51,896 nucleotides of DNA from Tabrizicola sp. (lineage in GTDB: Bacteria; Pseudomonadota; Alphaproteobacteria; Rhodobacterales; Rhodobacteraceae). Below, piece after piece: positions 1 to 51,896 of the stretch (its first letter is position 1; each line of letters starts with the position of its first letter). Under the pieces are notes generated by a model, which saw only the letters and a list, made by a program, of their open reading frames with translations, was not told where the DNA came from and ran no database searches. Position numbers and translations under genes: made by a program. The stretch spans positions 1 to 51,896 of the forward strand of contig JALOTD010000006.1 of NCBI GenBank assembly GCA_025458105.1, in the 5' to 3' direction.

Positions 1-41
1 ACCCCCGCACCGAGGCCTACATCACCGGCCGGATCGGGTAA
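1..41 (+). CDS. pstB: PstB C-terminus (phosphate ABC transporter ATPase), partial
   Basis: Only the last 12 codons are inside the window. They read PRTEAYITGRIG and end in TAA at 39-41. This matches the usual C-terminal end of PstB (DPRT..YITGRFG type). PstB is the cytoplasmic ATPase of the high-affinity phosphate importer PstSCAB. The identification rests on this short tail plus the immediately following phoU, which is the canonical neighbour. The phoU ribosome-binding site (AGGAG) overlaps the stop, so the two genes are almost certainly co-transcribed. Confidence 0.8.
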   Translation, partial: PRTEAYITGRIG

Positions 42-46
42 GGAGC

Positions 47-748
47 ATGACGATGAACTCGGCGCATATCCTGACCGCCTTCGACCGCGACCTCGAAGCG
101 CTGCAGGCGCATTTTCTGAAACTGTCGGGCCTGACGGAGCAGGCCTTGCTTGATGCCTCGAAAGCATTGGAATCCCTTGATCTTCCGGCAGCTGAACGGG
201 TTATCTTGGCGGACCGTTCCATTGACGAGCTGGAAGAGTTCATCCAGATGGAGGCCGCCAGCCTGATCGCCCGCCGCGCACCCACGGCCAGCGATCTGCG
301 GCGAGTCCTTGCCGTCATGCGCGCGTCCCACAGCCTGGAACGCGTGGGCGACTATGCCAAGAACGTCGCCAAACGCACCCGCCAGATCGCCCAGTCCGCC
401 CCGGTCGACGGTCATGCCGGAACCATCCGCCGCATGTCGACCCTGGTGACGAAAATGCTGGACGAAGCGACCCGCGCACTGGTGCAAAAGGACGCGCAAC
501 TTGCCGAAGCCGTCCGCAAGCGCGACCTCGACATCGACCAGATGTACAACACGCTGTTCCGCTCGCTTTTCACCTACATGATGGAAAGCCCGGCCAACAT
601 CGGCCCTTCGATGCATCTGCACTTCATCGCCAAGAACATCGAACGCGCGGGCGACCATGCCACCACCATCGCCGAGCAGGCGCTGTACCTTGCGACCGGC
701 GTCATGCCCTCGGACCCCCGCCCTAAGGCCGAGACCCCAGCAACGTAG
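47..748 (+). CDS. phoU: Phosphate signalling/transport regulator PhoU
   Basis: This 233-residue all-helical protein has the two PhoU repeats. Each carries the family's E/D-rich metal-binding motif: around ERVGDYAKNVAKRT in the first half and KNIERAGDHATTIAEQ in the second. PhoU links the Pst transporter to the PhoR/PhoB two-component system and restrains phosphate uptake when phosphate is plentiful. The length is normal for the family. The start at 47 is supported by GGAG directly upstream, 5 nt after the pstB stop. In many proteobacteria phoB follows phoU. Here the next gene is a convergent LuxR-type regulator only 12 nt away, so any phoB must lie elsewhere. Confidence 0.95.
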   Translation: MTMNSAHILTAFDRDLEALQAHFLKLSGLTEQALLDASKALESLDLPAAERVILADRSIDELEEFIQMEAASLIARRAPTASDLRRVLAVMRASHSLERVGDYAKNVAKRTRQIAQSAPVDGHAGTIRRMSTLVTKMLDEATRALVQKDAQLAEAVRKRDLDIDQMYNTLFRSLFTYMMESPANIGPSMHLHFIAKNIERAGDHATTIAEQALYLATGVMPSDPRPKAETPAT

Positions 749-760
749 GGTCGGCAATCT

Positions 761-1552
761 TTAGCCCGCCTTCAGAAGCGGCAGCATCAGCGCGAAGAGC
801 TCCGCCTGGGACGAAATTCCGCAGCGCGCATAAAGCTGCTTGCGGAACACCTTCACCGTCTGCGGGCTGACCCCCAGCCGCAACCCGATCGACACCGTCG
901 AATGCCCGCGCAGGATCAAGAGCGCCACTTCCGCCTGCCGGGGTGACAACGCGATCCCGTGCCGCTTGGCCGCCGACAGCGCCAGCACCCCGGCCGTGTC
1001 CTCTGCCGGGCCCACGCTTTCCGCGATCCCGCGCCAATGACCGCGCGCCAAGGCCGCAATCACTGGGCCAAGCCTTTGACAAACTTCCATTTCCGTACCA
1101 CCGAAGGCCCGCCCCGAGGTCGCATCTCGCCCCAGGCACAGGTTCAGGCAGACCCCCGGCGCGGGCCAGACGACGAAGGTGATCTCGTCCTGCAGTGTGG
1201 TCTGGTCGTAGTATTCGATGAAATACCGGCTGCGGTGAAAGGCGTCCGGCGCGATGTCGCGCAAACGGTACACCCCTTCCGGCGCGCGTTGGCGGTGCAG
1301 GTCGTAGTATGGATCCAGTCGGAAGGCACCCGCCACGTAAGTGCTTTCCAGCTCGGAGAAAACCTGCGGACTGATGAAGCGGCGGTACAAAACCAGCGGC
1401 GGCCCCGCATCGCGGTAGGCCAGGATGATCAGATTGTCCGGTCGCGCCACCGCCAGGAACAAGTCCCACAGCCCCGCCTCGAACCCGTCGCCGCCGATCC
1501 GAGCAATCACCTCGGCGAGACGGGTTTCAGACAGGTTTGGCAGGGCCTCCAT
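761..1552 (-). CDS. LuxR-type (GerE HTH) transcriptional regulator
   Basis: The 263-residue protein has a C-terminal LuxR/GerE helix-turn-helix at about residues 202-258, starting LSPRQAEVALLILRG and including the TVKVF recognition-helix region. The N-terminal roughly 170 residues resemble no receiver or autoinducer domain that I can recognise, so I do not call it a quorum-sensing receptor. It is transcribed away from the ABC importer and catabolic genes. The 80-nt gap holds a perfect 16-bp palindrome and a further half-site. It is therefore probably the local regulator of the 1633-10895 genes, and possibly of itself, with an importer substrate as ligand. That role is inferred from divergence and the palindrome only. 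Confidence 0.85.
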   Translation of the reverse strand: MEALPNLSETRLAEVIARIGGDGFEAGLWDLFLAVARPDNLIILAYRDAGPPLVLYRRFISPQVFSELESTYVAGAFRLDPYYDLHRQRAPEGVYRLRDIAPDAFHRSRYFIEYYDQTTLQDEITFVVWPAPGVCLNLCLGRDATSGRAFGGTEMEVCQRLGPVIAALARGHWRGIAESVGPAEDTAGVLALSAAKRHGIALSPRQAEVALLILRGHSTVSIGLRLGVSPQTVKVFRKQLYARCGISSQAELFALMLPLLKAG

Positions 1553-1563
1553 GATACCTCATT

Positions 1564-1622
1564 GGGGGTATATACCCCCCACTGGACGTCGCATTAGCCT
1601 TATCCCAGCCATCAGGGGGTAT
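1564..1622. promoter_or_regulatory. Perfect palindrome plus half-site, candidate LuxR-type operator
   Basis: Positions 1564-1579 read GGGGGTATATACCCCC, an exact 16-bp inverted repeat. It lies 11 bp upstream of the regulator's start codon and about 50 bp upstream of the importer genes. A second copy of one arm, GGGGGTAT, is at 1615-1622 next to the first possible ATG of the ATPase gene. The symmetry and its place in a divergent intergenic region suggest an operator. The G-run at 1614-1619 may also serve as the ribosome-binding site of the ATPase gene, so the half-site could be coincidental. Confidence 0.6.
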
Positions 1623-1632
1623 GAATCGCCAA

Positions 1633-2688
1633 ATGTCCACCGCCGTCGACATCCGCGACGCCGTCAAGACCTACGGACAGGTGACCGCGCTGCAGGGCGT
1701 CTCGCTAAACATCGCCGACAATGAGTTCTTTACTCTCCTCGGCCCCTCGGGCTGCGGCAAGACCACGCTTCTGCGGCTGATCGCGGGGTTCGAAGAGATC
1801 ACGGCGGGCCAGATTCTGCTGTTCGGTCAGGACATTGCGCGGTTGGAGCCGAACCATCGGCCAGTGAACACGGTCTTTCAGAACTACGCCCTTTTTCCGC
1901 ATATGTCGGTCCTGGACAACGTGGCCTTCGGGCTGAAGATGAAGGGGGTGGACCTGCCCAGCCGTCAAAAGCGCGCCGGGCAAGTGCTTGAGATGGTTCA
2001 CCTATCCCAGTTTGCCGACCGCCTGCCCGCCCAGCTTTCCGGCGGCCAGCAGCAGCGCGTGGCCCTTGCCCGCGCGCTGGCACCCGAGCCCAAGGTGCTG
2101 CTTCTGGACGAGCCACTCTCGGCCCTCGACCTCAAGCTGCGGCAAGCCATGCGGGTCGAACTTAAGCAGTTGCAGGAAGACACTGGCATCACCTTCATCT
2201 TTGTCACCCACGACCAGGAAGAAGCGCTGACCATGTCCGACCGCATCGCCGTCATGTCGAATGGCACGGTGCAGCAGATCGGCACCGCGCGGGACATCTA
2301 CGAGGCGCCCGTCAATCGGTTTGTGGCTGATTTCATCGGTGAAACCAATCTGTTGCAGGTCGATGTTGAAGCAAATTCTGAAGACATTGCCATTGTTATC
2401 CTGCCAGGCGGGCACCGCATCACCTGCCCCTCGGCCAGTTCCAAGACCGGGAAGCATCACCTGTCGATCCGTCCCGAGCGAGTGACGATTGCCGACACGG
2501 GCAACCTCTCGGCGACCGTCGACCGGGTCGTCTACCTGGGCACCGACCTGCAGGTCATTGCACATCTCGACGACAGTCAAACGGTTACCATTCGCCTGCA
2601 GAACGCCGCCCGCACGGCTCCCCCTGCGCTGGGCCAACGCATCAGCCTGCAGCTGGAGGAAGGCGCGGCCCGCCTTCTGGCCGACTGA
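1633..2688 (+). CDS. Polyamine-type ABC importer 1, ATPase (PotA family)
   Basis: This cytoplasmic ATPase powers an importer of the spermidine/putrescine (PotABCD) class. Visible are Walker A GPSGCGKT (about residues 37-44), a Q-loop region [11 protein letters not shown], the signature LSGGQQQR (about 135-142), Walker B VLLLDEP (about 155) and H-loop [10 protein letters not shown]-terminal TOBE-type domain follows. Length is about 351 residues, normal for PotA. I prefer ATG 1633 over the in-frame ATG 1621, because the only purine-rich stretch (AGGGGG, 1614-1619) is 1 nt from the latter. It is the first gene of the plus-strand run, and its stop overlaps the next start (TGATG). The substrate is unproven and may be another cationic amine. 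Confidence 0.93.
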
Positions 2689-3605
2689 TGGCCGCCCCCG
2701 GCCCCCAGCCCCAGACGGGTGACGCGGCCTATCGGGGGATCGTGCGGCCGCTTCTTCTGCCCACCTGGGCGGTGATCGGCATCCTGATGGTGCTGCCGGT
2801 CGCCCTTATGGCGGTTTATTCCTTTCTGACCAAAGAGTTCCGGGGCGGCGTCGAATGGGATTTCACCCTTGCCGCCTATGACCAGTTTTTCGTCACCCGG
2901 GGCCTTTTTGGTGACGAGCCGCCGCAAATCGAGTGGACCTACATCTCGATCTTCTGGCGCTCCATCTGGCAGGCGGCGCTGGCCACCCTTCTCTGTCTGC
3001 TGATCGGCTTTCCGACCGCCTGGTTCATTGCGACACGGCCCGCAAAGACCCGTGGAATCTGGCTTTTCCTGATTACCATCCCCTACTGGGTCAACCTTTT
3101 GATCCGCACGGTGTCCCTTCGCTTTCTCCTCCGCGATCAAGGGCCGCTGAACGAGGGGCTGATCGACCTTGGTCTGATCTCAGAGCCCTTACAGATCATC
3201 AACACCAACCTCGCGGTGCAACTGGGCCTGTTCTATAGCTACCTGCCCTTCATGGTGCTGCCGATCTACGCGGCGGTCGAGCGTTACAACTTCGCCCTCT
3301 CCGAGGCCGCCGCCGACCTTTACGCCAGCCGCTGGGCCACCTTGCGCGAGATTGTGTTGCCCGTGGTCAAGCCCGGCATCATCGCGGGCTGCATCCTGGT
3401 CTTTGTGCCGTCCCTCGGCGCTTTCCTTGCGCCCGATCTGCTGGGTGGCGCCAAGACCTTCATGATCGGGAGCCTGATCGACGAACAGTTCAAGGGCTCA
3501 CAAGGCAACTGGCCGTTCGGCGCGGCGGTGGCGATGATCCTGATGAGCTTGGTCCTGATTGTCCTTTTGCTTTACGCCCGGGCACAGACGCGGGGGGCGC
3601 GATGA
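2688..3605 (+). CDS. Polyamine-type ABC importer 1, permease (PotB family)
   Basis: This 305-residue inner-membrane protein has about six hydrophobic segments. The first is at roughly residues 25-45. A cytoplasmic EAA coupling loop lies near 205-233 ([20 protein letters not shown]...PG). It is the PotB/PotH-type half of the importer channel. It overlaps the ATPase stop by one base and the next permease by 4 nt (ATGA), indicating translational coupling. The loop between the first two membrane segments is moderately long, as is usual for PotB-type subunits. Confidence 0.92.
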
Positions 3606-4402
3606 AGGGTGTGCGCCACTACCCCGGCTTTCTGCCGCTGACGATCCTGTGCCTGATTGTCCTTTATGCACCCTTGGCTGTGGTGGCGGTCTACAGCTTC
3701 AATGCCTCCACCTCGATCACCCAATGGGGTGGCTTTTCTTTGCGCTGGTATGCCGATGTCTTTACCGGCGCCGAGGCGGAACGCTTTGGCCAGGCGGCCT
3801 GGAACTCGCTGACCATCGCGCTGATCGCGGCCACGACCGCCACGGCCATCGCAACGGCGGCTGCGCTTGCGATGATCCGCGGCGGGCCGTTTCGCGGCCG
3901 GCAGGCGAGTTTCGCGCTGATCAACCTGCCACTCATGGTGCCGGAAATCGTGATCGCGGTGGCCACGCTGATCTTTTTCTCTACCATCGGGCTGACGACC
4001 GGCTATCTGACCATCCTTCTCGCCCACATCACCTTCTGCATCCCCTTCGCCTATCTGCCCATCGCGGCGCGGCTTGAGGGGATCGAGGGCACCTATGAAC
4101 AGGCCGCCCGCGACCTCTATGCCACCCGCGCGCAGGCCTTCCGGCTGATCCTTCTGCCTCTCATGATGCCCGGCGTGATCTCGGGCTGGCTTTTGGCCTT
4201 CATCATCAGCCTCGACGATTTCATCATCACCAACTTCGTCAAGGGCGCGGGGATGGAGACCTTGCCGACCGCGATCTTCGGGTCGGTGAAACAGGGCATC
4301 AAGCCCAACATCATGGCCATTTCCACGCTGATGCTTCTGGTCAGCGTCCTGTTCGTGACTGCCGCCTACCTGATCAACCGCAAGGGGCAGAAGACCCCGT
4401 GA
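3602..4402 (+). CDS. Polyamine-type ABC importer 1, permease (PotC family)
   Basis: The second permease has 266 residues and six membrane segments, starting with one at about residues 10-32. Its EAA-type loop is near residues 166-195 ([25 protein letters not shown]). The [12 protein letters not shown] stretch typical of PotC/PotI subunits follows. It begins inside the previous gene through an ATGA overlap. It ends 16 nt before the binding-protein gene, which has its own strong AGGAGA ribosome-binding site. Confidence 0.92.
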
Positions 4403-4418
4403 CAACAAGGAGAACCCC

Positions 4419-5435
4419 ATGAAAAGACTGCTTCTTTCTACCGCTTTCCTCGCCTCGCCCGCCTTTGCCGAGGGCGAGCTGAAGGTCTACCACTGGTTCG
4501 AGTATATCCCCGAGGACCTGGTCACCAAATTCGAGACCGAGACCGGCATCGACGTGACCATCGACACCTATGACAGCAACGAGGCGATGCTGGCCGCGCT
4601 GAAGGCGGGCAAGCTTGGCCAGTATGACGTGGCCGTGCCGGGCGACTACATGGTCAAGATCATGGCCGGGGAAGGCCTGCTGGATACCTTCGCGCCGACC
4701 GACCTGCCGAACTTCGGCAACATCGCGCCGCAGTGGCTGGACGTGCCCTTCGACCCGGGCCGCCAGTCGTCGATCCCCTATCAGTGGGGCTCTACCGCCT
4801 TTTCGGTGAACCGCGATGTCTTCACCGGCGACATCTCTACCCTCGGCATCATCTTCGACCCGCCGCCGGAACTGCAGGGCAAGATCAACGTCCTCGACAG
4901 CCAGGGAGAGGTGCTGGCGCTCGGCTCGATCTACCTTGGCATTCCGCAATGCACCCAGGACCGCGAGCAGCTGAAGGCGCTGAACGACATGCTCCTGAAC
5001 GCCAAACAGCACTGGGCCTCGTTCGGCTCCGACATCTCGAAGGATGTGCTCGTCTCGGGCGATGCGGCGGCGGGGATGATCTACAACGGCTTTTCCGCCA
5101 AGGCGCGGGCCGAGGGCGCGAATGTCGAATTCGCCTTCCCGAAAGAGGGCTACGTTGTCTGGATGGACAACGTCGTCCTCCTGAAGGACGCACCCAACCG
5201 CGACAACGCGCTGAAATTCATGAACTTCCTGCTGGATCCAGCGAACGCCGCCGCTGTCACCAACTACGCCGCCTACAGCGCGGGCGTGACGGGGGTTGAA
5301 CCCTTCCTTGCCCCCGAAATCTCGGGCAGCCCGGAGAACAACCCGCCGGCCGACCAGAAAGGCTTCTTCATCGAAGCCTGCGACGAGGAAACCCAGAAGC
5401 TTTACGACGCGATCTGGACCAACCTGAAGAAGTAG
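4419..5435 (+). CDS. Polyamine-type ABC importer 1, periplasmic binding protein (PotD/PotF family)
   Basis: The protein has 338 residues and a Sec signal peptide of about 17 residues (MKRLLLSTAFLASPAFA). The mature N-terminus has the family's VYHWFEYIPEDL strand. The region PKEGYVVWMDN aligns with the PKEGG..WMD stretch of PotD, whose Trp and Asp contact the amine. Retention of both residues supports a cationic amine ligand but does not identify it. AGGAGAACCCC precedes the start. A perfect 10-bp hairpin lies just after the stop, before the nitrilase gene, and may raise the amount of this protein relative to its neighbours. Confidence 0.92.
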   Translation: MKRLLLSTAFLASPAFAEGELKVYHWFEYIPEDLVTKFETETGIDVTIDTYDSNEAMLAALKAGKLGQYDVAVPGDYMVKIMAGEGLLDTFAPTDLPNFGNIAPQWLDVPFDPGRQSSIPYQWGSTAFSVNRDVFTGDISTLGIIFDPPPELQGKINVLDSQGEVLALGSIYLGIPQCTQDREQLKALNDMLLNAKQHWASFGSDISKDVLVSGDAAAGMIYNGFSAKARAEGANVEFAFPKEGYVVWMDNVVLLKDAPNRDNALKFMNFLLDPANAAAVTNYAAYSAGVTGVEPFLAPEISGSPENNPPADQKGFFIEACDEETQKLYDAIWTNLKK

Positions 5436-5443
5436 ACCCATGC

Positions 5444-5475
5444 GCCGCCCGTCACCCTGACCGGCGACGGGCGGC
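5444..5475 (+). promoter_or_regulatory. Intra-operon hairpin after binding-protein gene 1
   Basis: GCCGCCCGTC (5444-5453) pairs perfectly with GACGGGCGGC (5466-5475) across a 12-nt loop. It starts 8 nt after the binding-protein stop and ends 15 nt before the nitrilase start. No T-tract follows, so it is more likely an mRNA-stabilising or attenuating element than a full terminator. A similar perfect hairpin occupies the same relative place in importer 3 (43542-43568). Confidence 0.6.
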
Positions 5476-5490
5476 CCTGAAGGACCCGCC

Positions 5491-6246
5491 ATGCGCGTAG
5501 CACTTCTGCAAACTCATTCCCCAATGGGCGATCTTGACGCCGCCTGTGCCGCAGCAGAGGCCGCGTTGGCCGCCGCCGCCGCAATGGGCGCCGAAGCCCT
5601 TGTCCTGTCCGAAGTCTTCCTGCCGGGCTACAACCAACCGGACATCCCCGCCCGCGCGCTCACCCTCGACAGCCCGCAGCTACTGCACCTTGCTGCCGCA
5701 GCTCGCCGCCACCAGACGGCCCTGGTCGTGGGCTACGCCGAGCGCGACAGCGACACCCTCTACAACTCTGCCGCCTGCTTTGGCCCCGATGGAGCCTGTC
5801 TGGCCAACTACCGCAAGGTTCAGCTTTATGGCCCCCGGGAACGCGCCCTTTACCAACCCGGCAACACTTATGCGACCTTTCCACTGGGCGCTGAAACGGC
5901 AGCGATTCTCATTTGTTACGACGTGGAGTTTGCACCGCATGTGAAGTCTCTGGCCGACCGCGGAGTGACGCTGATCCTTGCGCCCACCGCCAACATGGCG
6001 CCCTTCACCCATGTCGTCCACCACACCGTCCCGGCCATGGCCGCAAACCACGGGGTGACGATCGTCTACGCCAACTATTGCGGCACGGAAGGTGATCTTA
6101 CTTACGTTGGCGGCTCGCTCATCGCCGGACCGCATGGCGAGATCCTGGCCCAGGCAGGCGAGCATCCCGCGCTTCTGGTCGCCGATATTCCCGCGCGCAA
6201 CCCCGCGCGGTTGTCCACCCAATCCGCCGACCTGAAGGCCCTCTGA
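5491..6246 (+). CDS. Nitrilase-superfamily C-N hydrolase (amidase-like)
   Basis: This 251-residue cytoplasmic enzyme has the Glu-Lys-Cys triad of the carbon-nitrogen hydrolase superfamily. The residues are Glu41 in SEVFLPGYN, Lys109 in YRKVQLYG and Cys142 in LICYDVEF. The length and motifs fit the omega-amidase/aliphatic amidase/N-carbamoylputrescine amidase side of the family rather than true nitrilases. It sits between the importer genes and the flavoprotein, and its stop overlaps the next start (TGATG). A role in hydrolysing an amide of the imported compound, or of a breakdown product, is inferred from position only. Confidence 0.9.
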   Translation: MRVALLQTHSPMGDLDAACAAAEAALAAAAAMGAEALVLSEVFLPGYNQPDIPARALTLDSPQLLHLAAAARRHQTALVVGYAERDSDTLYNSAACFGPDGACLANYRKVQLYGPRERALYQPGNTYATFPLGAETAAILICYDVEFAPHVKSLADRGVTLILAPTANMAPFTHVVHHTVPAMAANHGVTIVYANYCGTEGDLTYVGGSLIAGPHGEILAQAGEHPALLVADIPARNPARLSTQSADLKAL

Positions 6247-8324
6247 TGCGCGACCCCCGCCACGATATTCTGTTCACGCCACTGCAAATCGGCCCGAAGA
6301 CCGCCAAAAACCGCTTCTACCAGGTGCCCCACTGCAACGGTGGCGGCTATCGTGACCCCTCCGCGGTGGTCGAGATGCGCCGCACCAAGGCCGAGGGCGG
6401 CTGGGGCGTGATCTTCACCGAACAGACGGAAATCCACCCGACCTCCGAGATCACCCCCTTCATCGAACAGCACCTCTGGGACGACCGCGACTTGCCCGCG
6501 CTGGCCCGCATGGCGGAGGCGATGAAATCCCACGGTGCGCTCGCCGGCATCCAACTCGCCTACTCCGGCATCAACGGCCCGAACCTCTACTCCCGCGAGG
6601 TGCCGCTTGCGGTCACGGGCGGCCCGATCCTGACCTTCACCTCCGACCCCGTCCAGGCCCGCACCATGGACAAGGAGGACATCCGCGACCTCCGCCGCTG
6701 GTTCAAGAACGCCTTTCGCCGCAGCCAGCAGGCAGGCTTCGACCTCATCTGCCTTTACGGCGCCCACGGCTTCGGCATCCTGCAGCACTTCCTCTCCCGG
6801 GCCACGAACCACCGCACCGACGAGTACGGCGGCACCCTCACAAACCGCGCGAGGTTCCTGCGCGAGATCGTTGAAGATGCACGGGAAACCACGAAGGGCG
6901 AACTGGCCGTCACGCTCCGGATGAGCCTCCATGAAGGCGGACCTCAAGGCTTTTCCAATGCCGAACTCCGCGATTTCATCGCGATGCACGCCGACCTTCC
7001 CGACCTCTGGGACCTCGCCCAGGGCACTTGGGAGGCCTGCTCCGGCACCTCTCGCTTCAAGGACGAAGGCGCACAAGAGGCGCTGGTCAAGGGCATCAAG
7101 GACCTGACCCCGAAACCCGTCGTCGGCGTCGGCCGCTTCACCAGCCCCGACGCGATGGTGCGCCAGATCAAGGCGGGCATCCTCGACCTCATCGGTGCCG
7201 CAAGGCCAAGCATCGCCGACCCCTTCCTGCCGCTGAAAGTGGAACAGGGCCGCTATGAGGACATCCGCGAATGCATCGGCTGCAACATCTGCATCTCGGG
7301 CGACATGACCCAAGGCATCAGCCGCTGCACCCAGAACACCGCCTTCATGGAGGAATGGCGCAAGGGCTGGCACCCCGAGCGCCCGCGCCCCAAGGGCGCA
7401 TCCGAAAGCGTCCTGATCGTCGGCGCGGGCCCCACGGGCCTTGAGGCCGCGCTCCAGGCCGCCAGACGTGGCTACAAGGTCACCCTGGCCGAGGCCACCA
7501 CCACCCTCGGCGGCCGGGTGACAAAGGAACGCGCCCTTCCCGGTCTCTCCGCCTGGGGCCGCGTCGCCGACTACCGCACCGGCCAACTCGCTCCCCTTCC
7601 CAATGTCGAGATCTACCGCGACAGCTCCCTCACGCCCGACGACGTCCTCGCGATGCAAGCCGACCACGTCGCCATCGCCACAGGGGCCAACTGGCGCCGC
7701 GACGCCGTGGCGCGCTTCCACCTGCACCCGATCCCGACTGATCCGGCGATGCCGCTCTACACCCCAGACGACCTGATGTCGGGCCGTTGCCCCGAGGATC
7801 AGACCGTCGCGCTTTATGACGACGACCATTTCTACATGGGCTCCGTCCTCGCCGAGCTCATGATCGCGAAGGGCAACCGCGTCCACTTCATCACCCCCGC
7901 CGTGAAAGTCGCCGAGTGGACCGACAACACGCTGGAGCAGGGCACGATCATGCGCCGCCTTCTCGATCTCGGCGTGGAGATCCACCTCAGCAAAGCCCCG
8001 GAAGCCATTGGCGCAGCAGACGTAACGCTGGGATGTACTTGGACCGGCCGCCAGACCCTGCTCCCCTGCGACGCGGTCCTCCACGTCACCTCCCGCACTC
8101 CGAACGACAGCCTCTATCACCAGATCAAAGCCCTCGACTGGCAGGCCGCCGGGATCAAGTCGCTGAAACTCATCGGCGACGCCGCCGCCCCCGGCCCCAT
8201 TGCCTGGGCGACCTACGCCGGGCGCAACTGGGCCGAATCCCTCGACCAGCCCGACCAGGGCGACGCCCTCACCTTCCGCCGCGAGATCGCCGCGCTCGAC
8301 CCCGGCCCCAGCCTCCTGCCATGA
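6246..8324 (+). CDS. Trimethylamine-dehydrogenase-like iron-sulfur flavoprotein
   Basis: This 692-residue protein has an N-terminal old-yellow-enzyme TIM barrel and a C-terminal FAD/NAD-like half (IVGAGPTGLEAA near residue 391). It closely follows the TMADH/DMADH pattern. NRFYQVPHC puts Cys30 at the 6-S-cysteinyl-FMN position. Cys343, Cys346, Cys349 and Cys361 match the 4Fe-4S ligands, and YGAH (171-174) matches the catalytic Tyr-His pair. The pocket differs: Gln60, Glu74 and Ala105 stand where TMADH has Tyr, Ser and Trp, and no clear counterpart of Asp267 is seen. The family oxidatively N-demethylates tertiary or secondary amines (TMADH, DMADH, DgcA, StcD). Here the substrate is likely bulkier than trimethylamine. 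Confidence 0.9.
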   Translation: MRDPRHDILFTPLQIGPKTAKNRFYQVPHCNGGGYRDPSAVVEMRRTKAEGGWGVIFTEQTEIHPTSEITPFIEQHLWDDRDLPALARMAEAMKSHGALAGIQLAYSGINGPNLYSREVPLAVTGGPILTFTSDPVQARTMDKEDIRDLRRWFKNAFRRSQQAGFDLICLYGAHGFGILQHFLSRATNHRTDEYGGTLTNRARFLREIVEDARETTKGELAVTLRMSLHEGGPQGFSNAELRDFIAMHADLPDLWDLAQGTWEACSGTSRFKDEGAQEALVKGIKDLTPKPVVGVGRFTSPDAMVRQIKAGILDLIGAARPSIADPFLPLKVEQGRYEDIRECIGCNICISGDMTQGISRCTQNTAFMEEWRKGWHPERPRPKGASESVLIVGAGPTGLEAALQAARRGYKVTLAEATTTLGGRVTKERALPGLSAWGRVADYRTGQLAPLPNVEIYRDSSLTPDDVLAMQADHVAIATGANWRRDAVARFHLHPIPTDPAMPLYTPDDLMSGRCPEDQTVALYDDDHFYMGSVLAELMIAKGNRVHFITPAVKVAEWTDNTLEQGTIMRRLLDLGVEIHLSKAPEAIGAADVTLGCTWTGRQTLLPCDAVLHVTSRTPNDSLYHQIKALDWQAAGIKSLKLIGDAAAPGPIAWATYAGRNWAESLDQPDQGDALTFRREIAALDPGPSLLP

Positions 8325-8330
8325 CCGAGC

Positions 8331-8400
8331 CCTTTCACCTTGCACCAAGTATCCCCGCCGGAGGCACCCGAGCGTTTCTGCGTCCTTCACGCAGAAACGC
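8331..8400. repeat. Post-stop repeat module with 12-bp hairpin (copy 1)
   Basis: Seven bases after the flavoprotein stop, 8331-8356 reads a CCTTTCACCTTG...CCAAGTATCCC motif. It is nearly repeated at 40247-40271, also a few bases after a stop. It is followed by a perfect hairpin: GCGTTTCTGCGT (8372-8383) pairs with ACGCAGAAACGC (8389-8400) around a 5-nt loop. No clear T-tract follows. It could act as a Rho-independent-like or stabilising element between the flavoprotein and the Rid gene. Only two copies are seen in this window. Confidence 0.55.
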
Positions 8401-8466
8401 GCGACAAAGAGTCTTCGCGCGGAACGCGCTCAATTCAATAACCGCCCTCACCCACGGACCCCAACG

Positions 8467-8889
8467 ATGACCCACTTCCGCCACCGCAAGTTCAACACCC
8501 GCGAGACCTATCCGGAACAGAAGCTCGACAATGACCTCTGCCAGGCCGTCGTTGCGCGCGGTCGGATCGTTTTTCTTCGTGGCCAGTGCCCGCAGGACCT
8601 CGACACCGCCAAGGACATCGGCAGCCATGACCCGGTCGAGCAGACCCACAAGGTCATGCAGAACATCCGGCAGCTGCTGGAAGAGGTCGGCGGCAAGATG
8701 GAGCATCTCTGCAAGGTTGTCGTCTATCTGACCGACGTCCGCCACCGCGAGGCGGTCTACCGGACGATGGGCGAATACATCAAGGGCGTGCACCCGGTCT
8801 CGACCGGCGTCGTCGTCACCGCGCTCGCCCGGCCCTCGTGGCTGGTGGAAATCGACGGGACCGCCGTCATCCCGGACGACGAGACATGA
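8467..8889 (+). CDS. Rid-family (YjgF/YER057c/UK114) protein lacking the catalytic Arg
   Basis: This 140-residue single-domain Rid protein would form a trimer. Canonical RidA deaminates reactive enamines/imines and needs Arg105 (E. coli numbering, in FPARSCVEV). Here the matching stretch is HPVSTGVVV, with Ser112 in place of the Arg, so it is probably not a standard RidA imine deaminase. The open frame extends upstream, but that part is the 3' end of the flavoprotein gene read in another frame. ATG 8467 fits the family N-terminus. Its stop overlaps the next start (ATGA). The context suggests handling of an unstable intermediate of amine oxidation, which is inference. Confidence 0.85.
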   Translation: MTHFRHRKFNTRETYPEQKLDNDLCQAVVARGRIVFLRGQCPQDLDTAKDIGSHDPVEQTHKVMQNIRQLLEEVGGKMEHLCKVVVYLTDVRHREAVYRTMGEYIKGVHPVSTGVVVTALARPSWLVEIDGTAVIPDDET

Positions 8890-9557
8890 CCTTCTCCATC
8901 GTCGCCCGCTGCGCCCGAACCGGACAGTTCGGCATGGCCATCTGCTCCTCCTCCCCCGCCGTCGCCGCGCGCTGCGCACATGTCCGGGCGGGGGTGGGCG
9001 CGGTGGCGAGCCAGAACATCACGGACCCAGGCCTTGGCCCCCTCCTGCTGGACCAGCTGGAGGCTGGTCTATCGGCGGGCGACGCCTTGCAGGCCATCAC
9101 CACCGACCGCGCCCACATCGACTATCGCCAGCTCCTCGTCGTCGACCGCAAGGGTCGCACCGCGATCCATTCAGGCCGACAAGTCCTGGGCGTCTGGGGC
9201 GAGGCACAGGCAACCGACTGCGCGGCTGGCGGCAACCTCCTGGCCGGAGAGTTGGTGCCGATGGCGATGGTCGAGGCCTTTGCAGGTGCGAAGGGGCATC
9301 TTGGCGAACGGCTGATGCTGGCCCTTGAGGCCGGATTGAAAGCAGGTGGCGAAGCAGGCCCGGTCCATTCCGCAGGGCTCAAGGTGGCCGACCGGCTTTC
9401 CTGGCCCCTGGTCGATCTGCGGATCGACTGGACTGACGACCCCATCGGCATGCTGCGAACGGCCTGGGAGGTCTACGCGCCGCAGATGACCGCTTACGTC
9501 CAGCGCGCCGAAGACCCGACGCAGGCCCCCTCCTACGGGGTGCCGGGTGATGAGTAG
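8886..9557 (+). CDS. DUF1028 family protein (Ntn-hydrolase-like fold)
   Basis: The 223-residue protein begins MTFSIVARC and continues through the FGMAICSSSPAVAARC and VGAVASQN motifs typical of DUF1028. This family is predicted to have an Ntn-hydrolase-like fold, and its biochemical role is not established. It is coupled to the Rid gene by a 4-nt overlap. DUF1028 genes are commonly found beside Rid proteins, amidases and ABC importers, which fits a hydrolytic step in the catabolism of a nitrogen compound. Confidence 0.88.
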   Translation: MTFSIVARCARTGQFGMAICSSSPAVAARCAHVRAGVGAVASQNITDPGLGPLLLDQLEAGLSAGDALQAITTDRAHIDYRQLLVVDRKGRTAIHSGRQVLGVWGEAQATDCAAGGNLLAGELVPMAMVEAFAGAKGHLGERLMLALEAGLKAGGEAGPVHSAGLKVADRLSWPLVDLRIDWTDDPIGMLRTAWEVYAPQMTAYVQRAEDPTQAPSYGVPGDE

Positions 9558-9583
9558 GTTTCCAGAGATGAAGAAACCGTTAA

Positions 9584-9595
9584 TGTCCATGGACA
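9584..9595. promoter_or_regulatory. 12-bp palindrome in AT-rich gap, possible operator/promoter
   Basis: TGTCCATGGACA is an exact inverted repeat in the 108-nt gap between the DUF1028 and flavin-monooxygenase genes. The sequence that follows (9600-9650) is clearly more AT-rich than its surroundings. The last gene of the run may therefore have its own promoter and a separate regulator. It has no similarity to the GGGGGTATATACCCCC palindrome upstream. Confidence 0.35.
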
Positions 9596-9665
9596 ACATC
9601 ATGATTTCGCTTGATAATTTGAAAATGTTCACCGTGGATACTTCGCGGCTTGAAAGGCGCAAGCC

Positions 9666-10895
9666 ATGATCGAAACCGTCCACACCCTTGTGATCGGCGG
9701 CGGGCAGGCCGGGGTTGCCACCTCCGCCCACCTGCAGAAACAGGGCGTCCCCCACCTTGTCCTCGAACGCGACCGTATCGCCGAACGCTGGCGCTCCTGG
9801 CGCTGGGACAGCCTGGTCGCCAACGGCCCCGCCTGGCATGACCGCTTCCCCGAGGCAGAGTTCGACGCCATCGACCCCAACGCCTTCGCTGGCAAGGAAG
9901 CCGTCGCCGACTACTTTGTCCGGTTCGCCAGCGACCGGAACCTGCCCATCCGCGAGGGCGTCGCGGTGACCAAGCTCGAACGACAGGGCGACCACTTCCG
10001 CGCCGCCACCGCCACGGGCACCATCCAGGCCCGGAACGTTGTCGTCGCAACCGGCCCGTTCCAGAAGCCCGTCATCCCCACGGTCATCACCAACCCCGCG
10101 ATCACCCAGCTCCACTCCAACAGCTACCGCAACCCCGGCCAGCTGCCCGACGGTGCGGTCCTGGTGGTCGGCGCGGGCTCCTCTGGCGCGCAGATCGCCG
10201 AGGAACTGGTGCGCGCGGGTCGCCGGGTGTTCCTGTCCCTCGGGCCGCATGACCGCCCGCCACGACGCTATCGGGGCCAGGATTTCGTCTGGTGGCTGGG
10301 CAAACTGGGCAAATGGGACATGAAGGCCCCGACGCCGGGGACCGAGCATATCACAATCGCCGTTTCGGGGGCCTACGGTGGGCATACCATGGATTTCCGG
10401 CGTCTTGCGGCCTTGGGCGTCACGCTTCTGGGCCGAGCCGGGCCCTATTCAGGCGGCAAACTACAGATCGCCGCCGACCTGGCCCAGAACATCGCCGCGG
10501 GCGACCGCAACTATCTTTCCGTCCTGGATGAGGCCGATGCCTACGCGGCGGATCATGGCCTTGATCTGCCCGAAGATCCGGGTGCGCGAGAGTTCCTGCC
10601 CCTGCCCTCTTGCGTAACCGACCCGATCCTGTCGCTGGACCTGCGGGCCGAGGGCATCTCGACGATCCTGTGGGCCACCGGGTTCAAGCTGGATTTCGGC
10701 TGGATCGACATCCCGGTCTTCCGCGAGGATGGCCGCCCGCGCCACACCGACGGGGTCAGCGAGGTGCCGGGGCTGTATTTCGTCGGCCTGCCCTGGCTGT
10801 CCTGCCGGGGGTCCGCCTTCATCTGGGGCGCGTGGCGCGATGCGGAACGGCTGGCAGCCCATATTGCGATGCGCAGTCCCCAGACAGTGGCGTAA
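9666..10895 (+). CDS. Flavin-containing monooxygenase-like FAD/NAD(P) oxidoreductase
   Basis: The 409-residue protein has an N-terminal FAD-binding GGGQAG motif (about residues 11-16) and a central NAD(P)-binding GAGSSG motif (about residues 171-176). Between them are ATGPFQKPVIP and SYRNPGQLPDG, as in CzcO/FMO-type oxidoreductases. Such enzymes oxygenate amines, sulfides or ketones in the cytoplasm. The full FMO fingerprint FxGxxxHxxxY is not intact, so monooxygenase activity is likely but not certain. It closes the plus-strand run and meets the amidohydrolase gene tail to tail with 4 nt between them and no visible terminator. Confidence 0.87.
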   Translation: MIETVHTLVIGGGQAGVATSAHLQKQGVPHLVLERDRIAERWRSWRWDSLVANGPAWHDRFPEAEFDAIDPNAFAGKEAVADYFVRFASDRNLPIREGVAVTKLERQGDHFRAATATGTIQARNVVVATGPFQKPVIPTVITNPAITQLHSNSYRNPGQLPDGAVLVVGAGSSGAQIAEELVRAGRRVFLSLGPHDRPPRRYRGQDFVWWLGKLGKWDMKAPTPGTEHITIAVSGAYGGHTMDFRRLAALGVTLLGRAGPYSGGKLQIAADLAQNIAAGDRNYLSVLDEADAYAADHGLDLPEDPGAREFLPLPSCVTDPILSLDLRAEGISTILWATGFKLDFGWIDIPVFREDGRPRHTDGVSEVPGLYFVGLPWLSCRGSAFIWGAWRDAERLAAHIAMRSPQTVA

Positions 10896-10899
10896 CGGG

Positions 10900-12504
10900 C
10901 TACCAGTCGGCTGCGCGCCAGACCTCTTTTCCCTTGAACAGGGTAGACAGCACACGGGTTTGCGAGATTTCGGCACTTGGGCAGGCGAAGATGTCCTGGT
11001 CCAGAACGATCAGGTCAGCGGAATAGCCGGTTCGCAACATGCCGGTGAAATGGTCGCGCCAACAGGCACGCGCGGCGTTCACGGTGTAACCCTGCACGCA
11101 TTCGGCAATGGTCAGGGCCTGGTCGGGGAAGAAGGGCGGCTCGGGCAGATCGTCCTGGCGCTTTTGCCGGGTGATCGCGGTTTCGATGATCTCGAACGGG
11201 TTCAGCGTCGAGACCGGCCAGTCCGAGGAGAGGACCCAGTCGGCCCCAGCGTCCAGCATCTTGCGGAAGGCATAGGTGTCGGGCCAGCGCGCCGGGCCGA
11301 TCATTGCAAGCGACGGGTCAGAATACGGGGGTTCCAGCCGCGCCCACAGGGGCTGGACATTGGCTGTGGCAAGCCCTTGCAGGCGGACATAGTCGTCGGG
11401 ATCGACCAGTTGCAGATGGGCCAGCTGGTGCTGGGCGGGCCAGGGGCCGTCGGCGGCACGGGCGGCCTCCAGCCCCTCCAGCGCCCGGCGGGCAGCGGCG
11501 TCGCCGATGACATGGACATGGATTGCAAAGCGGGCCGCGTCCAGCGCGATCATCAGCGCCTTGGTCTCATCGGTCCCGAACATGCAAGGAGCAGTGCCGC
11601 CTTGGCTATCGGCGTAGGGGTGCAGGGTCGCCGCTGTCCGGTTCTCGAACACCCCGTCCATGAAGAACTTGGCGGAATGGATGTGGAAATCGGGGCCGGG
11701 ATGCGCCCTGCGCCAGGCTGTCAGGCGGGCAACGGCGGTTTCCGGTGTGTCCGCCTCGGTCACCAGAGCGGTGCCCGCGACGCGCAGGGTCAGCGCCCCT
11801 TCGGCGGCGGCGCGGGCGTAGATGCGACGTTCCTGTTCGGTGATGCGGGCGTCCAGGACCCCGGTGATGCCGTAGCGGTTGGCATGGGACTGGCCCGCGC
11901 GCAGACCCGCCATCCAGTGATCGTCTGTCAGTGCGGGAAGGCGCGCGGCAACCAGGGGGATGACCTCCTCGTGCAGCATGCCCGTGGGTCGCCCGGCGGG
12001 GTCGCGCAGGATGTGGCCATTCGGCGGGTCCGGCATGTCGTGGACGCCCGCCAGCCGTATCGCGAGCGAATTCAGGCAGGCGTTGTGGAACGAGCTGTCA
12101 TAGACAAGGACCGGGCGGTCGGCGACGGCCTGGTCAAGGACCTGGGCGGTCAGTGTCTCGTCACTGAAGACCCCCGGCTGCCAGCCGGAACCGAAGACGA
12201 CCGGCAGATCCGGTTTTGCTGCCGCATGGGCGCGGAGCAAGGCAATCAGTTCCGTCTCGGTCGTTGCATCGTAGAGGTAAGCGGCCGTCGCAAGATCCAG
12301 CCCCCCGGACAGAAGATGGATGTGCGCGTCCTGAAAGCCGGGCAGCACCAGTTGGCCGCGGGCGTCGATCCTGTGCGGGGCATCGGGCGGGGTGCCTGTG
12401 CCGAGGCCGACAATCCGGCCCTCTCGGATCAGCACCCATTGGGCGACAGGGTTTGCCGGGTCCATCGTCCGGACCTTGGCGTTATGAACCAGAAGGTCAG
12501 CCAA
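10900..12504 (-). CDS. Amidohydrolase family 3 (YtcJ-like)
   Basis: This 534-residue metal-dependent hydrolase has PGFQDAHIHLLSGG with the HxH metal site, a Lys in KFFMDGVFENR, HVHVIGDAAARRALE, HLQLV, and the metal Asp in VLSSDWPVSTLNP. Relatives include N-substituted formamide deformylase and the YtcJ group. The natural start appears to be TTG at 12504-12502, giving MADLLVHNAKVRTMD, with GGAGGAG about 7 nt upstream inside the preceding gene. The two genes overlap by 8 nt. It is the last gene of the minus-strand importer/oxygenase operon and could cleave an amide or formamide released by the upstream steps. The substrate is unknown. Confidence 0.88.
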   Translation of the reverse strand: MADLLVHNAKVRTMDPANPVAQWVLIREGRIVGLGTGTPPDAPHRIDARGQLVLPGFQDAHIHLLSGGLDLATAAYLYDATTETELIALLRAHAAAKPDLPVVFGSGWQPGVFSDETLTAQVLDQAVADRPVLVYDSSFHNACLNSLAIRLAGVHDMPDPPNGHILRDPAGRPTGMLHEEVIPLVAARLPALTDDHWMAGLRAGQSHANRYGITGVLDARITEQERRIYARAAAEGALTLRVAGTALVTEADTPETAVARLTAWRRAHPGPDFHIHSAKFFMDGVFENRTAATLHPYADSQGGTAPCMFGTDETKALMIALDAARFAIHVHVIGDAAARRALEGLEAARAADGPWPAQHQLAHLQLVDPDDYVRLQGLATANVQPLWARLEPPYSDPSLAMIGPARWPDTYAFRKMLDAGADWVLSSDWPVSTLNPFEIIETAITRQKRQDDLPEPPFFPDQALTIAECVQGYTVNAARACWRDHFTGMLRTGYSADLIVLDQDIFACPSAEISQTRVLSTLFKGKEVWRAADW

Positions 12505-13345
12505 GGCGCAACTCCTCCAGTGCGGGCCAGTCGTTGGCAGGAAGGACGCGCGCATTCTGCTGCACATCACCGGTCCAGACGAAAAGGCACAGGAAGGGCA
12601 CCGCACCGACCTTGGTCAGATGCGGCTTGTGGCGCGGGTTCCAGACCGGCTGATGCGCCGGTTTCACCTGCAGCGGTCGGTCGGGACCAAAGCGCCAGCC
12701 ATGCGGACCGGTCAGGGGGGCATAAAGCTCGGGCGCGGCGTGGTGGTGGTCGCGGTAAAGGACGTTGGGGGCAATGAGGAAGACCCCAAGGTCAACATCC
12801 CTTGCCGCGAAGGGCGCGGCCTCCCCCAGGATCGAGGCATAGGCATGGCCCGTCGCAAAGGCCTCGCCGATCCGATCGCGGGGGTAGGCGTCGTAGGTCA
12901 CCCAGGCCAGCGACCCTGCCGCCCCGGCCAGCGCCTCGACCAGCGCCGGGGCACCGGTCACGGCATGCAGCGCGGGGTGAAGCCACGCGTCGACGACCTT
13001 GTTGCGTGCCCCGGGCGTAGGGCGCGGCGGCCCCGGATCGGCCGGAAGCGCCGCACGCACCTCTGCCGCTCCGGGGTGGCGCAGGGCCAGAACATAGTCG
13101 CGCGCGGCGTGATAAAGCCTGGTCAGGGCGTCCGTCGATTCGGGAAAGCTTGGCACTGGCAAATGCCTGTCCTGCAAGAGATACGCCGGATTCTGGCCAT
13201 CATGTGCCGAGGCCACGCGGTAGACCTCCAGCACCTCGGCGCTGATCCGGCCCTGCCGCCACAGCTCCATCGCGGCAGCGTAGCGCACCCGTCCGGAGCC
13301 CGGCTGGCCCAGCGGCGCATGAAGAAGCGCGGCGGGGTCAGTCAT
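12497..13345 (-). CDS. DMSP-lyase-like cupin (cupin-DLL superfamily)
   Basis: The 282-residue protein has a helical N-terminal half and a C-terminal cupin of the DddQ/DddL type. Tyr197, His202, Glu206 and Tyr208 lie in NVLYRDHHHAAPELYAPLTG, and His242 in RHKPHLTKVG. The spacings match DddQ Tyr120, His125, Glu129, Tyr131 and His163, the metal and catalytic residues of DMSP lyase. It is longer than typical DddQ (about 200 residues). It sits between an importer permease and the amidohydrolase, overlapping both by 8 nt, with Rieske oxygenases upstream. The superfamily contains members that are not DMSP lyases, so only family membership is claimed. Confidence 0.82.
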   Translation of the reverse strand: MTDPAALLHAPLGQPGSGRVRYAAAMELWRQGRISAEVLEVYRVASAHDGQNPAYLLQDRHLPVPSFPESTDALTRLYHAARDYVLALRHPGAAEVRAALPADPGPPRPTPGARNKVVDAWLHPALHAVTGAPALVEALAGAAGSLAWVTYDAYPRDRIGEAFATGHAYASILGEAAPFAARDVDLGVFLIAPNVLYRDHHHAAPELYAPLTGPHGWRFGPDRPLQVKPAHQPVWNPRHKPHLTKVGAVPFLCLFVWTGDVQQNARVLPANDWPALEELRLG

Positions 13346-14177
13346 TGGCCCGGAACGCCAGGCGTTCCTCTCGCAGGCGGCGGGACTCGGCGCGGGTCAG
13401 GATGATCCCTGCCGCAAGGACGCCAAGCCCCACGGTGACCACCATCAGCGTGGCCAGGGCGTTTATGTCGGGCGTCACCCCCAGCTTGACCTTGGACCAG
13501 ACCAGAAGCGGCAAGGTCGTATTGCCCGGTCCGGTCACGAAGGACGAAATCACCACATCGTCCAGGCTGATCGTGAAGGCGAGAAGCCAGCCCGACAGGA
13601 TCGCGGGAAAGATCACCGGCAGCGTAACGTCAAACATCACCTGCCACGGGCGTGAACCTAGGTCCATCGCCGCCTCTTCGATGGCGCGGTCGGCCTGCAG
13701 CATGCGCGCCTGGACAATGGTCGTCACGAAGACCATGCAAAAGGTGATATGCGCCAGCGTGATCGTGGTGAACCCGCGGCTGCCCGGCCAGCCTACCCAG
13801 TCGGCCATCAGGATGAAGAAGACGAGCATCGAGATGCCGGTAATGACCTCGGGCATGACCAGCGGCGCGATGACCAGACCGGAAAACAGCGTCCGCCCCC
13901 GAAACTTCGTGAACCGCGCCAGGGTGATCCCGGCCATGGTGCCGAGAATGGTGGCGATGCTGGCGGAGATGAGTGCAATCTGCAGCGACAGGATCAGTGC
14001 ATCCCAGACTTGCTGGTTCTGGAACAGCGAGACGTACCATTTGGTCGAGAACCCGCCCCAGACCGTCGCCAACCGCGAGCCGTTGAAGCTGTAGACGATC
14101 ATCGACAGGATCGGGATGTAAAGGAAGGCAAAGCCGAAGCAGAGCATCGTGATGAGAAAGGTCGAGCGGCGGGTCAT
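13338..14177 (-). CDS. Polyamine-type ABC importer 2, permease (PotC family)
   Basis: The 279-residue protein starts at ATG 14177 (MTRRSTFLITMLC), four bases inside the end of the upstream permease (ATGA overlap). The open frame extends further upstream, but only as a shadow of that gene. It has six membrane segments and the EAA-type loop AAMDLGSRPWQVMFDVTLPVIFP. The ISLDDVVISSFVTGPGNTTLP region is shared by PotC/PotI subunits. Its 3' end overlaps the cupin gene by 8 nt. Confidence 0.92.
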   Translation of the reverse strand: MTRRSTFLITMLCFGFAFLYIPILSMIVYSFNGSRLATVWGGFSTKWYVSLFQNQQVWDALILSLQIALISASIATILGTMAGITLARFTKFRGRTLFSGLVIAPLVMPEVITGISMLVFFILMADWVGWPGSRGFTTITLAHITFCMVFVTTIVQARMLQADRAIEEAAMDLGSRPWQVMFDVTLPVIFPAILSGWLLAFTISLDDVVISSFVTGPGNTTLPLLVWSKVKLGVTPDINALATLMVVTVGLGVLAAGIILTRAESRRLREERLAFRAND

Positions 14178-15088
14178 TTCGACCCCTCGGCCCTGGCCTG
14201 GTAGTGGCTGTACAGCATCGTCGGGATCACCATCAGCACCAGAAGCGCCACCGCCACGGCCGAGGCCATCGGCCAATCCCGCGCCTGGCCGAATTCGTCC
14301 TGGATGATCTTGCCGATCATCGGCTGCGACGCGTTGCCGACCAGCGTGGGGATCACCAGCTCTCCCGCCGCCGGGATGAAGACCAGCATGCCGCCCGCCA
14401 CAATGCCGGGGATCGACTGCGGCAGGGTCACGTCCCAGAACACCTGATGCGGTCGGCTGCCTAGGTCCATTGCCGCCTCGTCCAGCGTGGGGTCGAGCCG
14501 TTCCAGGCTGGCGTAAAGCGGCAGGATCATGAAGGGCAGATAGGTGTAGACCATCACCAGGACGACGGCGAAATTCGTGTTCATCAATGGGACAGACTTT
14601 ACCGCCCAGTCCAGGGGGACAAGGAAGTTCCAGCTGTCGGTCAGCAACCCGTTGAACCAGGAATTCTTCCCCATCAGCCCCATCCAGGCATAGACCCGCA
14701 GAAGGAACGAGGTCCAGAACGGCAGAATCACCAGCATCAGCAGGATCGTCCGCCATCCCCTTGAGACGCGGGTCAGCGCAAGGGCCATAGGATAGCCGAT
14801 CAGAAGGCACAGCATCGCCGTCAGCGCGGCATTCAGAACCGAGGTCATGAAGGCGCGCAGGTACAGACTGTCAGTGAAGACCCGACTGAAGGGCCCCAGG
14901 TTCACCCAAGGATGCTCGCCCCCGATGGAGAAGGGCGGGGCGGTGGGAGTATTGGTCGCGACACTCATCACGACGACGATCAGGAAGGGCAACAGGAAGA
15001 ACAGGATCAGCCAAAGATAGGGCACACCGATCAGCAGCGCCCGCCAGCCTTTCAGGTCGAACCAGCGGCGGAGGGGGTGCTTGTCCAT
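14174..15088 (-). CDS. Polyamine-type ABC importer 2, permease (PotB family)
   Basis: The 304-residue protein starts at ATG 15088 (MDKHPLRRWFDLKG), which overlaps the ATPase stop as ATGA. It has a first membrane segment at about residues 15-40, five further segments and the EAA loop DEAAMDLGSRPHQVFWDVTLPQSIPG. The longer frame upstream is antisense to no gene but lacks a better start, and the overlap start is consistent with the rest of this tightly packed operon. Confidence 0.92.
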   Translation of the reverse strand: MDKHPLRRWFDLKGWRALLIGVPYLWLILFFLLPFLIVVVMSVATNTPTAPPFSIGGEHPWVNLGPFSRVFTDSLYLRAFMTSVLNAALTAMLCLLIGYPMALALTRVSRGWRTILLMLVILPFWTSFLLRVYAWMGLMGKNSWFNGLLTDSWNFLVPLDWAVKSVPLMNTNFAVVLVMVYTYLPFMILPLYASLERLDPTLDEAAMDLGSRPHQVFWDVTLPQSIPGIVAGGMLVFIPAAGELVIPTLVGNASQPMIGKIIQDEFGQARDWPMASAVAVALLVLMVIPTMLYSHYQARAEGSK

Positions 15089-16182
15089 CAGTCCACCAGC
15101 ACGATGGCGGCGCTTGGGTCGAAAGCGACCCAGACGGTGTCGTCCCAATCAGCCACCCGCGCGCCTTCGTCGCCGCGCCGGGCGTTTACGGCATGGGCCT
15201 GCACCAAGGCGCCGGGAAGCGCGATGCGGTAAAGGCTGTCCTTGCCGAAATAGGCCAGATCCTTGACCTGCCCTGCGACCGCATTTCCACCTTCCGGCCT
15301 ATCCTTCGTGATGCGCAATTTTTCCGGGCGGATCGCAAGGGTCACCCCCTGCCCCGGCACGGCGGCGGGGACATCGCGGGCCGTAACCTCACCGCCCAGC
15401 GCGGGCACGTCCAGGCGCAGGCCATCGGCGCTGCGCGACAGGACGGTGGCGTCAAAGCTGTTCACCGACCCGATGAAGCCCGCCACAAAGCGCGAGGCGG
15501 GGAATTCGTAGATTTCGGTCGGCGTGCCCACCTGCATCACTTGCCCCCGATCCATCACCGCAATCCGGTCAGACAGCGTCATCGCCTCTTCCTGATCATG
15601 GGTCACGACGATGAAGGTGACGCCCGTGCGTTCCTGGATCGACATCAGCTCGAACTGGGTGTGTTCGCGCAGCTTCTTGTCCAAGGCGGCCAGGGGTTCG
15701 TCGAGGAGGAGCAGTTTCGGCTGCCGCGCCAGCGCCCGGGCGAGTGCCACCCGCTGGCGCTGCCCGCCGGAAATCTGGTGCGGCTTGCGCCCGGCGAAGG
15801 CGGTCAGCTGCACCAGGTCCAACATTTCGGCCACGCGGTCGGCACGTTGTGTCCGGGTCAGCGCCCTTTCGTGCTTCAGCCCATAGGCGATATTCTTCTC
15901 GACGGTCATGTGCGGGAACAGCGCGTAGGACTGGAACATCATATGGACAGGGCGTTCCCAGGGTGGGACGCCCGCCATGTCGCGACCGTCCAGGAAGATG
16001 CGGCCGGCGGTCGGTTCCTCGAACCCCGCCAGCATGCGCAAAAGCGTGGTCTTGCCGCAGCCCGATCCGCCGAGAAGCCCGAAGATTTCACCCTTGGCAA
16101 TGTCGAGCGTCACGTCCTGTACGGCTTGAAACGTCCCGAAGTGTTTCGAGACTCTGTCGATCCGCAGGAAAGGTTCGCTCAC
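15088..16182 (-). CDS. Polyamine-type ABC importer 2, ATPase (PotA family)
   Basis: This 364-residue ATPase has Walker A GGSGCGKTT, Q-loop MMFQSYALFPHM, signature ISGGQRQR, Walker B LLLLDEP, H-loop VTHDQEEA and a C-terminal TOBE-type domain. The gene begins 1 nt after the binding-protein stop. Together with the two permeases and the binding protein it makes a complete second importer within 11 kb of the first, in the opposite orientation. Confidence 0.93.
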   Translation of the reverse strand: MSEPFLRIDRVSKHFGTFQAVQDVTLDIAKGEIFGLLGGSGCGKTTLLRMLAGFEEPTAGRIFLDGRDMAGVPPWERPVHMMFQSYALFPHMTVEKNIAYGLKHERALTRTQRADRVAEMLDLVQLTAFAGRKPHQISGGQRQRVALARALARQPKLLLLDEPLAALDKKLREHTQFELMSIQERTGVTFIVVTHDQEEAMTLSDRIAVMDRGQVMQVGTPTEIYEFPASRFVAGFIGSVNSFDATVLSRSADGLRLDVPALGGEVTARDVPAAVPGQGVTLAIRPEKLRITKDRPEGGNAVAGQVKDLAYFGKDSLYRIALPGALVQAHAVNARRGDEGARVADWDDTVWVAFDPSAAIVLVD

Positions 16183-16183
16183 C

Positions 16184-17290
16184 TTAGCCGCCCGTCTTGA
16201 TCTCGGTCCAGGCGCGGTTCATGTCGGATTCCTGCTCGGGCGTCTGGGGGATGGGCGTGTACATCCGCGCCAGGGCGGCCTCGTCGGGGTAGACGGCAGG
16301 ATCGGCTGCAATCGCGGGGTCGATGAAGGGCATGGCAGCGGCATTGGCGTTGGCATAGCCGGTATAGTTGGTGCAGGCAGCGATGACCTCGGGCCGCAGG
16401 AGGTAGTCGATGAAGCGGTGGGCGTTCTCGACATTGCCAGCATCGACCGGAATGGCCCAGACGTCGAACCAGGCAGGAACGCCGGTCTTTGGGATGAAGT
16501 AACCGAGGTTGATCTCGATCCCCGCCTCAGCCGCGCGGGCCTTGGCGACGCCATAGTCGCCCGACCAGTTGTTGACGGCGCAGGCCTCGCCATTCGGCAG
16601 GGTGGTCAGGTAGTTCGCGTTGTCGAAGGTGGCGATGTAGTCGCGCACCGGGCGCACGGCCTCGACCATCTTGGCCCATTCGGCGGGTCCTGCGGTGTTG
16701 GGGTCGATGCCAAGGTAGCTGAGGATCATGAAGCCGATGTCGTTGGGGCTGTCGAGGAGAGAGATCCCGCAATCGGCCAGCAGCGCCGCGTTCTCAGGCT
16801 TGAGGATCGTGTCGAGCGACTCCAGATCTGCGTTGGGCAGGCGTTCCCTGACCATGTCGAGGTTGTAGGTCATGCCGACCGAGCCCCACATGTAAGGCAC
16901 GCCATAGGCGTTGCCGGGATCGTAGCCTTCAACGATCTTCAGGATTTCGGTGTCGAGGTTCCCCCAGCCGGTCAGCTTTGCGCGGTCTAGTTTCTGCAAG
17001 ACACCCGCCTGGACCGAACGCGGGATCCCCTGCCCCGAATGCAGGACGACATCATATCCGGTGGATCCCGCCAGCAGCTTGGCCTGCATCTCCTCGGCAC
17101 TGGCGTAAAGGTCGTAGACCACCTCGATCCCGGTTTCGGCGGTGAAGTCCGCCAGAGTCGTCTCGCCGATATAGTCCGACCAGTTGTAGACATTGACCAC
17201 CCCCGCGCCCTGCGCCCAGGACGGGCGCACCCAGGGTGCAGCAAGCGTGGCGGACCCTGCAATCAGAGCCTGGCGACGGTTCAGTCTCAT
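16184..17290 (-). CDS. Polyamine-type ABC importer 2, periplasmic binding protein with Tat-like signal
   Basis: The 368-residue PotD/PotF-type binding protein has an N-terminus MRLNRRQALIAGSATLAAPWVRPSWAQ, which carries twin arginines, a hydrophobic core and an A-x-A-like cleavage region. A Tat rather than Sec route is therefore likely. The mature part starts VVNVYNWSDYIGE as in PotD/PotF. The PKTGVPAWFDVW stretch keeps an aromatic-Asp pair at the PotD ligand site. GGGGAGACCACC precedes the ATG. It follows the second Rieske gene by 41 nt and precedes the ATPase by 1 nt, so there is no room for the hairpin seen after the binding-protein genes of importers 1 and 3. Confidence 0.92.
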   Translation of the reverse strand: MRLNRRQALIAGSATLAAPWVRPSWAQGAGVVNVYNWSDYIGETTLADFTAETGIEVVYDLYASAEEMQAKLLAGSTGYDVVLHSGQGIPRSVQAGVLQKLDRAKLTGWGNLDTEILKIVEGYDPGNAYGVPYMWGSVGMTYNLDMVRERLPNADLESLDTILKPENAALLADCGISLLDSPNDIGFMILSYLGIDPNTAGPAEWAKMVEAVRPVRDYIATFDNANYLTTLPNGEACAVNNWSGDYGVAKARAAEAGIEINLGYFIPKTGVPAWFDVWAIPVDAGNVENAHRFIDYLLRPEVIAACTNYTGYANANAAAMPFIDPAIAADPAVYPDEAALARMYTPIPQTPEQESDMNRAWTEIKTGG

Positions 17291-17331
17291 GGTGGTCTCC
17301 CCGACAGGTCTTGGTTGATTGTCCAGTCAGC

Positions 17332-18549
17332 TTATCCCTGCACCGGCAGGTCGCAAATCATTTCCGCATTGCGCGCCGCGATCCGGTCTTCCGGTGGGGG
17401 CTGATCCAGTGACATCACCGGCATCAGTCGCCGCAAACCATCGTGATGACAGCGCAAGCCGTATTCCAGATCGGACAGGTGGAACCCTTCGAAGGCGTCC
17501 GACCGCATCGACTCGTTCGACCATATCGACAGTTGGCGGTCCTCGGCCGAGGTGTCGCGGTCGATCCGGTAGGCCAGGTAGCGCGCCAGCCGTGCGGCAC
17601 GTGACTCGTTCGGCCAGCGATAGAGCCGCCCGGTCAGCCGCGTCTCTCCCACCGAGAGCGGCAGGTCTTGGTAGAAAGAGGCTCCTTCTGGCGTGACTGC
17701 GAAGACCTGGTTCGGGAACAGGCCATAATAGGTCCATGCGCGTTGCAGGTGCGGCGGCAGGTCGGGCCGTGGCGGCGAGGCCTTGACGTAGTTGCGCACC
17801 GACCACAGTCGCCCGGGCACGTCGCCAAACCAGCCAATCGACATCGACAGGCCGTTTGCCAGATTGTGGTCGCGGTAGGTGCGTCCGTAAAGGTCCTGCA
17901 AACCGGGATGGGCTAAGGCGACGTGATAGCCCTCGTTGTCCACGTCGCGGACCGATTTCCAGTTCACCGGCAGGTCGCTGAACCAGTCCGGGACCTTGAC
18001 CGGCAACACCTCTTCCATCCGATAGGCCGCAAAATCCGCATCGAACGGCGCAAAGAGGGTCGCGACATCGGGCTGCGGCCCGGGGCGGAACCGCAGGAAG
18101 ATGAAGCCGTGAAAAATCTGCATCTCGATCGGTTTTAGGCCAAAATCCTCACGCCGCATCTCGCCAAAGCTCGTCGGGCGGGCCGCGCCGCGCAAGGAGC
18201 CATCCAGATTGTAGACCCAGCCATGGAAGGGGCAGACGATCGCCCCCTTGCAACTGCCTTTATCGCCGTCCAAGACCCGCGCACCCCGGTGGCGGCACAG
18301 GTTGTGAAAAGCCCGCACGACACTGTCCTGACCGCGCATCACGACCGCACGCTCACCCAACAAATCAAAGCTTAGCCAGTCGCCGGGGTGCGGCAGGTCC
18401 GCGACATGACCCACGACTTGCCAGTGGGTCAGGAACAGCCGCTCTCGCTCCAGCGCGAAGAGTGCGGGCGAATGGTACGTCCAAGCCGGCAGCCCGCGCC
18501 GGTCCCAGTCGTTCGGAACCGGCAATGTTGCAAAGGGAAGTTCTGTCAT
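17332..18549 (-). CDS. Rieske non-heme iron oxygenase, alpha subunit (second of pair)
   Basis: The 405-residue protein has a Rieske 2Fe-2S site at Cys85/His87 (NLCRHRG) and Cys106/His109 (CPFHGW). The catalytic-iron region is DVDNEGYHVALAHPGL, with His209 and His214. Start ATG 18549 overlaps the upstream Rieske gene as ATGA. It belongs to the ring-hydroxylating-oxygenase-type alpha subunits that also include N-demethylating monooxygenases. It differs clearly from its partner upstream (DNEGYH versus ENYSECLH). No reductase or ferredoxin gene lies in the operon, so electrons must come from a component encoded elsewhere. Confidence 0.9.
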   Translation of the reverse strand: MTELPFATLPVPNDWDRRGLPAWTYHSPALFALERERLFLTHWQVVGHVADLPHPGDWLSFDLLGERAVVMRGQDSVVRAFHNLCRHRGARVLDGDKGSCKGAIVCPFHGWVYNLDGSLRGAARPTSFGEMRREDFGLKPIEMQIFHGFIFLRFRPGPQPDVATLFAPFDADFAAYRMEEVLPVKVPDWFSDLPVNWKSVRDVDNEGYHVALAHPGLQDLYGRTYRDHNLANGLSMSIGWFGDVPGRLWSVRNYVKASPPRPDLPPHLQRAWTYYGLFPNQVFAVTPEGASFYQDLPLSVGETRLTGRLYRWPNESRAARLARYLAYRIDRDTSAEDRQLSIWSNESMRSDAFEGFHLSDLEYGLRCHHDGLRRLMPVMSLDQPPPEDRIAARNAEMICDLPVQG

Positions 18550-19688
18550 GGGGTATGCTCCATTTCGGCGAGGACCCACTGGTGAAAGCGGTGGATCTCG
18601 TATTCCTCCGGCATCAGCCGTGCCGTGGTAAAGCCGGGCGATGCCATTCCCCGCTGGTTCATTTCTGCCGCCGCGCCGTCTTCCATAAGGACCTGAAGGG
18701 CAAAGGCTGCCACTTCGGCGGCATCAAAGCCGGGTTGCGCCAAGGTTGCCGGCGCGAAATGCCATTCGGCCACCAGCCGGGTGCGGGTGGGGGACACAGG
18801 CTCCAGCCGGACCGAGCGCACATAATCGATATGCGCCACAACATAGGCCGAGGGCCAGAGCGTGACGAAGTGGTACCCCGCCCGCCGGTCCGCAGGCGAA
18901 AGGTCGGGAAACACGGGGCCACAAGCCGCGCCTGTCGGCGTCCAGCTTTCCGCACCGAGCCGCAGGTTGGGGCCCTCGGGGTGGTCTTGCGTCCAGCTTG
19001 CGGCCTCGGACCAGCCCATGATCCCCTGGCGATAGACCGGGACCAGATCGCAAAGTGCCGGATGTATGCCCGGACAATGGAGGCATTCCGAATAATTCTC
19101 CCAAAACGTTTTCCAATTGCAGGCCACTTCGGTCTGAAAGCGGTGCCCAGTGACCAAGTCTGCCATCGGCCAGCGGTCCAGCGTCAACAGGCCGACATCA
19201 GACCGGATCGGGCCAGGCCCGCCCGCAAGCGACAGGAACAGAAAACCGTTCCAGACCCTAAGGGCAACGGGCCGCAGCCCGTGCGCCGCACGGTCGAAAT
19301 CGTCGGTCGGAACGGCATGCCCGGTTGCGACCAGGCGACCGTCGGTCGCGTCGTAGGCAAAGGCATGATAGGGACAGCGGATGAGAGCACCGACAGCCTG
19401 GTCATCGCTGTGGCAGAGTTCGGACCCGCGATGGGGGCAGCTGTTATGCCAAGCGGCAAGCGTGCCCTGCCCGTCGCGCAGCACAATCACGCTGGCCCCG
19501 GCAAGGCTGACACGGCGCATCCGCCCGGCGGGGAAGGCGTCGGCGCGCCCGACCATGATCCATTGGCGGGCAAACAGCGTGGCACGTTCACGCTCAAACC
19601 AATCCGGATCGAAATAGGCGGCTTTCGGCAGGCCCGCAGGACAATGGTCCAGCCGCGGCGAAACGGTTGGGGTGGCCGGATGGGTCAT
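18546..19688 (-). CDS. Rieske non-heme iron oxygenase, alpha subunit (GbcA/Stc2/CntA-like)
   Basis: The 380-residue protein has Rieske ligands Cys84/His86 (SCPHRGSEL) and Cys105/His108 (CPYHAFAYD). The catalytic motif ENYSECLHCPGIHP carries His204 and His209, with Glu201 nearby. The ENxxExxHCxxxHP pattern is that of the quaternary-amine oxygenases: glycine betaine (GbcA), stachydrine (Stc2) and carnitine (CntA). ATG 19688 is chosen because family similarity begins just after it. A longer open frame reaches 19817 but adds low-complexity sequence. It is the first gene of the minus-strand operon, and a promoter should lie between 19689 and about 20000. Confidence 0.9.
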   Translation of the reverse strand: MTHPATPTVSPRLDHCPAGLPKAAYFDPDWFERERATLFARQWIMVGRADAFPAGRMRRVSLAGASVIVLRDGQGTLAAWHNSCPHRGSELCHSDDQAVGALIRCPYHAFAYDATDGRLVATGHAVPTDDFDRAAHGLRPVALRVWNGFLFLSLAGGPGPIRSDVGLLTLDRWPMADLVTGHRFQTEVACNWKTFWENYSECLHCPGIHPALCDLVPVYRQGIMGWSEAASWTQDHPEGPNLRLGAESWTPTGAACGPVFPDLSPADRRAGYHFVTLWPSAYVVAHIDYVRSVRLEPVSPTRTRLVAEWHFAPATLAQPGFDAAEVAAFALQVLMEDGAAAEMNQRGMASPGFTTARLMPEEYEIHRFHQWVLAEMEHTP

Positions 19689-21011
19689 CCTGCAGACCCC
19701 GGGACGGTGGGCGTCCGGTCCGTGGTCCTCGTGACTTCGCGGTGTGTCCAGGCTTGCATGCCGTCCAGCCGTCCCGTTCCGAGCGCCATCCTGCCCTTGC
19801 TCTGACTGAGATGTCAATCAGAACTCACCTGAAGGTCATCGCGCGTTGCGTGTGACGGGACGACCCCGATTTTCAGCCTCTGATGGCGGACCCAGGGCAT
19901 GTCCCTTGTTAGGACTGCCAGTCATGCGAGGGCTGCCGGCCTTCAATCTGCAGCGTCTTTTGGAACGGGAAGCGGGCTGCCGGCCCAGAGGCCATCCGAC
20001 TGACGGCAAGCGCCCTCGCCTATCAGAGAACTCTGGCCAGACGTTCGCGCCTGGACTTTCACGACAATCACATCGGTGTTTTCAAGTTACGCGCGCAAGA
20101 CGTCCGACAAAGGCAGGCCAGCGCTAAAGGCCAGAAGCACGCTGAGCCACTGAACAGCCAGACGCGGCGCGGACCGTACCAACCGGTCCATCGGCCCAGG
20201 CAAACGTCCCCCTACTGGCACCGGCCGGTCAAGCCCCCCGAGACAGCGCAGTTAGCTGCCCAGACCGACCGCCGAGACATGCGTATCATGGGTGGCGTCC
20301 GCAGGGCGCTTCATACAGGACAAAGACGGCGCATGATTCCCGGCAATGCCCGCATGGCCTGCACGCAAAGCAGCCGCGACACCGCCTTGCAGTGCAGCGA
20401 CTTTCCCCGACGCCAAGGCGGGTCATTTCGCACGCGCGTTCCGCGAAATGCCGTGCAGCGCCACCAAAGACGGCGTTTCTGCCTGCAGCGGCTTCGCCGT
20501 TTCAGGACGCAATCGGGCCAACAACCGACGTCCTTTCGCAAGCGCAAGCAGTTCCTGCGCGGCCTCTGCCAAGACCTCTGCTTCGGCCGTGGCGACTGTC
20601 TGAAACATGAACATGCCGCCCGTCTTCTGCTTGCCGGCAGAGAAAACGTTGGCGAAAGGCGGATATTGCATACAGCCTTTGCGAAAGCTGCGCTGACCGG
20701 CGATAGATCACGCAGGTCCGCCTTCTGTCTTCGGAAAACCCAGTATGTCTCATTTCTTCAGTTGCTTGTGCGACGATCGCGATACTGCATCTTGGCCGGG
20801 ACACGACATTGGGCACGGTCCAGAAAATCTGGACCCGCACCGATGTCAGTCCGGTCGCTTCTGAAGGGGGCCGGTCGTCAGGGTGCGCCAGAAAAGGCAG
20901 CGGTGCACCGGGATGGGTTCACACGACGCGCGGTTGTCATTGCGCGTGACTATGGCATGACACGGTGCCAGGTGACGGTCCGGCGGGTCGCGAAACTGAT
21001 CTGTCAACCGT
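19689..21011. other. Gene-poor 1.3-kb interval, no supported gene
   Basis: Several open frames cross this stretch on both strands. None has a recognisable domain, a good ribosome-binding site, or a composition like the neighbouring genes. The best candidate is an 82-codon minus-strand frame at 20423-20671, with an internal start MFMFQTVATAEAEVLAEAAQ. It is Ala/Leu-rich and helical but has no Shine-Dalgarno sequence. The interval should hold the promoter of the Rieske operon (near 19689-20000) and the end of the glucan operon (just below 21012). I found no terminator, tRNA or transposase remnant. Confidence 0.5.
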
Positions 21012-21839
21012 CTATTGCGTCTCCCACCAGTCCATCGCCAGCTTTGCCCAGCCACGGGGGATGCTATGGCCGCCCTCGTGCAACGCAAAACGCAGATCGC
21101 TTCCGGGTTGGCAGCCGGTCCAGGTTTGGATGATGTAGATGCCTTGCGGCTCTTGCGTCGCTTGCGGAGAGCAGCCGTCGGCTATGCGCCAGATCTCCAT
21201 GGCGTCAAGGACGTTGCCTTGAACGAGGCCGGGCATGATCTCGCGCCCTGTCAGGGGAACCGTTCGGTCGGCAGTGCCGTGGGTGTGCAACAGGCGCACC
21301 GGACCGGCACAACGCGCAGGATGCGGCCGCCAGAAGCTGCCCGCGACCGGCGCATAGGCGGCGAAAGCCCTTGGTTCCTGGCAAGCGACATAGCTGGCCA
21401 TTGACCCGCCAATGGAGAAACCTGCCAGAAGCATCCGGTCGCGATCCAGTCCGAAACGCGCCGTGGCGTCCTCGGCGACAGCGATCAGGAAGGCGGTCTC
21501 GTTGCGGGTTGCCGGACGGTCGGGATGAAAGTCCCACGACCGGCCCGCGCCGCCATCGCGTGGCTGCCCGTCCGGGGCGATCACGGCATAGCCGCGCTGA
21601 AGCATCTGGCTGACCATGCCCGTGTTGCGGATCGTCCCAAGCCCCTCGCCTCCGTAGCCGTGCAAAAGCAGGATTGCCGGTATTGGCGCGGTTGCGTTTT
21701 CAGGAACGACGATATGATACGTCCCGTCTGGCAGCTGGCAGGGCTCTGGCGCGCCGTTGCAGTCCGCCATGCCGACCGAACCATGGCAGGACAGCGCAAG
21801 GGCCAGACATAAGGCACGGGCGCGGACAGTCGGTGTCAT
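21012..21839 (-). CDS. Secreted PHB-depolymerase/feruloyl-esterase-type alpha/beta hydrolase
   Basis: The 275-residue protein has a signal peptide (residues 1 to about 25) and an alpha/beta-hydrolase core of the LpqC/COG3509 type. Features are the oxyanion region LLLHGYGGEG, nucleophile Ser142 in GFSIGGS, Asp191 in HGTADRTVPL and His258 in EGGHSIPRGW. It overlaps the opgH stop by 4 nt (ATGA), so it is the last gene of the glucan operon. The export signal and position suggest it acts on periplasmic glucans, for example by removing ester substituents such as succinyl groups. It could also be unrelated. It is not the intracellular PHB depolymerase. Confidence 0.85.
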   Translation of the reverse strand: MTPTVRARALCLALALSCHGSVGMADCNGAPEPCQLPDGTYHIVVPENATAPIPAILLLHGYGGEGLGTIRNTGMVSQMLQRGYAVIAPDGQPRDGGAGRSWDFHPDRPATRNETAFLIAVAEDATARFGLDRDRMLLAGFSIGGSMASYVACQEPRAFAAYAPVAGSFWRPHPARCAGPVRLLHTHGTADRTVPLTGREIMPGLVQGNVLDAMEIWRIADGCSPQATQEPQGIYIIQTWTGCQPGSDLRFALHEGGHSIPRGWAKLAMDWWETQ

Positions 21840-23596
21840 GTCACGGGCTTTCTGCGCAGAAGGCGCAGGCCAAGGCGGCGCCGGGGCATCTGCACAAACG
21901 CGGCAAGCGGCACGGTCAGACAAAGACCAATGACAACCGGCGCCAGCCACAGGCTGAGGTGCCCTGCCAGCATCAGGGCAAGAAGAGCCGCGCCAAGCCC
22001 GGTCTCGACCGCGTGGAACCGGACAAGCGTGCGCAGGTCGGATGCACCCGTGACATGCGGCATCCAGCCGCCGTCCAGGCCCCAGGCCGTCCGCAAGACC
22101 GCGCGCACCTGATGGACCATCAGTGCCGGGGCTAGCAGGGCGGAAAGCACCATCTCGGCCAGCACAAGGCCCGCAAGGCGGGGCGTGGCGGCCAGCGGCA
22201 CCCTCCCGTCACGCAAATAGGCGATCAGCCCCAGAAGCTTGGGCGCGACCAGCATCAGCAGCACAAAGCCAGCGATTGCCGACTGGGTGAAGGCGGGCAG
22301 AACCGGCCATGAGGGCATCAGAGGATTGGCGGCAAAGGGATCATGGGTTCCCCCACCCTGCCCCGGCACGGACCAGAGGATCAAGAGCGCCAGCCACCAG
22401 ACCGAGGCAAGATAGGCCATCGCACCTTGCAACAGGTGGAACCGCGACAAGGGATGCAGACCCGGCACCGCCAGCAGCCGCAGATGCTGCAGGTTGCCCT
22501 GGCACCAGCGCCGGTCGCGCCGGAGGTATCCGATCAGCGTCTCGGGCGTGTCCTCGAAACTGTCGGCGGCCTCGGGCATCATGCGCACCCCCCAGCCGGC
22601 GCGGCGCAGAAGGGCCGCTTCGACGAAATCGTGGCTCAGGATGACCCCCCCGCGCGGCGCCCGACCCGGCAGATGTGGCAGCCCGGCGCAGGCTGCGAAG
22701 GCGCAGATGCGCACAATCGCGTTGTGGCCCAGAAAATTACCCTCATTCCCGGTCCAGGCGGCGAAGCCCCGCCCCATGTTCGTGCCGTATATTTCAGATG
22801 CGAAACTTTGCAGACCCTGCCAGATCGTCCTGCCCGGCAGGACGCGCGGCACCGTCTGGACCAGGCCCAGGCTGGGATCGCCTGCCAATGCGTCGGCCAT
22901 CTGCAGAACGGTATCGCGCCCCATGATGCTGTCGGCGTCAAGGATCAGCATTGCGTCGAAGGCAAGGCCCTCGCTTTGCACCCAGTCGCGGATGTTGCCC
23001 GATTTGTAGTCGTTGTTCTTGGTGCGGTGGCGCCAGGCGATGTCCAGCCCGGGGTGCCGTCGACGTGCCGCCGCGACTGCTGTCTGTTCCCGCGCCACGG
23101 CGTCCGGCGCGCGGGTGTCCGAGAGGACCCGCAACGCAAAGCGGTGGGTGCCCTGCGCTGCAAGGCCTGCCAGAAGTTGTACCGCGTGGTCGACCGTCTC
23201 GACGGCCGGTTCGCCATACATTGGCAATAGGATTACAACCTTCAGCCCTCTACCCGTTGGCAGCACCGATGCCGGTCGCCAAAAGAGGCCAAGACAGGCA
23301 GTGACCGCCGAAAGGACCACCCAGAAGAACACGAACCCTGTGATGCCGACCAGTGCAGCTTCGGCAAGGGTGAGCCGTCCATCAAGCGCGAACCATCCGA
23401 GGGAAAGCCGACTTAGTTCGGCTGTCACGCACATCGGCAAAAGCAGCACGGCCGCCCGCATGGCCAGGACGCGGCCCTTGCGGCGCAACCCTGGCGCGGC
23501 GGGGTCGCGGAACCTTGCGCGCAAATCCTGGTCCGGCATCGCCAGCGGCGACGGCAAGGCCTCGGCTGCGACAAGATCGCGGGCAGGGAAGGTCAT
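21836..23596 (-). CDS. opgH: Osmoregulated periplasmic glucan glucosyltransferase OpgH/MdoH
   Basis: This 586-residue inner-membrane family-2 glycosyltransferase polymerises the beta-glucan backbone from UDP-glucose. Visible are N-terminal membrane segments, the cytoplasmic catalytic domain with LILDADSIM, the HDFVEAALLRRAGW stretch, and RRDRRWCQGNLQHL (the QxxRW-type motif). Several C-terminal membrane segments follow. It is much shorter than E. coli OpgH (about 850 residues), as is usual for Rhodobacter relatives. Start ATG 23596 overlaps the opgG stop as ATGA. Confidence 0.93.
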   Translation of the reverse strand: MTFPARDLVAAEALPSPLAMPDQDLRARFRDPAAPGLRRKGRVLAMRAAVLLLPMCVTAELSRLSLGWFALDGRLTLAEAALVGITGFVFFWVVLSAVTACLGLFWRPASVLPTGRGLKVVILLPMYGEPAVETVDHAVQLLAGLAAQGTHRFALRVLSDTRAPDAVAREQTAVAAARRRHPGLDIAWRHRTKNNDYKSGNIRDWVQSEGLAFDAMLILDADSIMGRDTVLQMADALAGDPSLGLVQTVPRVLPGRTIWQGLQSFASEIYGTNMGRGFAAWTGNEGNFLGHNAIVRICAFAACAGLPHLPGRAPRGGVILSHDFVEAALLRRAGWGVRMMPEAADSFEDTPETLIGYLRRDRRWCQGNLQHLRLLAVPGLHPLSRFHLLQGAMAYLASVWWLALLILWSVPGQGGGTHDPFAANPLMPSWPVLPAFTQSAIAGFVLLMLVAPKLLGLIAYLRDGRVPLAATPRLAGLVLAEMVLSALLAPALMVHQVRAVLRTAWGLDGGWMPHVTGASDLRTLVRFHAVETGLGAALLALMLAGHLSLWLAPVVIGLCLTVPLAAFVQMPRRRLGLRLLRRKPVT

Positions 23597-25137
23597 GGCG
23601 CAACCCAGCGGTTCAGCCAGACTTCCGCCACCGGTCGGCCAGCGCGCCAAAGCTCTGCGCGCAGTTCGGCCCGGGAGACCTCGCCCTTCAGGGTGAAGTC
23701 AAGCCGCATGCCGCCGGTTGCTGGGTTCTGCTGCAGCAGGGGCGAGGCGATCTCTCCCTGATTTGTGCTGACGCGCGCCTCGATGTCCGCAGGATCGGAG
23801 CCGAGGGCGGGATGGGCGGCGTAGTCGATGGTGAAGATGCGTCCGTCCTCGAAGACCCGGGCGCCGGTGCGGCTGTGGGTCACCGGCGCCGCCAGGCCTT
23901 CGACGGGGGCGTGTGCGGCCCAATGCAGGCGATAGTCGAACCGGTGTTCCTGTCCTGCCTTCAGCGGTTCCGCAGGCCGCCAGAAGGCAACGATGTTGTC
24001 ATTGATCTCTTTGTCGGTGGGAATCTCGACCAGCATGACCGCGCCGGGACCCCAGTCACCCAAGGGTTCCACCCAAAGCGAGGGGCGGCGTTCATAATGG
24101 GCCACCAGGTCATTGTAGTCCCCCGGGGCCCTTGCCCGCTGCATCAGGCCGAAGCCAAGCGGGGTCCGGTCGGAAAAGGCACTCACCTCGACCGCCGCGG
24201 GGTTCGTCAGGGGTCGCCACAAGAGCTCTCCCGCGCCGTTCAGCATTAGAAGTCCGTCGCTGTCATGCACGGCCTCGCGAAAGTCGTCAAAGCGGGTGCG
24301 GTTGATGTCGCTGAACAGGAACATCGAGGTGCCGGGGGCAATCCCCGCCGTGGGCAGATCGACCCGGGGAAAAAGATGCGAGGCCACCTCCATCACGGTC
24401 GTTTCGCCCTTGCTGATGCGGAACGTGAAGGCCCCGGCCACAGACGGACTGTCCATCAGCGCGTGGACGGTGACTGTGGGCGCACCAGGCTCGGCGGCTT
24501 CGATCCAGAAATCGCGAAAGACCGGAAACTCTTCCGGCCCGTCGGCGGCCGTGTTCAGCGCCAGACCGCGCGCGGAAATCCCGTAGGCCAGTTCCCGGCC
24601 GATAGCGCGAAAGTAGCTTGCTCCCTGAAAGACGGCGTATTCCTGAAAGCGGTCCTCGGCGACCAGTTCCCCCAAAAGCCGGAACCCCGCAAAGCCGGTG
24701 CCCTCTTCCGGCAGCTTCGGGAACCGGTCTGTCGTGTCGAAGGTCCGAAGCTCGAAGACGATCGGTCGCGCCTGACCGCCTTCGACGGCATTCAGCCCGA
24801 TCTTGTGCGGAAAGTAGAGACCCGCCGGGAAGAATTCAGCCTGGACGGCACCTGGTTTGCCACGAAACAGCGTGTGCCGTGTGTCGAACCAGATCCCCCG
24901 GAAATCGTCGAACGACAGATCAAGCCATTCCGGCGAGACGGGCGGCGGCGGTACATGGGGGGCAGCCGCAAGATTGCGGGCGCGGGCGATGACCTGCGCG
25001 GGGTCGAAAGGGGCCGGCGGGCCAAGGGTCATGCCCGCGCGTTCAGGGACGTCCTCTGCCCAGGCAGGGGTCAGGCCCAGCGCCGCAAGGCCGCCCAGGC
25101 AGGACAGAAGCCCACGGCGCGACAGATCGGCGGTCAT
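23593..25137 (-). CDS. opgG: Periplasmic glucan biosynthesis protein OpgG/MdoG
   Basis: The 514-residue protein has a twin-arginine-type signal (LSRRGLLSCLGGLAALGLTPAWA), a large beta-sandwich domain and a C-terminal Ig-like domain, as in MdoG. Recognisable stretches include FDDFRGIWFDT, RPSLWVEPLGDWGPGAVMLVEIPT and NDNIVAFWRP. OpgG is needed for backbone glucan synthesis and branching in the periplasm. Its start overlaps the opgC stop by 4 nt. Length is normal for the family. Confidence 0.94.
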   Translation of the reverse strand: MTADLSRRGLLSCLGGLAALGLTPAWAEDVPERAGMTLGPPAPFDPAQVIARARNLAAAPHVPPPPVSPEWLDLSFDDFRGIWFDTRHTLFRGKPGAVQAEFFPAGLYFPHKIGLNAVEGGQARPIVFELRTFDTTDRFPKLPEEGTGFAGFRLLGELVAEDRFQEYAVFQGASYFRAIGRELAYGISARGLALNTAADGPEEFPVFRDFWIEAAEPGAPTVTVHALMDSPSVAGAFTFRISKGETTVMEVASHLFPRVDLPTAGIAPGTSMFLFSDINRTRFDDFREAVHDSDGLLMLNGAGELLWRPLTNPAAVEVSAFSDRTPLGFGLMQRARAPGDYNDLVAHYERRPSLWVEPLGDWGPGAVMLVEIPTDKEINDNIVAFWRPAEPLKAGQEHRFDYRLHWAAHAPVEGLAAPVTHSRTGARVFEDGRIFTIDYAAHPALGSDPADIEARVSTNQGEIASPLLQQNPATGGMRLDFTLKGEVSRAELRAELWRAGRPVAEVWLNRWVAP

Positions 25138-26327
25138 GTCCGCACCTCGGCCCGGACAGCTTTCCGGTCAGTTGCCTGTTCAGCGGCTCGCGGGGCTGCG
25201 GTCTTCCAGGGCTGGCGCTTGAACAGCCCGGCGATGCGGGCCACCGCGACGACCAGGGCAAAGCCGGTGAGATTCACCGCGAGGGCCGCCAGCGGGCCCC
25301 GCCCGGCAAGGTCCAGAACCGCGCCCAGGACGCGCGCCATCACCATCGAGGCGGCAAAGACCGCCAGCGACTGTTGCCCCACCCGAGCGATCTGCCCGAT
25401 CACCTCGCCCCGCCAGCCGGTCTGCCGCAGCCGTTCTCCCGCGGGGCCAACGGCAACCCAGGCCAGATAGGCCAGCGCCAGGAAATGCACGTAACGCAAG
25501 ATGCCAAAGTCGGTCTTGTCGATAAGAGGTGCCATTGCCTGGCGGATCTCCCGCACAGGCTCGGCCGCCGAGATGATGCGCCCCCAGGCAAAGGGGATCG
25601 ACACGACCACGATTCCGACCGCCAGCCAGACCAGAGCGCGATTAACCGGAGGCGTCGGCAGCCACCCAGCCATCAGCGCAAAACCGGTGAAGAAGACCAG
25701 CTGCCAGGCGAAGGGGTTGAAGAACCACGGCCGATCCGAGGGCTTGGTGAACCACAGCTCGGCAGGAAGGTTCAGACCCGCCGTTGCCGCAACCCACAGC
25801 ACCAGACTCGCCGCCAGCGCCAGCCGGGGATCGACCTTCGCCAGACCCATCATCACCGGGATCAGCGCAAGGATGACCAGATACATCGGCAGGATGTCGA
25901 AGTAGTTCGGCACATAGGTCAGCGTGAAGAGCCCGACCAGATTCGCACCAGTGTTGTTGATAAAGGGATATAGGTTCAGCGCCCCCACTTCGTCGCGGGG
26001 AAAGATGGCGGACAGGTTCAGGGCCAGCATCAGGACGAGTGTCAGGAAGAACACACCCAGATGCACCCAGTAGACCTGCCAGACGCGATAGGCGATCCGC
26101 AGGGTTCCCAGCAGCCAGCCAGCCCGGGCGTAAACTGCGCCGAACGCCAGCGCCGAGGCCATGCCCGAGCAGAAGACGAACATCTCGGTCGCGTCGGAAA
26201 AGCCGAAACGGGCCGGAATCCAAAGGGTCCAGGGGTTGTGCGTGATATGGGCGATCAGGATGATGAACATGCCGATGCCGCGAAAGAAGTCGAGCCGCAG
26301 GTCGCGTGGCTTGGCAGTCTGGCCCAT
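25134..26327 (-). CDS. opgC: OpgC-type membrane acyl(succinyl)transferase
   Basis: This 397-residue protein has about ten membrane segments, beginning DLRLDFFRGIGMFIILIAHI, the N-terminal signature of the OpgC domain family. In Rhodobacter sphaeroides OpgC succinylates osmoregulated periplasmic glucans. It lies 1 nt after the TPR gene and 4 nt into opgG. The order here (opgC-opgG-opgH) differs from the opgGIHDC order known for R. sphaeroides, and no opgI or opgD is seen in this window. Confidence 0.9.
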   Translation of the reverse strand: MGQTAKPRDLRLDFFRGIGMFIILIAHITHNPWTLWIPARFGFSDATEMFVFCSGMASALAFGAVYARAGWLLGTLRIAYRVWQVYWVHLGVFFLTLVLMLALNLSAIFPRDEVGALNLYPFINNTGANLVGLFTLTYVPNYFDILPMYLVILALIPVMMGLAKVDPRLALAASLVLWVAATAGLNLPAELWFTKPSDRPWFFNPFAWQLVFFTGFALMAGWLPTPPVNRALVWLAVGIVVVSIPFAWGRIISAAEPVREIRQAMAPLIDKTDFGILRYVHFLALAYLAWVAVGPAGERLRQTGWRGEVIGQIARVGQQSLAVFAASMVMARVLGAVLDLAGRGPLAALAVNLTGFALVVAVARIAGLFKRQPWKTAAPRAAEQATDRKAVRAEVRT

Positions 26328-26328
26328 G

Positions 26329-27666
26329 TCAGACCGCCTGCTGCCGGATCGTCTGGATCAGCGACATGCGGGCAGCAGCGTAACCGTCGACCGCTCCTCC
26401 GCGCCGCGCGGTCCGGTCAGACAGAAGGGAACACGCCGCATCAGCATAACCGCCCCGCAGCGCCGCCTCGATGGTAATGCGGTCGAAGACATCGCGCTGC
26501 GCATGGCTGCCGCCAATCTGTTGCAGATCGGCACGGCCCGCGCGCAGGTGCATGAAGGCCACGGGATAGTCGCCCGCAGCAAAGGCCTGCAACCCCTGCG
26601 CCACATGCAGGCCGGGGTGCGCGATCACGGTCTGAGCTTCGCTGACTGCGGGGGCGCCAGCCCGCATCCGGGCAATGAGACCGACCGCCGCAGTTTGCCG
26701 GTCGCCACCACAGAGCGCCAGCATGTAGTGCAGATCGGCGAAGGCAAGGCAGCCATCGGTCGCGCGGTGTTCCGACAGATCGGCCAGTTCGTCCCACCGG
26801 TTGCCGACATCGACACCCTCCAGCTCAAGCCGAGCCAGAAGCGAAGCGCCGTTCGCGATATCGCGGTAGTCGTCGGTTCGATCCGCCCGGATGTCGCTGT
26901 CATAAAGCGCCAGCGCCGCCGCGTGATCGCCAAGGTCAAGATGCATCAGCGCGCGATGCCACCAGACGTGAAACCGGAAGTTGTTGCAATGCGCCCAAGA
27001 TGCCTCGCGACCAATCAGCCAGTCCAGTCCGGCCTCTGCGCGTCCGGTCATGTCGAAGACATGCGCCACGGCGTGCAGGCCCCAGGCGTCGTCAGGGGCC
27101 AAAGCCACACCCTCGCGCCCCGTCCGCTCGGCCAGATCATATTCGCCGGTCTCTTCCAGCGTGAAAGCATGGCAGCCAAGAAGATAACCGCGCGCGGGAT
27201 GATCGTTCCAGGCGGAAGCGACGCCCTCGACCGAGGCGCGCATCGCCTTCGGCCGACCCATCACGAAGTGGATTGCCTGAATCATCTTCATCGCCAGCGC
27301 GTCTCGCGGCTCCATCGTCAGCACGACTTGCAGCCGCGCCGCAGCACGTGTGGGACGACCGGTCAGCCAGTCGCCCAACGCATGCACGAAGGCCATTTCG
27401 CGCATGGTCGCCGGGGCTGAGGACAGGGCGGCAGCATAGGCCTGGCGGGCGACCTCGACCATCTCAGCGCGGCCCAGAAGCAGGCAGGACAAGCCCCGCA
27501 CCGCCTGTCCCAACGCAAAATCAGGTGCCGCAGCCAAGACACGGTTCAAATCAGGGCCGGTGCTGGCCGCATGAGAGAGGATGCCCCGGATGACCCTGTT
27601 CCAGTCGCCGATCCCGCCCGAGGGCAAAGAGGTTGGTATTCCGCTCAGGTCATCGGACAACGGCAT
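26329..27666 (-). CDS. TTC38-like tetratricopeptide-repeat protein
   Basis: This soluble, helical protein of 445 residues has TPR-like repeats. The stretch LHAVAHVFDMTGRAEAGLDWL followed by NNFRFHVWWHRALMHLDLGDHAAALALYD is characteristic of bacterial relatives of human TTC38. Its function is unknown. ATG 27666 is preferred over a start at 27705 because AAAGG lies about 8 nt upstream and family-like sequence begins there. It is 1 nt from opgC, implying co-translation with the glucan genes. Beside it upstream is the TPP enzyme, with a 133-nt gap that could carry the operon promoter. Confidence 0.8.
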   Translation of the reverse strand: MPLSDDLSGIPTSLPSGGIGDWNRVIRGILSHAASTGPDLNRVLAAAPDFALGQAVRGLSCLLLGRAEMVEVARQAYAAALSSAPATMREMAFVHALGDWLTGRPTRAAARLQVVLTMEPRDALAMKMIQAIHFVMGRPKAMRASVEGVASAWNDHPARGYLLGCHAFTLEETGEYDLAERTGREGVALAPDDAWGLHAVAHVFDMTGRAEAGLDWLIGREASWAHCNNFRFHVWWHRALMHLDLGDHAAALALYDSDIRADRTDDYRDIANGASLLARLELEGVDVGNRWDELADLSEHRATDGCLAFADLHYMLALCGGDRQTAAVGLIARMRAGAPAVSEAQTVIAHPGLHVAQGLQAFAAGDYPVAFMHLRAGRADLQQIGGSHAQRDVFDRITIEAALRGGYADAACSLLSDRTARRGGAVDGYAAARMSLIQTIRQQAV

Positions 27667-27799
27667 GGCACAACCTTTCGCATCGTGGGGCCGGTGCAGC
27701 GTCACGGGCCGTCGCGGTGCGGTTCGCGGAAGGCTTTGCGTTCGTTACAACTGTCGGGATTTGTGATCGACCCTTCACGCAAGCGTTATCGGCGCGCGG

Positions 27800-29410
27800 T
27801 CAGAAGGCCCCGTCATAGGCCCGTCGCGGGATATGCGCCGCGATCAGGGTAAAGTGGTCGCGGGTGAGAGCCGCTTGCGCCTCGCGCATCAGGGCCGCGC
27901 TGTCACGGACATCAACGCCATGTCCGCCGAATGCCTGGGCCAACGCCGCAAAATCGGTGCCGCGACCTAGCCCGCCAAAATCGACGCCCAGATTGGGGCG
28001 CTGGCTGGCGCGCTGCTTCATCTCGATCAGGGTCAGGCTTTGATCGACAAGCACGCAGATCACGATGGGCAGGCGCTGCTCGGCCAGAGTGGCCAGTTCG
28101 CCCGCCCCCATTTCAAGCCCCGCATCGCCGACAAAAGCCAGAACGGGGGAACCCGGGCGGCCGAGCCGTGCGCCGGCAGCCAGTGGCACGGCGCAAGCCA
28201 TGGTGCACAGGCCCGAGGATTGCAGCATCAGGCGCGGGGCGGGGCAGTTCCACATCTGACTGACAAGGATCCGATGCGCGCCGGAATCGGCGGTTACGAC
28301 GGTTTCGGGCGGCATGGCCTGGCGCAAAGTTGCAAAGACGGCGTGCGGGCCCCAGTCGCCCGTGCCCGCGAAGGCCGCCCTCAGCGCAGCGCGGGCAGAA
28401 GCGGGCTCACTGTCCGTCCAGCGTGGCGGGGCGGAATGGGCCAGGGCCTGTAACGTCAGCGCAAGGTCACCGATCAGCGGCAGGTCGGCCCGGTGCATGC
28501 CGTGGCTGCGTGGGGCGGGTGCGATATCGATCACCTGCTGCGAGAGAGCGAACGGATTGCGCCAGCCGATCCGCATCTCGATCGGGTCGTAGCCGAGCAG
28601 AAGCAAGGCGTCGGCCTGGGCAATCAGAGGCATCAGGATACGGTCGGCCTTGGGAGAAAGACCCGCCGCACCCAGGCACAAGCTGTCGGACTCGGGCATC
28701 AGGCCCTTGCCCTTGTAGGTGGTGATCAGCGGAATGCCATGCGCCCGGCAGAATTCAGTGATCGCGGGGCCCGCGGCCTCGTTCACGGCATCGACACCGG
28801 CAATGGCCAAGGGCCTTTTCGCCCCAACGAGGGCGGCACGTGCGCGATCCAAAGCCTCGCTCGAAGGAAGGCCCCCAGTTGCAGCCCAGACGGCACAGGG
28901 AGCCTCGGCCGCAAGCCCTTCGGCCACGCCGATCGGAACATCGACATGCACTGGCCCGGGCTGACCCGAGGTCGCGAGCGCGATGGCCTTGGCCATGCCT
29001 GCCGCCACCGCACCGGGCGCAAGGCGGAAGCTCCCTTTGACCACGGGGCGCAGAAGCGCCTGATGGTCAAAGACCTGATGCGTGTAGGTTTCGGCCTCGG
29101 CGGCATCGATGCAGCCGGTCAGAAAGACCAAGGGTACCCGGTCCTGCATCGCGTTGGCCACCACGTTCACAGCATTGGCCACACCCGGCCCAAGTGTTGC
29201 CACCAGAACCGGCAGGGCGCCCGTCATGTGCCACAACCCCTCGGCCATGAAGCCGCCGCCGTTTTCGTGCTTGACCAGGACAAAGCGCAGCCCCGCAGCA
29301 TCAAGCCCCTGAATCAGGGCCAGCACCTCGCCGCCTGGGATGCCGAAGGCATGGGTGGCCCCTGCCCCGGCCAGCGCAAGCCCGATGATTTCCGCGCCCG
29401 TTGTCGTCAT
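27800..29410 (-). CDS. Thiamine-diphosphate enzyme, acetolactate-synthase-like
   Basis: The 536-residue protein has the three-domain ALS/pyruvate-decarboxylase architecture. The activating Glu lies in VKHENGGGFMAEG. The C-terminal ThDP/metal motif is GDAGLEMG followed by VLVDQSL, where the usual pattern is GDG...NN, so both ends of the motif are modified. It is not a clear oxalyl-CoA decarboxylase or a biosynthetic IlvB. It overlaps the CoA-transferase gene upstream by 4 nt. The pairing suggests decarboxylation or carboligation of a 2-oxo acid or acyl-CoA, which is inference. Confidence 0.82.
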   Translation of the reverse strand: MTTTGAEIIGLALAGAGATHAFGIPGGEVLALIQGLDAAGLRFVLVKHENGGGFMAEGLWHMTGALPVLVATLGPGVANAVNVVANAMQDRVPLVFLTGCIDAAEAETYTHQVFDHQALLRPVVKGSFRLAPGAVAAGMAKAIALATSGQPGPVHVDVPIGVAEGLAAEAPCAVWAATGGLPSSEALDRARAALVGAKRPLAIAGVDAVNEAAGPAITEFCRAHGIPLITTYKGKGLMPESDSLCLGAAGLSPKADRILMPLIAQADALLLLGYDPIEMRIGWRNPFALSQQVIDIAPAPRSHGMHRADLPLIGDLALTLQALAHSAPPRWTDSEPASARAALRAAFAGTGDWGPHAVFATLRQAMPPETVVTADSGAHRILVSQMWNCPAPRLMLQSSGLCTMACAVPLAAGARLGRPGSPVLAFVGDAGLEMGAGELATLAEQRLPIVICVLVDQSLTLIEMKQRASQRPNLGVDFGGLGRGTDFAALAQAFGGHGVDVRDSAALMREAQAALTRDHFTLIAAHIPRRAYDGAF

Positions 29411-30654
29411 GGCCCCACCTCCCCGCCGATCACGCCCGCCTCGGCCAGTGCCGCAAGCTCTTCCCCCGTCAGGCCCAGGGATTGTGCCAGTACCCGACCG
29501 GTATCGGCCCCAAGCGCTGGCGGCGGCCTGTCATGGGTGACAGGGGTACGCGAGAACTTCAACGGGTTGCCGATCAATGCGACCGGATCGCCAGAGGCAA
29601 GCGTCATCTCGACCCGCATGCCACGCGCGGCGACCTGGGGGCTGGCAAAGACCTGGGCAAGGTCATGGACCGGCCCGGCTGGCACACCTGACGCCTCGCA
29701 GGCCGTCAGCCAATCCTGCGCCGTCCGCCCCGCTGTCAGCGCAGCAAGCAGCGGGATCAGCACGTCACGGTTGCGCACCCGGTCAGCATTGCGGGCAAAT
29801 CGCGCATCGTTGGCCAGGCCCGGTGCACCTGCAAGCGCGACAAAGCGGGCAAACTGGGCATCGTTGCCGATAGCCAGGATGAAGGTCCCGTCGCTGGCCG
29901 GAAACGTGCCGTAGGGCACGATGGTCGGATGGTCGTTGCCGCGCCGGGGCGGCACCTGCCCGTCGGTCAGGAAGGCGACGCCCTGATTGACCAGCATCGC
30001 CACCTGCGCATCCATCAATGCAAGGTCGATCTCTTGCCCAAGCCCCGAGGCATCCCGCGCCCGAAGCGCCGCGAGGATCCCAACCGTCGCATACATGCCG
30101 CACATGAGATCCGCGATCCCGACTCCTGCCTTCAGCGCTGGTCCCTCGGGCAGACCGGTCAGGCTCATCAGCCCCCCCTCGCCCTGCACCAGAAAGTCAT
30201 AACCTGCCCGGTGCGCGTTCGGCCCGGTCTGACCAAAGCCAGAGATCGCGCACCAGATCAGCCGGGGGTTCCTGGCAGCAAGGCTTGCATAGTCAAGCCC
30301 GTAGCGCGCAAGGTCGCCGGGCTTGAAGTTCTCGACCACGACATCCGACGCAAGGGCCAGCGCGCGGATGATCTCCTGCCCGCGCGGATCGGCGATATTG
30401 ACCGCGACCGACTGTTTGCCGCGGTTGGCCGCAAGGAAATACGCACTTGGCCCTTCGCCTCCATGCAGGAAAGGCGGGCCCCAGCCGCGGGTATCATCAC
30501 CCCTATCAGGACGCTCGATCTTGATGACATCGGCCCCGAGGTCGGCCAGAAGCTGGGTCGCCGTCGGCCCGGCCAGGATGCGCGACAGGTCAAGAACGCG
30601 CAGTCCCGAAAGGGCCTGCGCGCGTGCCGCCGGAAAGGGGGCTTGGCCGGTCAC
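29407..30654 (-). CDS. CaiB/BaiF family III CoA-transferase
   Basis: The 415-residue protein has the N-terminal GLRVLDLSRILAGPTATQLLADLGADVIKIE typical of the family in two consecutive blocks. The catalytic Asp lies in VGIADLMCGMYA. Family III enzymes move CoA between organic acids (formyl/oxalyl, carnitine and others). The start is GTG at 30654, 4 nt after the YHS-gene stop. No strong ribosome-binding site is visible, so expression may depend on translation of the upstream gene. The 3' end overlaps the TPP-enzyme gene by 4 nt. Confidence 0.9.
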   Translation of the reverse strand: MTGQAPFPAARAQALSGLRVLDLSRILAGPTATQLLADLGADVIKIERPDRGDDTRGWGPPFLHGGEGPSAYFLAANRGKQSVAVNIADPRGQEIIRALALASDVVVENFKPGDLARYGLDYASLAARNPRLIWCAISGFGQTGPNAHRAGYDFLVQGEGGLMSLTGLPEGPALKAGVGIADLMCGMYATVGILAALRARDASGLGQEIDLALMDAQVAMLVNQGVAFLTDGQVPPRRGNDHPTIVPYGTFPASDGTFILAIGNDAQFARFVALAGAPGLANDARFARNADRVRNRDVLIPLLAALTAGRTAQDWLTACEASGVPAGPVHDLAQVFASPQVAARGMRVEMTLASGDPVALIGNPLKFSRTPVTHDRPPPALGADTGRVLAQSLGLTGEELAALAEAGVIGGEVGP

Positions 30655-30658
30655 TGTG

Positions 30659-31177
30659 TCACTGGACCGGCGCTTCTGAGGCGAAGTTCGGGATCTTGTC
30701 CGTTGAGGCCGCCGCCGATTCCAGCCCGCCCCAGTTCTTTTCCGACTTCTTCAGGTTGCCGGGAATGTCTTCCTCCCAGAAGCCCACGACGTTCTTGGTG
30801 ATGTTGAGGTAAAGCTTGCCGTCCACGATCCGCCACAGCGTCGGATTGCCGGGGACCTTGCCGCCCTTTGCCACGCCATAGGCGCAATGTCCGTCATATT
30901 GCGGCACGAAGGCCGCAGGGTCGGCAAGAAACCGGTCGCGGTTGGCTTCGGTCGCAAAGGCAAAGGTCGCACCGTTGTACTCGGCAGTGATGGCACTGCT
31001 TCCAGGCAAGGGAGATTGCTGCGGCTGGCCGATCTTGGACTGCGGCAGGTCGAAATAGGACACAACATCATAGCCCGATACGGCAAAGCCGGTCTTGTCG
31101 ACATACTGGTCGCCGGCAAAGGCCGAGCCGATCATTCCGGCGGTGAAGGCGAGGGCAAGGGCAGTCATCTTGAACAT
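30659..31177 (-). CDS. Exported YHS-domain protein
   Basis: The 172-residue protein has a Sec signal peptide (residues 1-21). Its YHS-type pattern is SGYDVVSYFDLPQSKIG, then YNGATFAFATEANRDRFLADP, then PQYDGHCAYGVAKGG, ending in GKLYLNI. YHS domains are thought to bind metals, and the exported single-domain forms have no assigned role. It has a strong AGGAGA ribosome-binding site. Only 4 nt separate it from the CoA-transferase gene, an odd partner for a periplasmic protein. Confidence 0.88.
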   Translation of the reverse strand: MFKMTALALAFTAGMIGSAFAGDQYVDKTGFAVSGYDVVSYFDLPQSKIGQPQQSPLPGSSAITAEYNGATFAFATEANRDRFLADPAAFVPQYDGHCAYGVAKGGKVPGNPTLWRIVDGKLYLNITKNVVGFWEEDIPGNLKKSEKNWGGLESAAASTDKIPNFASEAPVQ

Positions 31178-31272
31178 GGGGTTCTCCTGTGGTTGGCAGG
31201 TGCCTCTTCGCGGGTCGGGCGCCCAGAGTTACCGGCATGTCAACCTGGTCGCGTGGACGTGATCGCCGCCGG

Positions 31273-32112
31273 TCAGGGAGAAAGCTGCCTTGCCACAGCC
31301 TTGCAGATCGCATCCTGCTGCAAAGCCATGAACTTCTGTGCTGCAGCTTCGGTCGGGTGGTAGGGGTCCTTCACCTTTCCGGACGCGTGCCGCCGGAAGT
31401 TAGCGGCGTTGCCCATGTTCTCGGCTACTGTCTCTGGGGTAAAGCCGGGGACAAAGCTGCACTGGCGGCCCGCCTTGGCAAAAGCCGCCTCGATATGGTC
31501 CTGCGCCTTCTGCCGCTGGCGGACGGATTTCTCGCCGAAAGGCGGGGCCGAGGTCATGAAGATGCAGGGCTGCCCTTCCGGCAGATCGGCCAGAAAGGAA
31601 CGCACATCCTGCAAGGCCGCTTCGGGATTGTCGGCCCAGCGGTCCGTGGCATTGCCCATCAGGAACATCAGCACCAGATCGGGCTGGTAGTAGCCATCAT
31701 GAAACACCGCCTCCAATGGCGAGCGTTCGGGAGCACAGAACTGGAATTGCTCACCCTGGCCAATCTGGACATACGGGTTTTCCCCTTGTGAAAGCGAGCC
31801 GTATACCCCGGCATTCACCTTCCATTTCGGATCGACATCGCAGATCGCCCCTTTTGCCGCCTTCCCTTTCGAGGTCCAGGACAACAGCGTGCTCGAGCGC
31901 ACCCCGATCACGCCGACCGTCACGTCCGATGCCAGACCGCAACTGCCACTCAGCCGGGCGAACAAGTCGACAAAGGCCTTTCCGGCCCCGAAGGAAAGCT
32001 GCGAGTCGCCCAGGACCAGAATATCCGGGGCGCCGCGCACTTCCGCTTGCGCAACCGGGACCAAGCTCGCTGCAAGGAACGCCGCAGCGATCATCATGGC
32101 GGCTGACTGCAC
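31273..32112 (-). CDS. Exported SGNH/GDSL-type hydrolase
   Basis: The 279-residue protein has a signal peptide (residues 1 to about 23). Block I is GDSQLSFG with nucleophile Ser37, a central block is MGNATDRW, and Asp249/His252 lie in DPYHPTEAA. SGNH enzymes are esterases or acyl modifiers of cell-surface glycans. A GTG at 32112 with AAGGGAAA upstream appears to be the start. ATG codons at residues 6-7 are alternatives and leave the signal peptide intact. A 95-nt gap separates it from the YHS gene, so co-transcription is uncertain. Confidence 0.85.
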   Translation of the reverse strand: MQSAAMMIAAAFLAASLVPVAQAEVRGAPDILVLGDSQLSFGAGKAFVDLFARLSGSCGLASDVTVGVIGVRSSTLLSWTSKGKAAKGAICDVDPKWKVNAGVYGSLSQGENPYVQIGQGEQFQFCAPERSPLEAVFHDGYYQPDLVLMFLMGNATDRWADNPEAALQDVRSFLADLPEGQPCIFMTSAPPFGEKSVRQRQKAQDHIEAAFAKAGRQCSFVPGFTPETVAENMGNAANFRRHASGKVKDPYHPTEAAAQKFMALQQDAICKAVARQLSP

Positions 32113-32847
32113 TCTGCTTTCCCTTCATTTCGCTTCATATCGACCAATCCGGTGTCCGTTCGGCGGGCATTGCGTCTTGTTACAGGCCGTTTTGGGATTT
32201 GTGCCTTCCGAACCCATGCAAAGGGCCAGAGGGATCGCACGTCTCGCTTCTTCCTTGCCGAAGATGACGACGTCCTTGATCAGATGGGACTGGTCGCAGC
32301 CTTCTCGACCCACGCAAATCCGGGGAGTGTGGCGCGGGCATTGGGCAAGGGCGCAAACCGAACTGCCCTACCGCCGGGCCAAGCCTTTGTCGGCCGGCGA
32401 AACGATCCCCCGCAAGGCAGCTCAAGGCTTGGTGAGGCGGACGAACATCTACGGGTCCAGCGAAGCGCCGATCCTTTCTTCCCTCACAGCGCAAAGGCGA
32501 ACTGGACGTTCGAGCGGGTAACTTCGCAAACGCGAAGCGGGGCTTTGCGTTCACGAAAGCCGTTAAGGGCGTCCGCGCCAATGAAACTGACTTTGGCAGG
32601 CATGGGCCATGATACCACGGGTTCGTTCAGCGCAGGCGTGTCATGTTTGAACCCATTTCCCTACCTACCGTACCCCTAGTGGCGAAGTGCTCAGGTTGGG
32701 CGCTGATTTTCTTAAACGTTTTCCGCACCTTGAAAGATATGCACTGAACTTTTCCAGTCGAGAGGTTAGCAGATTACTGCCCCCGATAGACCGCTTGCGG
32801 GCCAGATGGCGGCAGAGTCTGTGCTGAGTGCCGACCGCACTACCCAC
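32113..32847. other. Intergenic stretch without a supported gene
   Basis: The open frames here are short or lack any recognisable domain. A compact inverted-repeat cluster lies at 32522-32550: CTTCGC/GCGAAG, and AACGCGAAGC against GCTTTGCGTT with one mismatch. It has no T-tract. It could be structured RNA or a decayed repeat. I see no promoter motif that I would defend. Confidence 0.4.
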
Positions 32848-32880
32848 GAAAACAACGGAAACATCCGGCTGCGGCCGGAT
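32848..32880 (-). terminator. Rho-independent-type terminator downstream of tRNA-Ser
   Basis: On the minus strand, ATCCGGC (32880-32874) pairs with GCCGGAT (32869-32863) around a 4-nt loop. A T-rich run, GTTTCCGTTGTTTTC, follows. It begins 27 nt after the tRNA 3' end, a suitable place to end the tRNA transcript. Confidence 0.65.
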
Positions 32881-32906
32881 CGGGAGAACGCTTTCGCGAG
32901 GGTGAT

Positions 32907-32996
32907 TGGCGGAGGAGGTGGGATTCGAACCCACGGCAGGGTTACCCCTGCGTCGGTTTTCAAGACCGGTGCGATAGACCACTCCGCCACTCCTCC
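32907..32996 (-). tRNA. tRNA-Ser (anticodon UGA)
   Basis: The minus strand gives a complete class-II tRNA. Its acceptor is GGAGGAG (32996-32990) pairing with CTCCTCC (32917-32911), with discriminator G and an encoded CCA at 32909-32907. The anticodon loop is CTTGAAA with anticodon TGA. A long variable arm (CGCAGGGGTAACCCTGC) and the T-loop GTTCGAATC are also visible. The variable arm and UGA anticodon identify serine. No integrase or direct repeat suggests its use as an integration site here. Confidence 0.97.
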
Positions 32997-33241
32997 GACG
33001 CTGGACGGCATACGCGGCAGCAGATGATTCTGAAAGCGGCAGCAGGAGGCGATTTCCGCTGATCGTGAGCGGGGGGGCAAGCCTCGGGCCTTTCCACCGG
33101 GACGGGAAGCCGGTATGATATGCCAAAGGCAGGCGTAACTGGATCGGATAAGGGGCAGAACACATGCCCGGGTGCGTGCACCGCCGGCCAGACAGGAACC
33201 AAAGCGCGGCATATCAGACCGCGCGACTTTGAGGGCGGAAG
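32997..33241. promoter_or_regulatory. Divergent promoter region between tRNA-Ser and the SPOR gene
   Basis: The 245-nt gap separates the minus-strand tRNA from the plus-strand SPOR lipoprotein gene and must contain promoters for both. I cannot assign -35/-10 boxes with confidence. Open frames crossing it look non-coding. Confidence 0.35.
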
Positions 33242-34375
33242 ATGGCAAGAGCAGCACTTCGTCAGATCATTTTCGGTCTTGCGGCAACCGGGCTCGTTTC
33301 AGCCTGCGTCGACAGTGGCGGGACCACCACAGGGGGGGCGACGGCAGGCCTTGTCGCAGGCCCGACCCGTGGCGGCGGGACCCAGGATGTCGAGTCGCCA
33401 GATGTCTTTCAGGTGACCGACAGCGCACTTTGGGATGGCCGGCCCTCGCTCGGCGGCATCTGGGTTGCCTCGCCCGACGTGGTCGATCCCGAACGTGTGG
33501 TCATGTTCAACCCGGCGACGGGCAAATCGGTGAACGGCGCACTGTTCCGCCGCGAACGCGAGAACCCGGGCCCGGCCCTGCAGCTTTCGTCTGATGCGGC
33601 AGAGGCTTTGGGGATCCTTGCGGGCCAACCGACCGAGATTCAAGTGACCGCTTTGCGCCGGGTAGAACCGGAAGCCCCGGCCGAAGCTGATCCCTTGGCA
33701 GAGACAGAGGGTGCAACAGCGACGGATGAAACCGCCCCCGAAGGCACAGCGGATCCAGCGGCCACCGAGGCCGCGGCCATCGCGGCTGCGGCGCTGGACG
33801 CAACCGGGGCCACGGTCGACGGCGCCGCAGAGGCTGCCGATGCCACGGCGGCGGCGGTGACCGAACCACCGAAACGCAAGACCTGGAAGGAACGTCGTGC
33901 CGAGGCCAAGGCCAAGCGCGAGGCCGAAAAGGCCGCAAAGGCCGCCGCTGAGGCGGCGGCAGAAGGGCTTCCAGTGGCCGAAGGTGATCCCACGGCCACC
34001 GCACCCACCGCCGAAAGTGCTGATCCCGGCACGATTGAAACCGCTCCGCTGGATGCCCGCGCCCCCGAGGTCGCCGCAGAAGAAAAGCCGAATCCCGCAG
34101 GGGCAGAGGTCGCAGCGGCTCCTGCAGCGGCAGCCCCCGTTGCGCCTGCCCCGGTCGCAACCGGAGCAGCGCGCCCGATCCAGATCGCATCCTTCTCCAA
34201 AGAGGAAAACGCCCAGCGCGCCGTCGATGCACTCGCCAAGATCGGCATAACCGCTCAGCCGCAGAAATCCGAACGCGGCGGCAAGGCGGTTTGGGGCGTC
34301 GTCGCCTTCGGCGATGCAGCCCTCCTCGCAAAGATCAAGGATGCGGGCTTCGCCGACGCTTATTTCCTGCAATGA
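33242..34375 (+). CDS. SPOR-domain lipoprotein (RlpA/DedD-like C-terminus)
   Basis: The 377-residue protein has a lipoprotein signal (FGLAATGLVSAC, lipobox LVSAC). A long Ala/Glu/Pro-rich, probably disordered linker spans about residues 130-300. A C-terminal SPOR domain (about 308-377) contains PIQIASFSKEENAQRAVDAL and ends ADAYFLQ. SPOR domains bind denuded peptidoglycan at the septum. The gene lies 14 nt before the D-Ala-D-Ala carboxypeptidase gene dacA, consistent with a cell-wall role. The linker is rich in short repeats and hard to align. Confidence 0.88.
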   Translation: MARAALRQIIFGLAATGLVSACVDSGGTTTGGATAGLVAGPTRGGGTQDVESPDVFQVTDSALWDGRPSLGGIWVASPDVVDPERVVMFNPATGKSVNGALFRRERENPGPALQLSSDAAEALGILAGQPTEIQVTALRRVEPEAPAEADPLAETEGATATDETAPEGTADPAATEAAAIAAAALDATGATVDGAAEAADATAAAVTEPPKRKTWKERRAEAKAKREAEKAAKAAAEAAAEGLPVAEGDPTATAPTAESADPGTIETAPLDARAPEVAAEEKPNPAGAEVAAAPAAAAPVAPAPVATGAARPIQIASFSKEENAQRAVDALAKIGITAQPQKSERGGKAVWGVVAFGDAALLAKIKDAGFADAYFLQ

Positions 34376-34389
34376 CCTGAAGACCTGCC

Positions 34390-35544
34390 ATGACCCACGC
34401 TTTTCGCCCTCTTGTCCTGCTTGTTGCGCTCCTGTTGGCGGCCCTGCCCGCCCGCGCTTTCGAGACAACCGCAACGGCAGCCTGGGTCTATGACATGTCG
34501 ACCCAGACCGTGCTGATGGACAAGAACGCGGATACCCCCCTGCCCCCGGCCTCGATGTCAAAGCTGATGACGATCCTCATGCTGTTCGAGGCGCTGCGCG
34601 ACGGTCGGGTGACGATGGAAACCGAGTTCGCCGTCTCGTCCCGCGCCAAGGCGATGGGTGGCTCGACCATGTTCCTGCAGGAAACCGACCGTCCCACGGT
34701 CAACGAGTTGATCCATGGCATGATCATCAACTCGGGCAACGATGCCTGCGTCGTCGTGGCCGAAGGTCTCGCCGGGACCGAAGAGGCGTTTTCCGCCCAG
34801 ATGACCGAACGCGCCAAGGCCCTGGGGATGATGAACTCATTCTTTGCGAATTCTTCGGGCTGGCCTGCCCCCGATCACCGCATGTCGATGCGCGATCTGG
34901 GCATCCTTGCCCAGCATCTGATCGAGGATTTCCCGGAATACTACCCGATCTTTGCCGAGACCGAGTTCAACTACAAAGACCGCGCCCCGGCGAATGCCCG
35001 CAACCGCAACCCGCTCTTGGAACTGGGCGTCGGGGCTGACGGGCTGAAGACCGGACATACGCAAGAGGCCGGCTACGGCCTGGTCGGCAGTGCCAAGCAG
35101 GGCGACCGCCGGGTCATCTTCGTGATCACCGGGCTTGCCAGCGAACAGGCCCGCGCCGAGGAATCCGAGCGCATCGTCGCCTGGGCCTTCCGGCAGTTCT
35201 CGGAAAAGACCGTCGCGCGCACCGGCATCCGCATTGCCGAGGCCGAAGTGCATCTGGGCGACGCCGATACGGTCGGGCTGGTCCCGGCGGCCGATGTGCG
35301 GCTTCTGGTGCCTGCGCTGGTGCAGAACAGTGTGACGGCCGAGGTCGTCTACAATGGCCCGCTGTCCGCGCCCATCGCCCAGGGCGCGCCCGTGGCCGAA
35401 CTGATCGTCCATGTCCCCGACTTGCCTGACCGCCGCTTTCCGTTGGTGGCCGAAGCCAGCGTCGGCAACGCTGGCTTCGTCAAGCGCCTGACAACAGCGG
35501 CACAGGCGCTCTATGACCGCTATCTCGGATCGCCGGCCACCTGA
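34390..35544 (+). CDS. dacA: D-alanyl-D-alanine carboxypeptidase (PBP5/6 type)
   Basis: The 384-residue protein has a signal peptide (residues 1-23). The three serine-transpeptidase motifs are present: Ser55-x-x-Lys58 in PASMSKL, Ser115-Gly-Asn117 in NSGND and Lys220-Thr-Gly in LKTGHT. The C-terminal PBP5-associated beta domain runs from about residue 275. Such enzymes trim the terminal D-Ala from peptidoglycan pentapeptides in the periplasm. The stop TGA is directly followed by the tmk ATG, so the two genes form one transcript. Confidence 0.95.
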   Translation: MTHAFRPLVLLVALLLAALPARAFETTATAAWVYDMSTQTVLMDKNADTPLPPASMSKLMTILMLFEALRDGRVTMETEFAVSSRAKAMGGSTMFLQETDRPTVNELIHGMIINSGNDACVVVAEGLAGTEEAFSAQMTERAKALGMMNSFFANSSGWPAPDHRMSMRDLGILAQHLIEDFPEYYPIFAETEFNYKDRAPANARNRNPLLELGVGADGLKTGHTQEAGYGLVGSAKQGDRRVIFVITGLASEQARAEESERIVAWAFRQFSEKTVARTGIRIAEAEVHLGDADTVGLVPAADVRLLVPALVQNSVTAEVVYNGPLSAPIAQGAPVAELIVHVPDLPDRRFPLVAEASVGNAGFVKRLTTAAQALYDRYLGSPAT

Positions 35545-36162
35545 ATGGCCGGACTGTTCCTCAGCCTCGAAGGCATTGATGGATCTGGTAAGTCCACACA
35601 GGGACGCCTTCTGGCCGACCGCCTGCGTCATGAAGGTCACGCCGTCACCCTGACGCGCGAGCCTGGTGGCAGTCGGGGGGCCGAGGAAATCCGTCGCCTT
35701 GTGCTGGAAGGCGCCACCGACCGCTGGTCGGCCGAGACCGAGATCCTCCTTTTCACTGCCGCCCGCCGCGACCACCTGGAAAAGACGATCCGCCCGGCCC
35801 TGGCGCGGGGCGAGGTTGTCGTCACCGACCGCTTCGCCGACTCGACCCGCATCTTTCAGGGCATCACCCGGGGCGACCTGTCAGACACGGTGGATCGTCT
35901 GCATGGTCTGATGATCGGGGTCGAACCCGACCTGACGCTGCTGTTCGACCTTGACCCTGCCGTAGGTCTATCCCGCGCAACGGCGCGCGCGGGGACCGAA
36001 CTTCGCTTCGAGGACATGGGCCTGGCCTTCCAGACAAAGGCGCGCCAGGGGTTTCTGGCTCTTGCCAGGCAGCACAGCCGCTTCCGCCTGATCGACGCCG
36101 ATGCCGATCCCGAAACTGTGGCCGCCCGCGTCTGGTCGGTCGTCTCGGCGCGACTTGGGTAG
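35545..36162 (+). CDS. tmk: Thymidylate kinase
   Basis: The 205-residue enzyme phosphorylates dTMP to dTDP. The P-loop GIDGSGKST spans residues 10-18. TREPGGSRGAEEIRRLVLEG gives the dTMP-binding/LID-associated motif, and the DR motif is VVVTDRFADST. Length is standard. In many alphaproteobacteria tmk is followed by holB and tatD. Here two minus-strand genes and about 1.3 kb lie between tmk and holB. Confidence 0.95.
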   Translation: MAGLFLSLEGIDGSGKSTQGRLLADRLRHEGHAVTLTREPGGSRGAEEIRRLVLEGATDRWSAETEILLFTAARRDHLEKTIRPALARGEVVVTDRFADSTRIFQGITRGDLSDTVDRLHGLMIGVEPDLTLLFDLDPAVGLSRATARAGTELRFEDMGLAFQTKARQGFLALARQHSRFRLIDADADPETVAARVWSVVSARLG

Positions 36163-36199
36163 GCTGGGCAATCTGCCCGCGCCCGACGATCATTGCTTG

Positions 36200-36487
36200 C
36201 TATTCCACCAGGATGATATCCTCATCCCCGGCGCGGAATGTACTGATCTCGCGGCAGAGCACCACTTCGTTGTCCCGCTCCTCCCAATAGCGACCATCCT
36301 CCAGTATGCCGGTCGGCAGCCGGTCCTTGTTGAACACCCGCCGCTTCTGACGCCGCACGGTGATCTCGAACCGGTTGGACCGAAGCCTTGCCCCCGGTTG
36401 CAGAAAATAGGCCCGCAATACTTCGGCTCGATCCTGCAGGCGGCGGATGTCATCCTTCAGGCGCGCATACTCGTCTACTGGGTTCAT
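36200..36487 (-). CDS. Conserved hypothetical small protein
   Basis: The 95-residue protein starts at ATG 36487 (MNPVDEYARLKDDIRRLQ) with GGAGG upstream. It has an N-terminal coiled-coil-like helix (about residues 3-30) and a basic beta-rich middle (RSNRFEITVRRQKRRVFNKDRLP). The C-terminus is acidic. I do not recognise the family. The basic patch might bind nucleic acid. It converges with tmk and lies downstream of the NYN-RNase gene on the same strand, 56 nt apart. Confidence 0.65.
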   Translation of the reverse strand: MNPVDEYARLKDDIRRLQDRAEVLRAYFLQPGARLRSNRFEITVRRQKRRVFNKDRLPTGILEDGRYWEERDNEVVLCREISTFRAGDEDIILVE

Positions 36488-36543
36488 CGGGTCCTCCGGT
36501 CTTGCCACCGGATCAGTCTCACCCCGGAAGGGTTCAGAGACGG

Positions 36544-37188
36544 TTAACCGGGCACGGTCGCCGCGACCGGGGCGGGCAGCAAACCTCGCAGCGCAATCGC
36601 CCCGTCCTGCCAGCCGCCGCGCACCAGAAGGCCCGGCTGCAGCACCTCCGGGTAAGCCTCGGCCCAGTCGCGATAGCGGTCGTTGGTCACGATCTTGGCC
36701 TTGTGGTCGCGCGCGACTTCCAGAAGGTAGGGGTCGGCCTGCTCACCCTTCGGGACGACAAAGACCTGACTGCGCGGGAGTGACAGAAGCTGTGCCAACT
36801 CGTCGCCGCGCATGTAGCGGCCGAACAGCTTCCACCCGGCATTCGCATCAAAGACCACACCCGGCGCATAGCCCAGAATCGACAGCTGTGCGACCACACC
36901 CTGCAACGGCGCCAGACTGGGCTGATTGTCCCGCCAATGCATGACGTTCGATCCGTCGATCAGGATCCACGGCCCCTGCGGCAGCCTGGGTGCCGGTTGA
37001 TAGTCCTTTCCGCCCCGAAGCAGCGACCCAAACGTCAGGAAAAGGCCGACCAGGATGCCAATGGCAAACAGCGCAGTGATCACTTCGCCCAAGGTGCCAA
37101 GCCCGAAGGGATCCAGAAACCCTTCGCTATTGCTGGGCGGACGCAGGGATTTGAAATCGGCAACCGATAGAAAAAGCAGGGATCGCAT
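36544..37188 (-). CDS. Membrane-anchored NYN/Zc3h12a-type PIN-like ribonuclease
   Basis: The 214-residue protein has one membrane segment near residues 34-57, then a Zc3h12a-like NYN domain. The acidic active-site set is Asp78 in ILIDGSNVMHW, Asp152 in GEQADPYLLEVA, and Asp170/Asp174 in VTNDRYRDW. These domains are metal-dependent RNases in the better-studied members. A membrane tether is unusual and suggests activity near the inner membrane. No strong ribosome-binding site is seen before ATG 37188. It is transcribed opposite to tmk and holB. Confidence 0.82.
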   Translation of the reverse strand: MRSLLFLSVADFKSLRPPSNSEGFLDPFGLGTLGEVITALFAIGILVGLFLTFGSLLRGGKDYQPAPRLPQGPWILIDGSNVMHWRDNQPSLAPLQGVVAQLSILGYAPGVVFDANAGWKLFGRYMRGDELAQLLSLPRSQVFVVPKGEQADPYLLEVARDHKAKIVTNDRYRDWAEAYPEVLQPGLLVRGGWQDGAIALRGLLPAPVAATVPG

Positions 37189-37490
37189 TCGGCCAGATTA
37201 GCCGAGGACGCGAGTCTGACAAGTCCCGTTGGCCTACCGCAGAACGATTCGCGCAGGATGGTTAATCATTGCATGGTCAGGCGCGCGTAGAGACGAAAGC
37301 AAGACAGAAGGCATACGAGAACCAGACGCAGGCCTGACCCGCACGCCCGCCGATTAACGTAGCGTGCCCAATGCCTTGCGGGGTGACCTTCGACTCGTTG
37401 ATCCCCCGTTGCGCAGTTTCGCTGCTTTCCCACTCAACCCACCCCGCCGCCCCCTTTCCACCGACCCCGGCCCCGTGCAATCTGCCGCCC
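37189..37490. other. 302-nt gap between NYN-RNase and holB
   Basis: This divergent interval must hold promoters for the RNase gene and, since tmk is cut off from holB, a promoter for holB-tatD-MBL. An in-frame ATG at 37371 would lengthen HolB by 40 residues, but that extension is Pro/Ser-rich and does not resemble the family. No clear hairpin or operator was seen. Confidence 0.4.
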
Positions 37491-38621
37491 ATGGCTGCGA
37501 CCGACCCCCTGCCCGATCCCGACCGCCTGGAAGGTGCGCCCCATCCGCGCGAGACGCGGGTGCTTTTCGGCCATGCCGATCAGCAGGCCGAATTTCTACG
37601 CAGCTTTGCCTCTGGCCGGTTGCACCACGCCTGGATGCTGACCGGGCCAAAGGGCGTGGGCAAGGCCACGCTCGCCTGGTGTCTGGCCAAATTCCTTCTG
37701 GCCACGCCAGACGACGATGGCGGCATGTTCGCAGCCCCCCCGCCCGACACCCTTGATATTCCACCGGAAAACCCCGTCGCCCGCCGTCTTCTCCAAGGCG
37801 CGGAGCCCCGCCATTTCCTTCTGCGCCGTGGCCCGAACGACAAGGAAACCGCGCTCTCCCAGGTCATCTCGGTGGACGAAGTGCGCAAGATGAAAAGCTT
37901 CTTTGCGCTCTCCGCTGCCGATGGCGGACGTCGCACCGCGATCATCGACAGCCTGGACGAGATGAACATCGCTGCTGCCAACGCACTTCTGAAGCTTCTG
38001 GAAGAACCCCCTGAAAACGTGACGCTTTTCCTGATCGCCCATCAGCCGGCTCGCCTTCTGCCAACGATCCGATCCCGTTGCCGAGAGCTGCGTCTGACCC
38101 CGCTGGGGCCCCGGGACCTTGCCGATGCCCTGACCCAAGCTGGCGGCGACGTTGCACCCGAAGACCGCACCGCGCTGGCCGAATTGTCTGGAGGTTCAGT
38201 GGGCGAGGCATTCCGTTTGACGAACCTTGACGGGCTCAAGCTCTACGCCGCGCTTATCCGGCTATTTGCTACCCTGCCTCGGTTGGACCGCCCGCAAGCA
38301 CTTGCAGTGGCCGACATGGCAAGTGCCCGCGGAGCCTCGGAAATCTTCGATCTTCTGGTCACGCTGATCGACCTTTTCCTCGCCCGACTGGCCCGCTATG
38401 GCGCGACCCGCCTGGTCCCTCTCGAGGCTGCCCCCGGCGAAACCCAGCTTCTGCAACGCCTTGCCCCCCACCCCGCTGCCGCCCGCGCCTGGGCCGACCT
38501 GGCGCAAAGCCTGTCTGCCCGCGCCCGGCGTGGCAAGGCCGTCAACCTTGACCCTGCCGCGCTTCTGATGGATATGCTCCTGAAGGTCGACGAGACGGCG
38601 GGGAGCCTCGCCCTGAGGTAA
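37491..38621 (+). CDS. holB: DNA polymerase III delta' subunit
   Basis: The 376-residue protein is of the clamp-loader AAA+ type. It has the P-loop region TGPKGVGKAT (residues 51-60), sensor/arginine region LLEEPPENVTLFLIAHQPARLLPTIRSRCREL and a C-terminal collar domain. Together with DnaX and HolA it loads the beta clamp. ATG 37491 (MAATDPLPDPD) is chosen because similarity to family members starts soon after it. No clear Shine-Dalgarno is present. The CxxC zinc module of E. coli delta' is not visible. It is followed 5 nt later by tatD. Confidence 0.9.
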   Translation: MAATDPLPDPDRLEGAPHPRETRVLFGHADQQAEFLRSFASGRLHHAWMLTGPKGVGKATLAWCLAKFLLATPDDDGGMFAAPPPDTLDIPPENPVARRLLQGAEPRHFLLRRGPNDKETALSQVISVDEVRKMKSFFALSAADGGRRTAIIDSLDEMNIAAANALLKLLEEPPENVTLFLIAHQPARLLPTIRSRCRELRLTPLGPRDLADALTQAGGDVAPEDRTALAELSGGSVGEAFRLTNLDGLKLYAALIRLFATLPRLDRPQALAVADMASARGASEIFDLLVTLIDLFLARLARYGATRLVPLEAAPGETQLLQRLAPHPAAARAWADLAQSLSARARRGKAVNLDPAALLMDMLLKVDETAGSLALR

Positions 38622-38626
38622 CCTGA

Positions 38627-39436
38627 ATGTCCCAAGCCCTGCCCGATCTGGTCGACAGCCACTGTCACCTCGACTTCCCGGATCTCGTTGAAGAGACTGA
38701 CGAAATCATCGCCCGCGCCCGCGCGGCCGGGGTCAATCGGATGGTAACGATCTGCACTCGGCTAAGGAACGAGCCCAAGGTCCGTGCCATTGCCGATACG
38801 CATGCCGAGGTCTTCTATGCCGCAGGCACTCACCCGATGAGCGCCCATGAAGAGCCGTTGGCGACGGTCGATCAACTCGTCGTCCTAGCACGGCATCCGA
38901 AATTCGTCGGCATCGGTGAGACCGGCCTTGATTACCACTACACCGCCGATACGAAGGCCATCCAGCAGACCTCGCTCCGCATTCATATCGAGGCCGCGCA
39001 GGAAACCGGCCTGCCCCTGATCATCCATTCCCGCGACGCGGACCAGGACATGGCGGCAATCCTCGCCGATGGCATGGCGCGGAAGCCCTATACCTGCGTC
39101 ATGCACTGCTTCTCCTCTGGCCCCCGCCTGGCCGAGGCCGCGCTGGAGATGGGCTTCACCCTCTCGATCTCGGGGATCGCCGCGTTTCCAAAATCGCAAG
39201 ATTTGCGCGACATCTTTGCCCGCGCGCCGCTCGATCAGCTGATCCTTGAAACCGACAGCCCCTATCTTGCCCCACCGCCCTTCCGCGGAAAGCGCAACGA
39301 ACCGGCCTATGTGGCCCATACCGCCCGCGCGCTTGCGCCGGTTTTCGGGTTGAGCGTCAATGACTTCGCGGCCCGGACCACTACGAATTTCGACCGCCTT
39401 TTCCCGCGGGCCACCCGCCCGGCAAAGGCCGCCTGA
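38627..39436 (+). CDS. TatD-family metal-dependent deoxyribonuclease
   Basis: The 269-residue TIM-barrel hydrolase has DSHCHLDF near the N-terminus (HxH metal ligands), then GETGLDYHY, IIHSRDADQDM, MHCFSSGP and ETDSPYLAPPPFRGK, which are the TatD signatures. Members act as 3'-5' DNases or D-aminoacyl hydrolases. It is tightly packed between holB and the MBL gene, overlapping the latter by one base (TGATG). Confidence 0.93.
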   Translation: MSQALPDLVDSHCHLDFPDLVEETDEIIARARAAGVNRMVTICTRLRNEPKVRAIADTHAEVFYAAGTHPMSAHEEPLATVDQLVVLARHPKFVGIGETGLDYHYTADTKAIQQTSLRIHIEAAQETGLPLIIHSRDADQDMAAILADGMARKPYTCVMHCFSSGPRLAEAALEMGFTLSISGIAAFPKSQDLRDIFARAPLDQLILETDSPYLAPPPFRGKRNEPAYVAHTARALAPVFGLSVNDFAARTTTNFDRLFPRATRPAKAA

Positions 39437-40239
39437 TGGCACGGGTCAGCTTCACCATTCTCGGCTGCGGTTCCTCGGGCGGGGTGCCCCGCCTGGGGGG
39501 CGACTGGGGCGATTGCGACCCCGCAAACCCCAAGAACCGCCGCCGCCGCTGCTCGCTGCTGGTAACCCGCGAAACCGAGGCCGGTGCCACACGGGTGCTG
39601 ATCGACACCTCGCCCGACATGCGCGAACAGCTTCTGGACGCGGGCGTGGGGGAGCTGGATGCCGTCGTCTATACCCATTCTCACGCCGACCACATGCATG
39701 GGATCGACGACCTGCGGCAGGTGGTCTTCAACCTCCGTCGCCGCCTTCCGGTCTGGGCCGACGGGCCGACGCAAGAGGCGCTTCTCGCCCGCTTCGGCTA
39801 TGCCTTCATCCAACCTGCCGGCAGCCCTTATCCGCCCATCCTGGATCTGCACACCATCGACGGTCCGGTCACCGTGACCGGCGCTGGCGGCCCCGTCACC
39901 CTGACGCCCTTCCGCGCGGAACATGGATCAATGGACGCGCTTGGCTTCCGGATCGGCCCCCTTGCCTATTTGCCGGATGCTATTGAAATTCCACAGGAAA
40001 GCTGGTGTGTCCTCGAAGGGCTCGACTGCTGGATCGTCGATGCCCTGCGCCGCAAGCCGCATCCGACCCACGCCCATCTCGCGCTGACGCTGGACTGGAT
40101 CGCGCGCGCGAAACCCACAAGGGCCGTCCTGACCAACATGCATGTCGATCTGGATTACGCGACGCTCTGCGCCGAATTGCCCGCCCATATCCTGCCCGCC
40201 TTCGACGGCATGACCGTGACCTATGACAACCAGCCGTGA
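39436..40239 (+). CDS. MBL-fold metallo-hydrolase (PhnP-like phosphodiesterase family)
   Basis: The 267-residue protein has a beta-lactamase fold with THSHADHMHGIDDL (HxHxDH), the N-terminal LGCGSSGGVPRLGGDWG stretch and TNMHVDLDY near the end. These fit the PhnP/ComEC-like subgroup that cleaves cyclic or other phosphodiesters. It is the last gene of the holB-tatD operon. A post-stop repeat module with a hairpin follows. Confidence 0.9.
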   Translation: MARVSFTILGCGSSGGVPRLGGDWGDCDPANPKNRRRRCSLLVTRETEAGATRVLIDTSPDMREQLLDAGVGELDAVVYTHSHADHMHGIDDLRQVVFNLRRRLPVWADGPTQEALLARFGYAFIQPAGSPYPPILDLHTIDGPVTVTGAGGPVTLTPFRAEHGSMDALGFRIGPLAYLPDAIEIPQESWCVLEGLDCWIVDALRRKPHPTHAHLALTLDWIARAKPTRAVLTNMHVDLDYATLCAELPAHILPAFDGMTVTYDNQP

Positions 40240-40246
40240 CCTGCGG

Positions 40247-40300
40247 CCTTTCATCTTTGTCCAAGTATCCCACGGGGGTCCGGGGGTGTGAAACCCCCGG
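40247..40300. repeat. Post-stop repeat module with hairpin (copy 2)
   Basis: Eight bases after the MBL stop, 40247-40271 repeats the CCTTTCATCTT...TCCAAGTATCCC motif of 8331-8356. It is followed by a hairpin: CCGGGGG (40280-40286) pairs with CCCCCGG (40294-40300) over a 7-nt loop. The loops and stems differ from copy 1 while the linker is conserved, so the linker may be the functional or mobile part. It lies just before the AEC permease gene. Confidence 0.55.
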
Positions 40301-40312
40301 TCGCGGCCAAAC

Positions 40313-41251
40313 ATGAGCGCGCTTCTCGACGTCATCCTGCCCGTCTTTCTGGTCATCGGCTTCGGCTATGTCGCGGCCCGCTGGCTGGGGTTCAAGGACA
40401 GTGCCGTCGACGGTGTCATGCATTTCGCCCAAGGCTTCGCGCTGCCGCTCCTCCTTTTCGCGTCGATCGCCCGGCTGGACCTTGGCCGCGCCTATGACGT
40501 CGGGCTGATGGTCAGCTTCTACCTTGGCGCGTTCTCAGGCTTTGCCGCTGGCTTCCTTGCAGGGCGGGTCTTGTTCAACCGCCCCGTGACCGACAGCATT
40601 GCCTTTGGCTTCTGTGGATTGTTTTCCAACTCACTCCTCCTTGGCGTGCCGATCACCGAACGCGCCTATGGGCCGGGGGCGCTGGAGGGGAACTTCGCAA
40701 TCATCTCGATCCACGCGCCCGTCTTCTATGCCTTCGGTATCACGCTGATGGAACTGGCCCGCTCGCATGGCCTGGGGCTGTCCGCCGGGGCACTTGCGCG
40801 GCAGGTGGCCCGGGCGATCCTGACCCAGCCTCTCGTCATCGGCATTCTCTGCGGCTTTGCTGTGAATCTCTCAGGACTTCCGCTGCCCGCCATCGCCTGG
40901 TCGGCCATCGACATGGTTATCGCTGCCGCCCTACCCGCCGCGCTTTTCGGCTTGGGTGGGATACTCTACCGCTACCGTCCCGAGGGCGACGCTCGGGCCA
41001 TTGCGACCCTGTCGACCGTATCCCTGGTTTTGCATCCCGGCATTACCTGGGCGCTTGGGACACAGGTCTTTGCACTGGACGACGCGGCCCTGCGCTCGGC
41101 AGTCCTTACCGCTGCGATGGCACCAGGGGTCAATGCCTATGTCTTCGCGAACCTCTACGGTGTGGCCAAACGGGTGGCGGCCTCGACCGTCCTTGTGGCG
41201 ACCGGTCTTTCCATCGCCTCGATCTGGGTCTGGCTACAGATCCTGCCATAG
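40313..41251 (+). CDS. AEC-family (auxin efflux carrier type) permease
   Basis: The 312-residue protein has about ten hydrophobic segments. Its N-terminal ILPVFLVIGFGYVAARW and GFCGLFSNSLLLGVPI motifs are typical of bacterial AEC transporters such as malonate or other carboxylate permeases. The substrate cannot be read from sequence. It is convergent with importer 3, with 36 nt between stops and no evident terminator. Confidence 0.9.
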   Translation: MSALLDVILPVFLVIGFGYVAARWLGFKDSAVDGVMHFAQGFALPLLLFASIARLDLGRAYDVGLMVSFYLGAFSGFAAGFLAGRVLFNRPVTDSIAFGFCGLFSNSLLLGVPITERAYGPGALEGNFAIISIHAPVFYAFGITLMELARSHGLGLSAGALARQVARAILTQPLVIGILCGFAVNLSGLPLPAIAWSAIDMVIAAALPAALFGLGGILYRYRPEGDARAIATLSTVSLVLHPGITWALGTQVFALDDAALRSAVLTAAMAPGVNAYVFANLYGVAKRVAASTVLVATGLSIASIWVWLQILP

Positions 41252-41287
41252 ACCCCACACCTTCTTCCGAACCTTGCCGAAAATCGG

Positions 41288-42259
41288 CTATCGGCCTGTC
41301 ACTCCGCGCAAACGGTCGGACCGGCGCCGCAACAGTTCCACCGTGACCAGCAGCAGTACCGAGATCAGAACCAGGATCGTCGCCACCGCAAGGATCGCCG
41401 GGGAAATCGCCTCGCGTATGCCGTTGAACATCTGTCGCGGGATCGTCTGCTGGTCAGGACCGGCAATGAACAGGACGGCAACAACCTCGTCGAACGAGGT
41501 GACAAAGGCGAACAGCGCGCCAGAAATCACGCCGGGCAGGATCAGGGGCATGATCACCTTGAAGAAGGTCGTGCGCGGGTTCGCCCCCAGCGACTGCGCC
41601 GCCCGGATCAGCGACTGGTCAAAGCCGGATAGCGTGGCGGTCACCGTGATGATCACGAAGGGAATCCCCAACACCGCATGCGCCACGATCACCCCGAGGT
41701 GCGAGTTCGCCAGACAGCCCTTCTCGGACAGCGCCCAGCCAAACAACAGCCCCATCGCGCTGTCGGGTGCGACGCAGGCCTTGGCGAAGAAGAAGCTCAT
41801 CCCCACGGCAATGATGATGATCGGGACGATCATCGGGCTGATCAGCAAGGCCATGATCAACCGCCGATAGGGCATCTCGGGCCGCGAAAGGCCAAGTGCC
41901 GCAATCGTGCCCAACACTGTCGCCAGAATCGTTGCCCAAAGCCCGACCCAGAACGAATTTTTCGCCGCCTGCACCCAGGTCGCGCGTTCCCAGACAGCGT
42001 TCCACCAGGTGTTGTCGCGTGGCGTCTCCGGTGCCGGGTGACCGAGCGTCAAGAGCGCATCGTACCAACGCAAGGAATATCCCGTCGGGTCAAGCGACAG
42101 CATCTTCTCGGTAAAGGTGAAATAGGGCTCGGCATTGAATGACAGCGGGATCACCACAAGGATCGGCGCAATAAGGAACAGGAACACCAGACTGCAGATG
42201 ACCAGGTAGGTGTAGTACCAGATCCGTTCCAGCGGCGAGGCATAGGTGGGAAGGGCCAT
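41288..42259 (-). CDS. Polyamine-type ABC importer 3, permease (PotC family) with Cys-containing insertion
   Basis: The 323-residue protein has a strong GAGGAGGAA ribosome-binding site and starts MALPTYASPLERIWYY. It has six membrane segments and an EAA loop RAAQSLGANPRTTFFKVIMPLILPG. Compared with the PotC subunits of importers 1 and 2 it has an extra stretch of about 25 residues, which includes Cys162 and Cys182 (KACVAPDS... SEKGCLANS). This lies in a segment likely to face the periplasm, and the two cysteines could form a disulfide. It is the last gene of the operon. Confidence 0.9.
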   Translation of the reverse strand: MALPTYASPLERIWYYTYLVICSLVFLFLIAPILVVIPLSFNAEPYFTFTEKMLSLDPTGYSLRWYDALLTLGHPAPETPRDNTWWNAVWERATWVQAAKNSFWVGLWATILATVLGTIAALGLSRPEMPYRRLIMALLISPMIVPIIIIAVGMSFFFAKACVAPDSAMGLLFGWALSEKGCLANSHLGVIVAHAVLGIPFVIITVTATLSGFDQSLIRAAQSLGANPRTTFFKVIMPLILPGVISGALFAFVTSFDEVVAVLFIAGPDQQTIPRQMFNGIREAISPAILAVATILVLISVLLLVTVELLRRRSDRLRGVTGR

Positions 42260-42269
42260 GGGTTCCTCC

Positions 42270-43523
42270 TCAGCCGAACTTGAGCCGGTCGATGCCGATC
42301 AGCCGATCATAAAGCCAGTAGAGCAGCAGGATCGACGCCAGCAGCATGCCGGCAATGGCGGCAGCCAGCGACCAGTTCGACTTGGTCATGTGGAAGGCGA
42401 TCAGGTTACTGATCAACTGCCCATCCGCGCCCCCCACCAGCGCGGGGGTGATGTAGTAGCCGACGGCCAGGATGAAGACCAGAAGCGAACCCGCAGCAAT
42501 CCCGGGCAGGGTCTGCGGCAAATACACCCGGCGGAAGGTGGTCCAGCTGGTGGCCCCCAGGCTGCGCGCGGCCCGGGCATAGCTGGGCGGGATCACCCTC
42601 ATGACAGAGTACAGTGGCAGGATCATGAAGGGCAGCAGCACATGTGTCATCGCGACGATAGTGCCGGTCATGTTGTACATCATCGACAGGCGCCCGTCGT
42701 CGCCGATCAGCCCAATGCCAACCAGCAGGTCATTCACGATCCCCTGCTCTTGCAGCAGCGCGATCCAGGATGTGGTCCGCACCAAGAGCGACGTCCAGAA
42801 CGGCAGCAGCACCAGGATCATCAACAGCGAAGACTTCGCCATCGGCAGCGTCGCCAGAAGATGCGCAACGGGGAAAGCCAGAAGCAGGCACAGGACCGTG
42901 ATGATCGCCGAGATCAGAAAGGTCTTGCCGAAAAGATACAGATAGATCCGTTCGTTGTCCGCCCCCCGGGCCCATCCCTCATCACCAAGCTTAAGGTCCG
43001 AGGCGACCTTGTAGAACTCGATCGTATAGACGTCGGCCGCCGAGGCCATGCCACGCCAGAGTGCGGGCTTGGCCCAGTCGGCATCGACGCCGACCAGTGA
43101 GTCCTTGAACGGCGGGGTAAGCTCAGCGGCTTCGCGCGCGCCCTTCTTGAACAGGCTGATCGAGCCCGGGACGGAATAGTTGATCCGGGTGCCTGCGATG
43201 CCGGTGGTCTTTTCCGTCTGCATGCGCGCCAGGTCCTGCACCAGGGCGGCATAGGCCTCTTCCGGCGGATTGGCGGGGTCGAAGCCCGGATTGGCCTCAA
43301 ACCAGGCCACCAGGGCGGGGGCAGAAGCGGCAAATCCATCATGCTCGAAGGACCGCTTCAGCATATAGCCGATGGGGATCAGAAAAGTCACAAGGACGAA
43401 CAGCAACAGCGGCAGCACCAGAAGGAACGCGCGGCGCTTGGCGCGGGACTGTGCCGCTTCCAGTGCCGCCTTCAGCGGGCGGCCATCCGCCGTTGTCAGA
43501 AGTTCCGGGGTCGCCTCGGCCAT
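42270..43523 (-). CDS. Polyamine-type ABC importer 3, permease (PotB family) with large periplasmic domain
   Basis: At 417 residues it is about 110 longer than the PotB-type permeases of importers 1 and 2 in this window. The extra length is a hydrophilic stretch of roughly 150 residues between the first membrane segment (about 32-52) and the second (about 205). It includes FEANPGFDPANPPEEAYAAL. The remaining core has the usual EAA loop RAARSLGATSWTTFRRVYLPQTLPG. Similar long-loop PotB proteins are known in polyamine-type importers of alphaproteobacteria. It starts 54 nt after the binding-protein stop, with a strong hairpin in between. Confidence 0.9.
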   Translation of the reverse strand: MAEATPELLTTADGRPLKAALEAAQSRAKRRAFLLVLPLLLFVLVTFLIPIGYMLKRSFEHDGFAASAPALVAWFEANPGFDPANPPEEAYAALVQDLARMQTEKTTGIAGTRINYSVPGSISLFKKGAREAAELTPPFKDSLVGVDADWAKPALWRGMASAADVYTIEFYKVASDLKLGDEGWARGADNERIYLYLFGKTFLISAIITVLCLLLAFPVAHLLATLPMAKSSLLMILVLLPFWTSLLVRTTSWIALLQEQGIVNDLLVGIGLIGDDGRLSMMYNMTGTIVAMTHVLLPFMILPLYSVMRVIPPSYARAARSLGATSWTTFRRVYLPQTLPGIAAGSLLVFILAVGYYITPALVGGADGQLISNLIAFHMTKSNWSLAAAIAGMLLASILLLYWLYDRLIGIDRLKFG

Positions 43524-43541
43524 GCCGTCCTCGCAAGGTGG

Positions 43542-43568
43542 GGCCGGGCGCGACAGGCGCGCCCGGCC
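43542..43568 (-). promoter_or_regulatory. Intra-operon hairpin after binding-protein gene 3
   Basis: An exact 11-bp stem, GGCCGGGCGCG (43542-43552) and CGCGCCCGGCC (43558-43568), closes a 5-nt loop. It lies 9 nt beyond the binding-protein stop and before the permease gene. No T-tract follows. It probably protects the upstream mRNA or limits read-through, giving more binding protein than permease, as with the malE-malF hairpin. Importer 1 has a comparable element. Confidence 0.65.
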
Positions 43569-43577
43569 AGGTCGTGA

Positions 43578-44570
43578 TTACTGGGCGAGCCAGGCCTGGA
43601 AGCGCTCGTTCAGTTCCGCGTCATGGTCGACCCAGAACTCCGCCGAGGTTTCCAAGGCATTGCCCAGGTTTTCCGGCGCAGTCGGCAGGTGGGGGGCCAT
43701 CACGGTTTTGCCGTCCTTGAAGATGATCGGCTCGGCAAACGAGGACTTGCGGGCCGGACCGTACGAGATGTGCTGGGCTTGCGCGCGCAGACCCTCGGTC
43801 GAGGTGGCGTAGCGGATGAACTCCATCGCCAGGTCCTTGTTCGGCGCGCCCTTCGGAACGACATACATTTCGTTCTCATAGACCTGACCGTCCCAGACGA
43901 TCTGGAAGGGCTTGGGCGGCTGGGCACCGGCTTCCCACCAGACGGTCTCGGCCTTGATGGTGTCAAGCTTTGCGAAGGCCCGATCCACGCCTTCCGGAGT
44001 GTCAAGCAGCGCATAGACTTCAGCCGCCGGGACGCCATCGCCCAGAAGCGCGAATTCCAGAACCGCCTTGGCGCCCTTCTTCAGGCCACGCTTGCCGGGG
44101 AACTTCTCCAGGTCGAAGAAGTCGGCCGCAGTGGTCGGCACCTCGCCGGTGAACTTGGTGGTGTCATAGGCAAAAACGTTCGACCAGATGTCGGTCGACA
44201 CGCCGCATTCGGTGATGGCACCGGCCAGAAAGTCCTCGGTCGCGGGCGTCCCATCGGGCGCGGGCGGCAAGCTGGCCGCATCGATCGGCTCCAGCATGCC
44301 TTCGTCGCACAGGCGGATCGCGTCGGCATATTCGACCGAGGCCACGTCCACGGTGACGTTGCCCGCTTCCACCATGGCCTTGATCGCCGGTGCCGGGTTG
44401 TCGCTGTCCACCATGATCGTCGCATTGCCGGTGGCCGCAGCCCAGGGCTTCACATGGGCTTCGGTCTGGGCAGCGCCGTAGGCACCACCCCAGGACATCA
44501 CCGTCACGTCCGCATTCGCCGCAAAGGCAAAGCTGACGAGAGCGGTCGTAAGGATGAGGGTCTTCTTCAT
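43578..44570 (-). CDS. Polyamine-type ABC importer 3, periplasmic binding protein
   Basis: The 330-residue protein has a signal peptide (MKKTLILTTALVSFAFAANA) and a mature start VTVMSWGGAYGAAQTEA. It belongs to the extracellular solute-binding family 1/polyamine cluster but is clearly different from binding proteins 1 and 2. The PKEG..WMD-type stretch is absent, replaced by QIVWDGQVYENEMYVVPKGAPN. The ligand may therefore differ. GGGAG lies upstream of the start. It follows the ATPase gene by 56 nt. Confidence 0.9.
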   Translation of the reverse strand: MKKTLILTTALVSFAFAANADVTVMSWGGAYGAAQTEAHVKPWAAATGNATIMVDSDNPAPAIKAMVEAGNVTVDVASVEYADAIRLCDEGMLEPIDAASLPPAPDGTPATEDFLAGAITECGVSTDIWSNVFAYDTTKFTGEVPTTAADFFDLEKFPGKRGLKKGAKAVLEFALLGDGVPAAEVYALLDTPEGVDRAFAKLDTIKAETVWWEAGAQPPKPFQIVWDGQVYENEMYVVPKGAPNKDLAMEFIRYATSTEGLRAQAQHISYGPARKSSFAEPIIFKDGKTVMAPHLPTAPENLGNALETSAEFWVDHDAELNERFQAWLAQ

Positions 44571-44626
44571 GGTTTGCTCCCTGTTTCGGTTTACTGGTCA
44601 CATGCCGCGGGCTGCGGCGTCTTTCA

Positions 44627-45727
44627 TCAAGGGTCCAGCGCGCGGGCATCTTGGGGATGCCAGCCCACCTTGATCTTCTGGCCGGGTTCCAGCCTGGTCT
44701 GGCCCAGCGTATTGCGCATCTTCATCACGAAATCATCTGTGCCCGCGACCTTCAGCACAGCGCGCAGGATGTCGCCCATGTAGATGACCTCGATCACCTC
44801 GGCGTCGATCGTATGGGCGCCGGCGGGCATCATCTCGGGCTTGAATTCCACCCGTTCGGGACGGATCGAGACCAGGGTTCTCAGGCCCTTTTCCTTTGCA
44901 TTGACGGCTGTCGCGTCGATCAGCTCACCCGTGGTCAGCCGCACCAGAGCCTTGTCGCCGGACAGCTCCTCGATGGTTCCGGGCAACTTGTTGTTCTCGC
45001 CGATGAACTGGGCGACAAAGCTGTTTTCAGGCCGTTCGTACAGGTCGGCAGGGGGCGCGAGTTGCTGGATGCGTCCGTCATTGAAGACGGCGATCCGGTC
45101 AGACATTGTCAGCGCCTCGCCCTGGTCGTGGGTCACATAGACCACGGTGATGCCCAGCGATTCATGCAGGTGCTTGATCTCGAACTGCATATGCTCGCGC
45201 AGCTGCTTGTCCAGCGCGCCCAGGGGTTCGTCCATCAAGACCAGCTTCGGGTCAAATACCAATGCACGCGCCAGAGCAATGCGTTGTTGCTGGCCGCCCG
45301 AAAGCTGCGCGGGGCGACGGTTCGCGAAAGCCCCCATCTGCACCATGTCAAGCGCGCGCTTGATCTTGGCCTCGCGCTCAGCCTTGCCCATGCCGCGCAC
45401 TTCCAGCGGAAAGGCCAGGTTTTCGCCCACAGTCATGTGGGGGAACAAAGCGTAGTTCTGAAACACCATCCCAATCCCGCGCTTGTGCGGTGGGACCTGG
45501 TTGATCGGGCGACCATCCAGCCGGATCTCGCCATGCGTTGCGGTCTCGAACCCCGCGAGCATCATCAGGCAGGTCGTCTTGCCAGACCCCGACGGCCCGA
45601 GCATCGTCAGGAACTCCCCTTTGCCGATGGCCAGGTTCAGATCCTTCACGACCAGCGTGACGCCGTCATAGCTTTTCTGTACGTGTTCGAATGCGACAAA
45701 TGCGTCGCTGCGGGGCTCAACCGTCAC
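44627..45727 (-). CDS. Polyamine-type ABC importer 3, ATPase (PotA family)
   Basis: The 366-residue ATPase has Walker A GPSGSGKTT, Q-loop [12 protein letters not shown], signature LSGGQQQR, Walker B VLMDEP, H-loop VTHDQGEA and a C-terminal TOBE-type domain. The start is GTG at 45727 with GGGAG about 7 nt upstream. It is the first gene of a four-gene minus-strand operon (ATPase, binding protein, PotB, PotC). The region upstream to the tRNA-Leu terminator should contain the promoter. Confidence 0.93.
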   Translation of the reverse strand: MTVEPRSDAFVAFEHVQKSYDGVTLVVKDLNLAIGKGEFLTMLGPSGSGKTTCLMMLAGFETATHGEIRLDGRPINQVPPHKRGIGMVFQNYALFPHMTVGENLAFPLEVRGMGKAEREAKIKRALDMVQMGAFANRRPAQLSGGQQQRIALARALVFDPKLVLMDEPLGALDKQLREHMQFEIKHLHESLGITVVYVTHDQGEALTMSDRIAVFNDGRIQQLAPPADLYERPENSFVAQFIGENNKLPGTIEELSGDKALVRLTTGELIDATAVNAKEKGLRTLVSIRPERVEFKPEMMPAGAHTIDAEVIEVIYMGDILRAVLKVAGTDDFVMKMRNTLGQTRLEPGQKIKVGWHPQDARALDP

Positions 45728-45924
45728 CCGTGTCTCCCTGATACGCCGGGCGCTTTGCGCCTTCTATGTAGCGACTAAAGCGAAACGCCTGCCACAATGC
45801 AATCCACATTCGGGCAATTGCCGGGCTTGCGGGCATTTGCGGGAAAACTGCGCAGCGAATGGGCAAACCTGCAGTCAATTCGCCGAAAATCCGACACATG
45901 GCGGGAAGGCTGCCGAAGCCGACG

Positions 45925-45969
45925 TGGCAAACAAAAGACAAAGGGCGCAGTGGATGATCCCCTGCGCCC
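45925..45969 (-). terminator. Rho-independent terminator of tRNA-Leu
   Basis: On the minus strand GGGCGCAG (45969-45962) pairs with CTGCGCCC (45950-45943) across an 11-nt loop and is followed by TTTGTCTTTTGTTT. The stem plus U-rich tail, 23 nt after the tRNA end, makes a convincing intrinsic terminator. Confidence 0.8.
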
Positions 45970-45991
45970 TGTGACACATCCCGGTCTGGCC

Positions 45992-46078
45992 TGGTGCGGA
46001 TGAAAAGACTCGAACTTTCACTCCGGTTAAGGAACAGCGACCTCAACGCTGCGCGTCTACCAATTCCGCCACATCCGC
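45992..46078 (-). tRNA. tRNA-Leu (anticodon GAG)
   Basis: A complete class-II tRNA lies on the minus strand. Acceptor GCGGATG (46078-46072) pairs with CATCCGC (46002-45996), with discriminator A and encoded CCA (45994-45992). The anticodon loop TTGAGGT has anticodon GAG. A long variable arm and the T-loop GTTCGAGTC are present. The D-arm GGCGGAATTGGTAGACGC is typical of leucine tRNAs. Confidence 0.97.
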
Positions 46079-46175
46079 ACGTAGGCCAAAGCCGGGACGA
46101 CCGCTATCTAGCGGCAGTCGCGGGCGATGAAAAGAGGGATTCGCCACCTTTTCCACCCGCGACCGGACCGGCGCC

Positions 46176-47834
46176 CTAGTAGCTGGAGAAGACAAGAAAC
46201 GGCAAACGCGCCGCCATTATCGCCGCCTGCGCTCCGGCATTGACGATCGAGGTGTCGGGCTGACCGTCTGCGACTGCAACCGGCACCGCAGCAGGCTCGG
46301 CCACTGACGCCACTTCGGGCATCGCGACATCGGGCGCCGTCACGGGCTCGGTCGGCGCCGCGACGGCCACATCCACCGGGGCCACGGCTTCGGCAACCGG
46401 CTCGACAGCCACTTCGACCGCCGGAGCCTGCGCCTCTGGCGTCACGACAAACACCGGTAGCGCGGCTTCCTGCACCTCGGCCTCGGGCAACAGTTCCGCC
46501 GCCCGACCGTTGAGCGTGTAGGATGCCTTGCGGATCAGCGCATCGCGTCCGGCCATGCCAGGGGCCACGACCATCTGGCCCTGCTCCATGGCATCCAGCG
46601 ACATCTGGTACCAGTCCATCGCCAGATCGGGCCGTACAGTCGCACCAAACCCCTGGCTCAGGTGGTGACCGAGGTATTCGGAGTATCCCCGCTCACCCAT
46701 CGCGGCCAGAAGCAGGGCCGAGCCAATGGCCACATCCATGTCGTCACGCGCATAGCCGACGCCAAGACAAACCTTGGCCGTCCCCGACAGCTGCGCCGGA
46801 GACATGCCGGATGACAGAACAAACCCCTCGACCCCGGACAGGACCTCGGCCGCGGGTTTCAGCGACAGGGACGCGACATGTTCTTTCAGCACCGGGCCAA
46901 AGGCCGCGCACTGGTCTGCCACCTGATCGGGGCTATAGCCCTGAATCTGGGCTGTCAGCTCGTCGCCCTTTGCCATTGCGAACGTCCGCGCCAGGCAGAA
47001 CTGCTCGCCCAGCGCAAAGCTTGCATCCCGCATGCCGTCGGCGGTCGCCATCCCGCCATTGGCCGCCGTCTGCACCGCCACCGCATCACATTCCGCCGCA
47101 AGCGAACCCTTGGCCCCGGACGGCCCCATGAAGGATGGCAGCGCCGGTTCCTCGGCAGCGGCCACAGTCACCTCTGGCGCGGGTTCAATCACCGGCGGGG
47201 GTTCCAGGACGACCGTTTCGGCGATGGGTTCCTCCGGGATAAGTTTTGGCAGGGCAGCAGCGGCAGCAGCGGCAACGGTTCCGGGCGCGGGAGCTGCGGC
47301 AGAACCTGCCAAGGTCCCGACCGGGGCAACACCCGCCATCTCGTCACGCTGGGCGACCAGAACGGCCTTCAGGCCGTAGACGCTGCCCGCAACCGCCTCG
47401 GCGATCACCGGACCACCTGCCACCGCGCGGTGATAGGCGGTGACCAGGATCGTGCGTTCTTGTTCCGTCAGCTCTCCCGTGGCCGGATAGCCCAGGAAGG
47501 CCTGGTACTCGGCAATCGCGCCCCGCGACTTCGGCCCGATGGCCCCGTCGGGCGTGCCGACCGGATACCCAAAATAGTTCAGTGCAACTTGCACTTCCTT
47601 GTTGGCGGCCCGCTGTTCGGCACTGATCGAGGGTTTGGTCGATTTCGCCTTTGTCGACTTCGACGATTTCTTCTTGTTGTTCTCGTTCGCGACGGCGCCA
47701 CCGATGATTCCGCCGATGATTGCGCCGGCGATAAAGTCCTTGCCGTCGGCACGCGCCGGGGCCGAAAGCGGGGAAATGGGCGTCAGCGCGACAGAAGCCA
47801 TAAGCGCTGTGGTTGCAATTACCTTGATCTTCAT
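46176..47834 (-). CDS. Exported peptidoglycan-binding-like protein
   Basis: The 552-residue protein starts at ATG 47834 with GGAG about 8 nt upstream. It has a signal peptide (residues 1 to about 29) and a glycine-rich helix AGAIIGGIIGGAVANE. A PG_binding_1-like domain at about residues 65-120 reads EVQVALNYFGYPVGTPDG then IGPKSRGAIAEYQAFLGYPATG. An Ala/Pro/Glu-rich linker, a helical domain with SEYLGHHLSQGFG, and a low-complexity Ala/Val/Pro/Glu tail follow. Function is unknown. The domain suggests a cell-wall-associated role. It is divergent from lipB by 49 nt. Confidence 0.82.
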   Translation of the reverse strand: MKIKVIATTALMASVALTPISPLSAPARADGKDFIAGAIIGGIIGGAVANENNKKKSSKSTKAKSTKPSISAEQRAANKEVQVALNYFGYPVGTPDGAIGPKSRGAIAEYQAFLGYPATGELTEQERTILVTAYHRAVAGGPVIAEAVAGSVYGLKAVLVAQRDEMAGVAPVGTLAGSAAAPAPGTVAAAAAAALPKLIPEEPIAETVVLEPPPVIEPAPEVTVAAAEEPALPSFMGPSGAKGSLAAECDAVAVQTAANGGMATADGMRDASFALGEQFCLARTFAMAKGDELTAQIQGYSPDQVADQCAAFGPVLKEHVASLSLKPAAEVLSGVEGFVLSSGMSPAQLSGTAKVCLGVGYARDDMDVAIGSALLLAAMGERGYSEYLGHHLSQGFGATVRPDLAMDWYQMSLDAMEQGQMVVAPGMAGRDALIRKASYTLNGRAAELLPEAEVQEAALPVFVVTPEAQAPAVEVAVEPVAEAVAPVDVAVAAPTEPVTAPDVAMPEVASVAEPAAVPVAVADGQPDTSIVNAGAQAAIMAARLPFLVFSSY

Positions 47835-47883
47835 CACATTCACTCCAATGGAAGGCACCTGATGCAGGAAGACTAGCACGGGT

Positions 47884-48606
47884 ATGCCGCAGCGTAAGGC
47901 GGGATTTCCGGAGCCTTCGGAAGGATTGGAGCGTAACGTGGTCGAATGGCGCCATCTGCCGGGGCTTTCTCCCTATCCGGAAACGCTGGCCGCGATGGAG
48001 GCGCATGTCGCCGCCATGAACGAAGGCCGGGCCGGCGAATCGATCTGGCTTCTGGAACATCCGCCGCTTTACACGGCCGGGACCTCGGCAAAACCGTCCG
48101 ATCTTGTCGACCCGGACCGGTTCCCGGTCTATCCCGTCGGGCGCGGCGGGCAGTACACGTATCACGGGCCGGGCCAACGCGTGATCTACACGATGCTGGA
48201 CGTCAAAACGCGGCGCGCTGACGTGCGCTGCTTTGTCCGCGACCTGGAACGCTGGGTGATCGCCACCCTGGCCGAGTTCAATGTGAAGGGCGAGATCCGC
48301 GACGGCCGTGTCGGCGTCTGGGTCCAGCGGCCGGACCGCCCCGGGCCCGATGGCCGCCCGACCGAAGACAAGATTGCCGCCATCGGCATCAAGCTGCGTC
48401 GCTGGGTCAGTTTCCACGGCATCTCGATCAACGTCGAGCCCGACTTGAGCCACTTCGACGGAATCGTCCCCTGCGGCATCCGCGAGCATGGGGTCACCAG
48501 CCTTGTCGACCTTGGCCTGCCGGTTACGATGGCAGACCTTGATGCGGCGCTTTTGCAGACCTTTGCCGACAGCTTTGGTGTCAGACCTGCGGCTTGTCTG
48601 GTCTGA
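47884..48606 (+). CDS. lipB: Lipoyl(octanoyl) transferase
   Basis: The 240-residue LipB transfers octanoyl from acyl carrier protein to lipoyl domains. Visible are [56 protein letters not shown] with the catalytic Lys, and [15 protein letters not shown] with the catalytic Cys. Length is standard. Its 3' end overlaps the convergent HxlR gene by 26 nt, so the two transcripts are complementary at their ends. Confidence 0.95.
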
Positions 48607-48988
48607 CCTGCGCCGCGATCAGCGTCGCGGGCGTGGCTGACAGCAGCGCATCGGGCGGGGACATCGCGTGCGACAGGGTGGCCGCCCCCCAGCGTGCCAA
48701 CGCCTGTATGACTGGCAAAAGCGCCGCGCCCTGGTCGGTCAGCACATAGCGAAATCGGTCAGGGCGTTCCTGATACCTTTCGCGCCGCACCAGCCCAGCC
48801 GCCTCCATCTTCTTCAGCCGATCGGCAAGGATGTTGCGCGGAATACGTTCGGCCCCGGCGGCAAAGTCACCGAATGTCGCCGCCCCGAAAACCATGTCCC
48901 GGGCGATGACCAGCGTCCAGCGGTCCCCCACCAGATCCAGGGCCGAGGCAATGGGACAAGTGCTGCGAAAGCTGGGAGGTTCGGTCAT
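48581..48988 (-). CDS. HxlR-family winged-helix transcriptional regulator
   Basis: The 135-residue protein has the HxlR core: [20 protein letters not shown] (conserved Cys11), then [33 protein letters not shown], and a C-terminal helix. Family members respond to electrophiles or other stress and often control the divergent gene. Start ATG 48988 sets the family N-terminus. The open frame continues upstream only as antisense to the ankyrin gene. It diverges from the ankyrin-repeat gene across an 87-nt gap with two AT-rich dyads. Confidence 0.92.
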
Positions 48989-49009
48989 TCGTGCAGGATG
49001 AAGAAGTGA

Positions 49010-49061
49010 GTTGAAAAATGCAACTGACGCTGGCAGTGTGCAGTGAGTTTCATTTTGCAAC
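49010..49061. promoter_or_regulatory. Paired dyads between hxlR and ankyrin gene, candidate HxlR operator
   Basis: GTTGAAAAATGCAAC (49010-49024) and GTTTCATTTTGCAAC (49047-49061) are near-inverted copies of each other, about 37 bp centre to centre. AGTGAGTT also occurs as a direct repeat (49005-49012 and 49042-49049). The AT-rich character stands out from the surroundings. They lie between the divergent starts, where a winged-helix dimer would be expected to bind. Confidence 0.5.
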
Positions 49062-49075
49062 CGATGGAGAGTGCG

Positions 49076-49702
49076 ATGCTGAACCGTCTTGTCTTCCTTG
49101 CTCTGGCCTGCACGACACTGCCCGCCCATGCGGATGAAGCCCGACTTGCCCTGGCCCTGCGCGACGGCGACGCCATGGCTGTGACAGCGGCGCTGGCATC
49201 GGTGTCGGACCTGGACCAACCCTTTGCGGGCTCTTCGCTGACACCGCTTGGTCTTGCGATCCTGCAGGGCGACGTCGGAATCACGCGCCAGTTGCTGGAG
49301 GCAGGAGCCGGGGTCGACCGGGCTTCGGCGCTGGAAATGCCACCCTTGGCCATCGCGGCATACAGCTGCCTTGCTGGTCCCGCGATGATTGACCTCCTTC
49401 TTGACCACGGAGCTGCCATCGACAGCCCTGCTCCGGGCGGGATGACGCCCTTGCTGATCGCGGGGCTAAAGGGGCGAGACGACATCGTCGCGCGACTGTT
49501 GCAGGCCGGGGCCGATGCGGCGGCGGTCGATGTCTTCGGCGATGGGCTCTTGAACTTTGCCATCTATTCGCAAGACCCCAAGAGGGTGCAGACAGCCCTT
49601 GCATTTGGATCAGGCACCGCTCAGCTGGACAGGCTTTTTCTGACCCGTGGCTACCGCGCCTATTTCTGGCCCGGCCCGGTTCTTTGCCCGCCAGCAGACT
49701 AG
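49076..49702 (+). CDS. Exported ankyrin-repeat protein
   Basis: The 208-residue protein starts at ATG 49076 with GGAG upstream and has a signal peptide (MLNRLVFLALACTTLPAHA). It carries about four ankyrin repeats, for example SLTPLGLAILQGDVGITRQLLEAGAGVD and GMTPLLIAGLKGRDDIVARLLQAGADAAAVD in consecutive order. A start at 49043 would place extra residues before the signal and is less likely. Periplasmic ankyrin proteins sometimes protect against oxidants (AnkB-like). Here that is suggested only by the HxlR neighbour. Confidence 0.85.
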   Translation: MLNRLVFLALACTTLPAHADEARLALALRDGDAMAVTAALASVSDLDQPFAGSSLTPLGLAILQGDVGITRQLLEAGAGVDRASALEMPPLAIAAYSCLAGPAMIDLLLDHGAAIDSPAPGGMTPLLIAGLKGRDDIVARLLQAGADAAAVDVFGDGLLNFAIYSQDPKRVQTALAFGSGTAQLDRLFLTRGYRAYFWPGPVLCPPAD

Positions 49703-49868
49703 GTGCTGCGTCGGGTGACACGCAGGCGGCCTGCGCCGACACGTCCATTGGGTCATGGCAGCGCAGGTCGCGCCATATCTGCAACTTGCTATTGCATATC
49801 AGCGACCCCCAGCCCCATGTTTCCCGCATCGAGGCGCAAGATCGCCCCGGATACCCTGTGAGGACACC

Positions 49869-50279
49869 ATGACGAAGTTCATCCTTCTTGGCCTGACCGT
49901 TGCCGCGCTTGGCGCACCGGCCTTTGCGGCTGACCCGGCGGCGGGCGAGGAGGCGTTCAAGAAGTGCAAGGCTTGCCATTCGATCATTGCTCCCGATGGC
50001 ACCGAAATCCAGAAAGGGGGCCGCACCGGGCCCAATCTTTATGGCGTGATCGGTCGCGGCGTCGCGTCGGACCCAGACTTCCGTTATGGCGAATCGATTG
50101 CGGCGCTGGGGGCAACCGGCGCGGTCTGGGATGCGGCCAGTCTTGTCGCATACACAGCCGACCCGGCTGGCTATCTGCAGTCTGCACTGGGCGATGCGGG
50201 CGCAAAGTCCAAGATGTCGTTCAAACTGGACTCGGGGGCCGAGGATATAGCGGCCTATCTGCAGTCGGTCTCGCAGTAA
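49869..50279 (+). CDS. Class I c-type cytochrome (c2/c550-like)
   Basis: The 136-residue periplasmic cytochrome has a signal peptide (residues 1-20), heme site Cys33-x-x-Cys36-His37 (KKCKACHS), TGPNLYGVIGR downstream of it, and probable axial Met116 in KSKMSFKL. It carries electrons between the bc1 complex and an oxidase in relatives. It lies upstream of ctaD, the oxidase subunit I gene, though a terminator separates them. Start ATG 49869 matches the signal peptide; a longer frame upstream is spurious. Confidence 0.93.
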   Translation: MTKFILLGLTVAALGAPAFAADPAAGEEAFKKCKACHSIIAPDGTEIQKGGRTGPNLYGVIGRGVASDPDFRYGESIAALGATGAVWDAASLVAYTADPAGYLQSALGDAGAKSKMSFKLDSGAEDIAAYLQSVSQ

Positions 50280-50298
50280 CCCCTTTCCTTCAGACTTA

Positions 50299-50335
50299 GG
50301 CGCGGCCTCCCACAGGGGGCCGCGTCTTTCGTTTC
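50299..50335 (+). terminator. Rho-independent terminator after cytochrome c gene
   Basis: GCGGCCTCCC pairs with GGGGGCCGC around a short ACA loop (about 50302-50322), with one G-T pair. It is followed by GTCTTTCGTTTC. It lies about 20 nt after the stop and should separate the cytochrome gene from ctaD. Confidence 0.75.
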
Positions 50336-50480
50336 AGAGCAAGGAAATCTGCCCCCTGCGGCAAAGTCATGCATTGCGACCGGACCTCGGCGCGGCTAAG
50401 ACGAAAGCCGAGGGAACCGGGCGGCCCGCGACAAGTGGTCCGTCAACGGCAATAAATGAAGACCAAAGCGGGAGACGCCA

Positions 50481-51896
50481 ATGGCAGACGCAGCCATTCA
50501 CGGCCACGACCACCATAAACCGAACTTTTTCGTCCGGTGGTTCATGTCTACGAACCACAAGGACATCGGCATCCTCTACCTGTTCGCAGGCGGGATCGTC
50601 GGCCTGATCTCGGTCATCTTCACCGTCTACATGCGGATGGAGCTGATGGAGCCCGGCGTCCAGTACATGTGCCAGGAAGGCATGCGGCTGGTGGCCGATG
50701 CTGGCGCGACCTGTACGCCGAACGGGCATATCTGGAACGTGACGGTCACGGCCCACGGCATTCTGATGATGTTCTTTGTGGTCATTCCCGCGCTCTTCGG
50801 TGGCTTCGGCAACTACTTCATGCCGCTGCAGATCGGGGCGCCGGACATGGCCTTCCCGCGCATGAACAACCTCTCGTTCTGGCTGTTCATCGCTGGTACG
50901 TCGCTGGCGGTGGCGTCGCTGTTCGCCCCCGGTGGCGGCGGTGATCTTGGCACTGGCGCGGGTGTGGGCTGGGTGCTTTACCCGCCGCTCTCGACCACGG
51001 CGGAGGGCGGTTACGCGATGGACCTCGCGATCTTCGCCGTCCACCTGTCGGGTGCCTCCTCGATCCTGGGCGCGATCAACATGATCACGACCTTCCTGAA
51101 CATGCGCGCCCCTGGCATGACGCTGCACAAGGTGCCGCTGTTCGCCTGGTCGATCTTCGTGACTGCCTGGCTGGTCCTCTTGGCCCTGCCGGTTCTGGCG
51201 GGCGCGATCACCATGCTGCTCACCGACCGGAACTTTGGCACCACCTTCTTCTCGCCTTCGGGCGGCGGTGACCCGGTCCTTTACCAGCACATCCTGTGGT
51301 TCTTCGGCCACCCGGAAGTTTACATCATCATCCTTCCCGCCTTCGGGATCATCAGCCAGGTCATCGCGACCTTCTCGAAGAAGCCGATCTTCGGCTATCT
51401 GCCGATGGTCTATGCCATGGTGGCAATCGGCGTGCTGGGCTTCGTCGTCTGGGCGCACCACATGTACACGGCCGGGATGAGCCTGACCCAGCAAAGCTAT
51501 TTTATGCTGGCCACCATGGTCATCGCGGTGCCGACCGGCGTGAAGGTGTTCAGCTGGATCGCCACGATGTGGGGTGGCTCGGTCGAGTTCAAGACGCCGA
51601 TGCTCTGGGCCTTCGGGTTCCTGTTCCTGTTCACCGTCGGTGGCGTGACCGGGATCGTCCTGTCCCAGGCCCCGGTGGACCGCGCGTATCACGACACCTA
51701 CTATGTCGTGGCGCACTTCCACTATGTGATGTCGTTGGGTGCCGTGTTCGGGATCTTTGCCGGCGTCTACTACTGGATGGGCAAGATGTCGGGCCGTCAG
51801 TATCCGGAATGGGCGGGTAAGCTGCACTTCTGGATGATGTTCATCGGCTCGAACCTGACCTTCTTCCCGCAGCACTTCCTGGGCCGCCAGGGCATG
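50481..51896 (+). CDS. ctaD: aa3-type cytochrome c oxidase subunit I, partial
   Basis: The first 472 codons are in the window and the gene runs off the right edge. The start [20 protein letters not shown] has GGGAGA upstream. The CuB/heme a3 ligand set is present: His277-Pro-Glu-Val-Tyr281 in [12 protein letters not shown], and His326-His327 in [25 protein letters not shown] carries the heme a and a3 histidines. Numbering agrees within one residue with Paracoccus denitrificans subunit I, so about 80 residues are missing. It is the catalytic subunit of the proton-pumping terminal oxidase in the inner membrane. Confidence 0.97.

Follow-up and report, generated by a model that had tools for sequence, protein, structure and literature searches.

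Two adjacent amine-catabolic gene clusters in Tabrizicola sp., most likely separate, one of them a putative variant histamine operon

Two complete polyamine-type importers, each accompanied by genes for predicted oxidative enzymes, are encoded in two convergent gene runs of the Tabrizicola sp. stretch of 51,896 nucleotides analysed here (the window), and the question is whether these runs encode a single pathway or two. All genes named in the initial annotation were recovered at their places through Pfam, motif or curated-model evidence (Table 1), including both importers, one per cluster, and the tail-to-tail arrangement, with the stop codon of the FMO-like gene at the end of cluster 1 (761-10895) ending at 10895 and that of the amidohydrolase gene of cluster 2 (10900-19688) beginning at 10900, 4 nt apart. 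These are real genes rather than chance open reading frames because orthologous runs of them occur in relatives. Amine catabolism was also upheld as the general theme. As judged by sequence comparison, the window most likely contains two separate amine-catabolic clusters, of which cluster 1 is most likely a histamine operon and cluster 2 is independent; we assign this reading a probability of roughly 0.74.

Table 1. Predicted genes and other features of the two clusters.
Feature	Coordinates	Strand	Evidence
LuxR-family regulator (GerE HTH)	761..1552	-	PF00196; divergent from cluster 1 operon
potABCD, polyamine-type ABC importer of cluster 1	1621..5435	+	gene calls, curated models
Carbon-nitrogen hydrolase, nitrilase superfamily	5491..6246	+	PF00795; motif scan E41, K109, C142
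Histamine-dehydrogenase-like flavoprotein (HDH), Oxidored_FMN/Pyr_redox, 6-S-Cys-FMN + 4Fe-4S type	6246..8324	+	6de6 match, pocket residues
Dispersed structured repeat between HDH and rid	8325..8455	no strand	own-genome copies, hairpin
RidA-family protein	8467..8889	+	PF01042; gene order
DUF1028 protein	8886..9557	+	PF06267, 223 bits; gene order
FAD monooxygenase-like (FMO-like) protein	9666..10895	+	family models; co-occurrence with HDH
YtcJ-type amidohydrolase (Amidohydro_3), last gene of cluster 2	10900..12606	-	PF07969, 269 bits; start uncertain
DMSP-lyase-fold cupin, cluster 2	12497..13345	-	PF16867
potC, cluster 2	13338..14177	-	
potB, cluster 2	14174..15088	-	
potA, cluster 2	15088..16182	-	
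potD/F, PotF-like binding protein, cluster 2	16184..17290	-	
Rieske oxygenase 1, Glu at bridging position	17332..18549	-	PF00355+PF00848
Rieske oxygenase 2, Glu at bridging position	18546..19688	-	family models, motif scan

The cluster 1 flavoprotein had been described as similar to trimethylamine dehydrogenase (TMADH) and of the DgcA/StcD kind. However, over its full length this protein resembles histamine dehydrogenase (HDH) more closely than it does TMADH or other OYE-like flavoproteins, with 1052 bits (E=0, residues 1-686) to the Rhizobium sp. enzyme (6DE6) and 825 bits to that of Nocardioides simplex (3K30), in contrast to 479 bits for TMADH. The likeness to both HDHs includes Cys30, the site of 6-S-cysteinyl-FMN, and the [4Fe-4S] cysteines C343, C346, C349 and C361, all five of which align with 6DE6 and are invariant in the seven sequences aligned. 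The available part of PMC10180351 lists the pocket, tunnel and catalytic residues of Rhizobium HDH, and all 13 that were mapped (Leu567 was left out of the mapping) are identical in the window protein, namely Gln60, Ile69, Phe72, Glu74, Asn110, Phe131, Tyr171, His174, Phe176, Arg225, Trp263, Asp354 and Met355 in Rhizobium numbering, the last three being numbered one lower in the window protein. The same 13 residues are common to the same-genus proteins, 11 plasmid orthologues from other genera (64-66%) and six further relatives; paralogues at 45-54% differ at these positions. The catalytic triad Tyr171-His174-Asp265 of the Rhizobium enzyme is nevertheless incomplete, with Asp265 replaced by Ala264, and for this reason the protein is denoted only HDH-like. 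Most same-genus proteins also have Ala at the triad Asp position and others have Asn, Gly or Ser, with Asp in a single genome; two further relatives from loci of the LuxR/nitrilase type have Gln and Ala, and all 11 plasmid orthologues retain Asp. In the subgroup with the replaced Asp, the substrate may have shifted or catalysis may be altered. The flavoprotein is predicted to deaminate a primary amine, as histamine dehydrogenase does.

Several of the other cluster 1 genes resemble those of the hin histamine-to-aspartate pathway, which is known from Pseudomonas putida U and Brevibacterium. The published hin set consists of the FAD-monooxygenase HinF, the enamine deaminase HinL, the amidases HinH and HinG, the aspartase HinI and the aldehyde dehydrogenase (ALDH) HinD, and the published role of the HinF, HinL and HinH types of genes is the conversion of imidazoleacetate to aspartate. 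By family and gene order, genes of these three types occur together in cluster 1: the FMO-like protein is proposed to be an imidazoleacetate monooxygenase (HinF counterpart), the RidA protein is the putative counterpart of HinL by family and position, and the DUF1028 protein, whose only solved relative is a hypothetical protein (2imh, 54 bits), is the likely positional counterpart of HinH. These equivalences are proposed from family, gene order and the published names, not from alignment to the hin proteins. The available part of PMC4433059 mentions neither DUF1028 nor histamine nor imidazole and does not help with the assignment.

Cluster 1 differs from the hin pathway in the first step, transport and regulation. 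In place of the HinC aminotransferase or a copper amine oxidase, it encodes the HDH-like enzyme, with no aminotransferase of any kind encoded in 761-10895; in Arthrobacter, the same lower genes are found with a primary-amine oxidase upstream. The HinA permease is replaced by a Pot ABC importer and the LysR-type regulator HinK by a LuxR-type regulator, a relative of which is present in 20 of the 22 same-genus loci read, window included. The cluster 1 binding protein is closest to PotD (183 bits to the solved PotD), and the importer, which has relatives at 60-76% in Leisingera clusters and at lower levels in most other histamine-type clusters, is proposed to transport histamine. Although M20 proteins and aspartase accompany these gene types in other genera, none of the 22 same-genus loci contains an M20 (HinG-type) deacylase, and the best M20 match in the genome of the window (55%) is of a kind also found in congeners that lack HDH. 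No HinD-type ALDH is encoded in cluster 1 either, and in the window's own genome the Leisingera ALDH is matched at 40-45% at best.

Unlike the hin set, cluster 1 includes a nitrilase-family amidase, which stays with rid-DUF1028-fmo in two genomes without HDH. We assign it only tentatively as an amide hydrolase of the lower pathway because in three same-genus loci with the order HDH-rid-DUF1028-fmo this gene does not adjoin and M20 is likewise absent, and because M20 and a 46% relative of the nitrilase-family protein occur together in one relative; the window protein could conceivably be a simple replacement of HinG. Pairing of the FMO-like and nitrilase-family genes also brings to mind Nit1C, to which the MSMEG_0569 family (the curated FMO model) is presumably linked; this assignment was rejected given that the FMO-like protein scores 347 against a curated cut-off of 498 and that the neighbors point to hin. 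Homarine (N-methylpicolinate), the subject of work cited in the available part of PMC13390433, was also considered as the cluster 1 substrate and is made unnecessary by the HDH match. A tRNA-Leu call at 10154-10250, inside the FMO gene, was discarded, with no Rfam support at gathering scores.

Gene neighborhoods of HDH in other genera contain most of the same components. On plasmids of Leisingera, Paracoccus, Pseudohalocynthiibacter, Haematobacter, Pseudosulfitobacter, Parasedimentitalea, Rhizobium and Shinella, HDH is found with most of the genes for FMO, RidA, DUF1028, ALDH, M20 and a Pot importer, and in some cases aspartase. In a sample of 244 genomes of the order, the FMO is present in all 33 genomes with HDH compared to 34 of the 211 others (Fisher p=2e-22, uncorrected for phylogeny), and lies within 10 kb of HDH in 28 of the 33 but not in the other five. 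On the strength of the HDH match, the pocket, the hin-like neighborhoods and this co-occurrence, cluster 1 is most likely a variant histamine operon. Agmatine, 1,3-diaminopropane, putrescine or some other primary amine appears unlikely as its substrate: the Pot-type importer and the replaced triad Asp are compatible with such a compound, as is the side activity of Rhizobium HDH on agmatine and 1,3-diaminopropane (10 and 13%, respectively, of the rate with histamine, according to the available part of PMC10180351), but the tight company of genes of the HinF, HinL and HinH types argues against it.

Under the histamine interpretation, the cluster 1 transporter would import histamine or a very close imidazolyl-ethylamine, which the HDH-like flavoprotein would deaminate to imidazole-4-acetaldehyde. 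An ALDH encoded elsewhere would yield imidazoleacetate, the FMO-like protein would oxygenate its ring, and the RidA and DUF1028 proteins, in the HinL and HinH roles, together with the nitrilase-family amidase, would open and deacylate the product to give aspartate.

Cluster 2 shows a different set of affinities. Its binding protein is closest to SpuE/PotF, and both Rieske proteins contain the Rieske motif and a Glu at the bridging position, which is shared by all 80 named relatives of Rieske 1. A Glu at this position marks CntA-type Rieske enzymes. The Rieske and catalytic domains are likewise shared with carnitine monooxygenase CntA, to which Rieske 1 is closest among solved structures, and with glycine betaine monooxygenase GbcA, but the similarity is low (118 bits to CntA; 120 and 134 bits for the two proteins with the curated GbcA model, below its cut-off of 670) and cluster 2 lacks a reductase gene. 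The available part of PMC12478193, on glycine betaine, contains nothing usable for the assignment. In relatives, aminotransferase, FAD and GcvT genes are often added to cluster 2, and in the window's own genome the GcvT is matched at only 37%. The amidohydrolase has relatives at 70-77% that close cluster 2 elsewhere; an amidohydrolase common to both clusters was considered and rejected, because the window YtcJ shares no more than 28-32% identity with the amidohydrolase found in other histamine-type clusters.

The cupin shares PF16867 with the DMSP lyases DddQ and DddL, and its AlphaFold model (mean pLDDT 88.4) has DddQ structures as the best PDB matches (21-26% identity), with H200, H202, E206, Y208 and H242 invariant in all 10 aligned sequences. 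In predicted fold and cupin residues it resembles a DMSP lyase, but it has an extra N-terminal region and no other DMSP gene was recognised in cluster 2. Cluster 2 most likely serves, independently of cluster 1, the uptake and oxidation of a different, probably N-methylated, amine: the Rieske oxygenases would start the attack on this substrate, and the enzymes that would complete its breakdown in relatives are FAD oxidoreductases, an aminotransferase and a GcvT-type folate protein.

The initial annotation read both clusters as a single route for an N-methylated or quaternary amine, in which Rieske oxygenases would take off the first methyl group and the flavoprotein would act on the next one. 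N-demethylation is reasonable for cluster 2 alone, given the Glu-bridged Rieske proteins and the genes added in relatives, but not for both halves, considering the HDH-type flavoprotein with its matching pocket, its hin-like partners and the distribution of the halves. Among 32 same-genus genomes, HDH is present in 29, Rieske 1 in 16 and both in 15, and of the latter, the halves adjoin only in the window (a few contigs are too short to tell), being on different contigs in 13 genomes and 666 kb apart in one. Across the order, too, where conserved co-occurrence would have supported one pathway, the halves occur independently, an outcome that had been named as counting against it: 26 of the 33 HDH genomes lack Rieske 1, and 9 of the 16 Rieske 1 genomes lack HDH. 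Of 50 sampled Rieske 1 genomes, 25 lack an FMO at the HinF level. None of the 80 named Rieske 1 loci has an HDH relative above 54% within the flanks taken, and only two adjoin a RidA/DUF1028/M20 (imidazole-type) module. Those two loci, the adjacency in the window and the CntA-like features of the Rieske proteins speak for a connection, and a mild argument comes from the enrichment of Rieske 1 in genomes with the FMO (present in 11 of 16 Rieske 1 genomes, compared to 56 of 228 others) and HDH (7 of 16 compared to 26 of 228). A joint pathway of the two clusters is accordingly possible but unlikely, and the demethylation scheme in particular we regard as quite improbable.

Another form of linkage, to which we give very little credence, is a single route in which cluster 2 would import and N-demethylate a methylated histamine (such as N-alpha-methylated or trimethyl histamine) for deamination and conversion to aspartate by cluster 1; a division of labor would then explain why the triad Asp is replaced in this subgroup and why no aminotransferase, FAD or GcvT genes accompany cluster 2 in the window. 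It is also quite unlikely that the juxtaposition was created in assembly and does not reflect the chromosome. The assembly consists of 165 contigs at 90% completeness and the junction was not seen in the relatives read, but it is compact and tail to tail, and the only dispersed repeat noticed is some 2.4 kb distant. This repeat (8325..8455), found at 27 places among the matches listed in the same genome, forms a hairpin with two-sided changes and is not taken as part of the pathway.

Histamine dehydrogenase has a known use in assays of food quality (available part of PMC10180351), and among the literature matches listed, which leave subscription journals mostly uncovered, no paper places its gene in a pathway or joins it to the lower pathway. 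If two separate clusters with a histamine operon are indeed present, HDH would gain a physiological role through its constant company with genes of the HinF, HinL and HinH types, and DUF1028 would acquire a testable function, that of a HinH-type amidase. Histamine-to-aspartate catabolism would then extend to a large group of aquatic bacteria, with unrelated first enzymes feeding one lower pathway.

Cluster 1 is best read as a variant histamine operon separate from cluster 2, a reading to which we assign a probability of about 0.74. Re-reading of the window genes upheld both the gene list and the gene positions of the initial annotation (see the table); the stops of the FMO-like gene of cluster 1 and the amidohydrolase gene of cluster 2 are separated by 4 nt. 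The genome (4.1 Mb, completeness about 90%) is in 165 contigs, of which the window is one. A phoU gene directly adjoins the LuxR-family gene, placing the operon next to a phosphate gene; of the 21 further same-genus loci read, 8 show this arrangement too. Yet another importer of the polyamine type, the third in the window, matches its cluster 2 relatives at 44% (ATPase) and at 32 and 28% (permeases). Downstream of the flavoprotein gene lies a copy of a roughly 125-nt dispersed repeat, with 27 genomic places listed including this one; the alignment of 8 copies gives 20 predicted pairs, 8 of them with two-sided changes and mostly within one long hairpin, and a comparison with Rfam at gathering scores yielded no match. 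A tRNA-Leu predicted by ARAGORN inside the FMO gene (10154-10250) was rejected for lack of Rfam support.

Features of the two clusters and their surroundings in the window
Feature	Coordinates	Direction
phoU gene	47-748	
LuxR-family gene	761-1552	divergent from cluster 1
Cluster 1	potA start 1621 to FMO-like gene stop 10895	rightward
Flavoprotein gene	6246-8324	
Dispersed repeat	8325-8455	
Cluster 2	Rieske 2 start 19688 to YtcJ-type amidohydrolase stop 10900	leftward
N-terminal part of DMSP-lyase-fold protein	13172-13327	
Third polyamine-type importer	41288-45727	

By sequence, the flavoprotein of cluster 1 is histamine-dehydrogenase-like: among solved chains it scores 1052 bits against the Rhizobium histamine dehydrogenase (6DE6), 825 against the Nocardioides enzyme (3K30), 661 against 6L6J and 479 against trimethylamine dehydrogenase. 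The comparison of this protein with its relatives covered Cys30 and 13 of the active-site and tunnel positions that PMC10180351 names for the Rhizobium enzyme. All 13 residues are the same in the window protein, namely Gln60, Ile69, Phe72, Glu74, Asn110, Phe131, Tyr171, His174, Phe176, Arg225, Trp262, Asp353 and Met354 (window numbering; the last three lie one below the Rhizobium numbers). They are also kept in the same-genus sequences (one of which, L001, is a partial row representing the window itself) and in 11 plasmid orthologues from other genera (64-66% identity). Two of the 13 (176 and 354) differ in an Ideonella relative (58%), and several or many in the paralogues (45-54%). As counter-evidence, however, the triad Asp265 of the Rhizobium enzyme is replaced by Ala264 in the window protein. 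The same-genus sequences mostly have Ala at this position, others Asn, Gly or Ser, and a single genome (G008) has Asp, which is kept in 11/11 of the other-genus plasmid orthologues. Among six further relatives, Gln is found in L210 and Ala in L212, both of which have a LuxR gene while no M20 gene is in view, and Asp in the other four. Where the operon has the LuxR/nitrilase form, the catalytic Asp is often replaced (G008 being an exception); it is retained in the orthologues seen with LysR or M20.

The plasmid loci of the histamine dehydrogenase (HDH) orthologues in Leisingera, Paracoccus, Pseudohalocynthiibacter, Haematobacter, Parasedimentitalea, Pseudosulfitobacter, Rhizobium and Shinella encode most of the following: an FMO-like protein, RidA, DUF1028, an aldehyde dehydrogenase, an M20 deacylase (annotated argE), LysR and a Pot importer, and at some of them an aspartate ammonia-lyase. 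The exceptions are Haematobacter, which lacks M20, Shinella, in which the FMO is some 40 kb distant, and a Roseateles-labelled record without visible RidA, DUF1028 or M20. According to PMC6467879 and PMC8231116, histamine breakdown in P. putida U involves the FAD-monooxygenase HinF (EC 1.14.13.5), the enamine deaminase HinL, the amidases HinH and HinG, the aldehyde dehydrogenase HinD and the aspartase HinI, and ends in aspartate. The gene order is FMO-RidA-DUF1028-M20-LysR in Burkholderia and FMO-RidA-DUF1028-M20-aspartase in Arthrobacter, the latter with a primary-amine oxidase and an aldehyde dehydrogenase nearby. One lower pathway thus appears to be fed by different first enzymes.

The link between HDH and the FMO is also seen in 244 genomes of the order, taken as Rhodobacterales, each at least 90% complete and with the best few candidates scored per genome. 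HDH orthologues (E ≤ 1e-245) were found in 33, HinF-level FMO (E ≤ 1e-120) in 67 and Rieske 1 (E ≤ 1e-100) in 16. The FMO is present in 33/33 HDH genomes vs 34/211 others (Fisher p=2e-22, phylogeny not corrected), and is no more than 10 kb from HDH on the same contig in 28/33 (exceptions G001, G172, G207, G265 and G318).

At a cut of 30% identity and 40% coverage, the 15 loci of other genera include 12 with M20 (a 13th, in Arthrobacter, has an annotated M20 below the cut) and none with the nitrilase-family gene, vs 0/22 and 19/22, respectively, at same-genus loci, the window included. Nitrilase-family relatives outside the genus occur in L210 (61%), L212 (50%) and L218 (46%). This protein is present in 29/32 same-genus genomes, although the copy in G015 is partial and on a contig other than that of HDH. 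In two genomes without HDH (G016, G021), nit-rid-DUF1028-fmo are still together, and the nitrilase-family protein therefore groups with the lower pathway. Two results speak against a simple swap for HinG: three same-genus loci (L086, L195, L196) have neither and L218 has both.

Other Rieske proteins are repeatedly encoded within or beside FMO/RidA/DUF1028 modules (L079 9471-11737, L188 12681-13808, L140 1288-2454, and also L212, L215, L217 and L222). These are 27-35% identical to window Rieske 1, with the bridging Glu in 4/4 checked, and might demethylate methylated imidazoles, e.g. methylimidazoleacetate.

Both Rieske proteins of cluster 2 carry the Rieske motif and a bridging Glu; this Glu is also found in 80/80 named relatives of Rieske 1. 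Among solved structures, Rieske 1 comes closest to carnitine monooxygenase (118 bits), and the binding protein is nearest to SpuE/PotF (320 bits). Built from a 9-row alignment, the structural model of the PF16867 protein is good (mean pLDDT 88.4) and best matches DddQ. An 81-aa Shinella protein (L173 24873-25118) that adjoins GcvT resembles the N-terminal part of this protein (44% over 52 residues), and this part may thus exist independently elsewhere. In a long form of the cluster (L073, L077, L084, L085, L172 and others), the Rieske pair is preceded by four additional genes. Their products are a class-III aminotransferase, a pair of FAD oxidoreductases and a protein of GcvT type, for which TMAO demethylase and T-protein are the nearest models. 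None of the four was found in the window, which has the short form seen in L090, L092, L094, L096 and L161, and the best GcvT match elsewhere in its own genome (about 90% complete) is only 37%. An aminotransferase of one kind was seen in the fetched flanks of 51 of the 80 named Rieske 1 loci and one of another kind in 4; the further counts are 20 for FADa, 14 for GcvT, 10 for Rieske 2, 9 for the cupin and 4 for the amidohydrolase (33% identity, half coverage). This gene company is consistent with some amine being N-demethylated step by step and deaminated.

The initial annotation had joined both clusters into a single pathway for uptake and stepwise demethylation and hydrolysis of an N-methylated or quaternary amine. 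Of 32 same-genus genomes (HDH at least 80%, Rieske 1 at least 66%; several genomes incomplete), 29 carry HDH and 16 carry Rieske 1; the two occur together in 15, 14 have only HDH, 1 has only Rieske 1 and 2 have neither gene. Among the 15 with both, the genes are adjacent in the window, on one contig but about 666 kb from each other in G007, and on separate contigs in 13, some of these too short to show adjacency. The order sample contains 7 genomes with both, 26 with HDH only and 9 with Rieske 1 only; the window aside, the genes of the seven are on separate contigs or more than 1.7 Mb apart. HinF-level FMO is absent from 25 of 50 Rieske 1 genomes hand-picked from the 80. Pointing in the opposite direction, both FMO (11/16 vs 56/228, p=4e-4) and HDH (7/16 vs 26/228, p=0.002) are commoner in Rieske 1 genomes, and in two of the 80 named loci (L110, L140) the Rieske 1 cluster has a RidA/DUF1028/M20 module within a few kb, accompanied in L110 by an FMO and a HutD gene; given their common layout, these two may represent one event. 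Since HDH and Rieske 1 often occur without each other and were seen adjacent only in the window, a single pathway is not borne out. N-demethylation may suit only cluster 2, given the bridging Glu and the aminotransferase, FAD and GcvT genes of its relatives. We conclude that the two clusters are neighbouring but separate, and that cluster 2 is an independent Rieske-based amine cluster.
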